A DNA stretch of 64,000 nucleotides from Hyphomicrobiales bacterium. Lineage in GTDB: Bacteria > Pseudomonadota > Alphaproteobacteria > Rhizobiales > Xanthobacteraceae. Made by a program: the position numbers and the translations under genes. Shown here in pieces: positions 1 to 64,000 of this stretch. The notes under the pieces were generated by a model. It ran no database searches. It worked only from the letters and a program-made list of their open reading frames with translations, and was not told the origin of the DNA. The stretch is taken from NCBI GenBank assembly GCA_017305535.1, contig JAFKKN010000011.1, positions 124,001-188,000 of the forward strand, written 5' to 3'. The stretch's first letter is position 1, and every line of letters starts with the position of its first letter.

Positions 1-255
1 CTTGACATCCTTGCGCAGGCGGCGGGCAACGGCGATTGTGTCATCGGTCGAGCGACCGTCGACGATGATGATCTCATGAACCCAATCGGGAATCCGTGGC
101 AGAAGCCAGGGCAGGTTCTTGGCCTCGTTGAGGGTCGGGATAACGAAGCTGACCTTTGGCAGAGGTAGGGACCGCTCCGGTAGCTTGATCGGAATCTGGA
201 TCGAAGTCGGCGTGGTGCCAACGTGCGCAAGGATATTGGGTACGGGAGCGTTCAT
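1..255 (-). CDS. Family-2 glycosyltransferase, N-terminal part (runs off window)
   Basis: The 85 visible codons encode the start of a GT-A fold glycosyltransferase: the segment VSFVIPTLNEAKNLPWLLPR followed by IIIVDGRSTDDT is the nucleotide-sugar binding start of GT2 enzymes (first beta strand, NEA loop, then the VDGxSxDxT aspartate motif). The first roughly 33 residues are a non-conserved leader. The ATG overlaps the TGA of the upstream FAD oxidoreductase gene as ATGA, so the two are probably translationally coupled. The C-terminal part, with the catalytic DxD and any membrane helices, lies outside the window, so sugar and acceptor cannot be judged. It probably acts in the polysaccharide locus to its right. 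Confidence 0.85.
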   Translation of the reverse strand, partial: MNAPVPNILAHVGTTPTSIQIPIKLPERSLPLPKVSFVIPTLNEAKNLPWLLPRIPDWVHEIIIVDGRSTDDTIAVARRLRKDVK

Positions 256-1508
256 GACAACACCGTGCTTTCGACTGGTTGAAGTTTGGTCGCGGATCGC
301 GCGCGCGGCAGAATGGCCGACAAGTGGCGGGCGAGATTTTGAGCCGGGTGATAAGCGCCATACACGAACCGGGATACCGGCCCAAAACTGTTCGCGGCGA
401 CAGGACCGATGAAATACAGGCCGGGCACCGAACTCTCGTAATGCGCCGAAAGCCGCGGCGCTTGCGCAATCCGGCCGATGCGTTGCGCGAGTGTCCCGTC
501 GAGAAAACCGAGGCGAGCAATGTCGATGCTGTATCCAGTCGCGAAAACGACGTGATCGGCTCGCAGTGACTGTCGCGAATGATTGATGTCCACCAGATTA
601 AGCATAACCTGGCCGTTGCGTGTCTCCGCTCCCTCAAGACGATAGCCAAGTGCCAGAGGTACCTTTCCGATCACCCGGTCTTTCATGAACGCGCCACCTA
701 GTGGGCCATGCGCCTTTGAGTTCGCGAGCTGGATCCGCGAGTCTTGCCTCAGCAGTCGGATCAGCGTCGGGTATTTGGCGCAGAGCGCCATATTCCAGCC
801 ATTGCCGATGCCACTCATGGGCGCGGTGACGCGTTCGAACAAGCTGCGTGTTCGCGGGCGGCAGGCGAAATCCAGGTGCGCTGCGCGGGCGACCAGCGAA
901 ACCGATATTCCCTGTTCGGAAAGCAGCGCCGCCAGGTCTGTCGCCGAAGATCCGGCTCCGACCACGACCACATTCTTGCCTCGAAGCGATCCGGTGGGGC
1001 CATACGCGGCACTATGCGAGTAGAGATCGGTAGGAAGATGCGCGGCCTCCGGTGGCATACGCCTGAAGGAGGACAGGCCGACCGCGATCACAACACGGCG
1101 TGCATGAAGCGTTTCGCCGTCATTGAAACTGGCGTGGAAACCTGCCGGGCCAGGCTCCAGCGCCATCAGCATCTTTCGTTCCACGTTTGGCACGTAGCGT
1201 ACCTGGAACGCCTCGCCGTATTCAACGAACCGCTCGAGAGGCAGCGGTATCAGTTCGTCATGATAAGGCAAGGCGCGTTCGACGCAGAAATTCTTCGTCG
1301 TGAACCGCGATTCCGGATCGGACAGATTTGATGCCCATGGATAGGATTTGAGCAGCATCCCGGGAGGCATGTTGCTTTTCCACGGACCCATCGGGTCACC
1401 AAAAATACGGTGTTCGATGCCGCGTGCGCGCAAATGCGCGGCCAGCGACAGGCCATAAGGTCCAGCTCCAATAATTGCTACATCCAATGCGTCGCTTAGT
1501 CTTGCCAT
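252..1508 (-). CDS. FAD/NAD(P)-dependent oxidoreductase, flavin monooxygenase-like
   Basis: A 418-residue flavoprotein. An N-terminal FAD Rossmann motif DVAIIGAGPYGLSLAAHLRA (about residues 8-27), a second dinucleotide motif VVVVGAGSSATDLAALL near residue 165 and a late FATGY motif near residue 325 are the layout of class B-type flavin monooxygenases and lysine/ornithine N-hydroxylase-like enzymes. I chose the ATG at 1508 because GGGAG sits 8 nt upstream and the FAD motif then begins within 10 residues; the frame stays open further upstream. It is coupled by an ATGA overlap to a glycosyltransferase gene, so it may oxidise a sugar or lipid intermediate of the same locus. The substrate is unknown. 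Confidence 0.85.
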   Translation of the reverse strand: MARLSDALDVAIIGAGPYGLSLAAHLRARGIEHRIFGDPMGPWKSNMPPGMLLKSYPWASNLSDPESRFTTKNFCVERALPYHDELIPLPLERFVEYGEAFQVRYVPNVERKMLMALEPGPAGFHASFNDGETLHARRVVIAVGLSSFRRMPPEAAHLPTDLYSHSAAYGPTGSLRGKNVVVVGAGSSATDLAALLSEQGISVSLVARAAHLDFACRPRTRSLFERVTAPMSGIGNGWNMALCAKYPTLIRLLRQDSRIQLANSKAHGPLGGAFMKDRVIGKVPLALGYRLEGAETRNGQVMLNLVDINHSRQSLRADHVVFATGYSIDIARLGFLDGTLAQRIGRIAQAPRLSAHYESSVPGLYFIGPVAANSFGPVSRFVYGAYHPAQNLARHLSAILPRARSATKLQPVESTVLS

Positions 1509-1955
1509 ACACAAACTCCCGCATGCTCTTACATGCAGATGAAAGGATTGGAGAGAATGGTCCGCTTTGCAGGGATATCGCCGGAATGCCTCTCGCCGTG
1601 TCTCGTGCTTTTCTTGTTTTTGCAGCGAGAGCATCCCGGATGCGGCCTGGCATTGAAAGCGCGATGGGTGAGTAGCTCCTTGGGAGTAGACATTCGTGCG
1701 TCACGCTGAGTGGCGTCGATCGCCTGAGACAAAGCGCGCAAGCATCAGGCGGTGAAGTCGAACGATCGGCTCGATGTGGAAGACCTCGCTGACGATTTCG
1801 TGTGGGGGCGCACGAGGTAATCCTTCTAGAGACTTCACTTTTAGTTATGGGCAGTCGAAGCTCAATCGGCGCGAGGCTATGCCTGCGTGATGACGGCCGT
1901 CTTCTCGGTCCGCGGATCGTAAGAGCTTTGATCGATCGAACGCAGGGAATCCCCG
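1509..1955. other. 447-bp intergenic region between divergent genes, no supported gene
   Basis: This gap separates the start of the FAD oxidoreductase (minus) from the acetyltransferase gene (plus). Several short open frames cross it, but none has a convincing ribosome binding site, recognisable domain or extension beyond the neighbours' shadows. It presumably holds both divergent promoters. I see no clear operator, terminator or RNA gene in it. Confidence 0.5.
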
Positions 1956-3161
1956 ATGTCGTCAATGGCGGTGAGCGGCGCTACGATCCACTATTTGCAG
2001 CCAGCATCGTTGCGCGCGGCATCGATCGGGTCATCGATGCAACACGATGTCGTTATCGATGTCGACGTGGAGAAGCTTCACGACATCGAAAGCTTAGAAG
2101 CGATGTGGACGGACTTGGAAACACGGGCCGCTCATTCATTCTATTTGTCCTGGCTCTGGATCGGAACCTGGCTGCGGTATCTTCCGACGGGAGTCGATCC
2201 GCACGTCGTCACTGCTCGCGTATCGGGTTCGATTGTCGGCCTTGCGATCGTCTGCCGGCGCAGGATGTGGCATCTCCGGCCGCGTGGACGAGTGCGGTGG
2301 CTGCTCAACGAAACCGGAGATGCGCGCTTCGACCGGCTGTTCATTGAGCATAATGGTGTTCTCGCTGAACGATCGTCCTCGGGCGCCGTCGCGACAGCAT
2401 GTCTTGAAGCGTTGATCTGCCGCTTGCGGTTGTCCGATGAATTGGTTCTCTCGGGAATAGACTTGGAAGTCGAGGCCACTGCCCGTTATGCAGCCGGCTT
2501 GGCGGGATTCGTTGCGGAGGTTAACGTTGCGGATGTCGCGCCGTGGGTCGATTTTGCCGAAGTTCGTCGCAGGGGCGGGAGCTATCGCGTCGTGCTGGGC
2601 CGAAATACGCGGCAAGCTGTAAGCCGTGCCATGCGGCTCTATGCGGAGCGGGGCTCCATCGAGCACCGGATCATGGGAACGACATCGGAAGCCCTCGCTG
2701 CATTCGATGAACTCATTGGCCTTCATTGGTCGCGATGGGGTCGTAAAGGGCCCTTTGCAAATCCCGGCTTTCGTCCGTTTCACGAGGACGTCATCACGCG
2801 TGGGGTTCCCGTTGGCGCGGTGCGCATCTCACGGACGATGGTTGGCGACCGAACAATCGGGGTCCTGTATAACTTCGTGCATCGAGGTCACGTACTCAAC
2901 TATCAAAGCGGCTTCCTCTATGAGGACGACGCCCGCCTTAAACCCGGACTTGTCAGTCACGTGCTGTCGATCGAGGACAGTCTTTCGCGGGGCGAACACA
3001 GCTATGATTTCGGAGCAGGACCTGCCGGGCACAAATCCCATCTCGCCAATGCCGAGCGGGCCATGACTTGGATTGCGATCGGCAAGAACAATCTGGAGCG
3101 TCGAATCGAATCCAAGGTCCGGTGGACGCGGCAAAAGATCAGATCCATGGTGGCGCACTGA
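1956..3161 (+). CDS. CelD/BcsL-type GNAT acetyltransferase
   Basis: A 401-residue protein of the two-lobed GNAT-like family (Acetyltransf_6 type) found in cellulose and exopolysaccharide loci. The diagnostic second half reads YNFVHRGHVLNYQSGF, a stretch with LKPGLVSHVLSIEDSL, then HSYDFGAGPAGHK (about residues 300-372), matching the family pattern of a hydrophobic strand, the PG loop that binds acyl-CoA, and the DFxxG element. The ATG at 1956 has GGGAA about 8 nt upstream; an ATG at 2037 is possible and would remove a non-conserved 27-residue leader. It probably transfers an acyl or aminoacyl group to a sugar or lipid in the local pathway. A second gene of this family lies at 5092. Confidence 0.82.
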   Translation: MSSMAVSGATIHYLQPASLRAASIGSSMQHDVVIDVDVEKLHDIESLEAMWTDLETRAAHSFYLSWLWIGTWLRYLPTGVDPHVVTARVSGSIVGLAIVCRRRMWHLRPRGRVRWLLNETGDARFDRLFIEHNGVLAERSSSGAVATACLEALICRLRLSDELVLSGIDLEVEATARYAAGLAGFVAEVNVADVAPWVDFAEVRRRGGSYRVVLGRNTRQAVSRAMRLYAERGSIEHRIMGTTSEALAAFDELIGLHWSRWGRKGPFANPGFRPFHEDVITRGVPVGAVRISRTMVGDRTIGVLYNFVHRGHVLNYQSGFLYEDDARLKPGLVSHVLSIEDSLSRGEHSYDFGAGPAGHKSHLANAERAMTWIAIGKNNLERRIESKVRWTRQKIRSMVAH

Positions 3162-3241
3162 CGATGTGCCGATGGCCGTGCGCGCTTCGATCTTAGCGAA
3201 GGAGTTCACCGAACCCGGATGCCGGTGAAAAAATCCAACCG

Positions 3242-4816
3242 TTAAGATCGGGCTGCCAGCCCGATGCCCAGCCCCGCCGGGCGAGCAGGCTTCTCAATTG
3301 CCGTGGCGCTCCGCGCGTCCAGCGCCTGCGGGACATAGGAGACCGTGGCTTCCTGCAATCCACGAACCTGACCGAATATGTCGATCACTTCGAGACCTGC
3401 CTGACGATTGTAGGTATGGCAGCCGAACGATCCGGATTCGATGCGGCCGACCGGAGTTTGACTGAACTCTGAGGCACTGATCGTGTCGATCCGACAGAAG
3501 GTCACCGCGCCGCCGTAACCGCGCGAACAATCTTGTGCGGGACGGAGGTAACCTCCTTTTCGCTCGATCACGGCACCGGCGGGGCGGCTGAATCTGGCAT
3601 CGATCAGCGCTGGATCTGAAGTATGACGGGTCCAGTCTGCTGTCAGGCTGTCGGCATGATAGAGATCGAGAATATCCCAGGAAGATGACTTCCATAGCCT
3701 CGGCGATACAAAGAACCAGAAACCCTCCTGATGACGCAGGGGAGTCACATCGTAACCTTCGATGTCCTCGATCAGGTAGGCTTCGCGTTTCCACCGATAT
3801 GGAAATTCGACAGCACGGTAGAGCGCGACATTGCGAGCGGCACCCGACTCGGGGATCATCCAGATTTGCCCCGCATGTGCGAACACGAATGGATAGGAAA
3901 GATGATGCGGCTCCTCCAGCACGATGCGAGGAGCGCTTGCTATTCCGTTTCGATCCAGCGCGACAACTGCGATGCAGCCGCGATTCTTCGAATAGAGATA
4001 CTGCTCGACGAATATGAAGTCCTGTTCGCCGTGTCGGAATGGAAAGGGATCGGCGAGATAACCGGAGGAGCCGCCGGAAATGACCTGAAAGGGCGCCTCG
4101 TGCTTGTCGAGCAGGCTGGCCGATTGATCGAACCGCCAGCCGATCGCCCAGGCCTTGCCGCCATGCGTTGCCTTGTTGAGCAGCCGCGCTGTTTTAGCGG
4201 CAAAGGTGCTTGTTGCAAATCCAAGAATTGACATTTGGCCGAATGATTGCGGTAGCGATTTTACGTGCAGGCCGCCGTCGGCCTTCGAGGGCTCCCCTTG
4301 ATGGTGTAATGCCTTGAGAATAAGAGCAGTCGCGCATGAAAGCGCGGCGTCGAGACTTGCCGAGAACACTTCGCGATCCTCGCTGGCTGGGCGAGCCGTC
4401 CACAGTGGTGCAACGCGAGCCGTGTCATGCAGCTCGACAACAATATCCTGATCGTTCGCTACGGCCGCCATAATGCCGATTTCACCCGGCACCCCGTTGA
4501 AATGAGGTGTCAGCACGCGTTGTGCGCGGGGCAAAGTTTCCTCTCCGCTCACATTAATGATCACGTCGGCCGGGCTGCCCTGTTGCGGTGGCAGGGATAG
4601 TAACGCGGGCTCCGCTCGATCCATGGCGCCGTATCCGCGACAGCCATAGATCAACTTCTCGACGTCCAGCAGGAGCCGGCTTCCGGAGGGAAGGGGGACG
4701 TGACTCGCTGAAAACGAGCGAAAAATCTGGCCATCGGGAAGTTTGGCGATCTCCTGCGCCAACCACAAATGCCAGCGCAAAAGTCGGGATGGATCAAGAT
4801 TCAGGCAGATGCGCAT
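3242..4816 (-). CDS. Protein with GINT1-type five-bladed propeller domain (formyltransferase-like N-terminus)
   Basis: A 524-residue protein. From about residue 240 it carries the segments YLADPFPFRHGEQDFIFVEQ, HLSYPFVFAHAGQIWMIPES and WFFVSPRLWKSSSWDILDLY: repeated aromatic Asp/Pro-rich blades of the domain first named in plant glucosamine inositolphosphorylceramide transferase 1. Bacterial copies usually have a formyltransferase-like N-terminal half and occur in polysaccharide loci. That fits the first 230 residues only loosely; I do not see the classical formyltransferase catalytic motif, so the N-terminal call is weak. The gene stands alone on the minus strand, between two CelD-type acyltransferase genes on the plus strand. 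A role in glycan or glycolipid decoration is an inference from context. Confidence 0.7.
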   Translation of the reverse strand: MRICLNLDPSRLLRWHLWLAQEIAKLPDGQIFRSFSASHVPLPSGSRLLLDVEKLIYGCRGYGAMDRAEPALLSLPPQQGSPADVIINVSGEETLPRAQRVLTPHFNGVPGEIGIMAAVANDQDIVVELHDTARVAPLWTARPASEDREVFSASLDAALSCATALILKALHHQGEPSKADGGLHVKSLPQSFGQMSILGFATSTFAAKTARLLNKATHGGKAWAIGWRFDQSASLLDKHEAPFQVISGGSSGYLADPFPFRHGEQDFIFVEQYLYSKNRGCIAVVALDRNGIASAPRIVLEEPHHLSYPFVFAHAGQIWMIPESGAARNVALYRAVEFPYRWKREAYLIEDIEGYDVTPLRHQEGFWFFVSPRLWKSSSWDILDLYHADSLTADWTRHTSDPALIDARFSRPAGAVIERKGGYLRPAQDCSRGYGGAVTFCRIDTISASEFSQTPVGRIESGSFGCHTYNRQAGLEVIDIFGQVRGLQEATVSYVPQALDARSATAIEKPARPAGLGIGLAARS

Positions 4817-5091
4817 GATCGGTTGCCATCTTCCCGCCGGCCGGTATCGCCGACCGTCGGCCTTGTTGAGGTCACTGTGCGTTGGACGAATTGCTGCGCT
4901 TTGGGGCTGGCTGCTCCGGTGACGAACAATTTACTTGAAACAGTTTTTGACGATATGAACCCGGTGATATTGCAGCAGCCAGATTCAACTCACCACTACT
5001 CTAAAGGCAACGAACGGTCGGAATGGAAAGCCAGACGGAGTAATCCTTCTGTACCGTTTTCATTCGGCGTTCCCCATAGTCTGCTGAGCCA

Positions 5092-6255
5092 ATGAATGTG
5101 AGCTGGCAGCGGAAAAAATGCGGTGTGATTTCGGCGAGCATTTGTCCGCCGGGACCTGATCTTATCGATCTCTGGAATGATCTCATCGGACGGACCGATG
5201 GCAATGTGTTCATGCATCCAGCAGCGTTGCTTGCGGCGGCAGAGACGAATTTCGCTGAAATCCATGTTCTCCTGGCATGGGACGAGGAGACGTCGCCCCG
5301 TCGCCCCGTAGGCTTCTGGGCCTTGCGTGAACGGCGCGATTTGCCGTTGATGCCGGCATTCTTGGAAGCTCTTCCCTATGACTATGCTTTTACCTCGAAC
5401 GCTGTGATCGACGGTGATTTCGTCGACGACATCGTGGCCGCCTTCTTCGATGCGATTCGGCGGGATGAGCGCTTGCCGAAGATCATAAGTTTACCGTCCT
5501 TCGAAGCCGATCCGCTTGTCTATCCCGCGATGCTCCGACATTTGGCAAATAGCGGAAGGTATTGCGAACTTTTCCGTTTTGAGCGGCCGTTTTCAGATCG
5601 TTTGTCTGGAATCAAGAAATCGTCCTCGATCCGAAAGAAACTCCGTCAACTCTCTTCAGTTGGTGCCGTCGAGGTCACCAACGAGCGCTCCCCAGCTGGC
5701 GCGGAAGCGGCGTTCGAGGTCTTTCTGAAGTTGGAAGCAGAAAGTTGGAAAGGAGAGGAGGGGACGGCGTTACTATGCGATAGTGGCGATGCGCAGTTCA
5801 GCCGGCGGTTGATTCATAACCTTGCTGTTCTTGGTCTGGCTTCCGTTGCGTTGCTGTGCGTCGATGGTGATGCGATTGCGGCGCAGGTTCTGCTCTATAG
5901 CGGTCAGCGCGCTTATACATGGAAAACGGCGTTCAAGACATCCTTCGCGCGATTTTCGCCGGGATTCATGGTCGCTGATAACGTGACTCGAAGTCTGGTT
6001 GAATCCGGTCAGATCGTAACGATCGATTCGTGTTCATCCCCTGATGGCTACATGGCGCATGTATTGGCTGGCCGAAGAGCTTTTGTCGATGCTGTGATCG
6101 ACGTTCGTCCGCGTGGTTCACTGGCTTTTGCGGTAGAGGTGGCCCAGCATCGGGGGCGCCATTTGGTGGCGCATGTAAAGAGCAGAATGCGGCAGATGCT
6201 CGCACGATGGAAGGGAGTGACGAGTATGGTACCGTCAACCTCCGGGAAAACCTAG
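5092..6255 (+). CDS. CelD/BcsL-type GNAT acetyltransferase (second copy)
   Basis: A 387-residue protein of the same family as the gene at 1956 but clearly divergent. The C-terminal lobe holds AAQVLLYSGQRAYTWKTAF, then FARFSPGFMVADNVTRSL and IDSCSSPDGYMAHVLAGRR (about residues 260-335), the strand / SPG loop / terminal motif series of these acyltransferases. There is no good ribosome binding site before the ATG at 5092, so the start is the least certain part. It converges on the FAD oxidoreductase that follows. Two members flanking the GINT-like gene suggest successive acylations of one glycan, but this is inference. Confidence 0.78.
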   Translation: MNVSWQRKKCGVISASICPPGPDLIDLWNDLIGRTDGNVFMHPAALLAAAETNFAEIHVLLAWDEETSPRRPVGFWALRERRDLPLMPAFLEALPYDYAFTSNAVIDGDFVDDIVAAFFDAIRRDERLPKIISLPSFEADPLVYPAMLRHLANSGRYCELFRFERPFSDRLSGIKKSSSIRKKLRQLSSVGAVEVTNERSPAGAEAAFEVFLKLEAESWKGEEGTALLCDSGDAQFSRRLIHNLAVLGLASVALLCVDGDAIAAQVLLYSGQRAYTWKTAFKTSFARFSPGFMVADNVTRSLVESGQIVTIDSCSSPDGYMAHVLAGRRAFVDAVIDVRPRGSLAFAVEVAQHRGRHLVAHVKSRMRQMLARWKGVTSMVPSTSGKT

Positions 6256-6300
6256 GCGATTACGCGGGTAAGAAAAGTCGCTCGTTTTCGAGTGCCTAGG
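6251..6300. terminator. Inverted repeat spanning both stop codons of convergent genes
   Basis: CCTAGGC at 6251-6257 and GCCTAGG at 6294-6300 form a 7-bp inverted repeat that contains the stop codons of both convergent genes, with an inner CTCG-TTTT-CGAG mini-hairpin at 6281-6292. It may act as a weak bidirectional terminator. There is no strong U tract, so confidence is low. Confidence 0.3.
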
Positions 6301-7528
6301 CGCGGTCTGCGAGACTGCGAAGGCGCTGCGCCCATGCCTCGGACGCGACCTGATCAGCGAGGGTGACCATGCCGAGTCGGCGAGCGGTGCCGATTGCGCC
6401 CCGGGCCACAAAGCGTAAGTTGCGCTTCAGGCTCCAGCTGAAGCTCTCATCGATCGATAGCGATCGCAATTGATAGGCAAACGAGGTTGAGGCATCATCG
6501 TAGCTGCACTTGAACGGATCGTCGTAGAATTGAGCGATCTTGTCTGCCCCCATGCCCGCGCTCGTGAGCCAATTCGGGATGTGAACGTTGCAAAGCCGCT
6601 CCACATCCGTGAAGACTTTTCCTGTTCCAGTTCCGGCAGCGGGGCAGGAGGTCGCGAACGTGTCGCCGACCAGGACGACGCCGGCCCGCCGGTGGCCTTC
6701 GCTGATATAGAGATCGGCTGGTCGGATTTTGATCGGGCCGACAATCTCGATATCTCCCGTAAGGCGGCGCAAATTGGGCATTAGCGCAAACAGGCTTCGC
6801 TCCGGGTCGTGGCGCATCTCGTATAACCAAGGGTCGTCCATGTTCCGGTAGACCATCAAGTTTGCTCGCATCGATGTCCGGATGGGAAACAGGGTGAGGT
6901 ATGCCGTCCGATCGGCCGTGCGCTCAGGATAGTAGGTCAGCGCCGAGAACTCGAACGATCCGGCGTGGCGAGGTTTGACGTCGAAGGCGATGGTGATCGA
7001 ATGACAAGGGCTGGTGATGATCCGCTCGATGCCGATTTGATCCTTCAGTGCAACGCTCAGTCCGTGGGCAAGCACGATGAGGCGTGCGGAGACGCGGGCA
7101 CCGTTCGAAAGGGAAACTTCCTGACAATCATTCCCGGCGTTGATTCCGGTCACCTTTGCAATTGCGAGCGGGACATCTGAAGGAATGGCGGCACGCATCG
7201 CATTAACGAGATCGTCGTAGAGGATGCCGTGCTGGCCTCCGGGGCATTTATCGAGCAGGTGGCCAAAGCGCGCGATCCAGGCCTTGCCGTCGCGTGTGTC
7301 CCCGTCGAAGGTCGCCGTTGGCAGAATTGCGTCGGCGAGGCCGGTCTTGCGCAGGATGGAAACCTGTTCGTCATCGAGCTTCTCGCAGCGTAAATCCGGC
7401 GGATAGATCAGGTGAGGGTCGATCAGCATGGCGCTGATACCTGCGCGACCCAGCATGGCAGCGGCTGTCGATCCGGCCAGACCGCCGCCGATGATCGCGA
7501 CGTCGGTATCCGTAGTGGTGCGCTTCAT
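6296..7528 (-). CDS. FAD-dependent oxidoreductase (halogenase / geranylgeranyl-reductase-like)
   Basis: A 410-residue protein starting with the FAD motif TDVAIIGGGLAGSTAAAML, followed by the acidic strand end MLIDPH. Near residue 290 it has GVVLVGDTFATSCPAAGTGT, the second FAD contact (GD motif) of the para-hydroxybenzoate hydroxylase superfamily that includes halogenases and geranylgeranyl reductases. I chose the ATG at 7528 because GAGGA lies 8-9 nt upstream; the frame is open for 27 more codons without a better signal. The product is probably soluble. It may oxidise or reduce a lipid carrier or a pigment-like substrate; neighbours are polysaccharide genes, and no single substrate is supported. 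Confidence 0.8.
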   Translation of the reverse strand: MKRTTTDTDVAIIGGGLAGSTAAAMLGRAGISAMLIDPHLIYPPDLRCEKLDDEQVSILRKTGLADAILPTATFDGDTRDGKAWIARFGHLLDKCPGGQHGILYDDLVNAMRAAIPSDVPLAIAKVTGINAGNDCQEVSLSNGARVSARLIVLAHGLSVALKDQIGIERIITSPCHSITIAFDVKPRHAGSFEFSALTYYPERTADRTAYLTLFPIRTSMRANLMVYRNMDDPWLYEMRHDPERSLFALMPNLRRLTGDIEIVGPIKIRPADLYISEGHRRAGVVLVGDTFATSCPAAGTGTGKVFTDVERLCNVHIPNWLTSAGMGADKIAQFYDDPFKCSYDDASTSFAYQLRSLSIDESFSWSLKRNLRFVARGAIGTARRLGMVTLADQVASEAWAQRLRSLADRA

Positions 7529-7704
7529 GAGCAGAATCCTCGGCCAGAGCCAATCAACAATTTCGAACGGCCGACTTCTGCTGATACTGGAGTGAGAAAG
7601 GCGCGCCAATCACTCTGAAGAGGTGAAGGACCGATATGTGAAGCCGGAAGGGGTAAGCCTTCCGTGCTGTTGCGCTCAGCCCTCGCAGGCGGTCTTTTGC
7701 TTTG

Positions 7705-8943
7705 ATGAATATATGTTGGCAATGGGTGAGGGGCGAACTGCGCGGTGTTTGCATCTTGCTGCTTGCGCTCTTGTTCACTTCGACGGCAGCGGCCGATCAT
7801 CGATCCGAAACGTCCTTCGTCAAGACCTCCGGGACGATGTTCACCCTAGACGGCAGGCCATTCTTCGTGACGGGCGTTAACAATCATTATCTGACCTTTG
7901 CATCGCCGCATGAAGTTACGCGCGTTCTTGATGACTCGGTCGCGATGGGCGCCAATGTCGTTCGTATCATTCTCCAGCCGGTGATCGGCTCGCGCGATGG
8001 AAGCATTCCAACGATCTGGAATTGGCCGAATCCGACCGCAGACTCCAGCAACCTTGGGACTGGCAAAGCGGATCTGCTTTATTGGGACGCGATGAAGAAT
8101 GCGATGGGGATCAACGATGGCCCCAATGGAATGCAGAAAATCGACTTCCTGATTGCCGAGGCGGGTAAGCGCCATTTGAAACTCATCGTCGCGTTTCTGG
8201 ATTTCTGGAGTTACACCGGTGGCGCCCAGCAGATGCGTGCGTGGTATGGAAGCGCTGACAAATCGAATTTCTTCTTCAGCGATCCGCGCACGAAGCGAGA
8301 TTACAAAACCTGGGTCGAGCATGTCATTCAGCGGGTCAACCCGCTCACGGGGCTTGCCTACCGCGACGACCCGACCATCATGGCCTGGGAACTGATGAAC
8401 GAGGGGAACGCGCATCCGGAGTCGTTAAGGCTGGACTGGACGGCGGAGATGTCAGCTTACGTCAAGTCGCTTGACCCACACCACCTGGTGAGTTCCGGGC
8501 ACGCCAACGTCGAGCCCAAATTGGCCGACCTGACGATTTCAACTCTCGATTTCGGTACCTGGCACGGCTACCCGCTCTACTACGGACTCACCGTTCGCCA
8601 GTTCAACAAGACGATCACCGAGTTCTGTGAGATCGCGGGCCGCGTTCGCAAGCCGGTCCTTCTGGAGGAGTTCGGTTATGCCCGATCCAACCGGGATTCC
8701 GCCGAAGCCTATACCGAGTGGCTCGATACGCTTGCTCGCGATCCGAACTGTGGCGGCTGGCTCGTTTGGCGCTTGGTCTCGCGGCAGGAACACGGAGGTT
8801 ATCCCTCCGACAAGCATGATCAATTCGATGTCCGCAATGATGGAAGCCCGATCTGGAATGTTCTCAAGGCTGCCACCGCCCGGGCCGTGCAGCTCCGCGA
8901 TTCCAGTCTGGCTCCACTTACCAACGCCAAGGAGAGCCCATGA
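7705..8943 (+). CDS. Secreted GH5-family glycoside hydrolase
   Basis: A 412-residue protein with an N-terminal signal peptide (hydrophobic stretch GVCILLLALLFTSTAAA, about residues 15-29). The catalytic domain has the GH5 hallmarks: the acid/base glutamate in IMAWELMNEGN (about Glu233) and the nucleophile in KPVLLEEFGY (about Glu322). Conserved early segments GVNNHYLTF and GANVVRIIL correspond to strands 1-2 of the TIM barrel. A TTG lies just before the ATG at 7705; neither has a good ribosome binding site. The stop overlaps the next glycosyltransferase start (ATGA). A periplasmic or secreted glucanase or mannanase that trims the polysaccharide made by the locus is the likely role. Confidence 0.88.
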   Translation: MNICWQWVRGELRGVCILLLALLFTSTAAADHRSETSFVKTSGTMFTLDGRPFFVTGVNNHYLTFASPHEVTRVLDDSVAMGANVVRIILQPVIGSRDGSIPTIWNWPNPTADSSNLGTGKADLLYWDAMKNAMGINDGPNGMQKIDFLIAEAGKRHLKLIVAFLDFWSYTGGAQQMRAWYGSADKSNFFFSDPRTKRDYKTWVEHVIQRVNPLTGLAYRDDPTIMAWELMNEGNAHPESLRLDWTAEMSAYVKSLDPHHLVSSGHANVEPKLADLTISTLDFGTWHGYPLYYGLTVRQFNKTITEFCEIAGRVRKPVLLEEFGYARSNRDSAEAYTEWLDTLARDPNCGGWLVWRLVSRQEHGGYPSDKHDQFDVRNDGSPIWNVLKAATARAVQLRDSSLAPLTNAKESP

Positions 8944-9944
8944 TCGAAGCTTCCGTCGTGATCTGCGCGCACACGCTGGACCGCTGGGATGATCTGAATC
9001 GCGCGGTCGCGTCTGTTCGCGGTCAAACGCGCGCTGCGCGGGAAATCCTTGTGATCATCGATAACAACGAACCCTTGCGCGAACGCGCCGTGCGCGAGAT
9101 CGAAGGCGTGACGGTTCTCGCCAATGCGAAGGAAGCCGGCCTCTCGGGCGGTCGGATGACGGGCGCGGAACGCGCGACGGCGCCGGTCATCTGTTTTCTT
9201 GATGACGATGCCGCCGCCGATCCACGTTGGCTGGATGAGTTGCTCGAAGCGTATCATGATCCAGCGGTGCTGGGAGCCGGCGGTCCGGTCGAGCCGCTCT
9301 GGCGGGCACCGCCTCCTTCATGGTTCCCTGATGAATTCCGCTGGGTCGTCGGCTGCACCTATGCGGGCATGCATGTGCGTAACGGGCGTATTCGCAATCC
9401 CATCGGGGCCAATATGTCGGTGCGCGCCGACGTGCTGCGCCGTGCGGGCGGCTTCACCTCGGATCTCGGGCGTCGCAAACTGGGTTTCTCTGTGAGCGGG
9501 CGCGCCACTTTTGGTGGCAAGGCCGAGAGTTGTGAGGAGACCGAGTTTTGCATTCGGGCATCGCGCCTGCATCCCGGCGGCTATTTTGCATATCGGCCGG
9601 AAGCACGTGTGCATCATGCCGTTCCGGCTCAGCGCATGACCTGGAGCTACTTTGTTCACCGCTGTCTCATCGAGGGCAACGCCAAAGCCGTATTGTCGGG
9701 TCTCGCCGGAGCGAGAGACGGTCTTGGCTCGGAAGGACGTTACGTTCGCGAGGTGTTGCCGCGTGCCGTCATGAACGATCTTCGCGCGGCGCTGCGTGGT
9801 CAGGCGGGTGCCGCGCGGCGGGCCGGCGCAATTGTGGCCGGGTTTGCCCTTACTGCGTTTGCCTATGCTCGAACCCGCCTCAGCGGTGCCGCCGAAATGC
9901 GCTCCAGATACCTGTTCTCATGGGGGCGCAGTGGAGGAGCATGA
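8940..9944 (+). CDS. Family-2 glycosyltransferase
   Basis: A 334-residue GT2 enzyme. It opens with ASVVICAHTLDRWDDLNRAV, continues to the donor-binding acid pair ILVIIDNNE and the metal-binding triple aspartate VICFLDDDAAADP (about residue 85), and has the acceptor-side EETEFCIRA motif near residue 200. A single hydrophobic segment near the C-terminus (AGAIVAGFALTAFAYART) may anchor it to the inner membrane. It is translationally coupled to the GH5 gene by a 4-bp overlap. It probably adds a sugar during exopolysaccharide assembly; the donor is unknown. Confidence 0.88.
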   Translation: MIEASVVICAHTLDRWDDLNRAVASVRGQTRAAREILVIIDNNEPLRERAVREIEGVTVLANAKEAGLSGGRMTGAERATAPVICFLDDDAAADPRWLDELLEAYHDPAVLGAGGPVEPLWRAPPPSWFPDEFRWVVGCTYAGMHVRNGRIRNPIGANMSVRADVLRRAGGFTSDLGRRKLGFSVSGRATFGGKAESCEETEFCIRASRLHPGGYFAYRPEARVHHAVPAQRMTWSYFVHRCLIEGNAKAVLSGLAGARDGLGSEGRYVREVLPRAVMNDLRAALRGQAGAARRAGAIVAGFALTAFAYARTRLSGAAEMRSRYLFSWGRSGGA

Positions 9945-10107
9945 CGGCAACCGAGGAGGCTACGTTCGTGGAGCCATTAACGCGATTTTGTCGCGGGTAT
10001 CGTCACGCGAGCAGCTACTCCGTTCTGGCTACCCCACGTGCAGCATCGACAACCTGCTAACGAAGGCTGTGTCATGACACGAGCCGACTTGGGAAAGGAG
10101 CCGCGAC

Positions 10108-11232
10108 GTGACCACGTTGATTACCGGAGGTGCAGGTTTCATTGGCGGCCATACGGTTCTGGCCTTTGTCGATCGCGGAGAAATTCCGATTGTACTCGAC
10201 GATTTATCGACCGGCCGTCGGGATACGGTTCCACCAAACGTTCCTCTGGTCGTAGGCGATGTCGGTGATATCGAATTGGTGTCGCGTCTCATACGCCGCC
10301 ACAACGTCGATGCGATCCTGCATTTTGCGGCAAAGATCATCGTTCCGGAATCAGTCGCGAATCCGCTGAGCTACTATCTCAACAACACGGTCAAAACACA
10401 TGCGCTGTTGCGAGCCGCGACAAGGGAAAACGTCAGGCACTTTGTATTCTCGTCGTCCGCCGCGGTTTATGGCAACCCCAGCGAGACGCCCGTAAGTGAG
10501 ACCGCATATCCGGCGCCACTTTCGCCGTATGGACGCTCAAAGCTGATGTCGGAACATATGCTGATCGATACAAGCGCGGCATGCAGTCTGCGGCATGTGA
10601 TCCTGCGTTACTTCAACGTCGCAGGCGCCGATCCGGCCGGGCGGTTTGGTCAATCGACCCCAGGCGCGACCCATCTCATTAAAGTGGCGCTCGAGACCGC
10701 GCTTCGTCGGCGTGCTTACATGGAAATCTATGGCAACGATTATCCCACGCCGGATGGAACGTGCGTGCGAGATTACATCCATGTTTCGGATCTGGCACGC
10801 GCGCATCTTGTCGCGCTCGATTATTTGCGGAACGGCGGTGAATCCCGGATCTTCAATTGCGGCTATGGACGCGGCTATTCGGTGAAAGAAGTCGTCGACG
10901 CCGTGAGAATGGTCACGAAGGTTGATTTTGAAGCGCGTCAAGCGCCGCGCCGGGCCGGGGATCCAGTCTCGATTATCGCTGATAGTGATCAACTCATGCG
11001 GTTTGGATGGGCGCCTGAACTGGATGATCTGCCGACGATGATCGAACATGCCTACAATTGGGAGAGGCGACTGAGCGCCGGTCTGATGACGTCGCGCGAA
11101 CAATACCCCACTGCTGATGTCGTGGCTCGTTCCGATCTTGCTCCGTCATATTCTCCAAAGCGTTATGATGGGTATGACGCGAAAGTGCTCGCGAACGAGC
11201 TGGAGCAAAGGATGCAAGGGAAGAACTTCTGA
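10108..11232 (+). CDS. galE: UDP-glucose 4-epimerase
   Basis: A 374-residue extended SDR enzyme. It starts with the NAD-binding TTLITGGAGFIGGHTVLAF, has the catalytic Ser in FSSSAAVYGNP (about residue 114) and the YxxxK pair in SPYGRSKL (about residue 140), and the GalE-type YFNVAGADP and GTCVRDYIHVSDLA motifs. Start is GTG at 10108 with AAGGAG 7-8 nt upstream. The last 40 residues extend beyond the usual 330-residue core and look disordered. It interconverts UDP-glucose and UDP-galactose and so would supply UDP-galactose to the glycosyltransferases of this locus. It follows the GT2 gene after 163 bp with no other gene between. Confidence 0.92.
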   Translation: MTTLITGGAGFIGGHTVLAFVDRGEIPIVLDDLSTGRRDTVPPNVPLVVGDVGDIELVSRLIRRHNVDAILHFAAKIIVPESVANPLSYYLNNTVKTHALLRAATRENVRHFVFSSSAAVYGNPSETPVSETAYPAPLSPYGRSKLMSEHMLIDTSAACSLRHVILRYFNVAGADPAGRFGQSTPGATHLIKVALETALRRRAYMEIYGNDYPTPDGTCVRDYIHVSDLARAHLVALDYLRNGGESRIFNCGYGRGYSVKEVVDAVRMVTKVDFEARQAPRRAGDPVSIIADSDQLMRFGWAPELDDLPTMIEHAYNWERRLSAGLMTSREQYPTADVVARSDLAPSYSPKRYDGYDAKVLANELEQRMQGKNF

Positions 11233-11316
11233 AAACGATTGCGGCTTGAACCTGTTTGCTGCCTCCGGTGGAAAGCATGCCGCGATTGTGCAATCGGGAG
11301 TGCCGACAACCACGGA

Positions 11317-12189
11317 TCAACGTCGGGCGCGTCGTGAGGGTTCCGGTTTGTCAAGCCTTGCGGCAAGGACGGTGCTCATCCGTTCGACCAGTTCCGACAC
11401 CGCGCCGGTGTTTTCCCAGGCGTAGAGCGAAATCACCATCGCCGGCTCCGTACCAAAGAGCGCTGACTGTCGGACGCGATAGCCGGCGGTTACGCTCTTG
11501 GGCAGGAGTGACAGGCCAAGCCCGGCCTCCACCCCGACAAGCACATTGTGAAGGCTGCTACCCGAAAAGGCGATGTACCAGCGCTGCTGCTCGCGCTCGA
11601 TGCGTTCGAACATCGCCTCGCGATAAAGGCCGCTGGGCGGAAAGGCGACCAGTGGAATCGGATCCGGCCACTTGCCTGATGTCCTGACGCTTTCAAACCA
11701 GGCCATCGCCTCTGGAAACGTCGCGCGACAATCGGGACTGGCCTCGGCTTCCTTGACGATGACGATGTCGAATTCGCCGCCGCGATAGCGTCTGGTCAGA
11801 TCACGGCTCAGTCCGGCGGTGACGTCCAGCCTGATCTCACGATGGCGTTTGGCGAAGTCGCCAAACACTTTTGCCATGGTGGTGCTGACGATGTCCTCGG
11901 GGACGCCGATGCGGATGGCCGTCGTGCCGGCGGGATCGCCGAGCATCGTTTCCGCCTCTTGCTGAAGCGCCAGGATCCGCCGGGCGTAGCCGAGCAGCCG
12001 CTCGCCCGCGGCTGTCGGCGCAACGGGGCGCGCGGCGCGGTCGATCAGCGTTTGCCCCACAGCGTCCTCAAGTCGGGCAAGCTGCTGGCTGATGGTGGAT
12101 TGGGTCATGTTCAGGCGCTCTGCGGCATGAACGAAACTTTTCGCATCGGCGATGGCGATCAGGGACCGCAAGAGGCGTGGGTCGAGCAT
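11317..12189 (-). CDS. LysR-family transcriptional regulator
   Basis: A 290-residue protein with the LysR winged helix at the N-terminus: LLRSLIAIADAKSFVHAAER, then NMTQSTISQQLARLEDAVGQ (residues 4-45), followed by the linker TAAGERLLGYARRIL and a periplasmic-binding-like effector domain beginning at IRIGVPEDIV. ATG at 12189 places the HTH as usual; ATG at 12201 is an alternative, and neither has a strong ribosome binding site. It is divergent from the ankyrin / deaminase / MFS operon across an AT-rich 200-bp gap and probably controls it. The ligand is unknown. Confidence 0.88.
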   Translation of the reverse strand: MLDPRLLRSLIAIADAKSFVHAAERLNMTQSTISQQLARLEDAVGQTLIDRAARPVAPTAAGERLLGYARRILALQQEAETMLGDPAGTTAIRIGVPEDIVSTTMAKVFGDFAKRHREIRLDVTAGLSRDLTRRYRGGEFDIVIVKEAEASPDCRATFPEAMAWFESVRTSGKWPDPIPLVAFPPSGLYREAMFERIEREQQRWYIAFSGSSLHNVLVGVEAGLGLSLLPKSVTAGYRVRQSALFGTEPAMVISLYAWENTGAVSELVERMSTVLAARLDKPEPSRRARR

Positions 12190-12269
12190 GGTGCCTGCCA
12201 TTATTGAATGTATCGAGAGGGCGGCGCGCGCCCGCTCGATCTGTCGGTCAATATTCAATTTCATGATAT

Positions 12270-12281
12270 TATTGATCAATA
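12270..12281. promoter_or_regulatory. AT-rich divergent promoter with a perfect 12-bp palindrome
   Basis: TATTGATCAATA is a perfect palindrome within a markedly AT-rich stretch (about 12245-12320) between the LysR gene and the ankyrin operon. The position suits LysR autoregulation and activation of the divergent operon. No binding data can be read from sequence. Confidence 0.4.
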
Positions 12282-12389
12282 TATTTAATTTTCAAATATA
12301 ATTATCGATCCTTATTTGAATGCTGTGGCTGATGCGGGCGGAAAGCGTCCACGCTCACGATCGGCCAGAGCCGGAACGGGGACTAGAAA

Positions 12390-13061
12390 ATGCTTCGTCG
12401 TTCGATCGTCACAGGCGCCGTGTCCCTGATGCTGGCGTGGATTTCCTCCGGTACGTCAGGATTGGCCATGAACGAAACCTCCTTGCACGCGGCGGCCGCC
12501 AGAGGCGATGTTGTCCGCATCGAAAAGCTGCTGTCCGAAGGGGTATTGATCGATGCGCGCGATCACACGGGAGCGACAGCACTGCTTGTCGCGACCCACG
12601 GCAATCAGATTGCCGCCGCCAAGGCGTTGATTGACGCCGGCGCCGACGTCAATGCCAAGGACAACATCAACGACAGCGCATACCTTTATGCAGGCGCACG
12701 CGGTCATCTGGAAATCCTGAAGATGATGCTATCGCATGGCGCCGATCTCAAGAGCACCAATCGCTATGGCGGCACAGCTCTCATTCCTGCGGCGGAGCGT
12801 GGCCATGTCGAAACCGTCCGCACTCTGATCGAAGCGGGCGTCGATGTCGATCACATCAACAGGCTCGATTGGACGGCGCTGCTGGAGGCCATCATTCTCG
12901 GCAATGGTGGCGAACAGCATCAGCGGATCGTTGAATTGCTGGTGAAGGCGGGAGCCGACATCAATCTTGCTGACGGCAAGGGTGAGACGCCGCTGCAACA
13001 TGCGCGCAGCCGCGGCTACGCGGCAATTGAAAAAATCCTTGTCGCCGCGGGTGCGCGATAA
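12390..13061 (+). CDS. Exported ankyrin-repeat protein
   Basis: A 223-residue protein with an N-terminal signal peptide (MLRRSIVTGAVSLMLAW, cleavage probably after GLA near residue 26), then about five ankyrin repeats of 33 residues with the typical TALLVATHGNQIAAAKALID, LHAAAARGDVVRIEKLL and GETPLQHARSRGY segments. It is likely periplasmic. It is the first gene of a tight operon: 15 bp to the deaminase gene, which is 4 bp from an MFS permease gene. Ankyrin proteins mediate protein contacts; its partner is not evident. Confidence 0.85.
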   Translation: MLRRSIVTGAVSLMLAWISSGTSGLAMNETSLHAAAARGDVVRIEKLLSEGVLIDARDHTGATALLVATHGNQIAAAKALIDAGADVNAKDNINDSAYLYAGARGHLEILKMMLSHGADLKSTNRYGGTALIPAAERGHVETVRTLIEAGVDVDHINRLDWTALLEAIILGNGGEQHQRIVELLVKAGADINLADGKGETPLQHARSRGYAAIEKILVAAGAR

Positions 13062-13076
13062 AAGGAAGGAGATGAC

Positions 13077-13568
13077 ATGTCGGATGAAAATCACTTTTCG
13101 GATGAAAATCACTTTCTTTGCGAGGCCATCGAATTGGCGCACGCCAATATCGCCAGGGGCGGCCGCCCGTTCGGCGCGGTTGTGGTCAAGAACGGCGAGG
13201 TGATCGCGTCCGGCGTCAACGAGATTCACAGCACCAACGATCCGACAGCGCATGCCGAATTGACCGCGATACGGGCCGCGAGCCGTAAGCTTGGTTCGCC
13301 AAGCCTTCAGGGATGTGCGGTTTACGCCAGCGGTCATCCGTGCCCGATGTGCATGGCGGCGATGCGGATGGCGGGCGTCGGCAGTGTGACCTACGCCTAT
13401 TCCAACGACGACGGCGCGCCCTATGGCCTGTCGACCGCGGCGATCTGTGCCGATCTGGCCAAGCCCTTTGCCGAACAGTCGATGGCGATCCGCTACCAGC
13501 CGGTTCGGCTTGAGCAGCATCCGGACATTTACGCTGACTGGAAGCGGAACCAGAGCGGGCAAGGTTAG
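13077..13568 (+). CDS. Nucleoside/guanine deaminase-like zinc enzyme
   Basis: A 163-residue member of the cytidine/deoxycytidylate deaminase superfamily. The zinc site is complete: the catalytic His-Ala-Glu in TAHAELTAI (about residues 59-63) and the paired cysteines in SGHPCPMCMAAM (about residues 89-92). Length and C-terminal region resemble bacterial guanine deaminase (GuaD) more than tRNA deaminase TadA. The N-terminus carries an exact tandem duplication encoding SDENHF twice. It shares an operon with an exported ankyrin protein and a CynX-like permease, so it may deaminate an imported base or amino-heterocycle; guanine is the default guess. Confidence 0.83.
   Translation: MSDENHFSDENHFLCEAIELAHANIARGGRPFGAVVVKNGEVIASGVNEIHSTNDPTAHAELTAIRAASRKLGSPSLQGCAVYASGHPCPMCMAAMRMAGVGSVTYAYSNDDGAPYGLSTAAICADLAKPFAEQSMAIRYQPVRLEQHPDIYADWKRNQSGQG
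13080..13115 (+). repeat. Perfect 18-bp tandem duplication in the deaminase gene
   Basis: TCGGATGAAAATCACTTT occurs twice back to back (13080-13097 and 13098-13115), duplicating six residues (SDENHF) directly after the start codon. It keeps the frame and lies before the zinc site, so it should not abolish function. Confidence 0.9.
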
Positions 13569-13572
13569 CGAT

Positions 13573-14841
13573 ATGGCGTCTCGCGCTCCATCGGCGTTCG
13601 ACCGCATGCTTCAGCTTGCGGTGGTTGCTCTGGTCGGCCTCAATCTGCGGCCGTTCATTACCGGCGTCGGTCCACTGGCGGCGGATTTGAGCGCGCAAAC
13701 CGGCCTCGGCCTTCAGGGCATGGCGTTGCTGACGCTGGTACCGATGCTGCTGATGGGCTGTTTCGCCTTTGCCGGCCCCTTTCTGCAAGCGCGGGTGGGC
13801 GCGCGGCGCGCGGTGATTGTCGCGCTGGCCGTTCTCGGTATCGCCTCGTTGTTGCGGTTGTTTGTTGCGACCGGCCCGCAGATCGTGGCGACGGCGGCCT
13901 TGCTCGGGGTTGGTGCCGCGATCGTGCAGGCGGTGTTTCCCGGCATCATCAAGCAACAGTTTCCCCGCCATGTCGGCATGGTGATGGGACTCTATTCGGC
14001 GATGTTGATGGGCGGTGGTGCGGTAGGCGCGCAGGCGTCGCCGATCGTCGCCGATCTGTTTGGAAACTGGCGCGCCGGTTTGGGCTGGATGGCTGTGCCG
14101 GCGCTCGCCGCGATGATACTTGCGGCATGCTATCTGCCACGCGACAGCGTGGGAGTGCAGGGGGGCAATGCCGCGGCGGGTTTCCTCGGGCGGCCGCGGA
14201 CATGGCTGCTGATGGCGTGCTTTGGCCTCGTCAATGGCGGTTATTCGACCGTCGTGGCGTGGCTCGCGCCGTCCTATCAGGAGCATGGCTGGACTGGCGC
14301 CGCCAGCGGCAGCCTGCTTGCGATCATGGCGCTCTGCCAAGCAGTCGCGGCGTTGTTGCTGCCGATACTGGCGCGCGGGAGCAATGATCTTCGGCCGTGG
14401 CTTTGGCTGACGCTGGCGATGCAGGCTGTTGGTTTTGCCGGGCTTGCGTTGTGGCCGGAAGCCGTGCCGATCGTCTGGGCTATTCTGTTGGGCGCGGGAT
14501 TGGGCGGCTGCTTCGCGCTCTCGATGATCGTGGCGCTCGATCACTTGCCGGATCCGGCGCAGGCTGGTGCACTATCCGCACTGATGCAAGGCGGTGGCTT
14601 CCTGATCGCGGCGATTCCGCCCTGGATCGTCGCTGTCCTACATGACTTCACCGGCAACTTCCTAGCCGGCTGGGTGCTGCACCTCGTCTGCGTCGCCGTG
14701 GTCACGGTGCTGTATTGGCGCGTCGATCCACGCGGCTACGAGCGGGCGATGACGGTGTCTTCGACTGAGCGCGACCGCAATGCGACTGGCGGCGAAAAGG
14801 TCAACCCGGATCAGGCCTCGCGGTCGGAACTCGCGATCTGA
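13573..14841 (+). CDS. CynX-like MFS permease
   Basis: A 422-residue integral membrane protein with about 12 hydrophobic segments. The early LVGLNLRPFITGVGPLAADL and FPGIIKQQFPRHVGMVMGLY motifs are typical of the CynX/YeaN branch of the major facilitator superfamily (cyanate and nitroimidazole transporters). The ATG at 13573 is 4 bp after the deaminase stop; an upstream in-frame extension would overlap that gene and is not supported. As the last gene of the ankyrin / deaminase / MFS operon it probably moves the deaminase substrate or product across the inner membrane. The actual solute is unknown. Confidence 0.82.
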   Translation: MASRAPSAFDRMLQLAVVALVGLNLRPFITGVGPLAADLSAQTGLGLQGMALLTLVPMLLMGCFAFAGPFLQARVGARRAVIVALAVLGIASLLRLFVATGPQIVATAALLGVGAAIVQAVFPGIIKQQFPRHVGMVMGLYSAMLMGGGAVGAQASPIVADLFGNWRAGLGWMAVPALAAMILAACYLPRDSVGVQGGNAAAGFLGRPRTWLLMACFGLVNGGYSTVVAWLAPSYQEHGWTGAASGSLLAIMALCQAVAALLLPILARGSNDLRPWLWLTLAMQAVGFAGLALWPEAVPIVWAILLGAGLGGCFALSMIVALDHLPDPAQAGALSALMQGGGFLIAAIPPWIVAVLHDFTGNFLAGWVLHLVCVAVVTVLYWRVDPRGYERAMTVSSTERDRNATGGEKVNPDQASRSELAI

Positions 14842-14913
14842 TGGTGTTGCGCGCCAGGCACAAGCGCCGATCTGCGCTGGTCCGGCGCGGTATCGTGCAT
14901 CGCAGCACGAATA

Positions 14914-14932
14914 TATGAAATTCAGATCATAT
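14914..14932. promoter_or_regulatory. Candidate operator copy 1 upstream of the ModE-like regulator
   Basis: TATGAAATTCAGATCATAT matches the reverse complement of the copy at 15011-15029 in 17 of 19 positions. With the preceding A it contains its own dyad, ATATGA-N8-TCATAT (14913-14932). It lies 110-130 bp before the regulator start and is a likely autoregulatory binding site. Confidence 0.55.
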
Positions 14933-14950
14933 CCAAACTTATGAAGTGCT

Positions 14951-14971
14951 CTTCAATATTAGCTATTGAAG
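14951..14971. promoter_or_regulatory. Inverted repeat with 8-bp arms upstream of the regulator
   Basis: CTTCAATA (14951-14958) and TATTGAAG (14964-14971) are exact inverted copies around TTAGC. The repeat is midway between the two TATGAAAT-type sites. It could be a second operator or a transcript hairpin. Confidence 0.45.
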
Positions 14972-15010
14972 CATTTCCCGCGAATATGAAATGCTGGTGT
15001 CCAAGCCCAT

Positions 15011-15029
15011 ATATGATCTTCATTTCATA
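15011..15029. promoter_or_regulatory. Candidate operator copy 2 upstream of the ModE-like regulator
   Basis: ATATGATCTTCATTTCATA is the inverted partner of the copy at 14914 and ends 13 bp before the start codon of the regulator at 15043. A partial third copy (ATATGAAATGC) lies at 14984. Occupancy here would overlap the ribosome binding region, consistent with autorepression. Confidence 0.55.
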
Positions 15030-15042
15030 ATAGGCGCTACGG

Positions 15043-16134
15043 ATGCAAATTGAAATCGAGACCATCTGGCGCTTCCATAAGGAGGGCAGTCCGCAGACGG
15101 CTGTGGTGATGCTCGGCGTTCTCAACGAGATCAGGAAAACCGGCAAGCTGACCAGCGCCGCCAGTTACGCCCGATTATCGTATCGACACGTCTGGAGCCT
15201 GATCGAGCAGTGGTCGGATTTCTTCGGCGTGCCGCTGGTGGAAACCCATCGTGGCAAGGGCACCACGTTGACCAGCTTCGGCGAAAAGCTTGTATGGGCC
15301 GGGCAACGGTTGCAGGCACGGCTCGGCCCGCAGCTTGAAAATCTCGCGCAGGAGCTTTCGACCGAGATCAAGCCGTTCCTGCACAGCGGCCCTTCGGTGA
15401 TCCGCGTTCACGCCAGCCACGGCTTTGCCGTTCCGAAGTTGCGCGAACTGCTTGATCGTACGCCGGGGATCGGCATCGATCTGCGTTACGTCAGCAATCA
15501 GAATTCGCTGGTGTCGCTGGCACAGGGCGCCTGCGATCTGTCAGGAGTGCACTTGCCGCGCGGCGTGTTGCGCCAGCAAAGCGTCGATGCTTGCAAGGAG
15601 TGGCTTGATCCGCGCGAGTATCGCGTGATCAATTTCGTCACGCGCGAACTGGGGCTCATGGTCAAGCCCGGCAATCCGCTGGGTGTGAACTCGCTTCAAG
15701 ACCTGGTTGAACGCAAGGTTCGCTTCGTCAATCGCGATCCGGATTCAGGAACGCGACTTCTCTTCAATCAGTTGCTGGCGCTGCACAAGGTCGACGAGGC
15801 GGCGATCGACGGCGCGCAGCGGATCGAGTTCACTCATGCCGCCGTCGCTGCTTATGTGGCGAGCGACATGGCCGATGCCAGTTTCGGTGTTGAGGCGGCC
15901 GCGCGGCAGTTCGGGCTGGATTTCATACGGCTATTGACGGAGGATTACTTCTTCGTTTGCCGCCGTGCCTTCCTCGCGACCGAGCCGATGCAACGCGTGC
16001 TTGAGATCATGAAGGGCAGCGAATTTCACCAGGCTGTCGCGACATTGCCGGGTTATATCGCCGCCAATACCGGCACGGTCAGCACCGTTCCGCGTTTCCT
16101 CGACAGCGTCGAAGCCAAGGCGATTGTTTCCTAG
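15043..16134 (+). CDS. ModE-like HTH regulator with periplasmic-binding-protein-like domain
   Basis: A 363-residue regulator. Residues about 20-65 form a LysR/ModE-type helix-turn-helix (TGKLTSAASYARLSYRHVWS, then LIEQWSDFFGVPLV). From about residue 120 there is a PBP-like domain (IRVHASHGFAVPKLRELL, later FVNRDPDSGTRLLFNQLL), the arrangement seen in regulators of molybdoenzyme genes. It is convergent with, and adjacent to, the formate dehydrogenase and carrier operon, so regulation by formate, oxalate or an oxyanion such as molybdate is a reasonable inference. Its promoter carries several dyads that look like its own sites. Confidence 0.82.
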   Translation: MQIEIETIWRFHKEGSPQTAVVMLGVLNEIRKTGKLTSAASYARLSYRHVWSLIEQWSDFFGVPLVETHRGKGTTLTSFGEKLVWAGQRLQARLGPQLENLAQELSTEIKPFLHSGPSVIRVHASHGFAVPKLRELLDRTPGIGIDLRYVSNQNSLVSLAQGACDLSGVHLPRGVLRQQSVDACKEWLDPREYRVINFVTRELGLMVKPGNPLGVNSLQDLVERKVRFVNRDPDSGTRLLFNQLLALHKVDEAAIDGAQRIEFTHAAVAAYVASDMADASFGVEAAARQFGLDFIRLLTEDYFFVCRRAFLATEPMQRVLEIMKGSEFHQAVATLPGYIAANTGTVSTVPRFLDSVEAKAIVS

Positions 16135-16170
16135 AGTATTTTCGAACGAGGTTGAATTGCCCCGCTGGCT

Positions 16171-16203
16171 GCCTCACCTCTCCCCGGTGGGGAGAGGTGA
16201 GGC
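16171..16203. terminator. 15-bp perfect hairpin between convergent genes
   Basis: GCCTCACCTCTCCCC, a GGT loop and an exact 15-bp complement form a very stable hairpin in the 92-bp gap between the convergent regulator and carrier genes. No U tract follows on either strand. It resembles the CTCACCTCTCCCC palindromes common in Bradyrhizobium-type genomes and may serve as a bidirectional terminator or a REP-like element. Confidence 0.6.
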
Positions 16204-16226
16204 ATTCCTCCCAGTGGCCCGCAAAC

Positions 16227-16352
16227 CTACTGAAACAGCTTCATCGCGTTGGAGAGGGTCTGCAGCACACCCCAGACGAGCGGGATGCCGACGAACCCCC
16301 ATGCGAGGATCAGCTTCAATGCGGTCGAACTGTCCTGAGTTGCATTTGACAT
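16227..16352 (-). CDS. MFS carrier small subunit, 41 residues
   Basis: A 41-residue protein, MSNATQDSSTALKLILAWGF at its N-terminus, followed by IPLVWGVLQTLSNAMKLFQ; it is essentially a single transmembrane helix. The start is well supported: GGGGAG lies 7-9 nt upstream and directly follows the TGA of the carrier gene, 13 nt before the ATG. Tiny proteins of this kind accompany OFA-family (oxalate/formate antiporter) carriers in many proteobacteria and are named MFS transporter small subunit. It probably binds or stabilises the carrier in the inner membrane; no mechanism is established to my knowledge. Confidence 0.8.
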   Translation of the reverse strand: MSNATQDSSTALKLILAWGFVGIPLVWGVLQTLSNAMKLFQ

Positions 16353-16365
16353 ATTCTCGCTCCCC

Positions 16366-17792
16366 TCAAGCTTTCGCTGCCGCGGCGGCGGCTGCCGTCG
16401 CGCCTCCAACTTCATTGCTGTCCTTCATATGGAAGCGTGCATCGACGGCCTTGATCAGCAGATTGCAGATGAAGCCGATCACCAGCAGGCCCGCCATGAT
16501 GTACATGGTGTTGTTGTAAGCCTGCGCTTTCGGCACGCCGTGAGTGATATTGTACTCACGAAGATAGTTGACGATGACCGGACCGAAGATGCCTGCCGCC
16601 GACCATGCAGTAAGAAGGAGGCCGTGAATCGCGCCGACATAGCGAACGCCGAACATGTCCTTGAGATAGGCCGGCACGGTCGAAAAGCCGCCGCCATACA
16701 TGCTGATGATGATCAGGAAGCAGATGACGAACAACGCCACGTTCCCGGTCGATCCGGCATGAGGCACCGTGCAATACAGGATAAAGCCCAGCACCATGAA
16801 CACGAAGTAGGTGTTCCGACGGCCGATGTAGTCCGATGTTGTCGCCCAAGCGAAGCGGCCGCCCATGTTGAACAGACTCATCAGGCCGACAAAGCCGGCG
16901 GCTGCTATAGGAGTGATATGACCCGGGAACATTTCCTGGCTCATGGCGGAGGCCTGTCCGAGCACACCGATGCCGGCGGTCACGTTGAGACACAGCACCC
17001 ACCAGATCAGCCAAAATTGTGGGGTCTTGAGCGCGTCATAGACGAAGACGTCGTTCTTGCTGATGAGTTTCTTCGACTGCGCCGGCGCCACGTAACCTGC
17101 CGGAGCCCAGCCCGCAGGTGGAACGCGAACGAGCATCGCGCCGACCAACATGAAGAACAGATAGACGACGCCGAGCACGATGAATGTTTCCATCACGCCG
17201 ATATGGGTCGGTGTCGAGAATTTGCTCATAAGCCAGACTGAGAGCGGCGAAGCGATGAAGGCGCCGCCGCCGAAGCCCATGATCGCCATGCCGGTGGCCA
17301 TGCCTGGCCGATCCGGAAACCATTTGATCAGCGTCGAGACTGGCGAGATGTAGCCGATTCCGAGCGCGATGCCGCCCAGCACGCCATAACCCAGATAGAT
17401 CAGCCACAGATTGTGAATCTTGACGCCGATAGCGGAGATGAAGAAACCACCCGCCCAGCACAGGGCCGCGGCAAACATTGCCTTGCGCGGGCCGCCTTCC
17501 TCGACCCACCGGCCAAACACGGCGGATGATACGCCTAGAAGATGGCCAGCGAAAAAATCCAGCCGAGTTGGGTGAGCTTCCAGTCGTCCGGCGTAGATGC
17601 TGAAATGCCGACCAGCTTGGTCATCGGCAGGTTGAACACGCTGAAGGCGTAAGCCTGTCCGATGCACAGATGCACGCACAGCGCAGCCGGCGGCACCAGC
17701 CAGCGCGAGAAGCCGGGTTTTGCAATCGAGTGGGAGCGATCGAGAAACGGGATCAGCGATCGCGTGTAGGCCTTCGGTTCCGTGAATTCCAT
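16366..17792 (-). pseudogene. OFA-family oxalate/formate MFS carrier, frameshifted
   Basis: Two overlapping frames together make one complete carrier. The N-terminal 85 residues (ATG at 17792 with GGGGAGGAG upstream; ending LGWIFSLAIF at a TAG) and a second frame from about 17535 (LGVSSAVFGRWVEEGGPRKA onwards to 16366) join in the first third of the protein. The span of 1427 nt is one short of a multiple of three, so a single-base deletion is the simplest explanation, near TTC-TAGG at 17535-17540 or in the six-base T run read on the minus strand (17552-17557). Intact, it would be a 12-helix inner-membrane formate/oxalate carrier serving the formate dehydrogenase upstream. It may be a sequencing error or a real lesion. 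Confidence 0.85.
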
Positions 17793-17835
17793 CAGGTCTC
17801 CTCCCCTTTTTTCAGTTTGTTTTTCGTCGCGACAG

Positions 17836-18072
17836 TTATTGATTGTCTTGCGTCACGAGCAGTTGCACTGCTTCGCGTATCGGCGGATCAAACCCCGTTC
17901 CGCCGCTTTTCAGGTAAGATGTGATCTGGTTACGCATCCGGGGATCCCAGAATTTACGCAGATGATCGGCGACCGCCTCCGGCACGTTGATCTTGGGCTG
18001 TGTAGCGAAGAACGTCCCGATCTGGTTCGCCATGGCGACCAGTTTATTGGGAGCGTTTGATGAGTGTCCCAT
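17836..18072 (-). CDS. fdsD: Formate dehydrogenase delta subunit
   Basis: A 78-residue protein with the FdsD-type core KLVAMANQIGTFFATQP and ADHLRKFWDPRMRNQI. FdsD is a small accessory subunit of NAD-dependent molybdenum formate dehydrogenases, needed for a stable or active complex. It follows fdsA by 43 bp and precedes the OFA carrier by 43 bp on the same strand. A later ATG at 18033 would still keep the core. fdsC, which often sits between fdsA and fdsD, is absent here. Confidence 0.88.
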   Translation of the reverse strand: MGHSSNAPNKLVAMANQIGTFFATQPKINVPEAVADHLRKFWDPRMRNQITSYLKSGGTGFDPPIREAVQLLVTQDNQ

Positions 18073-18115
18073 CCGTTACGGTTCCGATGTTGCGAGCATG
18101 GTATCCTGCAAGCAG

Positions 18116-20959
18116 TTATTCCGCCGCTTCGCTGGTCGCGATGCGGCGACTCTGTTTGGAGAACGCGCTGTAGTCTTCCTGCCAGTCAGTGCGCCCGTTG
18201 GAGGGCGACACCTGTACCGCCGTGCACTTGTATTCGGGACAATTAGTCGCCCAATCCGAATAGTCGGTGGTCACCACGTTGGCCTGCGTGTCGGGATGAT
18301 GGAACGTGGTGTAGACCACACCCGGCGCGACGCGGTCGGTGATCTGTGCGCGCAACGTGGTTTCGCCGGCGCGGCTCGCCAGCTTGACCCATGATCCATC
18401 GGCAATGCCGCGCTCTTCCGCGTCGTGCGGATGAATTTCCAGCAGATCCTCATCATGCCAGACGACATTGTCGGTGCGTCGCGTCTGCGCGCCGACATTG
18501 TATTGCGACAGAATGCGGCCGGTGGTGAGCAGCAGCGGATAGCGCGGGCCGACCCGTTCGGCGGTCGGCAGATATTCGGTGATAACGAAGTTGCCCTTGC
18601 CGCGGACGAAGCTGCCGATGTGCATGACCGGCGTGCCGGTCGGCGCGGTTTCGTTGCATGGCCACTGGATCGAACCGAGTTCGTCCAGCTTCTCGAACGA
18701 GACGCCGGCAAAGGTCGGCGTCAGCCGCGCGATCTCGTCCATGATTTCTGAAGGATGGTTGTAATGCATGGGATAGCCCAGCGCGTTCGACAGCGCACAG
18801 GTGATTTCCCAATCGGCCATGCCGTTCCTCGGCTCCATCACCTTGCGCACCAGCTGGATGCGGCGCTCGGCGTTGATGAAGGTGCCGTCCTTCTCGAGGA
18901 AGGTCGAACCGGGCAGGAAGACGTGGGCGTAGTTGGCAGTTTCGTTCAGGAACAGGTCCTGCATCACGACGCATTCCATCGCCTGCAAGCCGGCGGCGAC
19001 GTGCTGCACGTCGGGATCGGACTGCATGATGTCCTCGCCCTGGACGTAAAGCCCCTTGAATGAGCCGTCGACCGCCGCATCCAGCATGTTGTTGATGCGT
19101 AGTCCCGGCTCCTTCTCCAGCGGCACACCCCAATCCTTGACGAAGATCTCGCGCACGGCGTCGTTCGAGACGTGGCGATAGCCGGAGAATTCGTGCGGGA
19201 ACGAACCCATGTCGCACGAGCCTTGCACGTTGTTCTGGCCGCGTAGCGGATTGACGCCGACGCCGGGCTTGCCAATGTTGCCGGTGGCCATTGCAAGGTT
19301 GGCGATCGCCATCACCGCGGTCGAACCCTGGCTGTGTTCGGTGACGCCGAGGCCGTAATAGATCGCGCCGTTGCCGCCGGTGGCGTAGAGCCGCGCCGCG
19401 CCGCGAATGTCGGCAGCGGGCACGCCGATCGCCTCTGCCAGCGCCTCGGGGCTGTTGCGCGGCTCGGCGACGAATGCCGCCCAGTCCTGGAAGGCATCCC
19501 AGTCGCAGCGGGTACGAACGAACTCCTCGTCGCACAGTCCCTCGGTAACGATCACATGCGCGAGCGCGGTGAGGATCGCGACATTGGTGCCGGGCAGGGT
19601 GGGCAGGTGGTAAGCCGCCTCGATATGCGGCGTGCGCACCAGTTGCGTCTTGCGCGGATCGATGACGATAATCTTCGCGCCCTGACGCAGCCGTTGCTTC
19701 ATGCGCGAGGCGAACACCGGATGCGCGTCGCTCGGATTGGCGCCAACGAGCAGCATTACGTCGGTCTGCTCGACCGAGTCGAAATCCTGCGTGCCGGCCG
19801 AAGTTCCGAAAGTCAGGCCGAGGCCGTAGCCGGTGGGTGAGTGGCAGACCCGTGCACAAGTATCGACGTTGTTGTTGCCGAAGCCGGCGCGTACCAGCTT
19901 CTGTACCAGAAAGGTTTCCTCGTCGGTGCAGCGGGAGGAGGTCAGGCCGCCGATGGCGCGGACGCCATACTTCGCCTGAATGCGCTTGAATTCCGACGCC
20001 GTGTAAGTGATCGCTTCGTCCCAGCTCACTTCCTGCCACGGGTCGCTGGTGGATTTGCGTATCATCGGGTTGAGGATGCGTTCCTTGTGGTTGGCATAGC
20101 CCCAGGCGAAGCGGCCCTTCACACAGGAATGGCCATGATTGGCCGCGCCGCCCTTGTAGGGCACCATGCGTACCAATTGGTCGCCTTTCATTTCGGCCTT
20201 GAACGAGCAGCCGACGCCGCAATAAGCGCAGGTGGTAATGACCGAGTGATCGGGCTTGCCTTGTTCGACCACAGCCTTCTCGATCAGCGAACCGGTGGGG
20301 CAGGCTTGCACGCAGGCGCCGCAGGAAACGCAGTCGGATTCGAGGAACGATTGATCGGAACCGGCCGCCATCACCGAATCGAAGCCGCGTCCGGTGATGG
20401 TCAGCGCGAACGTGCCTTGCACATCGTTGCAGGCGCGCACGCAGCGCGAGCAGACGATGCATTTTTCCGGATCGTACATGAAGTACGGATTGGAGACGTC
20501 GAGCCCGGTGTTGCGATGGCGCGTGCTGTCGAACCCGTAGCGGTTCTCGGTCAGGCCCACCTGCGCCGCGACGTCGAGCAGTTCGAGGTCATCCTGCTGG
20601 CAGGGATCGAGCGAGGCGACCGGGTGATCGGAAACGTAAAGCTCCATCACGCCCTTGCGCAGCCGGTCGAGCCGCTCCGACGTGGTCGCGACCACGAGCC
20701 CTTCGGCGACCGGCGTGGTGCAGGAGGCCGGTGTGCCGGCGCGGCCTTCGATCTCGATCAGGCAGAGCCGGCAGGAGCCGAACGCGTCGAGCATGTCGGT
20801 GGCGCACAGCTTCGGAATTTCCACGCCGGCGTCCATCGCCGCGCGCATGATCGAAGTGCCGGCGGGGACCGTGACTGCGCGGCCGTCGATGGTCAGCGTC
20901 ACCATTTCCGTGGATGGCGAGGCGGGCGTGCCGTAGTCGATCTCGTTGACCAGCGACAT
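18116..20959 (-). CDS. fdsA: NAD-dependent formate dehydrogenase alpha subunit (Mo, Fe-S)
   Basis: A 947-residue catalytic subunit. Domains in order: N-terminal [2Fe-2S] ferredoxin (CRLCLIEIEGRAGTPASC region), a His/Cys cluster site (VASLDPCQQDD), two [4Fe-4S] sites (CIVCSRCVRACND and CVSCGACVQACPTG), a NapA-type [4Fe-4S] site (CAYCGVGCSF with the downstream SCVKGRFAWG), then the bis-MGD molybdopterin domains. The molybdenum ligand is the Cys in CARVCHSPTGYG (about Cys372), followed by the conserved catalytic His; no selenocysteine is used. It oxidises formate to CO2 and passes electrons to FdsB/FdsG. The gene is 10 bp downstream of fdsB. Confidence 0.96.
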   Translation of the reverse strand: MSLVNEIDYGTPASPSTEMVTLTIDGRAVTVPAGTSIMRAAMDAGVEIPKLCATDMLDAFGSCRLCLIEIEGRAGTPASCTTPVAEGLVVATTSERLDRLRKGVMELYVSDHPVASLDPCQQDDLELLDVAAQVGLTENRYGFDSTRHRNTGLDVSNPYFMYDPEKCIVCSRCVRACNDVQGTFALTITGRGFDSVMAAGSDQSFLESDCVSCGACVQACPTGSLIEKAVVEQGKPDHSVITTCAYCGVGCSFKAEMKGDQLVRMVPYKGGAANHGHSCVKGRFAWGYANHKERILNPMIRKSTSDPWQEVSWDEAITYTASEFKRIQAKYGVRAIGGLTSSRCTDEETFLVQKLVRAGFGNNNVDTCARVCHSPTGYGLGLTFGTSAGTQDFDSVEQTDVMLLVGANPSDAHPVFASRMKQRLRQGAKIIVIDPRKTQLVRTPHIEAAYHLPTLPGTNVAILTALAHVIVTEGLCDEEFVRTRCDWDAFQDWAAFVAEPRNSPEALAEAIGVPAADIRGAARLYATGGNGAIYYGLGVTEHSQGSTAVMAIANLAMATGNIGKPGVGVNPLRGQNNVQGSCDMGSFPHEFSGYRHVSNDAVREIFVKDWGVPLEKEPGLRINNMLDAAVDGSFKGLYVQGEDIMQSDPDVQHVAAGLQAMECVVMQDLFLNETANYAHVFLPGSTFLEKDGTFINAERRIQLVRKVMEPRNGMADWEITCALSNALGYPMHYNHPSEIMDEIARLTPTFAGVSFEKLDELGSIQWPCNETAPTGTPVMHIGSFVRGKGNFVITEYLPTAERVGPRYPLLLTTGRILSQYNVGAQTRRTDNVVWHDEDLLEIHPHDAEERGIADGSWVKLASRAGETTLRAQITDRVAPGVVYTTFHHPDTQANVVTTDYSDWATNCPEYKCTAVQVSPSNGRTDWQEDYSAFSKQSRRIATSEAAE

Positions 20960-20969
20960 AATCGTTTCC

Positions 20970-22526
20970 TTATTCCGCGGCCTGTCGGCTCGGCGGCGTG
21001 ATACCGAAGTCTTCCGGGAAATGCGTGATGGCGCTCATCACCGGATAGGGCGTGAAGCCGCCGAGTGCGCAGAGTGAGCCGAACTTCAGCGTGTTGCAGA
21101 GGTCTTTCAGCAGTTCGATATTGGCGACCCGGCTGTCGTCCTTGATGATGCGATCGATCACCTCGACGCCGCGCGTCGAACCAACCCGGCAGGGCGTGCA
21201 CTTGCCGCAGGATTCGACGGCGCAGAACTCCATCGCGAAACGCGCCTGCTTCGCCATGTCGACGGTGTCGTCGAACACCACAATGCCGCCGTGGCCGATC
21301 AGCCCGTCGCGCGCGGCGAAGGCTTCATAATCGAATGGCGTATCGAACAATTCGCGCGGGAAATATGCGCCGAGCGGGCCGCCGACCTGCACCGCGCGCA
21401 CCGGGCGGCCGCTCATTGTGCCGCCGCCGATGTCGTCCACCAGTTCGCCCAGCGTGATGCCGAAGGCAATCTCGAACAGCCCACTATGCTTGATGTTGCC
21501 GGCAAGCTGGATCGGCATGGTGCCGCGTGAACGTCCCATGCCGAAATCGCGATAGAACTCGGCGCCCTTGTTGAGAATGATCGGCACAGTCGCCAGCGAC
21601 AGCACGTTGTTGATTACGGTCGGGCAACCGAACAGCCCCTTATGCGCGGGCAGCGGAGGCTTGGCGCGCACCGTGCCGCGCTTGCCTTCGAGGCTGTCGA
21701 GCAGTGCTGTTTCCTCGCCGCAAACGTAGGCGCCGGCACCCATCCGTACTTCGAGATCGAAGTGATGCGGCGAGCCCATCACATTGCGGCCGAGCCTGTT
21801 GCCGCGCCGCGCGGCGCTGATCGCGGCGTTCAGCGTGGCGATGGCATGCGGATATTCGGAGCGGACGTAGATGTAGCCTTGCGTCGCGCCGGTCGCGATG
21901 CCGGCAATCGTCATGCCTTCGATCAGAACGAAAGGATCGCCTTCCATGATCATGCGGTCCGCGAAGGTGCCGCTGTCGCCTTCGTCGGCGTTGCAGACAA
22001 TATATTTCTGCGTGGCGTCGGTTTTCGCGACCGTGTCCCATTTGATTCCGGTGGGGAATCCCGCGCCGCCGCGACCGCGCAGACCGGATGTCGTCACCGC
22101 CGCAATGGTCGCGGCCGAGCCGATCTCCAGCATACGTGCGAGACCCTTATAACCGTCGTGCGCAATGTAGTCGTCCAGCGAGCGTGGATCGACGATGCCG
22201 CAGCGTGCGAAGGTGAGGCGGGTCTGCCGTTTGAGGAAGGGCAGATCGTCGACAATGCCGACGCCGAGTGGGTGAGCGCTGCCGTCGAGCGCGGCCGTGA
22301 GGATCGCTTCGACGTCGGCAACGCCGACGGGACCGTAGCCGATACGTCCTTTTTCGGTCGCAACTTCGAGCAGTGGTTCCAGCCAATGCAGGCCACGCGA
22401 TCCGGTGCGCGTGATCGTGATATCGATGCCGCGCTGCGAAGCGGCGACTTGCAATGCCGCAGTGACACTATCCGCATCGAGCGCGACAGCGGCGGCATCC
22501 GCGGGAATATAGAGGTGCAGGCTCAT
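20970..22526 (-). CDS. fdsB: NAD-dependent formate dehydrogenase beta subunit (FMN, NAD)
   Basis: A 518-residue NuoF-like subunit. It has the FMN/NAD-binding GLRGRGGAGFPTGIKWD and YIVCNADEGDSGTFADR motifs (about residues 170-215), the GAYVCGEETALLDSLEGKRG segment, and the C-terminal [4Fe-4S] site ESCGKCTPCRVGSTRG. A thioredoxin-like N-terminal domain of about 120 residues precedes these, as in other FdsB proteins. It takes electrons from FdsA through the Fe-S chain to reduce NAD+. The start overlaps the fdsG stop by ATGA. Confidence 0.95.
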   Translation of the reverse strand: MSLHLYIPADAAAVALDADSVTAALQVAASQRGIDITITRTGSRGLHWLEPLLEVATEKGRIGYGPVGVADVEAILTAALDGSAHPLGVGIVDDLPFLKRQTRLTFARCGIVDPRSLDDYIAHDGYKGLARMLEIGSAATIAAVTTSGLRGRGGAGFPTGIKWDTVAKTDATQKYIVCNADEGDSGTFADRMIMEGDPFVLIEGMTIAGIATGATQGYIYVRSEYPHAIATLNAAISAARRGNRLGRNVMGSPHHFDLEVRMGAGAYVCGEETALLDSLEGKRGTVRAKPPLPAHKGLFGCPTVINNVLSLATVPIILNKGAEFYRDFGMGRSRGTMPIQLAGNIKHSGLFEIAFGITLGELVDDIGGGTMSGRPVRAVQVGGPLGAYFPRELFDTPFDYEAFAARDGLIGHGGIVVFDDTVDMAKQARFAMEFCAVESCGKCTPCRVGSTRGVEVIDRIIKDDSRVANIELLKDLCNTLKFGSLCALGGFTPYPVMSAITHFPEDFGITPPSRQAAE

Positions 22527-22996
22527 CGTTCCACCTCGGCGAGCAAGGCGTCGAGCTTGCGTTCGTCAAGTCGACCGACGATGCGGCCATCGAGCATCGC
22601 CGATGGCGCGACGGAACACAGCCCGAGACAGTAAACCGGTTCGAGGTGGACGCGATGGTCAGATGTAGACTCGCCCATGCCGATGCCAAGTCGCGTCGTG
22701 GCGCGTTCTGCCAGTCGATCCGCGCCCATGGCTTGGCAGGCTTCGGCTCGGCACAGTTTGAGCTGGTGAGTGGGGGGCGGAGTGGTGCGGAAGTCGGCAT
22801 AGAACGTCACGACGCCGTGAACTTCCGCGCGCGAGATATTCAAGGCGTCGGCGATCAGGGGTTCCACTTCGGGAGCGATGTAACCAAACGTTTCCTGAAG
22901 CCCGTGCAGCACTGGAAGCAACGCGCCAGGCTTCGCTTTCAACGCGTCGATCACGCCGCGCGCGGCGGTCTCATCCCAAGCGAGGTGCCCGTTCAA
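22523..22996 (-). CDS. fdsG: NAD-dependent formate dehydrogenase gamma subunit ([2Fe-2S])
   Basis: A 157-residue NuoE-like subunit with a four-cysteine [2Fe-2S] site: KLCRAEACQAMG (about residues 80-91) and YCLGLCSVAPSAML (about residues 122-135). It is the first gene of the fdsGBAD operon. The start is TTG at 22996 with GGGGA 6-7 nt upstream; no ATG fits. The conserved GALLPVLHGLQETFGYI helix begins at about residue 23, which supports this start. Confidence 0.92.
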   Translation of the reverse strand: MNGHLAWDETAARGVIDALKAKPGALLPVLHGLQETFGYIAPEVEPLIADALNISRAEVHGVVTFYADFRTTPPPTHQLKLCRAEACQAMGADRLAERATTRLGIGMGESTSDHRVHLEPVYCLGLCSVAPSAMLDGRIVGRLDERKLDALLAEVER

Positions 22997-23302
22997 GTCG
23001 TTTCCCCGTCCCTATGACGTCTTGGTTCCACCAAGGCGATTGCGTCGCGCCCAGTCAGTCCACGAGCGGATCGTTGCCATGCTCATCTTGAGCAAAACAG
23101 ATCAAACACGCTGACGTTTTATTCCTGTTCTAAATGTCGGCACTGTCAATATGAACGCAATTTCCAATGAACGCGGGAAAGCGCCACGCGTTCCGTCGGT
23201 GACACGCCGGCGCGTAGTGGGTAGCGAATAGGTGTCGATCCGCGATATCTTCAAATCAGAGCTGATTGCGTGGCCATCGGGTATAAGGCCAGCGGCGGTG
23301 AT
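22997..23302. other. 306-bp gap holding the fds promoter region, no supported gene
   Basis: This gap runs from the fdsG start to the end of the MarR gene. It should contain the fds promoter on the minus strand. A CTTGG-TTCCA-CCAAG dyad lies at about 23021-23035, and a lone ATATGA half-site resembling the regulator sites at 14914 lies near 23148. No coding frame in it has support. Confidence 0.45.
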
Positions 23303-23893
23303 TCAGCGTGATCGCCCTGCGGTTCGCTTGCGGCTATGGGGCGTCGTGGACGTTGGCTCGTTGTCGCTGAGGCGCAGCGTTCTCTCGATATGCTCGGCGA
23401 GTTTGATCGCTTGATCGCCGTGGGCGGCCAGGCGGTTGAGGAGTTGCAGCAACTGCTTGAACTCGGCGCGTGAAAGCGTTCCGAACAACGCATCGTTCAC
23501 CGGGCGCTGGAACGCCGCGAGCCGCGTCAATCGCCCGATGCCGGCCGGCGTCACCGCGAGCTGGACGCGACGGCGATCGCCTGCATGTGTGGTCTTTTCG
23601 ATCAATCCGTCGGAGACCAGCTTGTTCACTTCGATGGTGACGAAAGCGCCACTAAGATACAGGCGCTCGGCAAGCTGGTTGATTCCCAGCGGCTCATCCT
23701 GTCGCGAATGCATGACGGCGATCAGGATCAGATATTGCGTCGTCGACAGGTTGGCATAGCCCGCGAACTTGGCCCGCGCTGCGTCGAGGCTGCGCCCGAA
23801 TGCGAAATAGGCATAGAGAAGCTCCCGGAAGGTTTGGTCGCCGTTGTCGTCCAGGAGTTCGGGCCTTGATGTCGTCAGCAACGGGGAAGTCAC
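23303..23893 (-). CDS. MarR-family transcriptional regulator
   Basis: A 196-residue winged-helix protein. LGINQLAERLYLSGAFVTIE, then VNKLVSDGLIEK and DRRRVQLAVTPAG (about residues 68-120), form the MarR recognition helix and wing. Start is GTG at 23893 with GAGGGG 7 nt upstream. It diverges from the flavin reductase / HpaB-type oxygenase genes, the arrangement of HpaR and many aromatic catabolism repressors, and a clean inverted repeat lies between them. Probable ligand: the aromatic or heterocyclic substrate of the neighbouring operon. Confidence 0.88.
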   Translation of the reverse strand: MTSPLLTTSRPELLDDNGDQTFRELLYAYFAFGRSLDAARAKFAGYANLSTTQYLILIAVMHSRQDEPLGINQLAERLYLSGAFVTIEVNKLVSDGLIEKTTHAGDRRRVQLAVTPAGIGRLTRLAAFQRPVNDALFGTLSRAEFKQLLQLLNRLAAHGDQAIKLAEHIERTLRLSDNEPTSTTPHSRKRTAGRSR

Positions 23894-23993
23894 CGTAAGC
23901 CCCTCATTTTTCTCGGATTTTGCAGTCTATCATGAGTCGCAAGCGCGTTCGCGAAACATAATTTCCTCCAGCGGTCGTTGACATTCCGCAAAT

Positions 23994-24012
23994 TAGCTTT
24001 ACAACAAAGCTA
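23994..24012. promoter_or_regulatory. Probable MarR operator
   Basis: TAGCTTT-ACAAC-AAAGCTA is a 7-bp exact inverted repeat in an AT-rich segment 100 bp from the MarR start and 53 bp before the flavin reductase start. Size and symmetry are typical of MarR-family operators. Confidence 0.6.
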
Positions 24013-24064
24013 TTCTAAAAAGATAAAGAAATCACCGGGAAGGTCAACGGCGGACACATCGTTC

Positions 24065-24583
24065 ATGCAGGATCGCGAATTCAGGCGCTCACTCGGAGAG
24101 TTCGCCACTGGCGTTGCGGTGGTCACCGCGCGCGGCAGGGGAGACGATCTCGTCGGTATGACGATGAGTTCGTTCAATTCCGTTTCCGTCGATCCGCCGC
24201 TGGTGCTGTTCAGCGTCGATCGCAAGGCGCTCAGCCTGCCGGCGATGCTTGAAGCCAAGGGTTTTGCCATCAACGTGCTGGCGCGGGAACAGGAAGGCAT
24301 CTCCAACAAATTTGCGCGCGCGCTGGCAAACAAGTGGGACCAGGTGAAGACCACGGTGGGACACGCCGAGGCGCCCCTGATCTCCGGATCACTCGCTCAC
24401 TTCGAATGCGAGCCTTACGCCAATTACGACGGCGGCGACCATGTGATCTTCGTGGTGCGCGTCGTACGCCACGCCACTCATCCCAACACGCCGATGCCCC
24501 TGATTTTCTTTCGTGGCCGCTATCGCGATCTGGTCGACGAGACCGAGCGTGAGCCGGAGTGGCCGCTTCCGATCCACTATTGA
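24065..24583 (+). CDS. Flavin reductase (monooxygenase partner)
   Basis: A 172-residue protein of the flavin-reductase-like domain family (HpaC type). The core reads FRRSLGEFATGVAVVTARG, GMTMSSFNSVSVDPPLVLFS and FAINVLAREQEGISNKFA (residues 5-85), the FMN-binding split barrel, with HFECEPY and VRVVRHATHP following. ATG at 24065 gives the standard N-terminus. The next gene, 41 bp downstream, encodes a HpaB-like oxygenase, so this protein very probably supplies it with reduced FAD or FMN at the expense of NAD(P)H. Confidence 0.88.
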   Translation: MQDREFRRSLGEFATGVAVVTARGRGDDLVGMTMSSFNSVSVDPPLVLFSVDRKALSLPAMLEAKGFAINVLAREQEGISNKFARALANKWDQVKTTVGHAEAPLISGSLAHFECEPYANYDGGDHVIFVVRVVRHATHPNTPMPLIFFRGRYRDLVDETEREPEWPLPIHY

Positions 24584-24624
24584 CCGAATTCCGGACATTC
24601 AACCTTCACGCTGGAGAACACCTG

Positions 24625-26097
24625 ATGCGCTCTGCCAAGCAATACCTGTCGAGCCTGGACGATGGCCGTTCCATCTACATCAATGGTGAAGTGGTGCATG
24701 ACGTTACCAAGCATCATGCGTTTCGCAATGTCGCGACGTCGATGTCGTCATTGTTCGACTTCGCCAGCGCGCCGGACAATCGCGAACTGATGACGTTCGA
24801 ATACGGCGGCGGTCGCGCCAATCGCATCTGGCAGTTGCCGGCGTCTTATGCGGAGTTGGTTCAGCGTCGTAAGGCGCTGGAGGCCTGGGCTTCGCTTCAT
24901 GCCGGCTTCATGGGTCGTGCGCCGGATCACGTCGCGTCCTGTATCGCAGGCATGTATATGGGCCTCGACGTGTTCAGTGCCTACGATCCGAAGCGCGCCG
25001 ATGCGCTCGCCTCTTACTATCGCTATGCGCGCGACAACGATCTCTATCTCACCTACGTCATCATCAATCCGCAGGCGGATCGCTCGAAGGGAGCCGCCGA
25101 CCAGGCTGACCCGTTCCTGACCGCAGGCGTTGTCGACCAGGACGCTGAAGGCATCACGGTGCGTGGCGCCAAGATGCTGGCGACCGGGGGCGTCGTTGCC
25201 GACGAAGTGTTCGTTACCACCATTCAGCCGATGCGCCCTGGCGAGGAACGCTACGCGATGTCCTTCGCGATTCCGATGAATACGAAGGGCCTCAAGATGC
25301 TGTCGCGCAAATCCTACGAGGATTCGGCGGTATCGGTGTTCGACAATCCGCTCTCCAGCCGCTTCGACGAGAATGACTCGGTGCTGTACTTCGACGACGT
25401 GAAGGTGCCGTGGGATCGCGTCTTCATCGAAGGCAATGTGGAGATGTGCCAGAAGCAGTTCCACGCCACGCCGTGCCACGTCTACCAGAACTATCAGGCG
25501 ATGGTACGCCTCAGCGTCAAGCTGAAGTTCCTGACCGGGCTTGCGCATCGTACCGCCGAGATGAACGGCGTGACCCAGTTCCCGCAGGTGCGCGAGATGC
25601 TGGGGCAGCTCGCCGCCGAAACCGGCATGGTGGATGCGCTGGTCGCGGCGATGGAAGCCAAGGGTTCGCAGGTCGGGCCCTACTTCGTCCCGCATCGGCA
25701 CACGCTGTACGCCGCGCAGGTGCTGACGCAGCAGCTCTACGGGCACATTCTTTCGACGCTGCGCGAACTGGCCGGCGGCGGCATGATCATGTTGCCGTCC
25801 TCCATCGCTGATTTCGGTAATCCGGAAATCGCGGCGCTGATCGGCAAGACCCAGCAGTCGCCGAAGGCGAATTCCCACGATCGCGTGAAGTTCTACAAAC
25901 TCGCCTGGGATGCGGTCGGCTCCGAATTCGGCTCGCGTCACCAGCAGTACGAGATGTTCTACGCCGGTGCGACCTTCGTGACCAAGGGTCACTCCTACCG
26001 CACCTACGACTGGGCCGCGTCCGACGCGCTGGTTCAACGGATGCTCGATTCGTACGACCTGAACGGCGTCTCGGCTGCGCCGGGCAAGGCCGCCTGA
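24625..26097 (+). CDS. HpaB-family flavin-dependent monooxygenase, large component
   Basis: A 490-residue acyl-CoA-dehydrogenase-fold oxygenase of the 4-hydroxyphenylacetate 3-hydroxylase family. Typical segments are DLYLTYVIINPQADRSKGA, GVVDQDAEGITVRGAKMLAT, YFDDVKVPWDRVFIEGN and AGGGMIMLPSSIADFGNPEI. ATG at 24625 has GGAGA about 8 nt upstream. Such enzymes use reduced flavin from a separate reductase, here the gene before it, to hydroxylate phenols or N-heterocycles. The family also includes pyrrole-2-carboxylate and indole oxygenases, so the name 4-HPA hydroxylase should not be assumed; no other hpa pathway genes are present. Confidence 0.88.
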   Translation: MRSAKQYLSSLDDGRSIYINGEVVHDVTKHHAFRNVATSMSSLFDFASAPDNRELMTFEYGGGRANRIWQLPASYAELVQRRKALEAWASLHAGFMGRAPDHVASCIAGMYMGLDVFSAYDPKRADALASYYRYARDNDLYLTYVIINPQADRSKGAADQADPFLTAGVVDQDAEGITVRGAKMLATGGVVADEVFVTTIQPMRPGEERYAMSFAIPMNTKGLKMLSRKSYEDSAVSVFDNPLSSRFDENDSVLYFDDVKVPWDRVFIEGNVEMCQKQFHATPCHVYQNYQAMVRLSVKLKFLTGLAHRTAEMNGVTQFPQVREMLGQLAAETGMVDALVAAMEAKGSQVGPYFVPHRHTLYAAQVLTQQLYGHILSTLRELAGGGMIMLPSSIADFGNPEIAALIGKTQQSPKANSHDRVKFYKLAWDAVGSEFGSRHQQYEMFYAGATFVTKGHSYRTYDWAASDALVQRMLDSYDLNGVSAAPGKAA

Positions 26098-26120
26098 TTT
26101 CAAATTCAAGGAGCAAACCG

Positions 26121-26501
26121 ATGCCTGTGAACAAGAAGCACGACGAGTTCTATACGCTCGACATGAACAGCGGCTGGGAAACCCCGGCGGGTTATCCCGC
26201 GGGCATTCAACAGAAGATTCTGTCCGGCGCGCTTGACGAGGAAAATCGTCGCGGCACCCGCACGCGGCTGCTGCGCTTTGCACCGGGCGTTTATACGACC
26301 GCGCCGTTCTCCCATGAATATTGGGAAGAAGTGTATCTCGTCTCCGGCGATCTGATCGTCGGCAACGACGCCAACGGCGAGGGCGGCAAGAGCTTTCCGC
26401 CGAACACCTATGCCTGTCGTCCTCCGCATGCGCAGCACGGTCCGTTCAAGTCGGTCAACGGCTGCCTGCTGATGGAAATTCACTACTTCGATCCGGTCTA
26501 G
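26121..26501 (+). CDS. Small cupin-domain protein
   Basis: A 126-residue single-cupin protein. Cupin motif 1 is approximated by PFSHEYWEEVYLVSGDL (about residues 63-79) and motif 2 by YACRPPHAQHGPFKS (about residues 95-109), giving His and Glu residues that could hold a metal. It follows the HpaB-like oxygenase by 23 bp and precedes an ABC importer. It could be a ring-processing dioxygenase, an isomerase, or a binding protein for the product of the oxygenase; sequence alone does not separate these. Confidence 0.75.
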   Translation: MPVNKKHDEFYTLDMNSGWETPAGYPAGIQQKILSGALDEENRRGTRTRLLRFAPGVYTTAPFSHEYWEEVYLVSGDLIVGNDANGEGGKSFPPNTYACRPPHAQHGPFKSVNGCLLMEIHYFDPV

Positions 26502-26565
26502 TCGCCGGGCGAAGTCACGCCATCTTCCAAAAAATAATCGAAATCACTTCGAGAGGGGAAATGTG

Positions 26566-27861
26566 ATGAAGTTCAAGACGATTTTCACCGCGCTCGCGGT
26601 TGCGGGTTGCCTCGGCGCGACGATGCCTGCTTCGGCCCAGGATAAGCCGGCGTCGCTTGGCCTCGGCATCTTCACCTTCACGTCGGGCCCGGCTGCGGCT
26701 TACGGCATGCCCGGCAAGAACGCAGCCGACCTGATGATCGACCAGATTAACGCGGCTGGTGGCATCGGCGGCGTCAAGATTGCGCCGACCTATGTTGACG
26801 AAGCGCAAGGCGCGCAGGGCGTCATCACCGAATATCGCCGTCTCGCCGCCGATCCGAAGAATCAGGTGATGCTGGCGGCGCTGTCGAGCGCGAACTGTCT
26901 GGCGCTCGCGCCGATCGCCGAACAGCTCGAAGTGCCGACCGTCGGCTGGAACTGCGATACGCATCAGCTTTTGCAGGATGGCAAGAGCAAGTACGTGTTC
27001 CGCCCGAACGGCAACACGGTTCCTGAATTCGTTGCTTATGCGGTTTATCTGCTGGCGAAGAAGCCGGACGTGAAGACGGTCGCCATCATCAATCCGGACT
27101 ATGCGTTCGGCCATGATGCAGCGAAAATCTTCAAGGCTGCGCTGCACGCACTGAAGCCGGATATTCAGGTGGTCGCCGAACTGTTTCCGAAGCTTGGCTC
27201 GCCGAACTATCAGACCGAAATTTCACGTCTGACCACGGCGCGTCCTGACGTCGTGTTCTCCAACCTCTGGGGCGCGGACCTGGAGAACTTCGTGCGGCAG
27301 GCGCAGCCGCGCGGCCTGTTCACCTCAAGCCAGGTGATCCTTGCCCTCGGTGAAACCGTGCTTCAGCGCGTGCCGCTGCCCGACGGCGTCATCGTCGGCG
27401 TGCTCGGCGACGGCTGGTGGATGTCGCCGGATGCTGAAGCCAATCCGGAGACCAAGAAGTTCGCTGAAGCCTACAAGGCGCGTTTCGGCGAATATCCGGT
27501 GTTCCCGTCGATCAAGATGGCCAACACCATTCTCTACGTGAAGGCGGCCTATGAGAGCGCGATGAAGAAAAACGGCGGCAAGTGGCCGAGTCGTGCGGAG
27601 ATCGCCGAGGCGATGAAGGGCAGTGCGGTGACCACCTTGACCGGCAAGATGCAGACCCGTCCTGACGGTGACGGCGTGGTGGATCAGATCGTCGGCGTCA
27701 CGGTGAAGTCGCCGACGCAGAGCTTCCCGGTGATCGGCGATATGGTCCGCTACAAGGGCGACGCGCTGATGCCGAAGGAAGGGCAGGACCCGATCGCCTG
27801 GATTTCGACGCTCAAGCCGGAGTTTGCCGCGTCGCTGCCGAAGCCGGGCAGCTACAAGTAA
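26566..27861 (+). CDS. HAAT-type ABC transporter substrate-binding protein (system 1)
   Basis: A 431-residue periplasmic binding protein. The signal peptide ends MPASAQD at about residue 26. Then come the type I fold segments SGPAAAYGMPGKNAADLMID and KTVAIINPDYAFGHDAAK typical of the branched-chain amino acid (LivK-like) group. ATG at 26566 has GAGGGG 7 nt upstream; the GTG immediately before it is possible. It heads a complete importer with two permeases and two ATPases downstream. The ligand is unknown and need not be an amino acid: this group often imports aromatic acids, amides or urea. Confidence 0.9.
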   Translation: MKFKTIFTALAVAGCLGATMPASAQDKPASLGLGIFTFTSGPAAAYGMPGKNAADLMIDQINAAGGIGGVKIAPTYVDEAQGAQGVITEYRRLAADPKNQVMLAALSSANCLALAPIAEQLEVPTVGWNCDTHQLLQDGKSKYVFRPNGNTVPEFVAYAVYLLAKKPDVKTVAIINPDYAFGHDAAKIFKAALHALKPDIQVVAELFPKLGSPNYQTEISRLTTARPDVVFSNLWGADLENFVRQAQPRGLFTSSQVILALGETVLQRVPLPDGVIVGVLGDGWWMSPDAEANPETKKFAEAYKARFGEYPVFPSIKMANTILYVKAAYESAMKKNGGKWPSRAEIAEAMKGSAVTTLTGKMQTRPDGDGVVDQIVGVTVKSPTQSFPVIGDMVRYKGDALMPKEGQDPIAWISTLKPEFAASLPKPGSYK

Positions 27862-27894
27862 GCTCGATAACCTGAAAGACCACAGGTCCAGCGT

Positions 27895-27921
27895 GCCTCC
27901 CGCAGAGTGTCTGCGGGAGGC
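27895..27921 (+). terminator. 12-bp hairpin between binding-protein and permease genes
   Basis: GCCTCCCGCAGA, a GTG loop and TCTGCGGGAGGC form a perfect 12-bp stem in the 83-bp gap. No U tract follows. Such hairpins usually protect the 3' end of the binding-protein mRNA or partly attenuate transcription, raising binding protein over permease. Confidence 0.65.
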
Positions 27922-27944
27922 GTTGCCGGGCAGGGGGACGGACG

Positions 27945-28841
27945 ATGAATGCCATCATTCCGCTGGTGCTCGATACGCTGTCCAGCGCCGCACTGATATT
28001 CTTCGCGGCGGTGGGGTTGACGCTGGTTTTCAATGTGCTCCGCGTGTTGAACGTCGCGCATGGCAGCTTCTATTCGATCGGCGCCTATGTCGCCGCATCG
28101 ATCTGCGCCTTCATCGTCAGCCGGCACCTGAATCCATACCTGTCCTTCGTTGCGCTGCTGTTCAGCGCCGCGCTGGTGGCGGTGGTGCTCGGCCCGCTGA
28201 TCGAAAGCACGCTGATCCGCTGGACCTATGGTAAGTCCGAAGCGGTGCAAATCCTGATCACGTTCGGCCTCTTCCTGATTCTTGAAGACCTGCAACGCAT
28301 GGTTTTCGGTGTGCAGTCATTTTACGAGGACACACCCATGCGCCTGATGGGCAGTTCCAGCATCGGTGGCGTGGTCTATCTCAACTATCAGATGTTTCTG
28401 GTCGCCATGGCCGTCATTGTCGTGTTCGGGTTGCGGCTCCTGATCAAACACAGCCGGCTCGGACGACTTGTCACCGCCGTCGTCGCGGATCGCGAGATGG
28501 CGCAATCCATCGGTGTCGATACCAACAAGATTTTCATCCTCGCGTTCTCGCTCGGCGTGTTTCTGGCCGCGCTCGGCGGCGCGCTGGCGGTGCCGACGTC
28601 TGGCGTAGCGCCGGGCCTCGGCGCAGACACGATGGTGCTGGCCTTCGCGGTCGCGGCCATTGGCGGGCTCGGGCAGATCGAGGGTGCCGCGCTTGCGGCA
28701 TTGATCGTCGCGTTAGCGCGCGTGTTGGCAATCTATTTCGTGCCGTCGCTCGATGCCGTCGCGCCCTATGCGGCAATGCTGATCGTCCTGCTGGTGCGTC
28801 CCTACGGACTGTTCGGCGCGATCACGACGCGGAGGATCTGA
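27945..28841 (+). CDS. livH: HAAT ABC transporter permease, LivH type (system 1)
   Basis: A 298-residue inner-membrane permease with about eight hydrophobic segments. LTLVFNVLRVLNVAHGSFYS near the N-terminus and AVAAIGGLGQIEGAALAALI near residue 240 (the EAA-like ATPase-contact loop) are LivH hallmarks. The stop overlaps the next permease start by one base (TGATG). Confidence 0.92.
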   Translation: MNAIIPLVLDTLSSAALIFFAAVGLTLVFNVLRVLNVAHGSFYSIGAYVAASICAFIVSRHLNPYLSFVALLFSAALVAVVLGPLIESTLIRWTYGKSEAVQILITFGLFLILEDLQRMVFGVQSFYEDTPMRLMGSSSIGGVVYLNYQMFLVAMAVIVVFGLRLLIKHSRLGRLVTAVVADREMAQSIGVDTNKIFILAFSLGVFLAALGGALAVPTSGVAPGLGADTMVLAFAVAAIGGLGQIEGAALAALIVALARVLAIYFVPSLDAVAPYAAMLIVLLVRPYGLFGAITTRRI

Positions 28842-29764
28842 TGCGGGCAATACTTCTGATTGGTGCGATTTTCGCCATTGTCGTGGCCCCGATGGCCGCG
28901 CCATGGCTGCAGTTCGTGCTGACCATGGCCATCGCCAAAGGTCTGGCCGCACTCGGCGTCGCTGTACTTCTTCGCGCCGGCATGATTTCCATCGGACACG
29001 CGATGTTCTTCGCGGCGAGCGCCTATGGCGTCGCCTTTCTCGCGCGGGGCGGCGTTTCTGATTTCGGACTGCTGCTCGTGCTTTCGGTCGCCATCACCGG
29101 ACTGGCAGGCGCGGTGGTCGGCGCGTTTCTCATCCGCTATCGCGCGATCTTCTTCGCGATGCTTAATCTCGCGGTGTCGATGGTGTTCTATGCGCTGTTC
29201 GCCAAGCTCTATGGCGTCACCGGCGGCACCGACGGCATGACCATTCCCGTTCCGACCATGTTCGGCATTGTGCTGAGCGAGCCGACTTTCAAGGCCATAT
29301 TGTTTTACGGCAGCGTCGCGCTGATGGTGGTGGTCGGGCTCGCGGTTCACCGTTATCTCGATAGTCCGCTCGGCCACGCATTGTCGGCGGTTCATACCAA
29401 TGAAGTGCGTCTCGAATATCTCGGTGTACCGGTCTGGGCGGTGCTGCTGGTCGCCTATATCGTCTCGGCGGTGCTGGCGGGATTGGGCGGCGCAATCGCG
29501 GGATTTGCCATCGGGCGTGTGGTACCGGACTTCGCGTTCTGGACCGCGTCGGGGCATCTCGTTCTTGTTGCCGTGCTCGGCGGCATTGGCGGCGTGCCGG
29601 GCGCCTTCATTGGCGCGTTCTTCCTCGAACTGCTTCACACCGAGGCGGCAGCCTTCACCGACGCGTGGAATCTGATTGTCGGCGCGGCCTTGATCGGCGT
29701 CATCATGTTCCTGCCGAAAGGCTTGTACGGCCTTCTCACCCGTAGCGAGGTTTCGGCGAAATGA
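28841..29764 (+). CDS. livM: HAAT ABC transporter permease, LivM type (system 1)
   Basis: A 307-residue permease with eight to nine hydrophobic helices. VLLRAGMISIGHAMFFAASA and LVAVLGGIGGVPGAFIGAFF are the LivM signature stretches. It overlaps livH by one base and the ATPase gene by ATGA, so the unit is tightly coupled. Confidence 0.92.
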   Translation: MRAILLIGAIFAIVVAPMAAPWLQFVLTMAIAKGLAALGVAVLLRAGMISIGHAMFFAASAYGVAFLARGGVSDFGLLLVLSVAITGLAGAVVGAFLIRYRAIFFAMLNLAVSMVFYALFAKLYGVTGGTDGMTIPVPTMFGIVLSEPTFKAILFYGSVALMVVVGLAVHRYLDSPLGHALSAVHTNEVRLEYLGVPVWAVLLVAYIVSAVLAGLGGAIAGFAIGRVVPDFAFWTASGHLVLVAVLGGIGGVPGAFIGAFFLELLHTEAAAFTDAWNLIVGAALIGVIMFLPKGLYGLLTRSEVSAK

Positions 29765-30507
29765 GCACGTCCATCTTGCAGGTGAGAGATCTGCACGTCG
29801 AATTCAACGGCGTGAAGGCGGCGGACGGCGTCAGCCTCGATATCAACGAAGGCGAGTTTCTCGCGGTGATCGGTCCGAACGGATCGGGCAAGACCACCTT
29901 GCTCAATCTGTGCACGGGTTACGTGCGGCCGAAGTCGGGCAGCATTCATCTCGATGGTCGCGCCATCACGGGCCTGACCCCACGTGCGATCACCCGCCGT
30001 GGTGTGGCGCGCGCCTTCCAGATTCCGCAGCTCTTTTCCGATCAGAGCGTGCTCGACAACATGATGTTGGCGCTCGCGGCCAAGGACGGGCTCTGGACGA
30101 TGGTGCGTCCGCTGGCGCAGCCCGCCCGGCGAGAGGAGGCGACCGCGCTGCTCGATCTGGTCGGACTGCGCGACGACAAGAACCGCGTCAGCCGCACCTT
30201 GCCCGAGGGACACCGCAAGCTGCTCGACATCGCGGTGGCACTGGCGCTGAAGCCGCGTCTCCTGCTGCTCGATGAGCCGACCAGCGGCGTCAGCACGCTT
30301 GAGCGCTTCTCGCTGATGGAGGCGCTGATGAGCGCGCTGCGATCTCGCAACATCACCGCGCTGTTCGTGGAGCACGACATGGACGTGGTGGCGCGCTACG
30401 CCAATCGTGTGCTGGTCTGGAATGCCGGGACCGTCATGGCGCAAGGCCATCCCGATGAGGTATTCAAGGACGAGCGCGTTCTGAAGAATGTCGTAGGTGT
30501 CGCATGA
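29761..30507 (+). CDS. livG: HAAT ABC transporter ATPase, LivG type (system 1)
   Basis: A 248-residue ATPase: Walker A GPNGSGKTT (about residue 38), Walker B LLLLDEPTSG and the switch His in FVEHDMDVV. The signature loop is the degenerate LPEGHRKLLDIA rather than LSGGQ; LivG proteins commonly depart from LSGGQ, so this alone does not suggest inactivity. Overlaps both neighbours by 4 bp. Confidence 0.92.
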   Translation: MSTSILQVRDLHVEFNGVKAADGVSLDINEGEFLAVIGPNGSGKTTLLNLCTGYVRPKSGSIHLDGRAITGLTPRAITRRGVARAFQIPQLFSDQSVLDNMMLALAAKDGLWTMVRPLAQPARREEATALLDLVGLRDDKNRVSRTLPEGHRKLLDIAVALALKPRLLLLDEPTSGVSTLERFSLMEALMSALRSRNITALFVEHDMDVVARYANRVLVWNAGTVMAQGHPDEVFKDERVLKNVVGVA

Positions 30508-31196
30508 CGCTCGTTCTCGACAAGGTTCAAGTCTCCATCGAGGGTGTTCGCGTATTGCGCGGTGTGAATTGCGAGATTGTCGAACGCAAGACCACGATTC
30601 TGATTGGTCGCAATGGCGCGGGTAAGACCACCACGTTGCGGGCGATCATGGGTCTTCTTGCGCTGGACAGCGGCGATATCCGGCTCGACGGCGACGATCT
30701 TCGCAAGCATCCGGCGCACTATCGCGCGCGGGCAGGCATTGGCTATGCGCCGGAAGATCGTCGACTGGTGCCGGAGATGACCATCGAGGAAAATATCAGG
30801 CTGCCGGGCCTCGCGCTCAATCTCGACAAAAGCGAGTTGAACAGGCGACTCGAGGAAATTTACACCTTCCTTCCGCAGCTGCGCGATCTGCGCAAGCGGC
30901 CAGGCGGCGGCGTCTCCGGCGGTCAGGGCAAGATGGTGGCGCTCGGCCGCGCGCTGATGGTCGCGCGCAAGGTGCTACTGCTTGACGAGCCGTTCCAGGG
31001 GCTTGCGCCAGCGCTGGCGCTGGATTATGCGCGCACGCTGGGCGAGTTGCGCAAGCATCGCCCCGAACTGGCGCTGCTCATCACCGAATCCACGCCCGCG
31101 CTGCTCGACGCGATCGCCGACCGAACCTTGCAGATCGAGCGCGGCGAGATTTCAGAACAAGCAGGATCACCGAGGACCGAAGATGTTGCAGTTTGA
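30504..31196 (+). CDS. livF: HAAT ABC transporter ATPase, LivF type (system 1)
   Basis: A 230-residue ATPase with Walker A GRNGAGKTT, signature VSGGQGKMVALGRAL and Walker B VLLLDEPFQGLAP. It completes importer 1. Its last 14 bases overlap the start of the DUF2848 gene, which suggests that the latter belongs to the same transcript and acts on the imported compound. Confidence 0.92.
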   Translation: MTLVLDKVQVSIEGVRVLRGVNCEIVERKTTILIGRNGAGKTTTLRAIMGLLALDSGDIRLDGDDLRKHPAHYRARAGIGYAPEDRRLVPEMTIEENIRLPGLALNLDKSELNRRLEEIYTFLPQLRDLRKRPGGGVSGGQGKMVALGRALMVARKVLLLDEPFQGLAPALALDYARTLGELRKHRPELALLITESTPALLDAIADRTLQIERGEISEQAGSPRTEDVAV

Positions 31197-31863
31197 TCGC
31201 ATCACGAAGAGTGGAACTGACCGGATCGGATTTTCAATCGATACGTTGGTGATCGCCGGATGGGCGGGGCGCGACGTCGCGGCGATCGAGCATCACATCG
31301 AGGAACTGGCCGCCATCGGCGTGCCGCGTCCTTCGACCACGCCGCTCTATTATCGCGTCGCGGCGCAGACGCTCACTCAGGCCGACAAGCTGGTCGTGCT
31401 TGGACCTGATAGCTCCGGTGAGGTCGAGCCGGTGGTGATCGCCCTGGCGGATGGCCTGTGGATCGGCATCGGCTCCGACCATACCGACCGCAAGGCCGAA
31501 ACCTTTGGCATCGCACTATCGAAGCAACTCTGCGGCAAGCCGGTCGGGCGGCAGCTCTGGTCCTATGCGGAGATTGAAGGCCACTGGGACAATCTGGTGC
31601 TGCGATCGTGGGCGACCATCGACGGGCAGCGCACGCTCTATCAGGAGAGCGCGGTGTCGAGCCTGCGCACGCCACGCGATCTCATCCGCAAATATGCCAA
31701 TGCCGACACTTTGCCGCCCGGCACGCTGATGTTCTGCGGCACGCCCGGCGCCATCGGCGGCATCCGCCCTGCCGCGCGCTTCGAGATGGAATTACACGAT
31801 CCGGTGCTGAATCGTTCGCTGACGCACGGTTACGACATCAACGTGCTGCCAGTGGTGTCCTGA
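31183..31863 (+). CDS. DUF2848 protein, fumarylacetoacetase-like
   Basis: A 226-residue protein of the DUF2848 family. Its C-terminal part, TLPPGTLMFCGTPGAIGG and ARFEMELHDP, resembles the TGTPxGVG and VEVEI elements of the fumarylacetoacetate hydrolase fold. A relationship to C-C hydrolases or decarboxylases acting on ring-cleavage products is therefore plausible but inferred. ATG at 31183 has GAGGA 7 nt upstream and lies inside the end of livF. No characterised function is known to me. Confidence 0.78.
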   Translation: MLQFDRITKSGTDRIGFSIDTLVIAGWAGRDVAAIEHHIEELAAIGVPRPSTTPLYYRVAAQTLTQADKLVVLGPDSSGEVEPVVIALADGLWIGIGSDHTDRKAETFGIALSKQLCGKPVGRQLWSYAEIEGHWDNLVLRSWATIDGQRTLYQESAVSSLRTPRDLIRKYANADTLPPGTLMFCGTPGAIGGIRPAARFEMELHDPVLNRSLTHGYDINVLPVVS

Positions 31864-32009
31864 ACGCCTGACCGAAAATCGGAACGCAATTTAGTCGGGT
31901 CCGGGAACGGCAGCTATTCAGTTGGTGCGAAAAGGCTATAACGCATCGGAGCGTCGAGGTGGCCGACGCTGCGTTTGGTTGTAACGCCACGCATCAGGAA
32001 TTGCTGAAA

Positions 32010-33023
32010 ATGGCGCCGGCCTCGTCGCGACAACCCAAAATTTTGCTCGTCTCGCTCGGCGGAACGATCACGATGACCTCGGGCGCGGGTCCCGGCATCG
32101 TACCGACATTGACCGGGGCGGATCTTGTACGCGCGGTGCCCGCGCTGGCGGAGGTAGCGGAGATCGAGGCGATTTCGCCGTTTCGTCTGCCCGGACCCTC
32201 GCTCACCTTCGCGCATCTGCGTGAGGTCGCGCGACTTCTGAATGAGAGATTGGCCGGCGATATCACCGGTGCCATCGTCGTTCAGGGCACCGACACCATC
32301 GAGGAAACGGCGTTCGTGCTCGATTGCCTCGTCGGCGGCGACAAGCCGGTGATCGTCACCGGTGCGATGCGCGGTGCGGAAGCGCCGGGGGCGGACGGAC
32401 CGGCCAATCTGCTGGCCAGCGCCATCGTGGCCACTTCGCTGGCGGCGCGTGAACTCGGGACGCTGGTGGTCTTGAACGAAACCATTCACGCCGCCCGCTT
32501 CGTGCAAAAGGCGAGCACGTTTTTGCCCTCCACATTCGCGTCCCTTTCAGGTGGGCCGCTTGGCAGTGTCATCGAAGGCGCGGCGCGGATTAACCTGCGC
32601 GTCGCGCGCAGCGCCGTCATTGCGGGCGGCGACGCCGGGACGGATCAGCCGGTTGCGCTGATCACGGCCGCTCTTGGTGACGACGGTCGGATGCTCGCAG
32701 GGCTGCCGGCGCTCGGCTATCGTGGGCTGGTCATTGAGGCGATGGGCGTGGGCCATGTCCCGGCCGCGATGGTGGATGCACTTGCAAGTCTCACGGAGAT
32801 ATTCCCCGTCGTGCTTAGCTCGCGCGTAGCCTCGGGGCCGGTGTTCGCCAGGACCTACGGCTTTCCCGGTTCGGAAACCGATCTGCTCGGGCGGGGCCTT
32901 ATTGCCGGCGGCGCGCTGGGCGGCCTGAAGGCACGGTTGCTGCTGTCACTGCTTCTTGGTGCGGGACTGCAAGGCCAGCCGTTGCGTGACGCCTTCCTGC
33001 GGATGGCACTGCCGTCAGCCTGA
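32010..33023 (+). CDS. L-asparaginase family amidohydrolase
   Basis: A 337-residue protein with both active-site threonine motifs: ILLVSLGGTITM (first Thr, about residue 17) and VVQGTDTIEETAFVLDCL (second Thr with the following Asp, about residue 92), plus the GAMRGAEAPGADGPANL segment. ATG at 32010 is preferred (CAGGAA about 10 nt upstream); a GTG at 31959 would add 17 residues. No signal peptide is seen, so it is cytoplasmic. It hydrolyses an amide such as asparagine or glutamine. Between two importers and near an ureidoglycolate-lyase gene, it could release ammonia from a catabolic intermediate. Confidence 0.87.
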   Translation: MAPASSRQPKILLVSLGGTITMTSGAGPGIVPTLTGADLVRAVPALAEVAEIEAISPFRLPGPSLTFAHLREVARLLNERLAGDITGAIVVQGTDTIEETAFVLDCLVGGDKPVIVTGAMRGAEAPGADGPANLLASAIVATSLAARELGTLVVLNETIHAARFVQKASTFLPSTFASLSGGPLGSVIEGAARINLRVARSAVIAGGDAGTDQPVALITAALGDDGRMLAGLPALGYRGLVIEAMGVGHVPAAMVDALASLTEIFPVVLSSRVASGPVFARTYGFPGSETDLLGRGLIAGGALGGLKARLLLSLLLGAGLQGQPLRDAFLRMALPSA

Positions 33024-33048
33024 GTTGCCGGGTCTCATATCCCGCAAC
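33024..33048 (+). terminator. Possible terminator hairpin after the asparaginase gene
   Basis: GTTGCCGGG at 33024-33032 pairs with CCCGCAAC at 33041-33048 with one bulged base, directly after the stop codon. No U tract follows. The remaining gap to 33186 probably carries the promoter of importer 2. Confidence 0.35.
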
Positions 33049-33185
33049 GCGAGATACGCTGCAAAATCACGCGGCCCTTAGACGAAAATAATGCTTCAAA
33101 TCGAGAAGCCCTTGCGCATAATCCCGGTAACATGATCTGAACAACAAGCATCGAGGGATGCTGATCCGAAGGGGGAGGTCACGAA

Positions 33186-34415
33186 ATGGCAGGTTTGCTG
33201 CGTCGAGATATGCTGGGTGTCGCGCTGACGGTTGCGGCGATCATGCTTCCGGTCGTCGGAGCGCAGGCCGCCGACCCGATCAAGGTTGGCGTCACCATCA
33301 CGCAGTCGCCTCCCGGTTCGGTGGTGCAGGGCACGCAGGTCAAGGACGGCCTCGAAGTCGCCGCCAAGATCATCAATGACGCCGGTGGCGTGGATGGTCG
33401 CAAGATCGAGCTGGTGATCGAAGATACGCAAGGACTGCCTGAAAAGGCGCGCTCGGCCGTCGAGAAGCTGGCGACGCGCGACAAGGTGGTCGCGATCACC
33501 GGCGAGCACCAGAGCTCAGCCGCCTTGGCCGGTATCGAGGTCGCGCACCGCTACAAGATCCCCTACATCAACACCAACGGTTGGTCCGACGTCATTCGCG
33601 AGAAGGGTTATCCGGAAGTCTTCAATCCGGGCAATTATAACAGCCGTGTCGGCAGCGCGGCCGCGCAAACGATGAAGGAGCTTGGCGTCAAGCGCGTCGT
33701 TTCCATCGCCGAGAACACCGACTACGGCATCGGCCTTGCGAAGGCGATCGGGGAAGCGCTGAAGAAGGTCGCGCCCGACGTTCAATACAAGTACGAGACG
33801 CTGGATCGGGCTTCGAAGGATTTCTTGCCGGCGATTTTGCCGATGCGCGCCAATGCGCCCGACGCCATCATCAACCTGATGCTGCCGCCGGCCGCTTACA
33901 TCATGATGAACCAGCTTTATGAGCAAGGCGTTGCGCCGTCGGCGAAGACCTGGCTCTATGACGGTTCGGGCCTCGCCGACTATCCGGACTTCTGGCAGAA
34001 TGTGAAGGAAGCCGGCAAGGGAATGCTGGTGTTCGGCCTCTATCATCCGAAGATGGCGCAGCCGGCGCTCGGCAAGCAGGTCGGCGAAGCCTACACCGCG
34101 AAGACCAAGAACGAGCCGAACCGCCTGCTGTTCCAGGCTGCCGACTCGCTGTTCCTGATCGCCGACGCGGTGAAGCGCGCCAAGTCGACCGATTCCGAAG
34201 CGCTGATCAAGGCATTGGGTGAAACCAAGTACACTGGTACGCGCGGCGAGATCACCTTCTCCAAGGACAAGGGCTACGCGTTCAATCAGTGGCTGGATGT
34301 ACCTTACGTGACGTTCCAGCTCACCGAGGTGAACCAGAAGGTGGGCGATTCCGCGCTGGTGTCGCAGGCCGGGCAACCGCTCGACCCGGCCAAGCTCTGG
34401 AAGCCCGCGAAGTAA
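33186..34415 (+). CDS. HAAT-type ABC transporter substrate-binding protein (system 2)
   Basis: A 409-residue periplasmic protein. Signal peptide MAGLLRRDMLGVALTVAAIM ending at GAQAAD (about residue 29). The mature part begins IKVGVTITQSPPGSVVQGTQ and has RVVSIAENTDYGIGLAKAI, as in LivK/amide-binding relatives. A GGGGGAGG ribosome binding site precedes the ATG. It heads a second complete importer. A small CCCGCG/CGCGGG hairpin overlaps its stop codon (34404-34422). Confidence 0.9.
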   Translation: MAGLLRRDMLGVALTVAAIMLPVVGAQAADPIKVGVTITQSPPGSVVQGTQVKDGLEVAAKIINDAGGVDGRKIELVIEDTQGLPEKARSAVEKLATRDKVVAITGEHQSSAALAGIEVAHRYKIPYINTNGWSDVIREKGYPEVFNPGNYNSRVGSAAAQTMKELGVKRVVSIAENTDYGIGLAKAIGEALKKVAPDVQYKYETLDRASKDFLPAILPMRANAPDAIINLMLPPAAYIMMNQLYEQGVAPSAKTWLYDGSGLADYPDFWQNVKEAGKGMLVFGLYHPKMAQPALGKQVGEAYTAKTKNEPNRLLFQAADSLFLIADAVKRAKSTDSEALIKALGETKYTGTRGEITFSKDKGYAFNQWLDVPYVTFQLTEVNQKVGDSALVSQAGQPLDPAKLWKPAK

Positions 34416-34422
34416 GCGCGGG
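34404..34422 (+). terminator. Small hairpin overlapping the binding-protein stop codon
   Basis: CCCGCG, seven bases including the TAA stop, then CGCGGG form a 6-bp stem. It parallels the hairpin after the system 1 binding protein and may stabilise the upstream mRNA. Weak evidence. Confidence 0.35.
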
Positions 34423-34448
34423 CTGACAAATCCCCAGAGCTGAAAAAC

Positions 34449-35345
34449 ATGAGTGGTATCGACGTCGATCTCGCGGTGAACGGCCTCATTACGGGGCTGT
34501 TCTACGCATTGATGGCTATCGGCTTGTCGCTGATCTTCGGCATCCTGAAGATCGTGAACTTTGCCCATGGCGAATTCTATATGGTCGGCGCCTATGCCTA
34601 CACGTTGATCGCGCTGGCGCTCGGTGTGCCGGTGTGGATCGCGTTGCCGCTGGCCTTCGTGGTCGGCGCGCTGCTCGGCTGGCTGACGGAGCGGACGCTG
34701 ATGCGCCCGCTCTATGCCGGCTACACCTCATGGGGACTGATGCGTGACGAATACGCGGTGATCGTCACCTTTGGCCTCTCGCTGTTCCTCATCAACCTGG
34801 TCGACAAGGTCGTTGGACCTTATGCCTATCGGGGCCCGCCGCTGGTGGAGACCAGCCGCGTCGTGCTCGGCCCCGTGTTGATCAGCGGCCATCGGCTGCT
34901 CGCCGCCGGCATCGCCATCGCGGTGATCGCCGTCACGGCCGCACTGATCAAGTGGTCGTTCTGGGGGCAGCAGATCCGCGCGGTGTCGCAGAACCGGCTC
35001 GGCGCGTCGCTTGCCGGCATCGATACAGCCAAGGCGAGCGTGATCGTCTTCATGCTGTCGGGCGGTCTCGCGGCTTTCGCCGGCGCACTGTTGTCGCCGG
35101 TGATCAATGCCTCGCCTGACGTCGGCATCTTCCCGGCGATCAAGTCCTACATCATCGTGGTGCTGGGCGGCATGGGCTCGGTGCCCGGCGCGATCATCGC
35201 CAGCCTGTTCCTGGGCGTGATCGAGAGTTTCGGTGCGGTCTACATCTCGTTCCAATATCGCGATGCGTTCGGTCTGATCCTGCTGATGCTGTTCCTGCTG
35301 TTCCGTCCGCAAGGTTTGTTTGGTGAAAAAGGGCGGGAGGTGTGA
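34449..35345 (+). CDS. livH: HAAT ABC transporter permease, LivH type (system 2)
   Basis: A 298-residue permease. GLSLIFGILKIVNFAHGEFY at about residue 24 and IIVVLGGMGSVPGAIIASLF near residue 236 are LivH landmarks, with about eight helices. It follows the binding-protein gene by 33 bp and overlaps the next gene. Confidence 0.92.
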   Translation: MSGIDVDLAVNGLITGLFYALMAIGLSLIFGILKIVNFAHGEFYMVGAYAYTLIALALGVPVWIALPLAFVVGALLGWLTERTLMRPLYAGYTSWGLMRDEYAVIVTFGLSLFLINLVDKVVGPYAYRGPPLVETSRVVLGPVLISGHRLLAAGIAIAVIAVTAALIKWSFWGQQIRAVSQNRLGASLAGIDTAKASVIVFMLSGGLAAFAGALLSPVINASPDVGIFPAIKSYIIVVLGGMGSVPGAIIASLFLGVIESFGAVYISFQYRDAFGLILLMLFLLFRPQGLFGEKGREV

Positions 35346-36328
35346 TGGCGCCGTCATCTGCAACTTCGCCCGCGGGCAATCGCTCCGGCGCGCAACTCTC
35401 CAACACCAAAACCACGGTGGAATTTCGCGCCGCGCTGGTGGCGATGGCTATCGTCGCGCTGATCCCGCTCGGCGTCAGCAATCCCTATTGGCTCGGCGTG
35501 CTGATCGTCTCGATGTATTTCGCGATCCTCGCGGGGGCCTGGAATCTGCTGGCGGGCTATACCGGGCAGTTCTCGCTGGCGCCGGCAACCTTCGCCATGA
35601 TCGGCGCTTACACCACGGGCCTGCTCAATCATTATTTCGGTGTGCCGCCGCTGCTCGGCATTGTCGCGGCCGTGGTGGTATCGGGGCTGGTGGGGCTGCT
35701 GCTCGGCCGCGCCGTGCTGCGGCTTGTCGGGCCGTATCTCGCGCTCACTACGTTGAGCTTTGCCGAGATCATGCGCCTCGTCGCCTCGAACTCGATCGAT
35801 ATCACGCGTGGCGATCTTGGGCTTGGCGTCGCCGGGCTGCTCGATAGCCGGGTCGGCTGGTACTACCTGTTCCTTGGCGCGCTGGTGGCGCTGCTGGTCT
35901 TGTTCTACATGCTGCTGCGCTCCAAGGCGGGGTTGTTCCTGCAGGCGATCCGCGATGACGAGGTCGCGGCGCGTCGCGCCGGCGTCAACGTCGTGTTCTG
36001 GAAGACGGCGGCGTTCGCCATCTCGGCGGCGGCGTCTGGTTTCGCCGGCGCGCTCTACGCGCACTTCGCCGAACTGGTGACGCCCGAACTCGGTTTGATC
36101 GGCCAGACCGGTCTGATCGTCAGCATGACGGTAATCGGCGGCATGGGCACGCTGGCAGGCCCGCTGGTCGCGGCGTTTTTGGTTTACGTGCTGTCGGAAT
36201 GGCTGCGCGACGTCGGCGGCTATCAGCTCGTTGTGTTCGCCGCGCTGGTCGTCATCTTCGCGCGCTTCTTCCGCGAAGGTCTGTGGGGATTGGCTAGGGC
36301 GGCCGTGCAACGCTGGGGGCGGGCATGA
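35345..36328 (+). CDS. livM: HAAT ABC transporter permease, LivM type (system 2)
   Basis: A 327-residue permease. After a 30-residue hydrophilic leader it has about nine helices with AGAWNLLAGYTGQFSLAPAT and VIGGMGTLAGPLVAAFLVYV, the LivM signatures. GGGAGG lies just upstream; GTG at 35342 is an equally possible start and overlaps the livH stop. Confidence 0.9.
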   Translation: MAPSSATSPAGNRSGAQLSNTKTTVEFRAALVAMAIVALIPLGVSNPYWLGVLIVSMYFAILAGAWNLLAGYTGQFSLAPATFAMIGAYTTGLLNHYFGVPPLLGIVAAVVVSGLVGLLLGRAVLRLVGPYLALTTLSFAEIMRLVASNSIDITRGDLGLGVAGLLDSRVGWYYLFLGALVALLVLFYMLLRSKAGLFLQAIRDDEVAARRAGVNVVFWKTAAFAISAAASGFAGALYAHFAELVTPELGLIGQTGLIVSMTVIGGMGTLAGPLVAAFLVYVLSEWLRDVGGYQLVVFAALVVIFARFFREGLWGLARAAVQRWGRA

Positions 36329-37044
36329 CACTTCTGTCCGTACGAGGCGTCACCAAGCGGTTCGGCGGTCTCACCGCCGTGAACGATGTCTCGTTCGATG
36401 TCGCTGCGGGCGAACTCGTAGGGCTGATCGGCCCCAACGGCTCAGGCAAGACCACGCTGCTCAATATTCTCAGCGGTCTGGCGGATCCAGACAGCGGCGA
36501 AATCCTGCTCGACAATGTGCCGTGCCAGGGCCTGACGCCGGAACGGCTCGCGCATCGCGGCGTGATGCGCATGTTCCAGCTCACCCGCGTATTTCGCCGC
36601 ATGAACGTCATCGACAACTTGCTGGTGGCGGGCCGCGCGCTGGGGCTTGGCGCCGATGAGGCATTGACGCGTGCGAACGCGTTGATCAGCGAATTACGGC
36701 TCGACGTGATCCGCCATCTCGATGCCGGGCAGCTCTCCGGCGGACAGATGAAATTGCTGGAATTTGGCGTCTGCTTCATGGTGCCGCCACGCATCGCGCT
36801 GCTGGACGAACCGTTCGCCGCCGTGCATCCGACCATGAAGGAGATCATGGGCGACTTCATTCGTTCGCGTCACGAGAAAGGGCAGACGTTTATCTTGGTC
36901 AGTCACGACATGCCGGTGGTGGTCGAGCTCTGTCCGCGTGCGGTGTGCATGAACGCAGGCGCTGTCGTCATCGACGCGACTACGCGCGAAGTGTTGAACG
37001 ATCCGCGCGTCATCGAAGCCTATCTCGGAGGGCAGGCGGCATGA
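36325..37044 (+). CDS. livG: HAAT ABC transporter ATPase, LivG type (system 2)
   Basis: A 239-residue ATPase with Walker A GPNGSGKTT, a canonical signature LSGGQMKLLEFG, Walker B IALLDEPFAAVHP and LVSHDMPVV. ATGA overlap with livM before it and with livF after it. Confidence 0.92.
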   Translation: MTLLSVRGVTKRFGGLTAVNDVSFDVAAGELVGLIGPNGSGKTTLLNILSGLADPDSGEILLDNVPCQGLTPERLAHRGVMRMFQLTRVFRRMNVIDNLLVAGRALGLGADEALTRANALISELRLDVIRHLDAGQLSGGQMKLLEFGVCFMVPPRIALLDEPFAAVHPTMKEIMGDFIRSRHEKGQTFILVSHDMPVVVELCPRAVCMNAGAVVIDATTREVLNDPRVIEAYLGGQAA

Positions 37045-37784
37045 GCGCTGTACTGACCCTCGATCACGTCACCGCTGGCTACAGCGTTGATATTGACGTG
37101 CTGCGCGATCTCAGCCTCAACGTCGATGCCGGCCGCATCACCGGCCTGATCGGGCTTAACGGCGCCGGTAAGTCGACGGTGATGAAGGCGATCTGCGGGT
37201 TCCTCAAGCCGAAGGCCGGCAAGGTCGTTTATGAGGGCAACGACATCACCGGGCTTGAGCCGCATAAATTGAGCGCGCGCGGGATCTGGTACATCCCGCA
37301 GGAATCCAGCCTGTTTCCGTTCATGACGGTGACAGAAAATCTGCGGCTGCCGCTGGAAAGTCTGTCGCGCGCGACCGGCACACCGGCGCGAAACGAAATC
37401 GAGCAACGCTTCGAGGCGATGCTGGAAAAATTTCCGGCGCTGCGGCCGAAGCTGCGCGCCCAAGCCGGCGATCTCTCCGGCGGCCAGCAGAAGATGGTGG
37501 AGTTCGCCAAGGCGTGGCTGATGCGGCCGCGTCTTTGCCTGATCGACGAACCTTCGATCGGCCTCGCACCGAAGATCGTCGAAGAGGTGTTCGAGTGGAT
37601 ACGCCTCTTTGCCGCCGAAGAGATGGCGATTCTGCTGGTCGACCACAACGTGCGGCGCGTGATTGCGATGTCGCATCGCATTTACGTGTTGAGTCTAGGT
37701 GAGATCACCGCCTCCGGAGAGCCCGCCGATTTCGCCGGCGACCTGCATGAGCAGGTCAAACAATGGCTCGGCATCAATTTCTGA
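37041..37784 (+). CDS. livF: HAAT ABC transporter ATPase, LivF type (system 2)
   Basis: A 247-residue ATPase with Walker A GLNGAGKST, signature LSGGQQKMVEFA, Walker B LCLIDEPSIGLAP and LLVDHNVRRV. ATGA overlap with livG. The stop is one base before the start of the ureidoglycolate-lyase-like gene (TGAAATG), so that enzyme belongs to the transporter operon. Confidence 0.92.
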   Translation: MSAVLTLDHVTAGYSVDIDVLRDLSLNVDAGRITGLIGLNGAGKSTVMKAICGFLKPKAGKVVYEGNDITGLEPHKLSARGIWYIPQESSLFPFMTVTENLRLPLESLSRATGTPARNEIEQRFEAMLEKFPALRPKLRAQAGDLSGGQQKMVEFAKAWLMRPRLCLIDEPSIGLAPKIVEEVFEWIRLFAAEEMAILLVDHNVRRVIAMSHRIYVLSLGEITASGEPADFAGDLHEQVKQWLGINF

Positions 37785-37785
37785 A

Positions 37786-38301
37786 ATGACGGGCACGCAA
37801 AATCCTCTCCGTCTCCGCGCCGCGCCGCTGACGGCGGAAGGATTCGCGCCGTTCGGTTCGCTGGCGGCGATCGACGCGTCTGGTGGGGGCGCTGTTAATC
37901 AGGGTCGTGGCCGCCGCATTCCCGGCATCGGCGATCTGATGCACGATGCCGCTGCCGCGCGACCGGTGCTCGATGCCTATCATCTTAAGCCATCGTCGCT
38001 GCCGTTCACGCTGGCGTGCTTCGAACGTCATGTGCTGACGTCGCAGGTGTTCATTCCGATCCGCTGCGCGCAGCTTTTGCTGGCGGTGGCGCCTGACGAT
38101 GCGAACGGGCATCCGGATGTCGCGCGGGCGCGAGCGTTTGTCACCGGTGATAATGCCATCATCCACTATCGCGCGGGCGTGTGGCATTCGCCATTGATCG
38201 CGCTCGATGGCCCTGCTTCGCTATCGATGCTGATGTGGGAAGCGGGCGACGCCCGCGACTGCGAAGAAGTTGTCCCGCCTGTGGGACTTGAGATCGTATA
38301 G
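37786..38301 (+). CDS. allA: Ureidoglycolate lyase family protein
   Basis: A 171-residue protein matching the AllA family: PLTAEGFAPFGSLAAID at the start, LACFERHVLTSQVFIP and the C-terminal AIIHYRAGVWHSPLIALDG (about residue 126). AllA splits ureidoglycolate into glyoxylate and urea. No other allantoin genes (allantoinase, allantoate amidohydrolase) are in the window, so the true substrate may be another ureido or carbamoyl compound. Immediate linkage to importer 2 suggests that the imported solute yields such an intermediate. The family call is firm; the exact reaction is not. Confidence 0.8.
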   Translation: MTGTQNPLRLRAAPLTAEGFAPFGSLAAIDASGGGAVNQGRGRRIPGIGDLMHDAAAARPVLDAYHLKPSSLPFTLACFERHVLTSQVFIPIRCAQLLLAVAPDDANGHPDVARARAFVTGDNAIIHYRAGVWHSPLIALDGPASLSMLMWEAGDARDCEEVVPPVGLEIV

Positions 38302-38332
38302 CTGTCTATAAGATGAAACCCTTGGAGAAACG

Positions 38333-39277
38333 ATGCGGATAGTCAGCGACGTCGAGGTAGCGAATGCGCTGTCCTTTTCTGTGTTGATCGCGGCGATGGA
38401 GGCTGCACATCGACGGACCAAGATCGAAATTCTCGACGGATTCATGGGCAACGAGGCGGCGCAATATGTGATCCGCAGCGCGGTCGATCCCGGCCGCTAT
38501 ATGCTCAGCAAGATGTTCACCAGCTTCCCATCCAATCTCGCCGCGGGCACGTCGCCGGCGGTGCAGGCGGTCTGCGTGCTGTTTGATGGCACCAACGGAC
38601 GGCCGCTGGCGGTGATCGACGGCACTTCGATCACCCATTGGCGCACCGCAGCGGATTCGGCGCTGGGCGCCAAGCTGCTCGCCAATCCGGAACCGGAGAC
38701 GATGCTGGTGGTCGGCGCCGGCAAGATGTCGTGGTGGCTGGCGCAGGCACATCGCGTGGTGCGGCCCTCGCTCGCGCGCGTACTGATTTGGAATCGCAAT
38801 CAAACGCGCGCCTCCGAACTGGCGGATCGCTTGGCGCGGGACGGTATCCGGGCGGAGGTTGTCACCGATCTCGACGCGGCAACGCGCGAGGCCGATTTGA
38901 TATCGGCCTGCACGCGCTCCCATACGCCGCTGATCAAGGGCGCAAACCTCAAACCCGGCGTCCATCTCGATCTGGTGGGCGGCTATACGCCGCAGACCCG
39001 CGAGGCGGATGACGAGGCCGTGCGGTGCGCGCGGGTTTTCGTCGACCGTCGCGAAAGCGCATTTCACGGTGTCGGCGATATTCTTCAACCGATCGCTGAT
39101 GGCGTGATGACCGAGGCCGATGTGCTTGGCGATCTTTACGATCTTGCCGGTGGCGCGGTGACCGGGCGTGTCGCCGCAGGCGACATCACGTTTTTCAAAA
39201 ATGCCGGCGGTGGTCATCTTGATCTGATGACCTGTGAGACAGTGTTCGAGCAGGTTGGCGGTAGGCCGGAGCGGTAG
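38333..39277 (+). CDS. Ornithine cyclodeaminase / mu-crystallin family protein
   Basis: A 314-residue NAD(P)-dependent enzyme. YMLSKMFTSFPSNLAAGTSP (about residues 51-70) is the substrate-binding region and TMLVVGAGKMSWWLAQAHRV (about residue 125) the dinucleotide fold; DLVGGYTPQTREADDE follows. GGAG precedes the ATG by 7 nt. Members include ornithine cyclodeaminase, alanine dehydrogenase and ketimine or imino-acid reductases. As the last gene of the importer 2 / AllA unit it probably handles an amino or imino acid released in the pathway. Confidence 0.85.
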   Translation: MRIVSDVEVANALSFSVLIAAMEAAHRRTKIEILDGFMGNEAAQYVIRSAVDPGRYMLSKMFTSFPSNLAAGTSPAVQAVCVLFDGTNGRPLAVIDGTSITHWRTAADSALGAKLLANPEPETMLVVGAGKMSWWLAQAHRVVRPSLARVLIWNRNQTRASELADRLARDGIRAEVVTDLDAATREADLISACTRSHTPLIKGANLKPGVHLDLVGGYTPQTREADDEAVRCARVFVDRRESAFHGVGDILQPIADGVMTEADVLGDLYDLAGGAVTGRVAAGDITFFKNAGGGHLDLMTCETVFEQVGGRPER

Positions 39278-39324
39278 CGCAACAGCGACGAGAGCAGGTC
39301 TTGTTTGGATAGAATCAACGATGT

Positions 39325-39353
39325 GTCATGGCCGGGACAAGGCGAGGCATGAC
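39325..39353. repeat. Truncated copy of the CGTCATGGCCGG palindromic repeat
   Basis: GTCATGGCCGGGACAAGGCG and an end of GCATGAC give inverted arms GTCATG/CATGAC. The sequence looks like a degenerate copy of the element at 57501-57626. Confidence 0.5.
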
Positions 39354-39400
39354 GGATTTGAGTGCCTTCGTTAAAGTGTGAGACGCTCTCGCGAAAATAA

Positions 39401-39436
39401 GAAGCCCCGCGTCCAGCGTATTGGGGGCGGGGCTTC
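39401..39436 (-). terminator. Intrinsic terminator for the minus-strand importer 3 operon
   Basis: GAAGCCCCGC (39401-39410) and GCGGGGCTTC (39427-39436) are a perfect 10-bp stem. On the minus strand it is followed by TTATTTTC, a reasonable U tract. It lies 77 bp beyond the stop of the system 3 binding-protein gene and may also stop plus-strand readthrough from the ornithine-cyclodeaminase-like gene. Confidence 0.75.
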
Positions 39437-39470
39437 TCAGGGTGCTCACGAAGACTTTTGGCTATCATCG

Positions 39471-39497
39471 TTGTGGTCGGGAAAAGCCCGGCCACAA
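39471..39497. terminator. Second hairpin near the end of importer 3 operon
   Basis: TTGTGGTCGGG and CCCGGCCACAA form an 11-bp stem with one G-T pair around AAAAG. It lies directly downstream of the binding-protein stop codon on the minus strand and may help termination or mRNA protection. Confidence 0.5.
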
Positions 39498-39512
39498 CGT
39501 CCACCTTGCCGC

Positions 39513-40760
39513 TTACTTGTTCGCGTCGGACTTGGCGTAGGCGGCCGACTGCTCCTTCACGACGCTCCACACTTCTTCCGGGAACGAGGCGATCCAGTCG
39601 GTCTGCGGCACCCACTTGGTGCCGTCCCACATTTCGATGCGGGTCTTGCCGCCGCCGCCGTGATCAGACGCTGTCACCGTCACCGGCGCCATCAGGCCGT
39701 TGGCGTCGAAGCCCTTGATGCTCTCGAGGCCGTCCTTGAGCTTTTGCGGGGTGAGCGGCCAGCCGTCCTTCTTGATGGCGAGGCGCGCGCCTTCGAAGCC
39801 GATCGACCAGATCGCGAGGCCGGTGTTGTAGTACACGTCCTCGAGGTTCTTGCGGTCGCCGTTGCCCTTACCCTTGTCGTAGAGCTCCTTGATGATCTCC
39901 TGAACCAGCGGCTGGGTCGAGCCACCAGCGACGTTGGTGCCACGCTTGATGCCCTTGGCCGCGTCGGCGCCGATGTTCTTGATATCGACTTCGTTGAGCC
40001 AGTTTACCGCGATGTACTTGTCGATCGAGATGCCGTTGCGCTTCATCTCGCGCGAGGCAATCACGTGCATGTTCGACAGGCTCCAGCTGATGATCCAGTC
40101 CGGATTGAAGCGGCGCACCTGGGTCCAGGCGGAGGCCTGGTCGTTGCCCGGCAGCGGGTAGGGGAACAGTTGCAGGTCGAAGCCTTCCTTCTGCGCCAGC
40201 GTCTTCAGGATGCCGATCGGCTCCTGGCCGAACGGATAGTCGACGTAGACGAAGGCGATCTTCACGCCCTTCAGGCTGCCCTTGGACTGCTGCTTGATGT
40301 AGCCGATGTCGTTGGCGGCCTGGCCCCAATAGGTCGGGCCGATCGGGAACACCCACTTGAAGACGTCGCCGTCCACCGCGTCGCCGCGGCCGGCCAGCGA
40401 TTGCATCAGGATGTTGCCGTCCTTCATGACGCGCGGAAGCACCGCGCGCGACACCGGCGTCGACAGCATGTCGAACACCATCACGCCCTCGCGCTTCAGG
40501 CGTTCGTAGCATTCGATGCCGCGCTGCGGCTCGTTGCCGTGGTCCTGCACGATCACCTCGATCGGATGACCTTCGAGGCCGCCCTTGGCGTTGAGCAGTT
40601 CGGCATAGTCCTTGGCGGCCTGCGCGACCTGCGGGGTGACGAAGGTGTAGGCCTTTGTCAGGTCATAACACAGCGCGAACTTCACCGGATCGGCGGCGTG
40701 CGCGGCCATGCTGCTGGTCAGCATCAGCGCGAGGCCGCCGATGATCGATCTTAGTTTCAT
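39513..40760 (-). CDS. HAAT-type ABC transporter substrate-binding protein (system 3)
   Basis: A 415-residue periplasmic protein. Signal peptide MKLRSIIGGLALMLTSSMAA with cleavage near AHAAD, then VKFALCYDLTKAYTFVTPQV and VKIAFVYVDYPFGQEPIGIL, typical of the subgroup associated with aromatic or aliphatic acid import. ATG at 40760 has GGGAGGA 7-8 nt upstream. It is the last gene of the operon livG-ligase-livH-livM-livF-binding protein. The ligand is unknown; linkage to an acyl-CoA synthetase suggests a carboxylic acid. Confidence 0.9.
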   Translation of the reverse strand: MKLRSIIGGLALMLTSSMAAHAADPVKFALCYDLTKAYTFVTPQVAQAAKDYAELLNAKGGLEGHPIEVIVQDHGNEPQRGIECYERLKREGVMVFDMLSTPVSRAVLPRVMKDGNILMQSLAGRGDAVDGDVFKWVFPIGPTYWGQAANDIGYIKQQSKGSLKGVKIAFVYVDYPFGQEPIGILKTLAQKEGFDLQLFPYPLPGNDQASAWTQVRRFNPDWIISWSLSNMHVIASREMKRNGISIDKYIAVNWLNEVDIKNIGADAAKGIKRGTNVAGGSTQPLVQEIIKELYDKGKGNGDRKNLEDVYYNTGLAIWSIGFEGARLAIKKDGWPLTPQKLKDGLESIKGFDANGLMAPVTVTASDHGGGGKTRIEMWDGTKWVPQTDWIASFPEEVWSVVKEQSAAYAKSDANK

Positions 40761-40840
40761 ATGAATGTCCTCCCTTGTTCGGACGGTGGAATGGTCGTTT
40801 CTTGGTTTCGGCTTGGGGGTGAGTTTGGCAGGCGCCCGGC

Positions 40841-41656
40841 TCACGTCAACCAGCGTTTGCGCCGGCGATAGTGCTTGATGTCGCGGAAATTCTTGTTTTC
40901 CGCGCCTCCGAGATAGAACTCCTGAATGTCAGGGTTCTTCTTCAGCGCCTCGGCGGTGTCGTGCATGACGATACGGCCGCTTTCGATCAGATAGCCGTGC
41001 GAGACGATTTCCAGCGCGGCGATGGCGTTCTGTTCGACCAGCAGCACCGAAAGGCCTTCCTCGCGGTTGATGCGGCTGAGGATCTGGAAAATCTCGGCGA
41101 CCAGGAACGGCGCCAGGCCGAGACTGGGCTCGTCCAGCATCAACAGCTTCGGTTGTGTCATCAGTGCGCGGCCGATCGCCAGCATCTGCTGCTCGCCGCC
41201 GGAGAGGTAGCCGGCGGCGCTGCCGCGGCGTTCGAACAGGCGCGGGAAGTAGCTGTAGACGCGATCCTTGTTGCGCGCGGCGTCGTGGCGGCTGCGCACA
41301 GCCGAGGCCGCGATCAGGTTTTCGTCCGGCGTGAGATGCTCGAACACGCGACGGCCTTCCAGCACATGCGCGATGCCAAGCTTGACGCGATCCTGCGGCA
41401 TCAGGCCGCTGATGTTTTGGTCCTGGAATTTCACCTCGCCACGGCGCACTTCGCCGCGCTCGGCCGCGAGCAGGCCGCTGATCGACTTCAGGGTGGTGCT
41501 CTTGCCGGCGCCGTTCGCGCCGAGCAGCGCCACCATGCCGCCTTTCGGAACAACCAGCGACACGCCCTTGATGGCCAGCGAAACGTAGTCGTAGACCACC
41601 TCGACGTTGTTGAGCGTCAAAACCTCTTCGATCGTATTTTCGGTCATGGCTGTCAT
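40841..41656 (-). CDS. livF: HAAT ABC transporter ATPase, LivF type (system 3)
   Basis: A 271-residue ATPase with Walker A GANGAGKST, signature LSGGEQQMLAIGRAL and Walker B LLMLDEPSLGLAP. The C-terminus is extended by about 20 basic residues (FRDIKHYRRRKRW). ATG at 41656 lies 7 bp after the livM stop; a second ATG three codons later is possible. Confidence 0.9.
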   Translation of the reverse strand: MTAMTENTIEEVLTLNNVEVVYDYVSLAIKGVSLVVPKGGMVALLGANGAGKSTTLKSISGLLAAERGEVRRGEVKFQDQNISGLMPQDRVKLGIAHVLEGRRVFEHLTPDENLIAASAVRSRHDAARNKDRVYSYFPRLFERRGSAAGYLSGGEQQMLAIGRALMTQPKLLMLDEPSLGLAPFLVAEIFQILSRINREEGLSVLLVEQNAIAALEIVSHGYLIESGRIVMHDTAEALKKNPDIQEFYLGGAENKNFRDIKHYRRRKRWLT

Positions 41657-41663
41657 GGTTGCG

Positions 41664-42737
41664 CTATTTCTTGACGTAGCCGAAGGGCCAGACGAGCAGA
41701 TAATCGCGGATGTTGCCGTAGATCTTGCCGAGCCCCAGCGGCTCGATCAACAGAAAGCCGATGATCAGCGCGCCGTAGAGAGCGTGAGGCAAGTGGGCCA
41801 GCGTCTCGATACCGAGCGAGAAGCCGAACTGGGCCGTCAGCCATGAGATGAACGCGTTCATCACGCCGGGCATCAGCAGGATGAATCCGGCGCCGAAATA
41901 GCTGCCGATGATACTGCCGAGGCCGCCAACGATCACCATGGCCAGCGCCTGGATCGAGACGTCGACGGAGAACTGCTCGGGCGTCACCGCATGATAGAAG
42001 GTGCCGATCAGCACCGCGCCGCTGACGCCGGCGATAAAAGATGACGTCGCGAAAGCGACGAGTTTGAAATAGAAGCTGTTCACGCCGATCACGGCGGCGG
42101 CGTAGTCTTTCTCGCGCACCGCGACCAGCGCGCGGCCGAGCGCGGTGCGACGCAGGTTCAGCATGAATGTGGTGACCAGCACGCACCACACCAGCGCGAC
42201 GTAATAGAGGCCGGCGTCAGAGGTAATCGCCCAACCCAGAACCCGGATGTCCGGCGCTTGCAAGGTTGCCTGGGTGCCGCCGGAGATGGCGGGAACGTGC
42301 GAGATGGTCCAGTCCATCACGAATTGCAGGGCGAGCGTCGAGAGCGCGAGATAAAGTCCTTTGACGCGCAGCGCGGCGAAGGCGAAGACGCTGCCGATCA
42401 CCGCCGCCGTCAATCCCGCCAGTACGATGGCGATTTCCCACGGCACGCCGTTGCGTTGCGCGTGAACCGCGGCATAGGCGCCGATGCCCATCACTGCCGC
42501 GTAGCCAAGGTGAAACTGTCCGGCCCAGCCGAGAATGAGGTTGAGGCCGAGCGCGGCGGCAGTCCACACCAGCCATGGCAGCATGTAACTGCTGAGATAC
42601 AGCGAGTTCATGTAGAACGGCGCGGCCGCCGCCAGCAGCAGCAGTCCGCCGATCATCCAGCGGTCGGCGGGGATCGGGAATAGCGCCCGATCCTGGGTGT
42701 AGTTGGTGTGAAGAATGCCGGCCTGACGAAACAGCAT
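41664..42737 (-). CDS. livM: HAAT ABC transporter permease, LivM type (system 3)
   Basis: A 357-residue permease with a 30-residue hydrophilic N-terminus and about nine helices; LGLNLILGWAGQFHLGYAAV and MVIVGGLGSIIGSYFGAGFI are the LivM signatures. I chose ATG at 42737, 4 bp after the livH stop; the frame is open 11 codons further. Confidence 0.9.
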   Translation of the reverse strand: MLFRQAGILHTNYTQDRALFPIPADRWMIGGLLLLAAAAPFYMNSLYLSSYMLPWLVWTAAALGLNLILGWAGQFHLGYAAVMGIGAYAAVHAQRNGVPWEIAIVLAGLTAAVIGSVFAFAALRVKGLYLALSTLALQFVMDWTISHVPAISGGTQATLQAPDIRVLGWAITSDAGLYYVALVWCVLVTTFMLNLRRTALGRALVAVREKDYAAAVIGVNSFYFKLVAFATSSFIAGVSGAVLIGTFYHAVTPEQFSVDVSIQALAMVIVGGLGSIIGSYFGAGFILLMPGVMNAFISWLTAQFGFSLGIETLAHLPHALYGALIIGFLLIEPLGLGKIYGNIRDYLLVWPFGYVKK

Positions 42738-42741
42738 GATC

Positions 42742-43629
42742 TTACACCCGCTCGATGTCGTGGCGGCCAAACAGGCCGTGCGGTCGCAGCATGATTGTCA
42801 GGATGAGCATCGCCGCGTCGACCAGTTCGCGGCTGGCGCCGCCGAGCAGCGGATCGAGCACGATGGAGGCCAGCCCCTCGACGATGCCGAGCAGGATGCC
42901 GGCGAGCAGCGCGCCGCCGATACTGTCGAGGCCGCCGAGCACCGCGACGGTGACGCCCTTGAGCAGCAACAGCGCCAACGATTGGTCGACGCCCTGCACC
43001 GATCCCCATAATACCGCGGCGATGGTCGCCACCACCGCCGAGATCGCCCACGACAGCGCGACGCCGCGCTCGACGGAAATGCCGACCGACCATGCCGCGG
43101 TGTAGTCGTCCGAGATCGCGCGCAGCACTACGCCGATCCGGGTGCGGAAAAACAGCACCAGCAGCACGAACATCGCAACCGCGACGCCAGCGCCGACCGC
43201 GTAAGCGCGGTTGATCAGCAACGGCCCGAGAAACAGCGGCGCATCGCTGATGCCGATCGGCAGCGGCCGCGAGGTGCCACCCCAGATCGTCATCGAACCG
43301 GCGCGGAGGAAGATTTCGATGCCCAGCGTCATCATCAGGATCATGATGATCGGACGGCCGGCCAGCCGCCGCAGCGCCACGCGTTCGATGCCGACGCCGA
43401 TGATGAACATGGTCACGATGCCGAGCGGAATCGCTACCCACAGCGGCAGGTTGAGCTGATTGGCGAAGGCCAGAATGACGTAGCCGGCCAGCATCACCAT
43501 CGCGCCCTGTGCGAGATTGGGTACCGACGAGGACTTGTAGATCAGCACGATGCCCATCGCGACGAGTGAATACATCAGGCCGACGAGCGCGCCGTTGAGA
43601 GCAGATTCCAGGAGCAGCATGATATCCAT
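42742..43629 (-). CDS. livH: HAAT ABC transporter permease, LivH type (system 3)
   Basis: A 295-residue permease with MGIVLIYKSSSVPNLAQGAM and VAVLGGLDSIGGALLAGILL as the LivH landmarks. It starts 3 bp after the acyl-CoA synthetase stop, so ligase and permease are co-transcribed. Confidence 0.91.
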   Translation of the reverse strand: MDIMLLLESALNGALVGLMYSLVAMGIVLIYKSSSVPNLAQGAMVMLAGYVILAFANQLNLPLWVAIPLGIVTMFIIGVGIERVALRRLAGRPIIMILMMTLGIEIFLRAGSMTIWGGTSRPLPIGISDAPLFLGPLLINRAYAVGAGVAVAMFVLLVLFFRTRIGVVLRAISDDYTAAWSVGISVERGVALSWAISAVVATIAAVLWGSVQGVDQSLALLLLKGVTVAVLGGLDSIGGALLAGILLGIVEGLASIVLDPLLGGASRELVDAAMLILTIMLRPHGLFGRHDIERV

Positions 43630-43632
43630 GGC

Positions 43633-45579
43633 TCAGACCTCCTGCACCGAGAGCGTGCGCTCGATCACGCCGACTTCGCCGGTCTCATAAGTGATCTGGG
43701 CTTTCATCAAGACGCTTCTCTGATTGTCGTAGATGGCGTGGATGATCGGCGCATAGCGATCCTCGACGACGTTGCGGCGGATCTTGCGCGTTCGGGTGAT
43801 TTCGCCGTCGTCGGCGTCGAATTCCTTGTGCAGGTTGACGAAGCGCTTGAGATGAAGTGCTTCCGGCAGCGTGCGGTTGACGTGCTTCACCGCCTCCAGA
43901 ATGAGCGCGGCGACTTCCGGCTTCTGCGACAGATCGGCGTAGGACATGTAGGAGATGCCGCGCAGCTCGGCCCAGAAGCCGACCGCTTCCTTGTCGATGC
44001 AGACCAGCGCGGCGAGCGTATCGCGGCCGGACCCGAGGACGGCGGCTTCCTTGATGTAGGGGCTGAACTTAAGGCGGTTCTCGATGTAGTTCGGGATATA
44101 GCGTTCGCCCTTGGCGGTATGGACGACGTCCGACAATCGGCCCAGCACCACGAGGTGGCCGTTGGGTTCGAGGTAACCGGCGTCGCCGGTATGCAGCCAG
44201 CCGTCGCGCAGGGCCTCGCGCGTGGCCGCCTCCTGTTTGAAATAGCCGCTGAACACGCTGCCGGAGCGGATCAGGATTTCGCCGGCATCGCTGATCTGCA
44301 CGTCGACACCGGGGAAGGGGCGTCCGACCGTGTGCAACCTGACTTCGTCCGGGCTTTGCAGCGCGTTGTAGGCGCTGCTTTCGGTCTGGCCGTAGAGCTG
44401 CCGCAGCTTGATGCCGAGCGCACGATAGAACACGAAGGTGTCCTCGCCCATCGCTTCGCCGCCGGTGAACGCGCCGCGCAGACGCGACATGCCAAACTGA
44501 TCCTTGATCGGACCATAGACCAGCCACTCGCCGAGCGGGCCGAGCAGCATTTCCTTCAGCGTCGGTTGTCCGCCTTCGAGCTTGCGGCGTTCCGCTGCCA
44601 GCGCCGAGGCCATGAAGAACTTGTAGATTGCCTTCTTGAGCGGCGTGGAATCCTCCATGCGCACCTGAATGGTGGTGAGCATGTTGTCCCAGCTTCGCGG
44701 CGCGGCGAGGTAGAAGGTCGGTGCGACCTCGCGCAGGTTTTGCAGTACCGTTTCCTGCTTCTCCGGAATGTTGATGGTGAAGCGCAGCGCGACGCCGGCC
44801 GCGACGGTGACTGCAAAGTCGCCGACCCATGCCATCGGCAGATAGGCCAGGATGGTTTCGCCGAAGTCGAACGCACCGCCGTGATGGGCGTTGCGGACAC
44901 CCGACAGCAGGTTGCGGTGCGACAGTACGATGCCCTTGGGTTTGCCGGTGGAGCCCGAGGAGTGGACGAACACCGCCGGACCGTCCGGCGTGGCGCGCTG
45001 GATCAAGGCTTCGCGCAATCCGGATTCCGCCTTCAGCCGCGCTTCGCCCTGGGCACACAGCGCATCCCACGAGATCAATCCCGGAAACGGGTAGCTCGCG
45101 AGGCCGCGAGGATCGTCGTAGATGATGTGGGCAATGCTGGCGCCTTGCTCGCGCAGATCGAGCATCTTGTCGACCTGTTCCTGATCCTCGGCGAGGACGA
45201 AGCGAACGTCCGCCTCGTGCACGAAATGGCGCACTTCATCGAGTGTGGCATCGGGGAACGCCGGCATGGCATAGCCGCCAAGCGCGCCGGCCGAGATCAT
45301 TCCGGTGTAGAGCCGTGGCCGGTTGTCGCCGACGACGAGCAGGACGTCGCCGGCCCTGAAGCCGAGGCCTTCGAGACCAGCCGCAAATTGCAGCATGCTG
45401 TCGAGCACCTGCTGCCAGGTCATCTCCTGCCAGATGCCCTTGCTTTTCTCGCGCATCGCGATGTCGCCGGGAAATACCTCGGCGTTCTTGGCGAGTAGCC
45501 GGCTCAGGGTCGTGTCGGCGCCGAAATCCCACGTTGTCTTCGCCGAGGAGGTGGAGGTGCCGCCTTTAGTGGGCTGCAT
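43633..45579 (-). CDS. Long-chain-type acyl-CoA synthetase inside a transporter operon
   Basis: A 648-residue adenylate-forming ligase. P-loop-like motif VFVHSSGSTGKPKGIVLSHR (about residue 205), the Y-GQTESS adenylate motif LRQLYGQTESSAYN and the late DGWLHTGDAGYLEPNGHLVV motif (about residue 455) are intact. Its first 14 bases overlap livG and its end is 3 bp from livH. Ligases embedded in this way in HAAT operons are thought to activate the imported acid to its CoA ester (vectorial trapping). The substrate may be a long-chain, branched or aryl-alkanoic acid; sequence does not tell. Confidence 0.9.
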   Translation of the reverse strand: MQPTKGGTSTSSAKTTWDFGADTTLSRLLAKNAEVFPGDIAMREKSKGIWQEMTWQQVLDSMLQFAAGLEGLGFRAGDVLLVVGDNRPRLYTGMISAGALGGYAMPAFPDATLDEVRHFVHEADVRFVLAEDQEQVDKMLDLREQGASIAHIIYDDPRGLASYPFPGLISWDALCAQGEARLKAESGLREALIQRATPDGPAVFVHSSGSTGKPKGIVLSHRNLLSGVRNAHHGGAFDFGETILAYLPMAWVGDFAVTVAAGVALRFTINIPEKQETVLQNLREVAPTFYLAAPRSWDNMLTTIQVRMEDSTPLKKAIYKFFMASALAAERRKLEGGQPTLKEMLLGPLGEWLVYGPIKDQFGMSRLRGAFTGGEAMGEDTFVFYRALGIKLRQLYGQTESSAYNALQSPDEVRLHTVGRPFPGVDVQISDAGEILIRSGSVFSGYFKQEAATREALRDGWLHTGDAGYLEPNGHLVVLGRLSDVVHTAKGERYIPNYIENRLKFSPYIKEAAVLGSGRDTLAALVCIDKEAVGFWAELRGISYMSYADLSQKPEVAALILEAVKHVNRTLPEALHLKRFVNLHKEFDADDGEITRTRKIRRNVVEDRYAPIIHAIYDNQRSVLMKAQITYETGEVGVIERTLSVQEV

Positions 45580-46384
45580 GAGCGCCTCCGATATAGGCTT
45601 CCACCACGCGCGGGTCGGCGACGACGTCCGCCGGGATACCGGAGCCGATCATCGCGCCGTAGTTCAGCGCCAGCATCCGGTCGCAGATGCCGGTGATGAC
45701 GTCCATATGGTGCTCGATCAGCAACACCGTGACGTCACGCTCGTCCCGCGCATCGAGAATGAAGCGCGCCATATATTCCTTTTCCTCCTGATTCATACCG
45801 GCCATTGGCTCGTCGAGGATCAAGAGGCTCGGTTCGGCGGCGAGCGCGCGCGCGAGTTCGACGCGCTTCTTCAGGCCGATCGGGATGCCGTCCACCAGTT
45901 CGTCGCGCACGCTCTCAAGTTGCAGAAAGTCGATGACCTCCTCAACCGCCGCGCGATTCGCCGTTTCGTCGCCACGCGCCAGCCACCAGTAGCCGGCGGT
46001 GCGCAGTACACTGGCATGCATGTGGACGTGGCGGCCGAGCAGGATGTTGTCGAGCACGCTCATGCCGTTGAACAGCGCGAGATTCTGGAACGTGCGCGCA
46101 ACGCCAAGGCGCGCGACCTTATGCGGGGCGAGGCCGGTGATGTCGCGCCCGTTCAGCAAGATATTGCCGCGCTGCGGCGGGTAGAATCCGGTGATGGCGT
46201 TGGTGAGGGTTGTTTTGCCGCACCCGTTCGGCCCGACCAGACCAAAGATCTCGCCGCGATTGATCTGAAGGTCGATCCCGTTCAACGCAACGATGCCGCC
46301 GAACCGACGTTCAACGGCCTTGCATTCCAACACAGGACCGGCACTGCCTTGAGCGCCCCTCAACTTGTCGTCTCCGTCCGTCAT
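45566..46384 (-). CDS. livG: HAAT ABC transporter ATPase, LivG type (system 3)
   Basis: A 272-residue ATPase with Walker A GPNGCGKTT, a LivG-type signature PIGLKKRVELARALA and Walker B LLILDEPMAGM with LIEHHMDVITGIC. It is the first gene of the importer 3 operon; a copy of the CTAAC-N4-GTTAG inverted repeat lies 74-87 bp upstream of its ATG. Confidence 0.91.
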   Translation of the reverse strand: MTDGDDKLRGAQGSAGPVLECKAVERRFGGIVALNGIDLQINRGEIFGLVGPNGCGKTTLTNAITGFYPPQRGNILLNGRDITGLAPHKVARLGVARTFQNLALFNGMSVLDNILLGRHVHMHASVLRTAGYWWLARGDETANRAAVEEVIDFLQLESVRDELVDGIPIGLKKRVELARALAAEPSLLILDEPMAGMNQEEKEYMARFILDARDERDVTVLLIEHHMDVITGICDRMLALNYGAMIGSGIPADVVADPRVVEAYIGGAHAAH

Positions 46385-46457
46385 CTACAATTTGGCTCCG
46401 CGCGAGCGGCACTCGTGAGAAGGTGACAGCCTTTCTGTGGAGGCTTTGATGGTTAAG

Positions 46458-46471
46458 CTAACCAGCGTTAG
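46458..46471. promoter_or_regulatory. Operator-like inverted repeat upstream of importer 3 operon
   Basis: CTAACCAGCGTTAG is a 5-bp dyad (CTAAC/GTTAG) with the same spacing as the sites at 53056, 53074, 56504, 59683 and 61732, but the inner A/T pair is replaced (CC..CG). It is the weakest member of the set and lies in the 146-bp gap between the hydrolase stop and the livG start. Confidence 0.55.
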
Positions 46472-46530
46472 ATTTTCACGCAAGCGCGATATTGGGCACG
46501 GACGCCGAAATGGCCTAAAGCTCACAGGCA

Positions 46531-47388
46531 TCACGAATGCGCGTGCGAGAGCGGCGCTTGTTGGCGCAGGAATCGGACGATCGCTTCGGTAAAGGCGTCG
46601 TTGCGGTCACCGACCACCATGTGCCCGGCGCCGGCGATATCGGTATAGGTCGCGTGCGGCGCGAACTGGAGAAACTGTTGAGCTGCCTCGGTCGTCACCA
46701 GATTGCTGGAGGCGCCGCGGATCAGGTGAACGGGAAGGTGCAACCGGCGAGCGGCGGCGACAAATCGTACTTCCGAATCCTCCGGTGAGGGCCGGTTTGC
46801 CGCAGTGATGAACTGCGGGTCCCAGTGCCAACGCAGTCGTCCGTCGTCGCACTTGCGCAGATAGCGTTCCAGCGTCTCCGACGGACCACGTTGCTTGCGA
46901 TGCGGCAGATAGGCGCCGATGGCGGCGGCGGCTTCGTCGGCGGTCGCAAAGCCTTCGTCGATGTGCGCGGCCATGAAGCCGATGATATGAGCGACGCCTT
47001 CCGGTTCCAGTTGCGGCGTGACGTCAACCAATGTGAGCGATGCGAAGATGCCGGGCCGCAGTTCGCCCTCGGCCAACAGCCCGGCGAGTCCGCCGAGCGA
47101 AGCGCCCACGACAGCGGGCTTGCCCTGCAACGTATCGGCAATCGCGACGAGGTCGGCGGCAAAGTCGGTGAAATGATAGGCGCCGGAGGGCGACCACTCG
47201 CTTTCGCCGTGACCACGCATGTCGATGGCGATGGCCTGATAGCCCGCCTGCGCCAGCGCCGTGGAAACCTTCGACCACGCTGCGCGCGTCTGTCCGCCGC
47301 CGTGTGCGAGCAATACCGGCGATCCCTCGCCAACAGCCTCGGCGGCGATGGTCTGACCGTGCGCCCCGGTGAAGGTTCGTTGCTGCAT
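46531..47388 (-). CDS. Alpha/beta hydrolase
   Basis: A 285-residue hydrolase. Oxyanion segment VLLAHGGGQTRAAW, nucleophile elbow VVGASLGGLAG (about Ser95) and the late His in GAGHMVVGDRND (about residue 263) form a complete catalytic set, and DMRGHGESEW is typical. It is the last gene of the acyl-CoA dehydrogenase / carboxylase operon, 7 bp after the enoyl-CoA hydratase gene. It might be a thioesterase, esterase or C-C hydrolase of the pathway. Confidence 0.87.
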   Translation of the reverse strand: MQQRTFTGAHGQTIAAEAVGEGSPVLLAHGGGQTRAAWSKVSTALAQAGYQAIAIDMRGHGESEWSPSGAYHFTDFAADLVAIADTLQGKPAVVGASLGGLAGLLAEGELRPGIFASLTLVDVTPQLEPEGVAHIIGFMAAHIDEGFATADEAAAAIGAYLPHRKQRGPSETLERYLRKCDDGRLRWHWDPQFITAANRPSPEDSEVRFVAAARRLHLPVHLIRGASSNLVTTEAAQQFLQFAPHATYTDIAGAGHMVVGDRNDAFTEAIVRFLRQQAPLSHAHS

Positions 47389-47395
47389 GGCGTGC

Positions 47396-48160
47396 CTAGT
47401 CCTTGAACTTCGGCTTGCGCTTTTCGTGAAACGCGGTGATTCCCTCGCGCGCGTCCTCGTGCATCATCAGTAGCGGAAAGCCATCGATGGCGTGGCGCAT
47501 CTCGTCACCGCCGAGGCCGCGGTTGTAGAACGATTTCGCCATCGCCACCGCGAGTCGCGGCTTGGCGGCGATCCGTTCGGCAAAAGTCAGTACCTCGGTC
47601 ATCAACGTGTCGTGCGGAACGACCCGCAGCACGAGTCCGATCCGCTCGGCTTCCGTCGCACTGATCGGATCGCCGAGAATGCTGAGTTCTTTCGCCTTCG
47701 CCCTGCCGACGATCTCGTGCAGGCGGACGATGGCGAAGCCCGGCAGCAGGCCGAGCTGGATTTCCGGCACGGCAAACTTGGCGCGGTCGGATGCGATGAT
47801 GAAATCCGACGCCATCGCGAGTTCGAAGCCGCCGCCGTAGGCGAGGCCATTGACGGCGGAGATCACCGGCTTGCCGCAGCGCTCCGGCGCCGCCAGCACG
47901 TCGAGCGCGGCGGCGAGGAATTTGCGGCCCTTTTCGGCTTCCAGTTCGAAGCCCGAGATATCGGCACCGGCGCAGAATGCTTTCTCGCCACCGCCGGTGA
48001 TGACAACAGCGCGAATGCCCTCGTCGGCATCGGCGCGGGCGAGGCCGGCGAGAATGCCCTCGCGGATGCCTGTGGTCAGCGCATTGAGCTTGGTCGGCTC
48101 ATCGAGGGTCAGGATTGCGATCTTGCCCTTGGTCTCGTAATTGACGCTGCCCAATCGCAT
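47396..48160 (-). CDS. Enoyl-CoA hydratase
   Basis: A 254-residue crotonase. Both catalytic glutamates are present: YGGGFELAMASDF (equivalent to Glu144 of rat hydratase) and FAVPEIQLGLLPG (equivalent to Glu164); the oxyanion hole segment AFCAGADISGFE is normal. ATG at 48160 is set by GGGAGG 7 nt upstream. It should hydrate the enoyl-CoA made by the dehydrogenase and/or carboxylase encoded upstream in the operon. Confidence 0.9.
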   Translation of the reverse strand: MRLGSVNYETKGKIAILTLDEPTKLNALTTGIREGILAGLARADADEGIRAVVITGGGEKAFCAGADISGFELEAEKGRKFLAAALDVLAAPERCGKPVISAVNGLAYGGGFELAMASDFIIASDRAKFAVPEIQLGLLPGFAIVRLHEIVGRAKAKELSILGDPISATEAERIGLVLRVVPHDTLMTEVLTFAERIAAKPRLAVAMAKSFYNRGLGGDEMRHAIDGFPLLMMHEDAREGITAFHEKRKPKFKD

Positions 48161-48200
48161 GGTGTCCTCCCTGTTTGTTTCGTCCCGTTGACCGACGCAG

Positions 48201-50198
48201 CTATGATGTTGGTTCGGGTTCGACCACCACGACGACGGCGTTGCGTTCGACGGTTTCGCCGGCGCGGCAGTTGACTGCCGTGACGACGCCATCGACCTCG
48301 CTTGCGATGCGCAATTCCATCTTCATGGATTCGAGCACGGCAGCGACGTCGCCGGTCTTCACCTTGTCGCCGACCGCGACGTTGACCTTGAGGATCATGC
48401 CGGTCATCGGCGCGCGCAGGTCGCCGCTCGTCTCGGCCGCCGCGCTGATATAGCTGAGGTAAGGCACCGCCTGCATGGCGTGAACGCCGCGCCCGTCGTG
48501 GACGAAGACGGCGTTCTGCTCCTGATGGATGCGAACCACTTCGCGACGCGTGCCGACGACGGCGGTAAAGCGATCGTCGCCGATCGGGTCCAGTCGCACC
48601 GTCAGTTCATCATCGTTGATGCCGATCGTCATCGCGCCGTCGGCCTGCACCGGTGCGAAGCGGATCTCGGCGCTGTGGCCCGCCGTCGTCAGATGCAGTT
48701 CCGGTATAGGCGAGAGGCCGGCATCGCCTGCCGCCATGTGCCAGCCGGTGAGATCGCGCGATTGCCACGGATCGCGTGCCGCCGCCTCGCGCTGGCGAAG
48801 CATCCAGAAACAGCCGCCGAGCGCCAGCGCTTCGCGGTCAGACTCTGACGACGTCGCGATGAGTTGGTCGATGCTTTCGTCGATGGATCGGGTATGGAAC
48901 GTCGCCTCGCGTGTTGCGGACCAATCGAGCAAGCCACCAAGAAACGCCTGATTGGTGGTGACGCCGAAGATCGAGGTCGCGTCTACTGCCCCGCGGAGCT
49001 TGTCCAGCGCCTCATTGCGGGAGGGCGCGAAGGCGATCAGCTTCGCCAGCATCGAGTCGTAGTAGGGTGTCACCACCGACCCGCTCTCCACGCCGGTCTC
49101 GACGCGGATATCGCCGGTCGGGAAACTGACGCGCACAATGTCGCCGGTGCTCGGCAGGAAATTGTTGGCGGGGTCTTCGGCGCAGATGCGCGCTTCGACG
49201 GCGTGGCCATTGCAAGCGATCTGCGCTTGCGTCAGTGGCAGGCCCCCGCCGGACGCGATGCGCAGCATCAGTTCGACAATGTCGAGACCGGTAATCATCT
49301 CGGTCACCGGGTGCTCGACCTGCAAGCGCGGGTTCACCTCGAGGAAATAATAGGCGCCATCCTGCAGGATGAATTCGACGGTGCCGGCGCCGCGATAGTT
49401 CAGTCGCTTGCCGAGCCGCACCGCATCCGCCGCCATGCGGTCGCGCAGTGCCGCCGGCAGGTTCGCCGCCGGTGCTTCCTCGATCACCTTCTGATGCCGG
49501 CGCTGCAAGGTGCATTCGCGCTCGAACAGATGGATGACGTTGCCTTTGCCGTCGCCGAGGATCTGGATTTCGATGTGGCGGCCGCGCGGAATCAGCTTCT
49601 CCACGATCAGTCCGGCGGAGCCGAACGCGTTCTTGGCTTCACGCATCGCGGATTCGATATCGTCGGCGAGGCCATCGAATGTCGAGACGACGCGCATGCC
49701 CTTGCCGCCGCCACCGGCCGCGGCCTTCAACATCACCGGCAGGCCGGTGTCGCGCACGATACGCTCGACCTCGGCCTTGTCCTCGCTCGGCGTCGTGCTG
49801 CCGGGAATGATCGGCACGCCGGCGGCGTCCGCTTCCTGCTTGGCCAGCGCCTTGTCCCCGAGCCGCTCGATCACGTCCGGCGTCGGGCCAATGAAGGTGA
49901 GGCCGGCGGCCTCAACCGCGCGGGCGAATGCCGCATTTTCCGCCAGAAAGCCGAAGCCGGGGTGGATTGCCTGCGCGCCGGTGGCTTTCGCGGCCTCAAT
50001 CACCGCATCGATACGCAGATAACTATCGGATGCGGCCGCGCCGCCGATGGCGATGGATTCGCCGATCTCCCTCACATGCAATGCATCGGCATCGGCGGAG
50101 GAATGAACGCCGGCGACGGCAACGCCGAGCCGCTGGCAGGTGCGGGCGATCCGGCAGGCGATTTCGCCGCGATTGGCGATCAGGATTTTATCGAACAC
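48201..50198 (-). CDS. Acyl-CoA carboxylase, biotin carboxylase / biotin carrier subunit
   Basis: A 665-residue fused subunit. N-terminal biotin carboxylase (FDKILIANRGEIACRIARTC, ATP-grasp motif KAAAGGGGKGMRVV, catalytic QRRHQKVIEEAPA and EMNPRLQ-like LEVNPRLQVEHPVTE), then a linker and a C-terminal biotinyl domain with the LESMKMEL lysine (about residue 626). Start is GTG at 50198. With the next upstream gene it forms a methylcrotonyl- or geranyl-CoA-type carboxylase. No hydroxymethylglutaryl-CoA lyase is seen nearby, so leucine degradation is not proven. Confidence 0.92.
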   Translation of the reverse strand: MFDKILIANRGEIACRIARTCQRLGVAVAGVHSSADADALHVREIGESIAIGGAAASDSYLRIDAVIEAAKATGAQAIHPGFGFLAENAAFARAVEAAGLTFIGPTPDVIERLGDKALAKQEADAAGVPIIPGSTTPSEDKAEVERIVRDTGLPVMLKAAAGGGGKGMRVVSTFDGLADDIESAMREAKNAFGSAGLIVEKLIPRGRHIEIQILGDGKGNVIHLFERECTLQRRHQKVIEEAPAANLPAALRDRMAADAVRLGKRLNYRGAGTVEFILQDGAYYFLEVNPRLQVEHPVTEMITGLDIVELMLRIASGGGLPLTQAQIACNGHAVEARICAEDPANNFLPSTGDIVRVSFPTGDIRVETGVESGSVVTPYYDSMLAKLIAFAPSRNEALDKLRGAVDATSIFGVTTNQAFLGGLLDWSATREATFHTRSIDESIDQLIATSSESDREALALGGCFWMLRQREAAARDPWQSRDLTGWHMAAGDAGLSPIPELHLTTAGHSAEIRFAPVQADGAMTIGINDDELTVRLDPIGDDRFTAVVGTRREVVRIHQEQNAVFVHDGRGVHAMQAVPYLSYISAAAETSGDLRAPMTGMILKVNVAVGDKVKTGDVAAVLESMKMELRIASEVDGVVTAVNCRAGETVERNAVVVVVEPEPTS

Positions 50199-50216
50199 GG
50201 CGCGCTTCTCCCGTCA

Positions 50217-51824
50217 TCACATCCGAAGCACGCCAACGCGCGTTTCCTTGGGTGGCAACCGGCCGGCGAGATCGAGCAGCAGCGCCATCACGTTGCGGGT
50301 TTCCAGCGGATCGATCACCATGTCGCACCAGATGTTGCGTGCGAAGTTGTAGGCATTAGCGAAATCCTCGAACTGCTGGCGTACTGGCGCGCGATAGGCT
50401 TCGCGCTCCTCCTCGGTCCAGCTCGTCCCTTCGCGCTTGTGCACTTCGTCCCGCACCATGGCGAGCGTGTTCGCCGCCTGGTCCGGACCCATGATTGCGG
50501 AGCGGCCGTTCGGCCACATCATCATGGCGTTGGGTTTCATCGGGCGGCCGCACATCGACATGTAGCCGGCACCGTAGGAATTGCCGATGATAAGCGTGTA
50601 TTTCGGTACGTCGGCGCTGGCCATCGCGGTGATCATCTTGGCGCCGTGCTTGGAGATGCCGCCTTCCTCGGCCTCGCGGCCGACCATGAAGCCGGTGACG
50701 TCCGCCATGAACAGCAGCGGAATGCCGCGTTTGCAGCACAGATCGATGAAATGCGTCGCCTTCAGCGCGCTTTCGGAAAACAGCACGCCGTTGTTGCAGA
50801 CGATGCCGATTTCGAAGCCCATGATGCGGGCGAAGCCGGTGATCACCGTGTCGCCGTAAAGCGGCTTGAATTCGTGAAACTCGCTGCCATCCACCAGCCG
50901 CGCGATGATATCGCGGTTGTTGGTGGGAACGCGCGGATCGGCGCTGATGAGGCCGTAGATGTCTTTCGGATCGAAACGCGGCGGCCGTGGCTTCGCCACC
51001 TGCCAGCGTTGCTGTGGAATGTCGCCGAGATTGGCGACGATGTCGCGGGTGATGGCGATGGCGTGGCTGTCGTTCTCCGCGAGGTGATCGGTGACGCCGC
51101 TGATGCGGCTGTGCATCTCGCCGCCGCCCAGTTCCTCGACGCCGACTTCCTCCTTGGTCGCGGCATAGACGAGCTGCGGTCCACCGAGGAACATCGCGCC
51201 CTGATTACGCACGATCACGGTCTCGTCGCACAGCGCCGGCATGTAGGCGCCGCCGGCGGTGGAGGGGCCGTGCACGATGGCGATCTGCGGAATGCCTTCG
51301 CCGGACATGCGAATCTGGTTGTAGAAGATCGAACCGAACTGGCCCTCGTCCGGGAAAATGCCGGGCTGGTCCGGCAGGTTGGCGCCGCCGGATTGCACCA
51401 GCGTGATGCAGGGCAGGCGATGCTTCCAGGCGAAGTGCTGGGCGCGCACGTGCTTCTTGCAGGTGATGCCGTAGTAGGTGCCGCCCTTTACGGTGGCATC
51501 GTTGGCGATGATCATGCAGGGACGGCCGGAGACGATGCCGACGCCGGTGATGATGCTGGCGCCGGGCGGCACGCCCTCGTGCATGCCTTCGCCGGCCAAC
51601 TGGCTGAATTCAAGGAACGGCGAGCCGGGGTCCATCAGCGCGGCAATGCGCTCGCGCGGCAACAGTTGCTTGCGCTCCTTGTGCAGCCTGCGCGCACGCT
51701 CCGGACCGCCCAACATCGCGGCTGCGCGCCGTCGGTGCAGGTCGGCGATACGCTCGCGGTAGGCGCCTTCGTTGCGGCGATATTCGTCGCTGGTCGTCGA
51801 GATGTCCGATTTCATCACAGCCAT
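50217..51824 (-). CDS. Acyl-CoA carboxylase, carboxyltransferase subunit
   Basis: A 535-residue beta subunit of the MCC/PCC type. LVQSGGANLPDQPGIFPDEG, IVHGPSTAGGAYMPALCDE and the C-terminal VTGFMVGREAEEGGISKHGA and AGYMSMCGRPMKPNAMMMWP bind acyl-CoA and biotin. It differs from classic MCC beta in the DQPGIFPDEGQFG segment (usually with DEVFPDRxHFG), so it may belong to an atypical clade for an unusual acyl-CoA. Lies 12 bp after the acyl-CoA dehydrogenase gene and 18 bp before the biotin carboxylase gene. Confidence 0.91.
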   Translation of the reverse strand: MAVMKSDISTTSDEYRRNEGAYRERIADLHRRRAAAMLGGPERARRLHKERKQLLPRERIAALMDPGSPFLEFSQLAGEGMHEGVPPGASIITGVGIVSGRPCMIIANDATVKGGTYYGITCKKHVRAQHFAWKHRLPCITLVQSGGANLPDQPGIFPDEGQFGSIFYNQIRMSGEGIPQIAIVHGPSTAGGAYMPALCDETVIVRNQGAMFLGGPQLVYAATKEEVGVEELGGGEMHSRISGVTDHLAENDSHAIAITRDIVANLGDIPQQRWQVAKPRPPRFDPKDIYGLISADPRVPTNNRDIIARLVDGSEFHEFKPLYGDTVITGFARIMGFEIGIVCNNGVLFSESALKATHFIDLCCKRGIPLLFMADVTGFMVGREAEEGGISKHGAKMITAMASADVPKYTLIIGNSYGAGYMSMCGRPMKPNAMMMWPNGRSAIMGPDQAANTLAMVRDEVHKREGTSWTEEEREAYRAPVRQQFEDFANAYNFARNIWCDMVIDPLETRNVMALLLDLAGRLPPKETRVGVLRM

Positions 51825-51836
51825 TGCGGCAGGGTC

Positions 51837-53000
51837 CTAATAGCTGCGCGGCAAGCCCATGACGCGCTCGCCGATATAGTTGAGAAGCATTTCGCGGTTG
51901 AGCGGCGCGGTCTTCAACAGCCGCACCAGCGGATAGATATCGAAGATGCCGTATTCCTTGGTGAAGCCGTTGCCGCCGAAACATTGCAGCGCGATGTCCA
52001 CGGCCTTGGTGCCGGCGTCAGCGGCGGCGAGCTTCGCCATGTTGGAGAATTCGCCGGCCTCGCGGCCCTGATCGTAAACCCACGCGGCCTTGAGCGTCAT
52101 CAGCGAGGCCATCTCGACGTCGGTATAGGCGCTGGCGAGCGGATGTTGCAGGCCCTGATAGGCGCCGATCGGCGTGTTGTTGAACACCTTGCGGCCGCTG
52201 GCGTAGTCTACTGCGCGATTGAGCGCGTAGCGGCCGAGTCCGCAGCAGATCGACCCGACCAGGATGCGTTCGGGATTGAGGCTGTTGAACAGGATTTCGA
52301 AGCCGCGATCGATCTCGCCGACCGCATCTTCCGGACCGAGATCGACATCGTCGAAGAACAGTTGCCACTGGGTTTCCGGGGCGGGAATGCTGACCGGAAT
52401 ATATTGCTTGCTGACGCCCTTGGCCTTGAGATCGACGATGAACAGCGTGAAGCCGTCGGTCTTCCGCTTCACTTCGGTATGCGGAATGGTGCGCGCGACC
52501 ACCAGTACGTAATCGGAGCCGTCGGCGTCGGTGATGAAGGTCTTCTGGCCGTTCAGTGAAAAGCGGTCGCCGTTGCGTTTCGCGACCGACGTGATGCGGA
52601 TCGAATTGGTGCCGGCATCGGGTTCGGTGATCGCGAAGCAGAACCGGGTCTTGCCGGCGCAAGCATCGGGCAGATAGCGCTGCTTCTGCGCTTCGGTACC
52701 GTACTTGGCGATCAGGCCGAGGCTCATGGTGGCACCGACCACCAGGTTCAGAAGCGGGATGCCATTGTTGGAGAGCCCCTCGAGGAACAGGTGCATTTCG
52801 GTCATGCCCTGGCCGGCCCCGCCATATTGCTCCGGCACCATCATGCCGACGAAACCGTCCGCCGCGACCTTTTGATACAATGCGGCGGGAAACTCGCGCT
52901 TCTCCGCGCAGTCGAGCCAGTAGCGGCGATCGTACTGCTTGGCGACGCTGTTGCCGTAATCGAGAATCTGCTGCTGCTCGGTGGTGAGATCGAAATCCAT
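51837..53000 (-). CDS. Acyl-CoA dehydrogenase (first copy)
   Basis: A 387-residue flavoprotein: N-terminal helices MDFDLTTEQQQILDYGNSVA, FAITEPDAGTNS (flavin-binding, about residue 125), CFGGNGFTKEYGIFDIYPLV near residue 345. The usual C-terminal catalytic YEGT is absent (KTAPLNREMLLNYIGERV instead), so the base may be on helix G as in isovaleryl-CoA dehydrogenase, or the chemistry may differ. ATG at 53000 gives a standard N-terminus. It heads the five-gene operon that runs to 46531 and has a tandem operator upstream. Confidence 0.9.
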   Translation of the reverse strand: MDFDLTTEQQQILDYGNSVAKQYDRRYWLDCAEKREFPAALYQKVAADGFVGMMVPEQYGGAGQGMTEMHLFLEGLSNNGIPLLNLVVGATMSLGLIAKYGTEAQKQRYLPDACAGKTRFCFAITEPDAGTNSIRITSVAKRNGDRFSLNGQKTFITDADGSDYVLVVARTIPHTEVKRKTDGFTLFIVDLKAKGVSKQYIPVSIPAPETQWQLFFDDVDLGPEDAVGEIDRGFEILFNSLNPERILVGSICCGLGRYALNRAVDYASGRKVFNNTPIGAYQGLQHPLASAYTDVEMASLMTLKAAWVYDQGREAGEFSNMAKLAAADAGTKAVDIALQCFGGNGFTKEYGIFDIYPLVRLLKTAPLNREMLLNYIGERVMGLPRSY

Positions 53001-53055
53001 GGATCCGTTCCGCTGAATGCCGGGCGAGATTAGGGATAAGCCGCGACCATTGCAA

Positions 53056-53089
53056 TCTAACAACTGTTCAAAATCTAACAACTGTTAGA
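53056..53089. promoter_or_regulatory. Tandem operator upstream of acyl-CoA dehydrogenase operon
   Basis: Two inverted repeats sit side by side: TCTAACAACTGTTCAA (53056-53071, one arm mismatched) and TCTAACAACTGTTAGA (53074-53089, arms exact). Their centres are 18 bp apart and they lie 56-89 bp before the ATG at 53000. Tandem spacing of this sort permits two dimers on one face of the DNA. Confidence 0.75.
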
Positions 53090-53143
53090 ATTATGCCCAA
53101 AGAGCTTGATGGCTCGCTTGCGTCAAGTCGCTGCGATCAAGGT

Positions 53144-53563
53144 TCAGGCGCGTTTGAAGCGCGGCAGGGCGATGTCGTCCGAGACCGGCTCGCAGACCAG
53201 TTCGACCTCCATGTCGAATGTGACCTCGTCTGATCTACCGCCGGTATAGGTCGAGATCATCCGCGGGCCTTCGGCCAGTTCCACCAGCAGCACGGCATAG
53301 GGCACGTCGTTTTTGAAAGCCGGGCCGGGCGCGCGATGGACGACACTGAAGGAATGCACCTTGCCGCGCCCGCTGGCCGGGCGATGCGTCAGATTTTCGC
53401 CGCTACAATGGCGGCAGAACCCCTGCTGGTAAAACTGCACGTTGCCGCAATCGCCGCAGTGCTGGAGCAACAATTGGCCGTCGCGCAGGCCGCGCCACAG
53501 TGCGGCGGTATCTGCGTCGGGTGAGGGGAGCGGTTTGCGGGCAGCGTCTTCGAGCGAGATCAC
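53144..53563 (-). CDS. DUF35 / OB-fold zinc-ribbon protein, partner of the thiolase-like enzyme
   Basis: A 139-residue protein with an N-terminal zinc ribbon CGDCGNVQFYQQGFCRHC (four Cys, about residues 37-54) and an OB-fold half (GKVHSFSVVHRAPGPAFKND, then VPYAVLLVELAEGPRMIST). The start is GTG at 53563, overlapping the stop of the thiolase-like gene as GTGA. DUF35 proteins form complexes with thiolase-like enzymes; in steroid side-chain degradation such pairs act as retro-aldolases. Confidence 0.87.
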   Translation of the reverse strand: MISLEDAARKPLPSPDADTAALWRGLRDGQLLLQHCGDCGNVQFYQQGFCRHCSGENLTHRPASGRGKVHSFSVVHRAPGPAFKNDVPYAVLLVELAEGPRMISTYTGGRSDEVTFDMEVELVCEPVSDDIALPRFKRA

Positions 53564-54765
53564 AGCGTGTTCTCCGTGCCGAGAATGGTGGTGGCGTTGG
53601 TAGCGAAGCCGGCGCCGAGGCTGTGGACCAGCCCGAGTTCGGCGCCCGCGACCTGCCGCGCGCCGCATTCGCCGCGCAATTGCGCGACGACTTCGTGAAA
53701 GTGGAACAGCGAGCCGGGAATGCCGGAATGTGCGAAGGACAGGAGTCCGCCATGGGTATTGGAGGGAATCTGTCCGCCATAGGTCATCTGGCCGTCGGCG
53801 ACAAAGCGGCCACCTTCGCCCTTGGGGCAGAAGCCGAGGTCTTCCAGCATCATGATGACGGTGCCGGTGAAGCAGTCGTAAACACCGGCGGTGTGCATGT
53901 CCTTCGGGCCGTAGCCGGCCATGTCGTAGGCCCACTGGCTCGATTGCACCGCGCCGGTGGTGGTGAGCGAGGGCATCAGGAAGATATGCTCGTGGGTGTA
54001 GCACTCGCCGCCGCCGAGAATGTAGATCGGCTTTTCGATGCCGAGCGCTTTCGCGCGTTCGGCCGATGTCAGCACGAAGGCCGCGCCGCCGTCGGAAATC
54101 AGCGAGCAATCGAGCTTGCGATAGGGCGACGTCACCATCTTCGAGTTGAGCACGTCTTCGATGGTGATCGGCTCGGTCTGCTGGGCGCCGGGGGTGCGCG
54201 CCGCGTGCTGGCGCTGCGTCACCGCTACTTGCGCCAGTTGCTCCGGCGTGGTGCCGAATTCCTTCATGTGCCGATGCGCCGTCATCGCGAAGGTATTGGC
54301 GACCGGAATGCCGAACGGCATCTCGTATTGCTGGTCGCGGCTTTCGGTGAGCGAGCGCAATGCCAGTTCCGGCGTCAGGCCGGACAGCAGGCTGTCGCCG
54401 CCGACCACCAGCACGGTCTCGGCAAGGCCGCCGTGGATCGCAGCGGCGGCGATGCTGAACATGGTGGCGGCGGTCGCGCCCGACACCTGCAATGTGTTCG
54501 AGAACGTTGGCCGCACGCCGAAATATTCGCTGAAGGCAACGCTGAAGCGATGAAACTGCGCGGCCATCGCCGGGCTCGCCAGCACGCCGTCGATCTCGTT
54601 TTTCTGCATGCCGGCATCGGCCAGCGCCTGCTTGGCGGCAGCCGCGGCGAGCCACAGCGGGCTGCGCCCCGGCACCTTGCCGACCGGCGACAGCCCGATG
54701 CCGACGATGGCGACCTGTCCGCGCAATGAATTCTTGTGGCCCGCGAGGGCCGCAGCCTTGGTCAT
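53560..54765 (-). CDS. Thiolase-like protein without the nucleophilic cysteine
   Basis: A 401-residue thiolase-fold protein: VAIVGIGLSPVGKVPGRSPL at the N-terminus, NTLQVSGATAATMFSIAAAA at the position of the catalytic-Cys helix, and IPSNTHGGLLSFAHSG as the C-terminal His-containing loop. No Cys is present in the first helix region, where thiolases carry the acyl-accepting Cys. With its coupled DUF35 partner this resembles the SCP-x/Ltp2 aldolase group, which cleaves beta-hydroxyacyl-CoA without a covalent intermediate. An AGGAG site precedes the ATG. It follows an acyl-CoA ligase gene by 8 bp. Confidence 0.85.
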   Translation of the reverse strand: MTKAAALAGHKNSLRGQVAIVGIGLSPVGKVPGRSPLWLAAAAAKQALADAGMQKNEIDGVLASPAMAAQFHRFSVAFSEYFGVRPTFSNTLQVSGATAATMFSIAAAAIHGGLAETVLVVGGDSLLSGLTPELALRSLTESRDQQYEMPFGIPVANTFAMTAHRHMKEFGTTPEQLAQVAVTQRQHAARTPGAQQTEPITIEDVLNSKMVTSPYRKLDCSLISDGGAAFVLTSAERAKALGIEKPIYILGGGECYTHEHIFLMPSLTTTGAVQSSQWAYDMAGYGPKDMHTAGVYDCFTGTVIMMLEDLGFCPKGEGGRFVADGQMTYGGQIPSNTHGGLLSFAHSGIPGSLFHFHEVVAQLRGECGARQVAGAELGLVHSLGAGFATNATTILGTENTL

Positions 54766-54773
54766 GAAATCTC

Positions 54774-56330
54774 CTATTTCGCGGCGACGGAAGCTGTTTG
54801 CGTCAATCGCGCCTCAAGCTCGTGACGCTGCACCTTGCCGCTGGTCGAGCGCGGGAAGTCCGCGAAGTCGATGAAGTGGAATTGCCGCGGGCATTTGTAG
54901 CTGGCGAGATCGCGCCGGCACATCGCGGTCAGTTCGGCCTCGGTGAGGCTGTCGTCGCGGCGCGCGATGAACGCCACCGGCACCTCGCCCCACTTGGTAT
55001 CCTTGGTGCGCACCACGGCAGCCTCTGTGATGCGGGCATCGCTCATCAGTACGCGCTCGATCTCGGCCGGGTAGACATTCTCGCCGCCGGACTTGATCAT
55101 GTATTTGGCGCGATCGACGAAATCGAGCGTACCGTCGGCGTTGCGGCGGAACACGTCGCCCATGTGGAACCAGCCGCCACGAAAATCGCGCGCGTTGGTT
55201 TCATCGGCCTGCCAATAGCCGGAGAACAGCGTCGGGCCGCGAATGGCGAGTTCGCCGGGCTCACCGATCGCGACCTCGTTGTCATCGGGATCGACCAGCT
55301 TGATCTCGCAAAAGCTGCTTTGCTGCTTCGAAAGCCGGGTCGGCACATGGCCGATCGGGATCAGATTGGTGCTGGCCGGCGGCAGTCCGGTTTCGGTCGA
55401 GCCAAAGCTGTTGATGTAAGGTGCCTGTAGGAGTTGCGTAATGTCAGCGATGGCCTGCGGCGGCACCAGGTCCGCCATCGCGCCGCAGGTGCGTACGCCC
55501 TTGACGGTGACGGGGTTGGCGCGAAAACCTTCGACGAGAGCCTCCACCATGCCGGGAATCAGCACGAACCAGCCGATGCGGTAACGCGCGGCAGCGGACA
55601 AGAGTGGCGCGGCCTGAAAGCCATCAACGACAATCACGGTACCGCCGCGCAGCAAGGTGGCGAGGGCGTGGTCGGTGGAGGCCATGTGGAACAACGGTGC
55701 CCAGGCGACAAAGGATTCGTCGTGCGCGATGTTAAGTTCGGACGAGAATACCAGCGCGCGCGCCATCATTGCGCGATGCGAGATCACTGCGCCTTTCGGC
55801 AGGCCGGTGGTGCCGCTGGTATAGAGGATGACGAGGCCATCCTCCGGCTCCGCAGTGATCGGTGATGGCGCGCCGCTCTCAGCTTGCAGTGCTTGTTCGT
55901 AGTTCGCACCCAGCGTCACGACATCGCGGACCGATAGCGCGCCATCAAGCGGCGCCGCCAGTTCCGTTTCCGCGATCAGGAGTTTTGGCGAGACCAATTC
56001 GATGCAGTAGACCAGTTCGCGCTTCGACAGCCGCCAGTTGAGGCAAGCCGTGATGATGCCAAGTTGCGCGGCCGCCAGTTCAATCTCGAGATATTCGGGG
56101 CGGTTGCGCGACAGCAGGGCGACGCGGTCGCCGCGCGCGAGGCCACGCGCGGCCAGCATCGCGGTCGCGCGGTTCACCCGGCCGTTCAATTCTCCGTAAC
56201 CGATGATGCGGCCGTCGTGTTCGATGGCGGGCGCGTCCGGCTGGATCGCGGCGCGGCTGCGGAACAGGCTGCCGACCGTCGAGCTGGTGCCGGCGGCAAT
56301 CATTGGCGAACTCTTTTGCCCGTGGTCCAT
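54774..56330 (-). CDS. Acyl-CoA ligase (AMP-dependent synthetase)
   Basis: A 518-residue adenylate-forming enzyme: VILYTSGTTGLPKGAVISHR (about residue 168), INSFGSTETGLPPAS, FHMGDVFRRNADGTLDFVDR (about residue 395) and the late catalytic lysine region STSGKVQRHELE. ATG at 56330 is favoured by AAGGCGG 6 nt upstream; ATG at 56303 is an alternative. It heads the ligase / thiolase-like / DUF35 operon. Its upstream region contains an operator copy shared with the divergent crotonase gene. Confidence 0.9.
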   Translation of the reverse strand: MDHGQKSSPMIAAGTSSTVGSLFRSRAAIQPDAPAIEHDGRIIGYGELNGRVNRATAMLAARGLARGDRVALLSRNRPEYLEIELAAAQLGIITACLNWRLSKRELVYCIELVSPKLLIAETELAAPLDGALSVRDVVTLGANYEQALQAESGAPSPITAEPEDGLVILYTSGTTGLPKGAVISHRAMMARALVFSSELNIAHDESFVAWAPLFHMASTDHALATLLRGGTVIVVDGFQAAPLLSAAARYRIGWFVLIPGMVEALVEGFRANPVTVKGVRTCGAMADLVPPQAIADITQLLQAPYINSFGSTETGLPPASTNLIPIGHVPTRLSKQQSSFCEIKLVDPDDNEVAIGEPGELAIRGPTLFSGYWQADETNARDFRGGWFHMGDVFRRNADGTLDFVDRAKYMIKSGGENVYPAEIERVLMSDARITEAAVVRTKDTKWGEVPVAFIARRDDSLTEAELTAMCRRDLASYKCPRQFHFIDFADFPRSTSGKVQRHELEARLTQTASVAAK

Positions 56331-56503
56331 TTTCCGCCTTCCTCCGCGTCCGGCATCCGCCCCGTTCCGGACCGCGCTATAAGAGGCGCTTTGCCGCGCG
56401 CCCGCAAGGCCGTCCAAAAACGCCATCCATGTTTTGGAATATCATGAGTTGGCAGGTGTCGGGGGCAAGTCGGCGCTTGCGGCGCCGCGCGATCCCACAT
56501 AAA

Positions 56504-56521
56504 TTCTAACATCTGTTCGAA
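56504..56521. promoter_or_regulatory. Operator in the divergent ligase / crotonase promoter
   Basis: TTCTAACATCTGTTCGAA is an 18-bp dyad with one mismatched pair. It lies 174 bp before the ligase ATG (minus) and 106 bp before the crotonase ATG (plus), so one site may serve both directions. Confidence 0.7.
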
Positions 56522-56626
56522 AAAGTTTCCATAGCGGGTTGTTCGCTTTTTCGAGGCAGGGACCGATTTCACCGGCCTGGTGCGTGCGTTCTGCGTGAAA
56601 CAGGCCATCGACCGACGAGGACGCTG

Positions 56627-57436
56627 ATGTCGAACCGCTACGCTGCCTACACTAAACTGAAGCTCGATTATCCGTCGAAGCGAATCCTTCGGATTACCTT
56701 CGATCGCCCGGAAACCTACAATTCGGTTGATGCGGAAACCCACACCCAGATCACCAACATCTGGCGCGATATCAACGACGATCCGGATATCAACGCGGTG
56801 ATCGTCACTGGCGCGGGCAAGGCATTTTCCGCCGGCGGTGATTTCGAACTGATCAAGAGCCTTCTCGATAATCCGGTCGCACGCATGGCGACCTGGAAGG
56901 AAGCCAAGGACCTCGTCTACAACGTCATCAATTGCAACAAGCCGATCATTTCCGCGATCAATGGCGTCGCGGTCGGCGCCGGCCTCGTCGTCGGCATTCT
57001 GGCGGACGTATCGATCTGCGGCAAATCCGCCAAGATCGTCGACGGTCATACGCGGCTCGGCGTTGCGGCGGGCGACGTCGCCTGCATCATCTGGCCGCTG
57101 CTCTGCGGTCTGGCCAAGGCAAAATACTATCTCCTGACCTGCAAGCCGCTGTCCGGCGAGGAAGCCGAGCGCATCGGGCTGGTGTCGCTCTGCGTCGAGG
57201 ATGCCGAGTTGCAGAAGATCGCACTGGAAACGGCGGAAGACCTCGCCACCGGTGCGCAGAGCGCGATCCGCTGGACCAAGTATTCGCTGAACAACTGGCT
57301 GCGCGTGAACGGGCCGCTGTTCGACACCTCGACGGCACTGGAAATCCTCGGGTTCTCCGGACACGAAGCCCGTGAAGGCCTCGCCTCGCATCTCGAAAAG
57401 CGCAAACCGTCCTTCCCGCCGGAGTGCCCGGTCTAA
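56627..57436 (+). CDS. Crotonase-family protein lacking both hydratase glutamates
   Basis: A 269-residue enoyl-CoA hydratase/isomerase fold protein. The oxyanion segment AFSAGGDFELIK (about residue 66) is intact, but the catalytic positions read VAVGAGLVVGILADV (no Glu in place of GGGxE) and DGHTRLGVAAGDVA (no Glu in place of PEI). It therefore probably does not hydrate; decarboxylation, isomerisation, hydrolysis or ring opening are alternatives. GAGG precedes the ATG. It stands alone, divergent from the ligase operon. Confidence 0.85.
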   Translation: MSNRYAAYTKLKLDYPSKRILRITFDRPETYNSVDAETHTQITNIWRDINDDPDINAVIVTGAGKAFSAGGDFELIKSLLDNPVARMATWKEAKDLVYNVINCNKPIISAINGVAVGAGLVVGILADVSICGKSAKIVDGHTRLGVAAGDVACIIWPLLCGLAKAKYYLLTCKPLSGEEAERIGLVSLCVEDAELQKIALETAEDLATGAQSAIRWTKYSLNNWLRVNGPLFDTSTALEILGFSGHEAREGLASHLEKRKPSFPPECPV

Positions 57437-57500
57437 GGGTCTAAGAAAGAGTTAGGTGCTCAATGCTTCGAGCGCCTTCCAATTTTCCAAGGAAACACTT

Positions 57501-57626
57501 CGTCATGGCCGGGCATAGCCGTTCGAAGAACGGCGTCGCTTCGCTCGCCTATGTCCCGGCCATTCACGTCTTTCTTGCCGCAACTCCGTTAAGACGTGGA
57601 TGGCCGGAATAAATCCGGCCATGACG
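57501..57626. repeat. Composite palindromic intergenic repeat (CGTCATGGCCGG family)
   Basis: The outer ends CGTCATGGCCGG and CCGGCCATGACG are exact 12-bp inverted repeats. An inner CCGGCCATTCACGTCTT pairs with AAGACGTGGATGGCCGG. It lies between the convergent crotonase and acyl-CoA synthetase genes. Elements of this form are, from memory, abundant in Bradyrhizobium and Rhodopseudomonas genomes. Confidence 0.8.
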
Positions 57627-57646
57627 GTGGTGAGCTTGTGTGGTCG

Positions 57647-59608
57647 TCAGCCCACCGCCAGTTGCTTGCGCAACGCGTCCACCGTCTCCGGATTAGCGAG
57701 CGACGACAGGTCGCCCGGGTCCTTGTTTTCGAACACCGCGCGCAGCACGCGACGCATGATTTTCAGGTTGCGCGTGCGCGGCAGGTCGTCGACGAAGACG
57801 ATGCGCTCCGGACGGTAGGACGCGCCCATGCCCTTCACCAGCGCGCCGGACAGTTCCTCGGCGATGCCGTCCGACGCAACGCCTGGCATCAGCACGCAGG
57901 CGCAGACGATCGTCGATCCCTTCACCGGATGCGGAATGCCGAATACCGCGGCTTCCGCCACCTTGCCGGTCGCAACCAGCAGGCCCTCAAGTTCCGACGG
58001 GCCGGTGCGCTTGCCGGAAATCTTGATGGTGTCGTCGGAGCGGCCGAGAATGTAGTAGAGGCCGTCGGTGCCCTGCATGGCGAAATCGCCGTGCACCCAA
58101 ATGCCAGGCAACGTGCTCCAGTAATTGTCGATGTAGCGCGCATCGGCCTTCCAAAGGCTTTTCGTCAATCCGATCGACGAGTGGCGCAGGATCAGTTCGC
58201 CGACCTCGCCGGGCGGCACCTTGTTGCCGGCCAGATCGACGATATCGGCGCCGACGCCGAGCGCCCGTCTTGAGAACGAGCCGGGATTCATCGGGTGGTT
58301 CGGCGTGCCGAGGAAGATGCAGCCGCCGACCTCGGTGCCGCCGGAAATATTGATGATCGGCAGTCGCCGCTTGCAGACATGCTCGAAGAACCATTGCCAC
58401 GGCGCGGCGGTCCATGCCTCGCCGCCGGACGTCGTCATGCGCAGGCTGGAGAGATCGTAGTTCTCCACTTCTTCGCCATAGCGCATCAGGCTGCGCACGA
58501 TGGTGGGCGAGACGCCGAGATAGCTGACGCGATGGTCCTGGATCAGCCGCCAGAACCGTCCCGTGTCCGGATAATCCGGCGTGCCTTCGGCCACCAGCAG
58601 GCTGGCGCCGGCGAAGCTCGGGATGCAGGCGGTCATCGCGCCGACCATCCAGCCCATGTCGCTCATGAAGAAGAAGCGATCGGTCGGCTTGAAGTCGCAG
58701 CAGATGATGATGTCGCGCGTCACCATCGAGCCGATGAAGCCGATCTGGGTCCAGACACAGCCCTTCGGCTCGCCGGTGGTACCCGAGGTGTAGAGCAGGA
58801 TCGCCGGTGCATCGGCCGGCATTTCGACCGTGGCGATATCGCCATTCTTGTCCGTCGTGATGTCGTGCCACCAATGATCGCGGCCGGCGCGCATCGGCGT
58901 GTCGATCGACAATCCGCCGCGATCGACCACGACCACGTGCCGCACGCTTGGGGCCTGCTCCAGCGCGATGTCGAGCACGGATTTCAGTGGTCCCGGAGAG
59001 CCGCGCCGCCAGGTGCCATTGGCGGTGATCACGGCTTTCGCTTCGCCATGGTTGAGGCGGGAGACGATCGGGGCAGGACCGAAGCCGGAAAACAGCGGCA
59101 GCAGGATCGCGCCGAGCTTCATGATCGCGAAGAAGGCCACGAACGTTTCTGGCAGGTTCGGCATGTAAAGCGCGACGACGTCGCCTTGCCCGATGCCGAG
59201 ATCGCGCAGGCCCTGTGCCAGATGGCAAACTTCGCGATCGAGATCGCGGTAGCTGAGCGTGCGCTGCTCCTTTTTGTCTTCGCCTTCCCACACCAGAAAG
59301 GTCTGATCCCACACCGGCGTATCGCGATGCTTGTCGATGCAGTTCAGGACGATGTTGGTGGTGCCGCCGACGCACCAGCGCGCCCATGGTTCGCCGCGCG
59401 AGGTATCCAGCATCTTGTCGTAAGGTTTGTAGAAGCGCACGTCGCAGAACTTGAACACCTGCTCCATGAGCCAGGCCGGATCGGTCTCGGCGGCGGCCGC
59501 GAGGCTGTCGTAGTCAGCGTGACCGGTAGCGTGGAGGAATGCCGTCAGATTGCTTTGCGCGACGAGATCGGGGGAGGGTTCCCAAACATAACGGTTGGCG
59601 TCGCTCAT
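57647..59608 (-). CDS. Acetyl/acetoacetyl-CoA synthetase-like ligase
   Basis: A 653-residue ligase of the AcsA-like subgroup: N-terminal cap, AILLYTSGTTGEPKGCVWTQ (about residue 270), INISGGTEVGGCIFLGTP, then WVHGDFAMQGTDGLYYILGR and SDDTIKISGKRTGPSELE (about residues 520-560). The catalytic lysine region is DDLPRTRNLKIMRR. AGGA precedes the ATG. It is the only gene in its unit, with an operator copy 75-90 bp upstream in the gap it shares with the transglutaminase-like gene. The substrate is likely a short acyl chain. Confidence 0.88.
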   Translation of the reverse strand: MSDANRYVWEPSPDLVAQSNLTAFLHATGHADYDSLAAAAETDPAWLMEQVFKFCDVRFYKPYDKMLDTSRGEPWARWCVGGTTNIVLNCIDKHRDTPVWDQTFLVWEGEDKKEQRTLSYRDLDREVCHLAQGLRDLGIGQGDVVALYMPNLPETFVAFFAIMKLGAILLPLFSGFGPAPIVSRLNHGEAKAVITANGTWRRGSPGPLKSVLDIALEQAPSVRHVVVVDRGGLSIDTPMRAGRDHWWHDITTDKNGDIATVEMPADAPAILLYTSGTTGEPKGCVWTQIGFIGSMVTRDIIICCDFKPTDRFFFMSDMGWMVGAMTACIPSFAGASLLVAEGTPDYPDTGRFWRLIQDHRVSYLGVSPTIVRSLMRYGEEVENYDLSSLRMTTSGGEAWTAAPWQWFFEHVCKRRLPIINISGGTEVGGCIFLGTPNHPMNPGSFSRRALGVGADIVDLAGNKVPPGEVGELILRHSSIGLTKSLWKADARYIDNYWSTLPGIWVHGDFAMQGTDGLYYILGRSDDTIKISGKRTGPSELEGLLVATGKVAEAAVFGIPHPVKGSTIVCACVLMPGVASDGIAEELSGALVKGMGASYRPERIVFVDDLPRTRNLKIMRRVLRAVFENKDPGDLSSLANPETVDALRKQLAVG

Positions 59609-59682
59609 GGGCTGTCCTACGGTCTTTGAATAGAAGGTGCGAAACTACAATACCGCGCCGCGACGATTGACAATAGCTTGTT

Positions 59683-59698
59683 TCTAACATTTGTTAGA
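59683..59698. promoter_or_regulatory. Operator in the divergent synthetase / transglutaminase-like promoter
   Basis: TCTAACATTTGTTAGA has exact 7-bp arms around TT. It lies 75-90 bp before the synthetase ATG (minus) and 32-47 bp before the transglutaminase-like ATG (plus). Confidence 0.75.
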
Positions 59699-59729
59699 TT
59701 CATTGCGAATGGCTGGCTGATCCAGCGGG

Positions 59730-60419
59730 ATGGTGGACGTGACTGCTTCTCCGAATGCCGATTTTCTGAAACCGACATCCTTCGTCGATAGCGACTCCAC
59801 GCCGGTGCGCGAGTTCGCGGCCTCGGCGCTGCGCGGCTTCGAGAATGCGTCGCCGACCGAGAAGGCGATCCGGCTGTTCGACGCGGTGCGCGACCGGATC
59901 AAGTACGATCCGTTCACTCTCGGCGTCACGCCGCACGATTACCGCGCCAGCACGGTGGCGCAGCGGCCCTCGAACTACTGCGTGCCCAAGGCGATTTTGC
60001 TGGCAGCGGTGCTGCGTGCCGCCGGCATTCCGGCGGCGCCCGGTTTTGCGGACGTGAAGAACCACCTCAACTCGGCCAAACTTTCCGACCTGATGGGGAC
60101 CGACCTCTTCATCTATCACGGCTATGTCGCGCTATGGCTCGACGGCAAGATGTTCAAGGTGACGCCGGCGTTCAACACCGAACTATGCCAGCGCTTCGGC
60201 GTGCGCGAACTGATATTCGACGGCAAGAGCGACGCGCTGTTCCACGAGTTCGATACAAAGAACCGGCGGCATATGGAATATGTCAACGACCGTGGTTGGT
60301 TCGTCGATCCACCGATCGATCAGTTGCTGAGCGATATGCACGCAACTTATCCCAAGCTGTGGGAAAAGGGCGTATCCGCAACTGAGACCGCGCCGGTCGA
60401 GTTCGCGCCGGATCGCTGA
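59730..60419 (+). CDS. Transglutaminase-like cysteine protein
   Basis: A 229-residue protein of the bacterial transglutaminase-like superfamily. KAIRLFDAVRDRIKYDPF, then the nucleophile in NYCVPKAILLAAVLRAAGIP (about Cys90), the His in YHGYVALWLDGK (about His131) and the acidic/Asn position in VTPAFNTELC suggest a complete Cys-His-Asp-like triad. No signal peptide is seen. The role is unknown; it is likely a peptidase, amidase or acyltransferase rather than a crosslinker. An operator copy lies directly upstream, tying it to the acyl-CoA genes. Confidence 0.83.
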   Translation: MVDVTASPNADFLKPTSFVDSDSTPVREFAASALRGFENASPTEKAIRLFDAVRDRIKYDPFTLGVTPHDYRASTVAQRPSNYCVPKAILLAAVLRAAGIPAAPGFADVKNHLNSAKLSDLMGTDLFIYHGYVALWLDGKMFKVTPAFNTELCQRFGVRELIFDGKSDALFHEFDTKNRRHMEYVNDRGWFVDPPIDQLLSDMHATYPKLWEKGVSATETAPVEFAPDR

Positions 60420-60428
60420 TAGTCATCC

Positions 60429-60505
60429 GTCATTGCGAGGAGCATGGCGACGAAGCAATTCAGTTCTTTCTTTTTGGCTTTGTGGATTGCTTCGCTCGCA
60501 ATGAC
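60429..60505. repeat. Palindromic intergenic repeat (GTCATTGCGAG family), copy 1
   Basis: GTCATTGCGAG and CTCGCAATGAC are exact 11-bp inverted ends, with inner CGAAGCAATTCAG / TGGATTGCTTCG partial pairing. It lies between the convergent transglutaminase-like and acyl-CoA dehydrogenase genes. A second copy is at 63887-63963. Confidence 0.8.
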
Positions 60506-60519
60506 CGTGCCGGTAGGCG

Positions 60520-61698
60520 TCAGGCCTTCCCCGCGTCCTGCTTGGCATACTGCACCGCAACGCGGCCGACCTTCTCGCGCGCGATCACCAGCTTCTGGAT
60601 CTGCGCGGTGCCGTCGCCGATCTGTAGGCCCATCACGTCGAGATAGCGCTGATGGAACGGCAGGTCGGTGGTGTAACCGTAGTGGCCATGCGTGAGCAGG
60701 CATTGGTGGATGATTTCGCACGTGGTCTTCGGCACGTACCACTTGCACATCGCAGCCTCGGCTGTATGCGGCAGGCGGCGGTCGCGCAATGAGAGCGTGT
60801 GGAAGCAAAGCTGGCGCATCATGGTGAGTTGCGTCTCGGCTTCCGCCAGCGGGAAACTGACACCCTGGAACTGGGCGATCGGTCGTTCGAACGCGGTGCG
60901 CTCGCGCGAGTATTGCCAGGCCTCGTCCACCGACGCCTGCGCCGGGCCGATGCATTCGAGGCCGATCAGGGCGCGGCTGTAGTCGAAGCCGGTCATGATT
61001 TTTGAGAAGCCCTTGTTCTCCTCCGCCATCAGGCATTCCGCCGGAATGAACACGTCGTCGAAGAACACCGAGCCGCGCCCGACCGGCTTGGTGCCGATGT
61101 CGTCGAAATGGGTGCGGGTGATGCCCTTCTGATTGAGGTCGACGAAGAACGCACTGACGCCGCGCGCGCCGTCCTCCACTTTGCCGGTGCGAGCGAAGAT
61201 CACCGCGGCGTCGCACTGGTCGGCGCAGCTCATCGAGGTCTTTTCACCATTAAGGCGGTATCCGTTGCCGGATTTCTCCGCGCGAAGAATGAGATTGGCG
61301 GCGTCCGATCCGCCGCGTGGCTCGGTGAGGCCGAGGCCGATGATGGCTTCGCCACGCGTCACCTTCGGGAGCCATTCCCTGGCGACGTCGGGTGTCGCAT
61401 GCTGCGCCACCATGCCCCCCATCAGCGAGGCGAGCAGTTGCACGTAGCTGGCGTTGAAGTCGGCATAGGCGATCTGCTCGATGATGACGCCGGCGGTGAC
61501 GCTGCTTTCGCCGAGGCCGCCATAGGCTTCCGGGATGTCGACGCCGATCAGGCCGAGCGATCCCATCTCGGTGAGCATTGCGCGGTCGAGGCGGTGCTCG
61601 GTGGCGCGCCTCTGGTAGTGCGGCGCCAGCTTTTCGGTGGCGAAGCGCTGTGCGGCCTCGCGGAATGCTTCCTGCTGCTCGTTCAGCGTGGTGTCCAA
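60520..61698 (-). CDS. Acyl-CoA dehydrogenase (second copy, GDGT active-site variant)
   Basis: A 392-residue acyl-CoA dehydrogenase. GLTEPRGGSDAANLILRAEK, GTKPVGRGSVFFDDVFIP and DYSRALIGLECIGPAQASVD mark the flavin and substrate domains. The C-terminal motif reads LQIGDGTAQIQKLVIAREK, with Asp where the catalytic Glu of YEGT normally lies. I favour TTG at 61698 (GAGGGG 4-5 nt upstream, giving an N-terminus of (M)DTTLNEQQEAF); ATG at 61734 adds 12 residues but has no ribosome binding site and abuts the operator. It is divergent from the dienoyl-CoA-reductase-like gene. Confidence 0.87.
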   Translation of the reverse strand: MDTTLNEQQEAFREAAQRFATEKLAPHYQRRATEHRLDRAMLTEMGSLGLIGVDIPEAYGGLGESSVTAGVIIEQIAYADFNASYVQLLASLMGGMVAQHATPDVAREWLPKVTRGEAIIGLGLTEPRGGSDAANLILRAEKSGNGYRLNGEKTSMSCADQCDAAVIFARTGKVEDGARGVSAFFVDLNQKGITRTHFDDIGTKPVGRGSVFFDDVFIPAECLMAEENKGFSKIMTGFDYSRALIGLECIGPAQASVDEAWQYSRERTAFERPIAQFQGVSFPLAEAETQLTMMRQLCFHTLSLRDRRLPHTAEAAMCKWYVPKTTCEIIHQCLLTHGHYGYTTDLPFHQRYLDVMGLQIGDGTAQIQKLVIAREKVGRVAVQYAKQDAGKA

Positions 61699-61731
61699 GG
61701 GGCCCTCACGAAATGTCTTGATTTCTTGAAG

Positions 61732-61753
61732 CATTCTAACAACTGTTAGAATG
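61732..61753. promoter_or_regulatory. Best copy of the shared operator, divergent promoter
   Basis: A 22-bp element with ten exact base pairs per arm around AC; its core is TTCTAACAACTGTTAGAA. It lies between the divergent acyl-CoA dehydrogenase and 2,4-dienoyl-CoA-reductase-like genes, 27 bp before the latter's ATG. Confidence 0.8.
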
Positions 61754-61779
61754 TCCGCAATGCCAACGAGAGCCACGTC

Positions 61780-63840
61780 ATGCAAGCCGATCCCGGTCTG
61801 TCGCGCTATCCCCATCTTCTCGCGCCGCTCAAGGTCGGCGGAACGACCTTGCGTAACCGGATGATCATGGGGTCGATGCACACCCGGCTCGATATGGAAG
61901 AGAACGGCGTGGAAAAGATGGCCGCCTTTCTCGCCGAGCGTGCCAGGGGTGAGGTCGGGTTGATCATCACCGGTGGCTACGCACCGAATACCGCCGGATT
62001 GATCGAGCCGGGTGGACCGATACTCACCGACCGCGCGCAAGTGCCGGAACTGCGGCAGATCACCGACGCGGTGCATCGCTACGACAGCAAGATCTGCCTG
62101 CAAATCCTGCATTCCGGCCGCTACGCCAAGCAGGAGGAGTGCCTCGGGCCGTCCAGCATCCGTTCGCGCATCAACCGCTACACGCCGCGCGCGATGACCG
62201 GCGAGGAGATCGAGCAAACGATTGCGGATTACGTGCGTTGCGCGACGCTGGCGCAAGAAGCCGGGTTCGACGGTGTCGAGATCATGGGCTCGGAAGGCTA
62301 CCTCATCAACGAATTCACCGTGCTGCGCACCAACGACCGCACCGACGAATGGGGCGGTTCCGAGGAGAACCGCCATCGCCTTCCGGTGGAACTGGTGAAG
62401 CGCGTGCGCGCCGCGACCGGCAAGGATTTCATCATCATCTATCGCATCTCCGCGCTCGATCTGGTCGAGGGCGGTGCTACCGGCGATGAGATCGACCGGT
62501 TGGCGCAACGGGTCGAGGCCGTGGGTGCCGATATCCTCAACACCGGCATCGGCTGGCACGAAGCCAGAGTGCCGACCATCGCCTATCCGATCCCGCGCGG
62601 AGCGTGGCGCTTTGCCGCGGCGCGGATCAAGCGCGCGGTGAAAATTCCGGTGGTGGCGTCGAACCGCATCAACACGCCGGAATTAGCTGAGGACGTGATC
62701 GGCTCCGGCGATAGCGATCTGGTGTCGATGGCACGGCCGATGCTGGCCGATCCGTTCTTCGCGCAGAAAGCGCGCGAAGGAAAGCCGGAAACCATCAACA
62801 CCTGCATCGCTTGCAATCAGGCATGTCTGGATTTGATCTTCTCGGAACGCAGCGCGACCTGTCTGGTCAATCCGCGCGCCTGCCGCGAGACGCTGTTCGA
62901 GGAGGGGCCTGCGGCGCGTTCGCGCAAGGTGGCGGTGGTCGGCGCTGGCGCCGGCGGGCTCGCCGCGGCCGCGGAAGCCAGCCGGCGTGGTCACAAGGTG
63001 ACGCTATTCGAGGCCTCCGATCGCCTCGGCGGGCAGATCAATCTGGCGCGCGCGGTGCCGGGCAAAGTCGAGTTCGACGAAATGCTGCGCTACTACAGCG
63101 GACGTATCGAAGCAGGGCAGGTGAGCTTGCGGCTGAATACGCCCGTCTCCAAGGCGGACCTCGCCAACGAAGGTTTCGATGCGGTGGTGGTGGCGTCCGG
63201 CGTGCACCCGCGTATGCCGGCGATTCCCGGCATCGATCATTCCAGCGTCGTCGTCTACAGCGATCTTCTCAGCGGCAAGCGCAAGGCGGGGCGACGCGTC
63301 GCCGTCATCGGGGCGGGTGGCATCGGTTTTGACGTCGCCGAATATCTCTGCCACTCACAGCCGGGCGAGACGCCGAAACATCGCGCACTCGATCTCGCCG
63401 ATTTCCAGCGCGAGTGGAACATCGACGCAACTCTGTCGCAGCCGGGCGGCCTCTCTGGCGATCCGCTGGCGCCGCGCGAGGCGTCGCGCGAAATCACCAT
63501 CCTGCAACGCAAGGCATCCCGCCCCGGTGCGGGGCTCGGCGTGTCCACCGGCTGGATTTTGCGCAGCAGCCTCGCCAAGCGTGACGTGAAACTGTTGGCG
63601 GGCGTCAGCTATGACCGCATCGACGACGCGGGGCTCCACATCACCGTCGACGGAAAGCCGCAGGTGCTCGCCGTCGATACCATCGTGATTTGCGCCGGGC
63701 AGGACTCTAACCGCAGCCTTTACGATGAGTTGCGCGCCAGCGGCATCGAGGCGCATGTAATCGGCGGTGCGAAGGAGGCCGCCGAACTCGATGCCATGCG
63801 CGCGATCGATGACGGCGTGAGGGTCGGGCAGGCGCTGTAA
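61780..63840 (+). CDS. 2,4-dienoyl-CoA reductase-like FMN/FAD/Fe-S oxidoreductase
   Basis: A 686-residue old-yellow-enzyme-type flavoprotein. N-terminal FMN barrel (TTLRNRMIMGSMHTRLDMEE, then FDGVEIMGSEGYLINEFTVL), a [4Fe-4S] site CIACNQACLDLIFSERSATC (C-x2-C-x3-C-x11-C, about residues 345-364), then FAD (VAVVGAGAGGLAAAAEASRR) and NAD(P) domains (VAVIGAGGIGFDVAEYL). This is the FadH domain order. Unlike FadH the C-terminal domain carries an insertion around 63380-63500 (residues about 535-570). It probably reduces an unsaturated acyl-CoA or a related ring or enone system in this locus. Confidence 0.9.
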   Translation: MQADPGLSRYPHLLAPLKVGGTTLRNRMIMGSMHTRLDMEENGVEKMAAFLAERARGEVGLIITGGYAPNTAGLIEPGGPILTDRAQVPELRQITDAVHRYDSKICLQILHSGRYAKQEECLGPSSIRSRINRYTPRAMTGEEIEQTIADYVRCATLAQEAGFDGVEIMGSEGYLINEFTVLRTNDRTDEWGGSEENRHRLPVELVKRVRAATGKDFIIIYRISALDLVEGGATGDEIDRLAQRVEAVGADILNTGIGWHEARVPTIAYPIPRGAWRFAAARIKRAVKIPVVASNRINTPELAEDVIGSGDSDLVSMARPMLADPFFAQKAREGKPETINTCIACNQACLDLIFSERSATCLVNPRACRETLFEEGPAARSRKVAVVGAGAGGLAAAAEASRRGHKVTLFEASDRLGGQINLARAVPGKVEFDEMLRYYSGRIEAGQVSLRLNTPVSKADLANEGFDAVVVASGVHPRMPAIPGIDHSSVVVYSDLLSGKRKAGRRVAVIGAGGIGFDVAEYLCHSQPGETPKHRALDLADFQREWNIDATLSQPGGLSGDPLAPREASREITILQRKASRPGAGLGVSTGWILRSSLAKRDVKLLAGVSYDRIDDAGLHITVDGKPQVLAVDTIVICAGQDSNRSLYDELRASGIEAHVIGGAKEAAELDAMRAIDDGVRVGQAL

Positions 63841-63886
63841 GCTTGCACTGTTTGGACGATCACGACGGGATGAGTTGAAATTGTAT

Positions 63887-63963
63887 CGTCATTGTGAGCG
63901 AAGCGATCCAGTCTTTCTTCCGGAGTCTGGATTGCTTCGTCGCTGGCGCTCCTCGCAGTGACG
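63887..63963. repeat. Palindromic intergenic repeat (GTCATTGCGAG family), copy 2
   Basis: CGTCATTGTGAG and CTCGCAGTGACG are inverted ends with GT mismatches, and GATCCAGTCTTTCTTCCGG...GTCTGGATTGCTTCG recalls the copy at 60429. It lies after the dienoyl-CoA-reductase-like gene. The rest of the 160-bp tail shows no gene. Confidence 0.75.
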
Positions 63964-64000
63964 GCAAAATAGGCTATCGAGCCTAAACGCTCTCGCTCAA

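Follow-up and report, generated by a model that had tools for sequence, protein, structure and literature searches.

An inverted repeat, TCTAACA-NN-TGTTAGA, recurs in the promoter regions of an acyl-CoA catabolic locus in a bacterium of the Hyphomicrobiales. It is very probably the operator of a TetR-family repressor whose gene lies 2.0 kb past the end of the window (the whole 64-kb stretch of DNA that was analysed), and which would control the locus as a regulon and most likely be released by a CoA ester of the pathway. An open-licence literature search yielded no description of this TetR regulator or its motif.

The palindrome occurs in the cluster as three exact copies, one copy with one mismatch, one with two and an importer copy with three. 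When the entire window was scanned with TCTAACANNTGTTAGA at up to three mismatches, seven places were observed against 0.33 expected, a number that none of 100 shuffled windows attained (0/100; sd 0.60, maximum 3). The copies that the earlier note had placed by eye at these promoters are thus borne out, to within a few bases. Its remark that the rest of the window has no copy is correct at up to two mismatches but not at three, where a chance-like match appears outside the acyl-CoA cluster (37579-37594). The copies in the cluster are as follows.

46457 to 46472, no strand: degenerate operator, 3 mismatches, upstream of the importer operon (window scan, orthologous promoters)
53056 to 53071, no strand: second operator copy, 2 mismatches, at 18 bp spacing from the 53074 copy
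53074 to 53089, no strand: exact operator, upstream of ACD1 and the carboxylase operon (window scan, orthologous promoters)
56505 to 56520, no strand: operator with 1 mismatch, LIG/ECH_b divergent gap (window scan, orthologous promoters)
59683 to 59698, no strand: exact operator, AACS/TGLP divergent gap (window scan, orthologous promoters)
61735 to 61750, no strand: exact operator, ACD2/DCR divergent gap (window scan, orthologous promoters)

Since the flanking A/T pairs are informative, the operator is closer to 20 bp (WWTCTAACANNTGTTAGAWW). The longest ACD1 frame has a TTG start at 53081, within the double operator; because homologues from other genera begin at residue 22-28 of this frame, the start is placed near 53000, with both operator copies upstream. 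A scan for sigma-70 promoters was uninformative (2 matches vs 2.9 in shuffles).

The genes of the locus are the following.

39513 to 40844, minus strand: ABC_sub, periplasmic binding protein of the importer (PF13458)
40841 to 41656, minus strand: ABC_F, importer ATPase (named by eye; conserved in relatives)
41664 to 42770, minus strand: ABC_M, importer permease (named by eye; conserved in relatives)
42742 to 43629, minus strand: ABC_H, importer permease (named by eye; conserved in relatives)
43633 to 45579, minus strand: FACS648, AMP-binding acyl-CoA ligase within the importer operon (reading frame and domain match)
45566 to 46384, minus strand: ABC_G, importer ATPase, first gene past the degenerate operator (PF00005, PF12399)
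46531 to 47388, minus strand: alpha/beta hydrolase (reading frame and domain match)
47396 to 48292, minus strand: ECH_a, crotonase-like (named by eye; conserved in relatives)
48201 to 50198, minus strand: ACCa, biotin carboxylase subunit (domain match)
50217 to 51824, minus strand: ACCb, carboxyltransferase subunit, MCC type (domain match and residue alignment)
51837 to 53081, minus strand: ACD1, acyl-CoA dehydrogenase (conserved start near 53000)
53144 to 53563, minus strand: ChsH2-type OB-fold protein, DUF35 (domain match)
53560 to 54765, minus strand: THIO, thiolase-like protein (domain match)
54774 to 56426, minus strand: LIG, acyl-CoA ligase (domain match)
56627 to 57436, plus strand: ECH_b, crotonase-like (named by eye; conserved in relatives)
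57647 to 59608, minus strand: AACS, acetyl/acetoacetyl-CoA synthetase-like ligase (domain and family model matches)
59730 to 60419, plus strand: TGLP, transglutaminase-like protein (domain match)
60520 to 61698, minus strand: ACD2, acyl-CoA dehydrogenase-like (named by eye; TTG start chosen by homology)
61780 to 63840, plus strand: DCR, flavin oxidoreductase of the dienoyl-CoA reductase/OYE kind (domain and family model matches)

The earlier note had the operator linking all transcription units of the locus, and this stands for most promoters, but no copy was found at up to three mismatches upstream of ACD3 and ACD4 or of the regulator gene. A Phe at residue 163 of ACCb aligns with position 191 of human MCC-beta (human numbering assumed). 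Gly in place of that Phe191 is a mark of geranyl-CoA carboxylase, according to an excerpt of PMC4673880, and a carboxylase of the geranyl-CoA (Atu) type is therefore rejected.

At up to two mismatches the palindrome occurs at nine places in the genome, four of them exact: three in the window and one at window coordinate 64931-64946, 0.9 kb past the window end. The reversed pattern gives 18 places in the same genome, none exact, and the raw two-mismatch count is therefore no evidence; the evidential weight lies in the exact and clustered matches. Two of the two-mismatch places (C3:307751 and C7:75621) fall inside predicted reading frames and look like chance. A genome-wide matrix scan of the kind that the earlier note had proposed, run with a sequence-only model, returned seven places: the five good window copies, the exact copy at 64931 and one on contig C1, in a second carboxylase cluster. 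All seven lie in gaps before genes, with ACD1 counted from its conserved start.

The candidate regulator is encoded at C12:190045-190794 (minus strand, 249 aa; window coordinates 66045-66794). It has an N-terminal helix-turn-helix (PF00440 TetR_N, 60.5 bits vs a cut-off of 24) and a C-terminal helical ligand/dimer domain (PF17932 TetR_C_24, 56.3 bits vs 26.4), and domain search gives one TetR unit per chain. The structure model has nine helices, with block pLDDT of 83-97 across residues 61-220, and its Foldseek kin include PfmR, DarR, Bacillus FadR (also with stearoyl-CoA), AibR with isovaleryl-CoA and operator, and KstR2. All 18 NCBIfam matches to named subfamily models fall below the curated cut-offs (for example Bacillus FadR, 60/200 bits, and KstR, 34/280).

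AibR of Myxococcus and Bacillus FadR, both TetR regulators that bind acyl-CoA, resemble the home regulator in predicted fold and in having targets in acyl-CoA metabolism, and share 16-20% identity with it in the matches listed. KstR2 of Mycobacterium is likewise a TetR regulator of a catabolic cluster, with a sequence match (E 2e-10) as well as a fold match, at 22-24% identity; we take its targets and operator to differ from those of the home regulator. The atu acyclic-terpene cluster of Pseudomonas carries carboxylase, dehydrogenase, hydratase and ligase genes, but its carboxylase is of the GCC type and that of the home cluster of the MCC type. No AtuA gene was noticed in the part of the home cluster's reading frames that was scanned; one is present in a tandem-TetR cluster (L037). 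LiuQ and FadP of betaproteobacteria are also TetR family members, for which comparative genomics gives regulons for using branched-chain or fatty acids. AtuR is described as a TetR repressor in part of PMC3511530, and in part of PMC5343134 LiuQ and FadP are reported, for the genomes of that study, to be found in betaproteobacteria alone.

Of 198 family genomes, 13 have both a regulator orthologue (at least 60% identity) and an exact site and 185 have neither, counts that come from related genomes and are not independent events. There are 38 exact sites in these genomes against four for the reversed pattern, and in 11 of the 13 every exact site shares a contig with the regulator and lies within 14 kb, the other two assemblies (G144 and G164) being fragmented. 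Weaker TetR matches (25-38%) occur in six family genomes, and none of the six has an exact site. The earlier note had suggested looking for a TetR gene near the locus with the same site in its own promoter; the gene is there and tracks the exact site, but its upstream region has no copy at up to three mismatches in any of 12 family genomes.

A comparison of orthologous promoters, also suggested beforehand, shows the sites conserved there (genes of at least 55% identity, matches starting no later than residue 60, upstream stretches of at least 200 bases), and the double operator with its 18-bp spacing recurs before the carboxylase operon. The degenerate importer copy is present as had been claimed, and five of nine family genomes have a copy upstream of the importer gene at up to three mismatches (2/9 at up to two), against a scrambled-palindrome control of 0.55% of upstream regions per palindrome on average; it is weak alone, and the matrix scan missed it.

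More distant relatives extend the pairing of regulator and site. An orthologue of the regulator in Bradyrhizobium has about 62% identity. The best 80 of 215 regulator loci (1.45 Mb) contain 68 exact, 90 one-mismatch and 27 two-mismatch sites, while the reversed pattern gives none and 40 scrambled palindromes average 0/0.05/0.7 in these classes. Sites with at most one mismatch lie outside homologous genes in 157 of 158 cases in these 80 loci. Three of the 80 have no site at up to two mismatches: L024, whose contig ends short of the site position, L030, on a 4.6-kb contig, and the divergent L034. The family and locus sets overlap, because L016-L020 share genomes with G144, G072, G159, G093 and G112, and L086 with G164. 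For TetR relatives further removed (35-54%), 17 loci were compared, and 11 of these lack the site at up to two mismatches.

Farther away among the Alphaproteobacteria, the regulator's relative is in many cases a fused tandem TetR, with two TetR units in one chain, surrounded by genes that are only distant relatives of those in the home cluster. Of the 62 tandem loci, 59 have at least 250 upstream bases; with up to two mismatches allowed, 57 of these 59 carry the site immediately upstream of the tandem gene itself, and 52 still do so with up to one. Mce3R also has two TetR units per chain, and the single-domain home regulator is hence not of the Mce3R type. The Mce3R operator is nonpalindromic and 25 bp long (excerpt of PMC11667970), in contrast to the palindrome beside the tandem relatives. 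We lean somewhat towards a history in which one palindromic operator outlived a change in its regulator, from a single-chain TetR homodimer to a fused, self-controlling double TetR (mostly Rhodobacteraceae-type) that, unlike Mce3R, would bind the symmetric site as an intramolecular pseudo-dimer, with a paralogous TetR line still reading an almost identical operator at other clusters that have an MCC-type carboxylase.

Does a single TetR protein control the whole block, as the earlier note supposed? The co-occurrence of gene and site agrees with this, but the regulon extends to 64931 and to contig C1, and a TetR paralogue beside the C1 copy (39% identical, L012:2115-2756) makes "one regulator" uncertain. 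Perhaps this paralogue, alone or jointly with the cluster TetR, reads the operators, so that two regulators would share one site and cross-regulate the clusters, although we consider this unlikely. Its gene lies 5 kb from a one-mismatch site kept in 5/5 examined genomes that have the C1 cluster, the recognition helices of the two proteins are similar in alignment, and in a class sample the TetR genes beside C1-type carboxylases have a one- or two-mismatch site just upstream in G391, G484 and G238, but none at up to two mismatches in G198, G224, G294 and G403. Among the 13 site-bearing family genomes, C1-cluster TetR matches (E <=1e-20) occur only in G000, G072, G093, G144 and G159; the other eight have sites without such a match, and the paralogue is therefore not needed. 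It also falls outside the regulator group in a tree of 72 of 129 distinct TetR domains (stop-free stretches of at least 150 residues, from loci other than L086 and L108).

Less likely again, the TetR protein acts from the operator as an activator, or its signal is something other than a CoA ester; DarR, a TetR protein of the second messenger c-di-AMP, does rank among its best fold matches. The TetR proteins studied are mostly repressors, however, according to part of PMC3511530, and here the targets are acyl-CoA genes and the fold kin include FadR, AibR and KstR2. It is very improbable that the TetR is a bystander to some unlinked or overlooked factor that binds the repeat and is inherited along with the cluster. 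AACS (at least 77% identity) is present in the same 13 family genomes and ACD1 (at least 80%) in 12 of these; since regulator and targets are inherited together as a unit, co-occurrence in the family is not enough by itself to point to the TetR, whose own gene has no upstream copy there. Nevertheless, TetR relatives that are about 50% identical and sit among other genes also have the site directly before their own gene. A pair of AraC genes close to the home cluster was rejected as the regulator, having no match at E <=1e-10 in the examined loci of other genera. That the repeat is a product of chance, or a structural element such as a terminator or RNA hairpin, can practically be dismissed: 12 of the 15 perfect 7-2-7 inverted repeats in the window are unrelated to the motif, but the scrambled controls, the conservation of sequence rather than of symmetry alone, and the position of the copies before genes, with no match there in a terminator scan, argue against it.

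Returning to the TetR repressor as the preferred reading, what is known of the family suggests how it would work. A dimer would sit on each 16-20 bp palindrome in the cluster promoters, probably with two dimers next to each other on the double operator upstream of the ACD1/carboxylase operon, and would turn off the ligases, dehydrogenases, hydratases and MCC-type carboxylase, and the importer more weakly. A CoA thioester from the pathway would most likely bind the regulator and free the DNA. The acid may be methyl-branched, given the 3-methylcrotonyl-CoA type of carboxylase.

A pattern first seen by eye has thus become a regulon that can be tested: a regulator gene and its targets are named, the operator spans 16-20 bp, and the genome scan gave no other strong place. 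As the same pair of regulator and site recurs in many Alphaproteobacteria, one binding result would help to annotate many acyl-CoA clusters. The operator common to single and fused TetR proteins also offers a natural series on how a homodimeric repressor may become a one-chain pseudo-dimer that keeps its DNA site.

The palindrome TCTAACA-NN-TGTTAGA, which recurs in the gaps of the acyl-CoA degradation cluster, is a real motif and very probably the operator of a TetR protein encoded beyond the window end. A motif search of the window, together with the sequences read at the sites, bore out the placement of the motif proposed in an earlier note. Seven places carry it with at most three mismatches, against 0.33 expected, and none of 100 shuffles reaches seven.

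Motif places in the window (position, description, mismatches to the motif)
37579, match outside the cluster, chance-like, 3 mismatches
46457, operator copy before an importer, 3 mismatches
53056, operator copy, 2 mismatches
53074, operator copy, 0 mismatches
56505, operator copy, 1 mismatch
59683, operator copy, 0 mismatches
61735, operator copy, 0 mismatches

The whole genome (4.73 Mb, 15 contigs, the window being C12:124001-188000) holds nine places at ≤2 mismatches. Of the four exact copies, three belong to the window; the fourth, at C12:188931, lies 931 bp past the window end, where a short-chain dehydrogenase gene (SDR) and a crotonase-like gene (ECH_c) diverge. A one-mismatch copy lies at 357466 on contig C1, and two places with two mismatches, on C3 and C7, fall within predicted frames. 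Because 18 places match the reversed pattern (0 exact, 1 with a single mismatch), the raw genome count is no evidence, while exact, clustered matches are. The genome-wide matrix scan that the earlier note had proposed had a 20-bp matrix built on 30 sites, among them the seven strong sites of this genome as well as sites from related genomes. At E ≤10, with 150 of 480 first-look candidates scored, it returned seven places. Five are the good sites of the window, and the other two are 188931 and C1:357465; the importer copy (46457) was not recovered.

The regulator had been placed outside the window, with a TetR gene anticipated near the locus, and a 249-residue TetR protein is indeed encoded at C12:190045-190794, about 2.0 kb past the window end. 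It has TetR_N and TetR_C_24 domains, and no NCBIfam model reaches its cut-off against it. In the structural model the first 53 residues have low confidence and are followed by a helical core; this N-terminal tail (gene at L010:3046-3795) is long, basic and variable among orthologues. Among the nearest solved structures by fold are PfmR, DarR, Bacillus FadR (also with stearoyl-CoA), KstR2 and AibR (in complex with isovaleryl-CoA and its operator); the best PDB match by sequence is 4mo7 (85 bits). Among the papers listed by an open-licence literature search, none gives an account of this regulator or motif.

Conservation at orthologous promoters was scored in 13 family genomes, taking the closest match to the motif between 300 bp upstream of the chosen start and 45 bp into the gene; a divergent gap enters the counts under both genes that flank it. 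A site with ≤1 mismatch precedes ECH_c in 13/13, SDR in 12/12, the dienoyl-reductase-like flavoenzyme gene (DCR) in 9/9 and the acyl-CoA dehydrogenase gene ACD2 in 10/12. The corresponding counts, with those at ≤2 mismatches in brackets, are 10/12 (12/12) for the transglutaminase-like gene TGLP, 11/13 (13/13) and 9/12 (11/12) for the acyl-CoA ligase genes AACS and LIG, 10/12 (12/12) for crotonase-like ECH_b and 10/12 (12/12) for the dehydrogenase gene ACD1. Importer ABC_G gives 0/9, 2/9 and 5/9 at ≤1, ≤2 and ≤3 mismatches. Over 220 upstream regions at ≤3 mismatches, the true motif is found in 62%, against a mean of 0.55% (largest 5%) for 60 scrambled palindromes. At the same threshold no site precedes the thiolase-like THIO (0/12), the ligase FACS648 (0/9) or ECH_a (0/11), and the carboxylase subunit ACCb has one in 1/13, namely G138, a genome without ACD1; these four genes are likely internal to operons. 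Nor was a site found at ≤3 mismatches before ACD3, the hydrolase or C1_TetR (each 0/5). The site that the earlier note proposed to look for in the regulator's own promoter is absent at ≤3 mismatches in all 12 family genomes.

Before ACD1 a second copy (≤3 mismatches) lies 17-19 bp from the first in 9/13 genomes, exactly 18 in seven, while such a paired copy accompanies 2/49 of the other operators with ≤1 mismatch. This spacing suggests that two dimers may sit side by side at the carboxylase-operon promoter.

Among 198 family genomes, 19 have TetR matches at E ≤1e-20, 13 at ≥60% identity and six at 25-38%. Exact sites occur in the same 13 genomes that have the close matches, the remaining 185 lacking both. 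Exact sites number 38 in these 13 genomes; the reversed pattern occurs four times, once each in four genomes. AACS at ≥77% identity is found in these same 13 and ACD1 at ≥80% in 12 (G138 being the exception), and four further family genomes, which have neither a close TetR nor an exact site, contain an AACS relative at 49-51%. The family test links the site to the cluster, whose targets travel with the regulator, rather than singling out the TetR protein. The site is linked to TetR itself by its presence before distant TetR genes that have other neighbours. In a class-wide sample of 289 genomes, two have exact sites (this genome and G462) and three the reversed pattern, and 18 have TetR matches at E ≤1e-30, 16 of them without an exact site. 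Those 16, with the second TetR of G462, provide 17 distant loci (35-54% identity). Six have a site at ≤2 mismatches, four of these at ≤1, and in five of the six it lies directly before the TetR gene; for 40 scrambled palindromes the means at these loci are 0 exact, 0 one-mismatch and 0.35 two-mismatch sites (maximum 3). The other 11 have no site at ≤2 mismatches, and therefore the operator fades as regulator distance grows.

Most of the nearest relatives of the regulator are accompanied by the same operator. In the best 80 of 215 loci (from named genomes, 1.45 Mb), 68 sites are exact, 90 have one mismatch and 27 have two; the reversed pattern is absent, and the corresponding means for 40 scrambled palindromes are 0, 0.05 and 0.7. 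Sites with ≤1 mismatch occur in 75/80 of these loci and exact ones in 50/80, and 157/158 sites with ≤1 mismatch fall outside homologous genes. An unusual side story is that 62/80, mostly from Rhodobacteraceae-type bacteria, encode a tandem TetR (for example L037:9344-10744), with the operator just upstream of the tandem gene in 57/59 loci at ≤2 mismatches and 52/59 at ≤1. Over the examined loci 62 TetR pairs are fused in frame and one is not, which we read as a tandem unit of L083 plus a third neighbouring TetR. In the tree the two kinds of unit, first and second, fall into sister groups (joint support 96/87) save one L083 row, taken as mislabelled, a topology that would fit a single fusion. 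The known double TetR Mce3R has a nonpalindromic operator (PMC11667970), whereas the tandem relatives here have a palindrome upstream.

A second carboxylase cluster, at C1:352114-361108 (L012:2115-11109), includes a TetR paralogue (39%), an acyl-CoA dehydrogenase and, named by eye, an indolepyruvate-ferredoxin-oxidoreductase-like gene. Its one-mismatch operator, between dehydrogenase and carboxylase, is kept in 5/5 examined genomes having the cluster. Eight of the 13 site-bearing genomes have no C1-type paralogue at E ≤1e-20, and in the tree the paralogue falls outside the regulator group (97/94; several branches are long). Either one or two proteins may read the operators of this genome.

The palindromes lie about 10-130 bp before most chosen starts. 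Modelled on the habit of the TetR family and on the fold kin, a dimer bound there would hinder transcription, and a CoA thioester would release it. PMC3511530 describes AtuR as a TetR-like repressor that acts on a divergent neighbour, and PMC5343134 reports that, within its set of genomes, LiuQ and FadP occur in betaproteobacteria alone.

Among the conserved members of the acyl-CoA cluster is TGLP (59730-60419), a transglutaminase-like protein whose gene is preceded by an operator. A ChsH2-type OB-fold protein adjoins the thiolase-like protein at 53144-54765, a pair familiar from steroid side-chain degradation. Downstream, beyond the window, L010:9342-15317 holds another set of genes for a ligase, a carboxylase pair and a crotonase; at ≤3 mismatches, L010 has no operator copy besides that at 1932. 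Two flavin monooxygenase genes, Baeyer-Villiger-like by eye, also lie beyond the window (L011:308-5123). ACCb scores 585 and 581 bits with MCC-beta chains, against 430 with geranyl-CoA carboxylase beta and 278 with the best classical PCC-beta; two chains are closer, 4q0g (638 bits, labelled acetyl-/propionyl-CoA carboxylase AccD1) and 9tps (612 bits, propionyl-CoA carboxylase). In the alignment, its counterpart of human MCC-beta residue 191 (human numbering assumed) is Phe, which PMC4673880 gives as the mark of MCC, with Gly in GCC. One tandem-TetR cluster, L037, contains AtuA, a hint of terpenoid-like acids in those relatives. Judged from its gene content (MCC-like carboxylase, ligases, dehydrogenases, hydratases, dienoyl-reductase-like flavoenzyme and thiolase/ChsH2-type pair), the cluster likely serves an acid whose degradation would need a gamma-carboxylation step.
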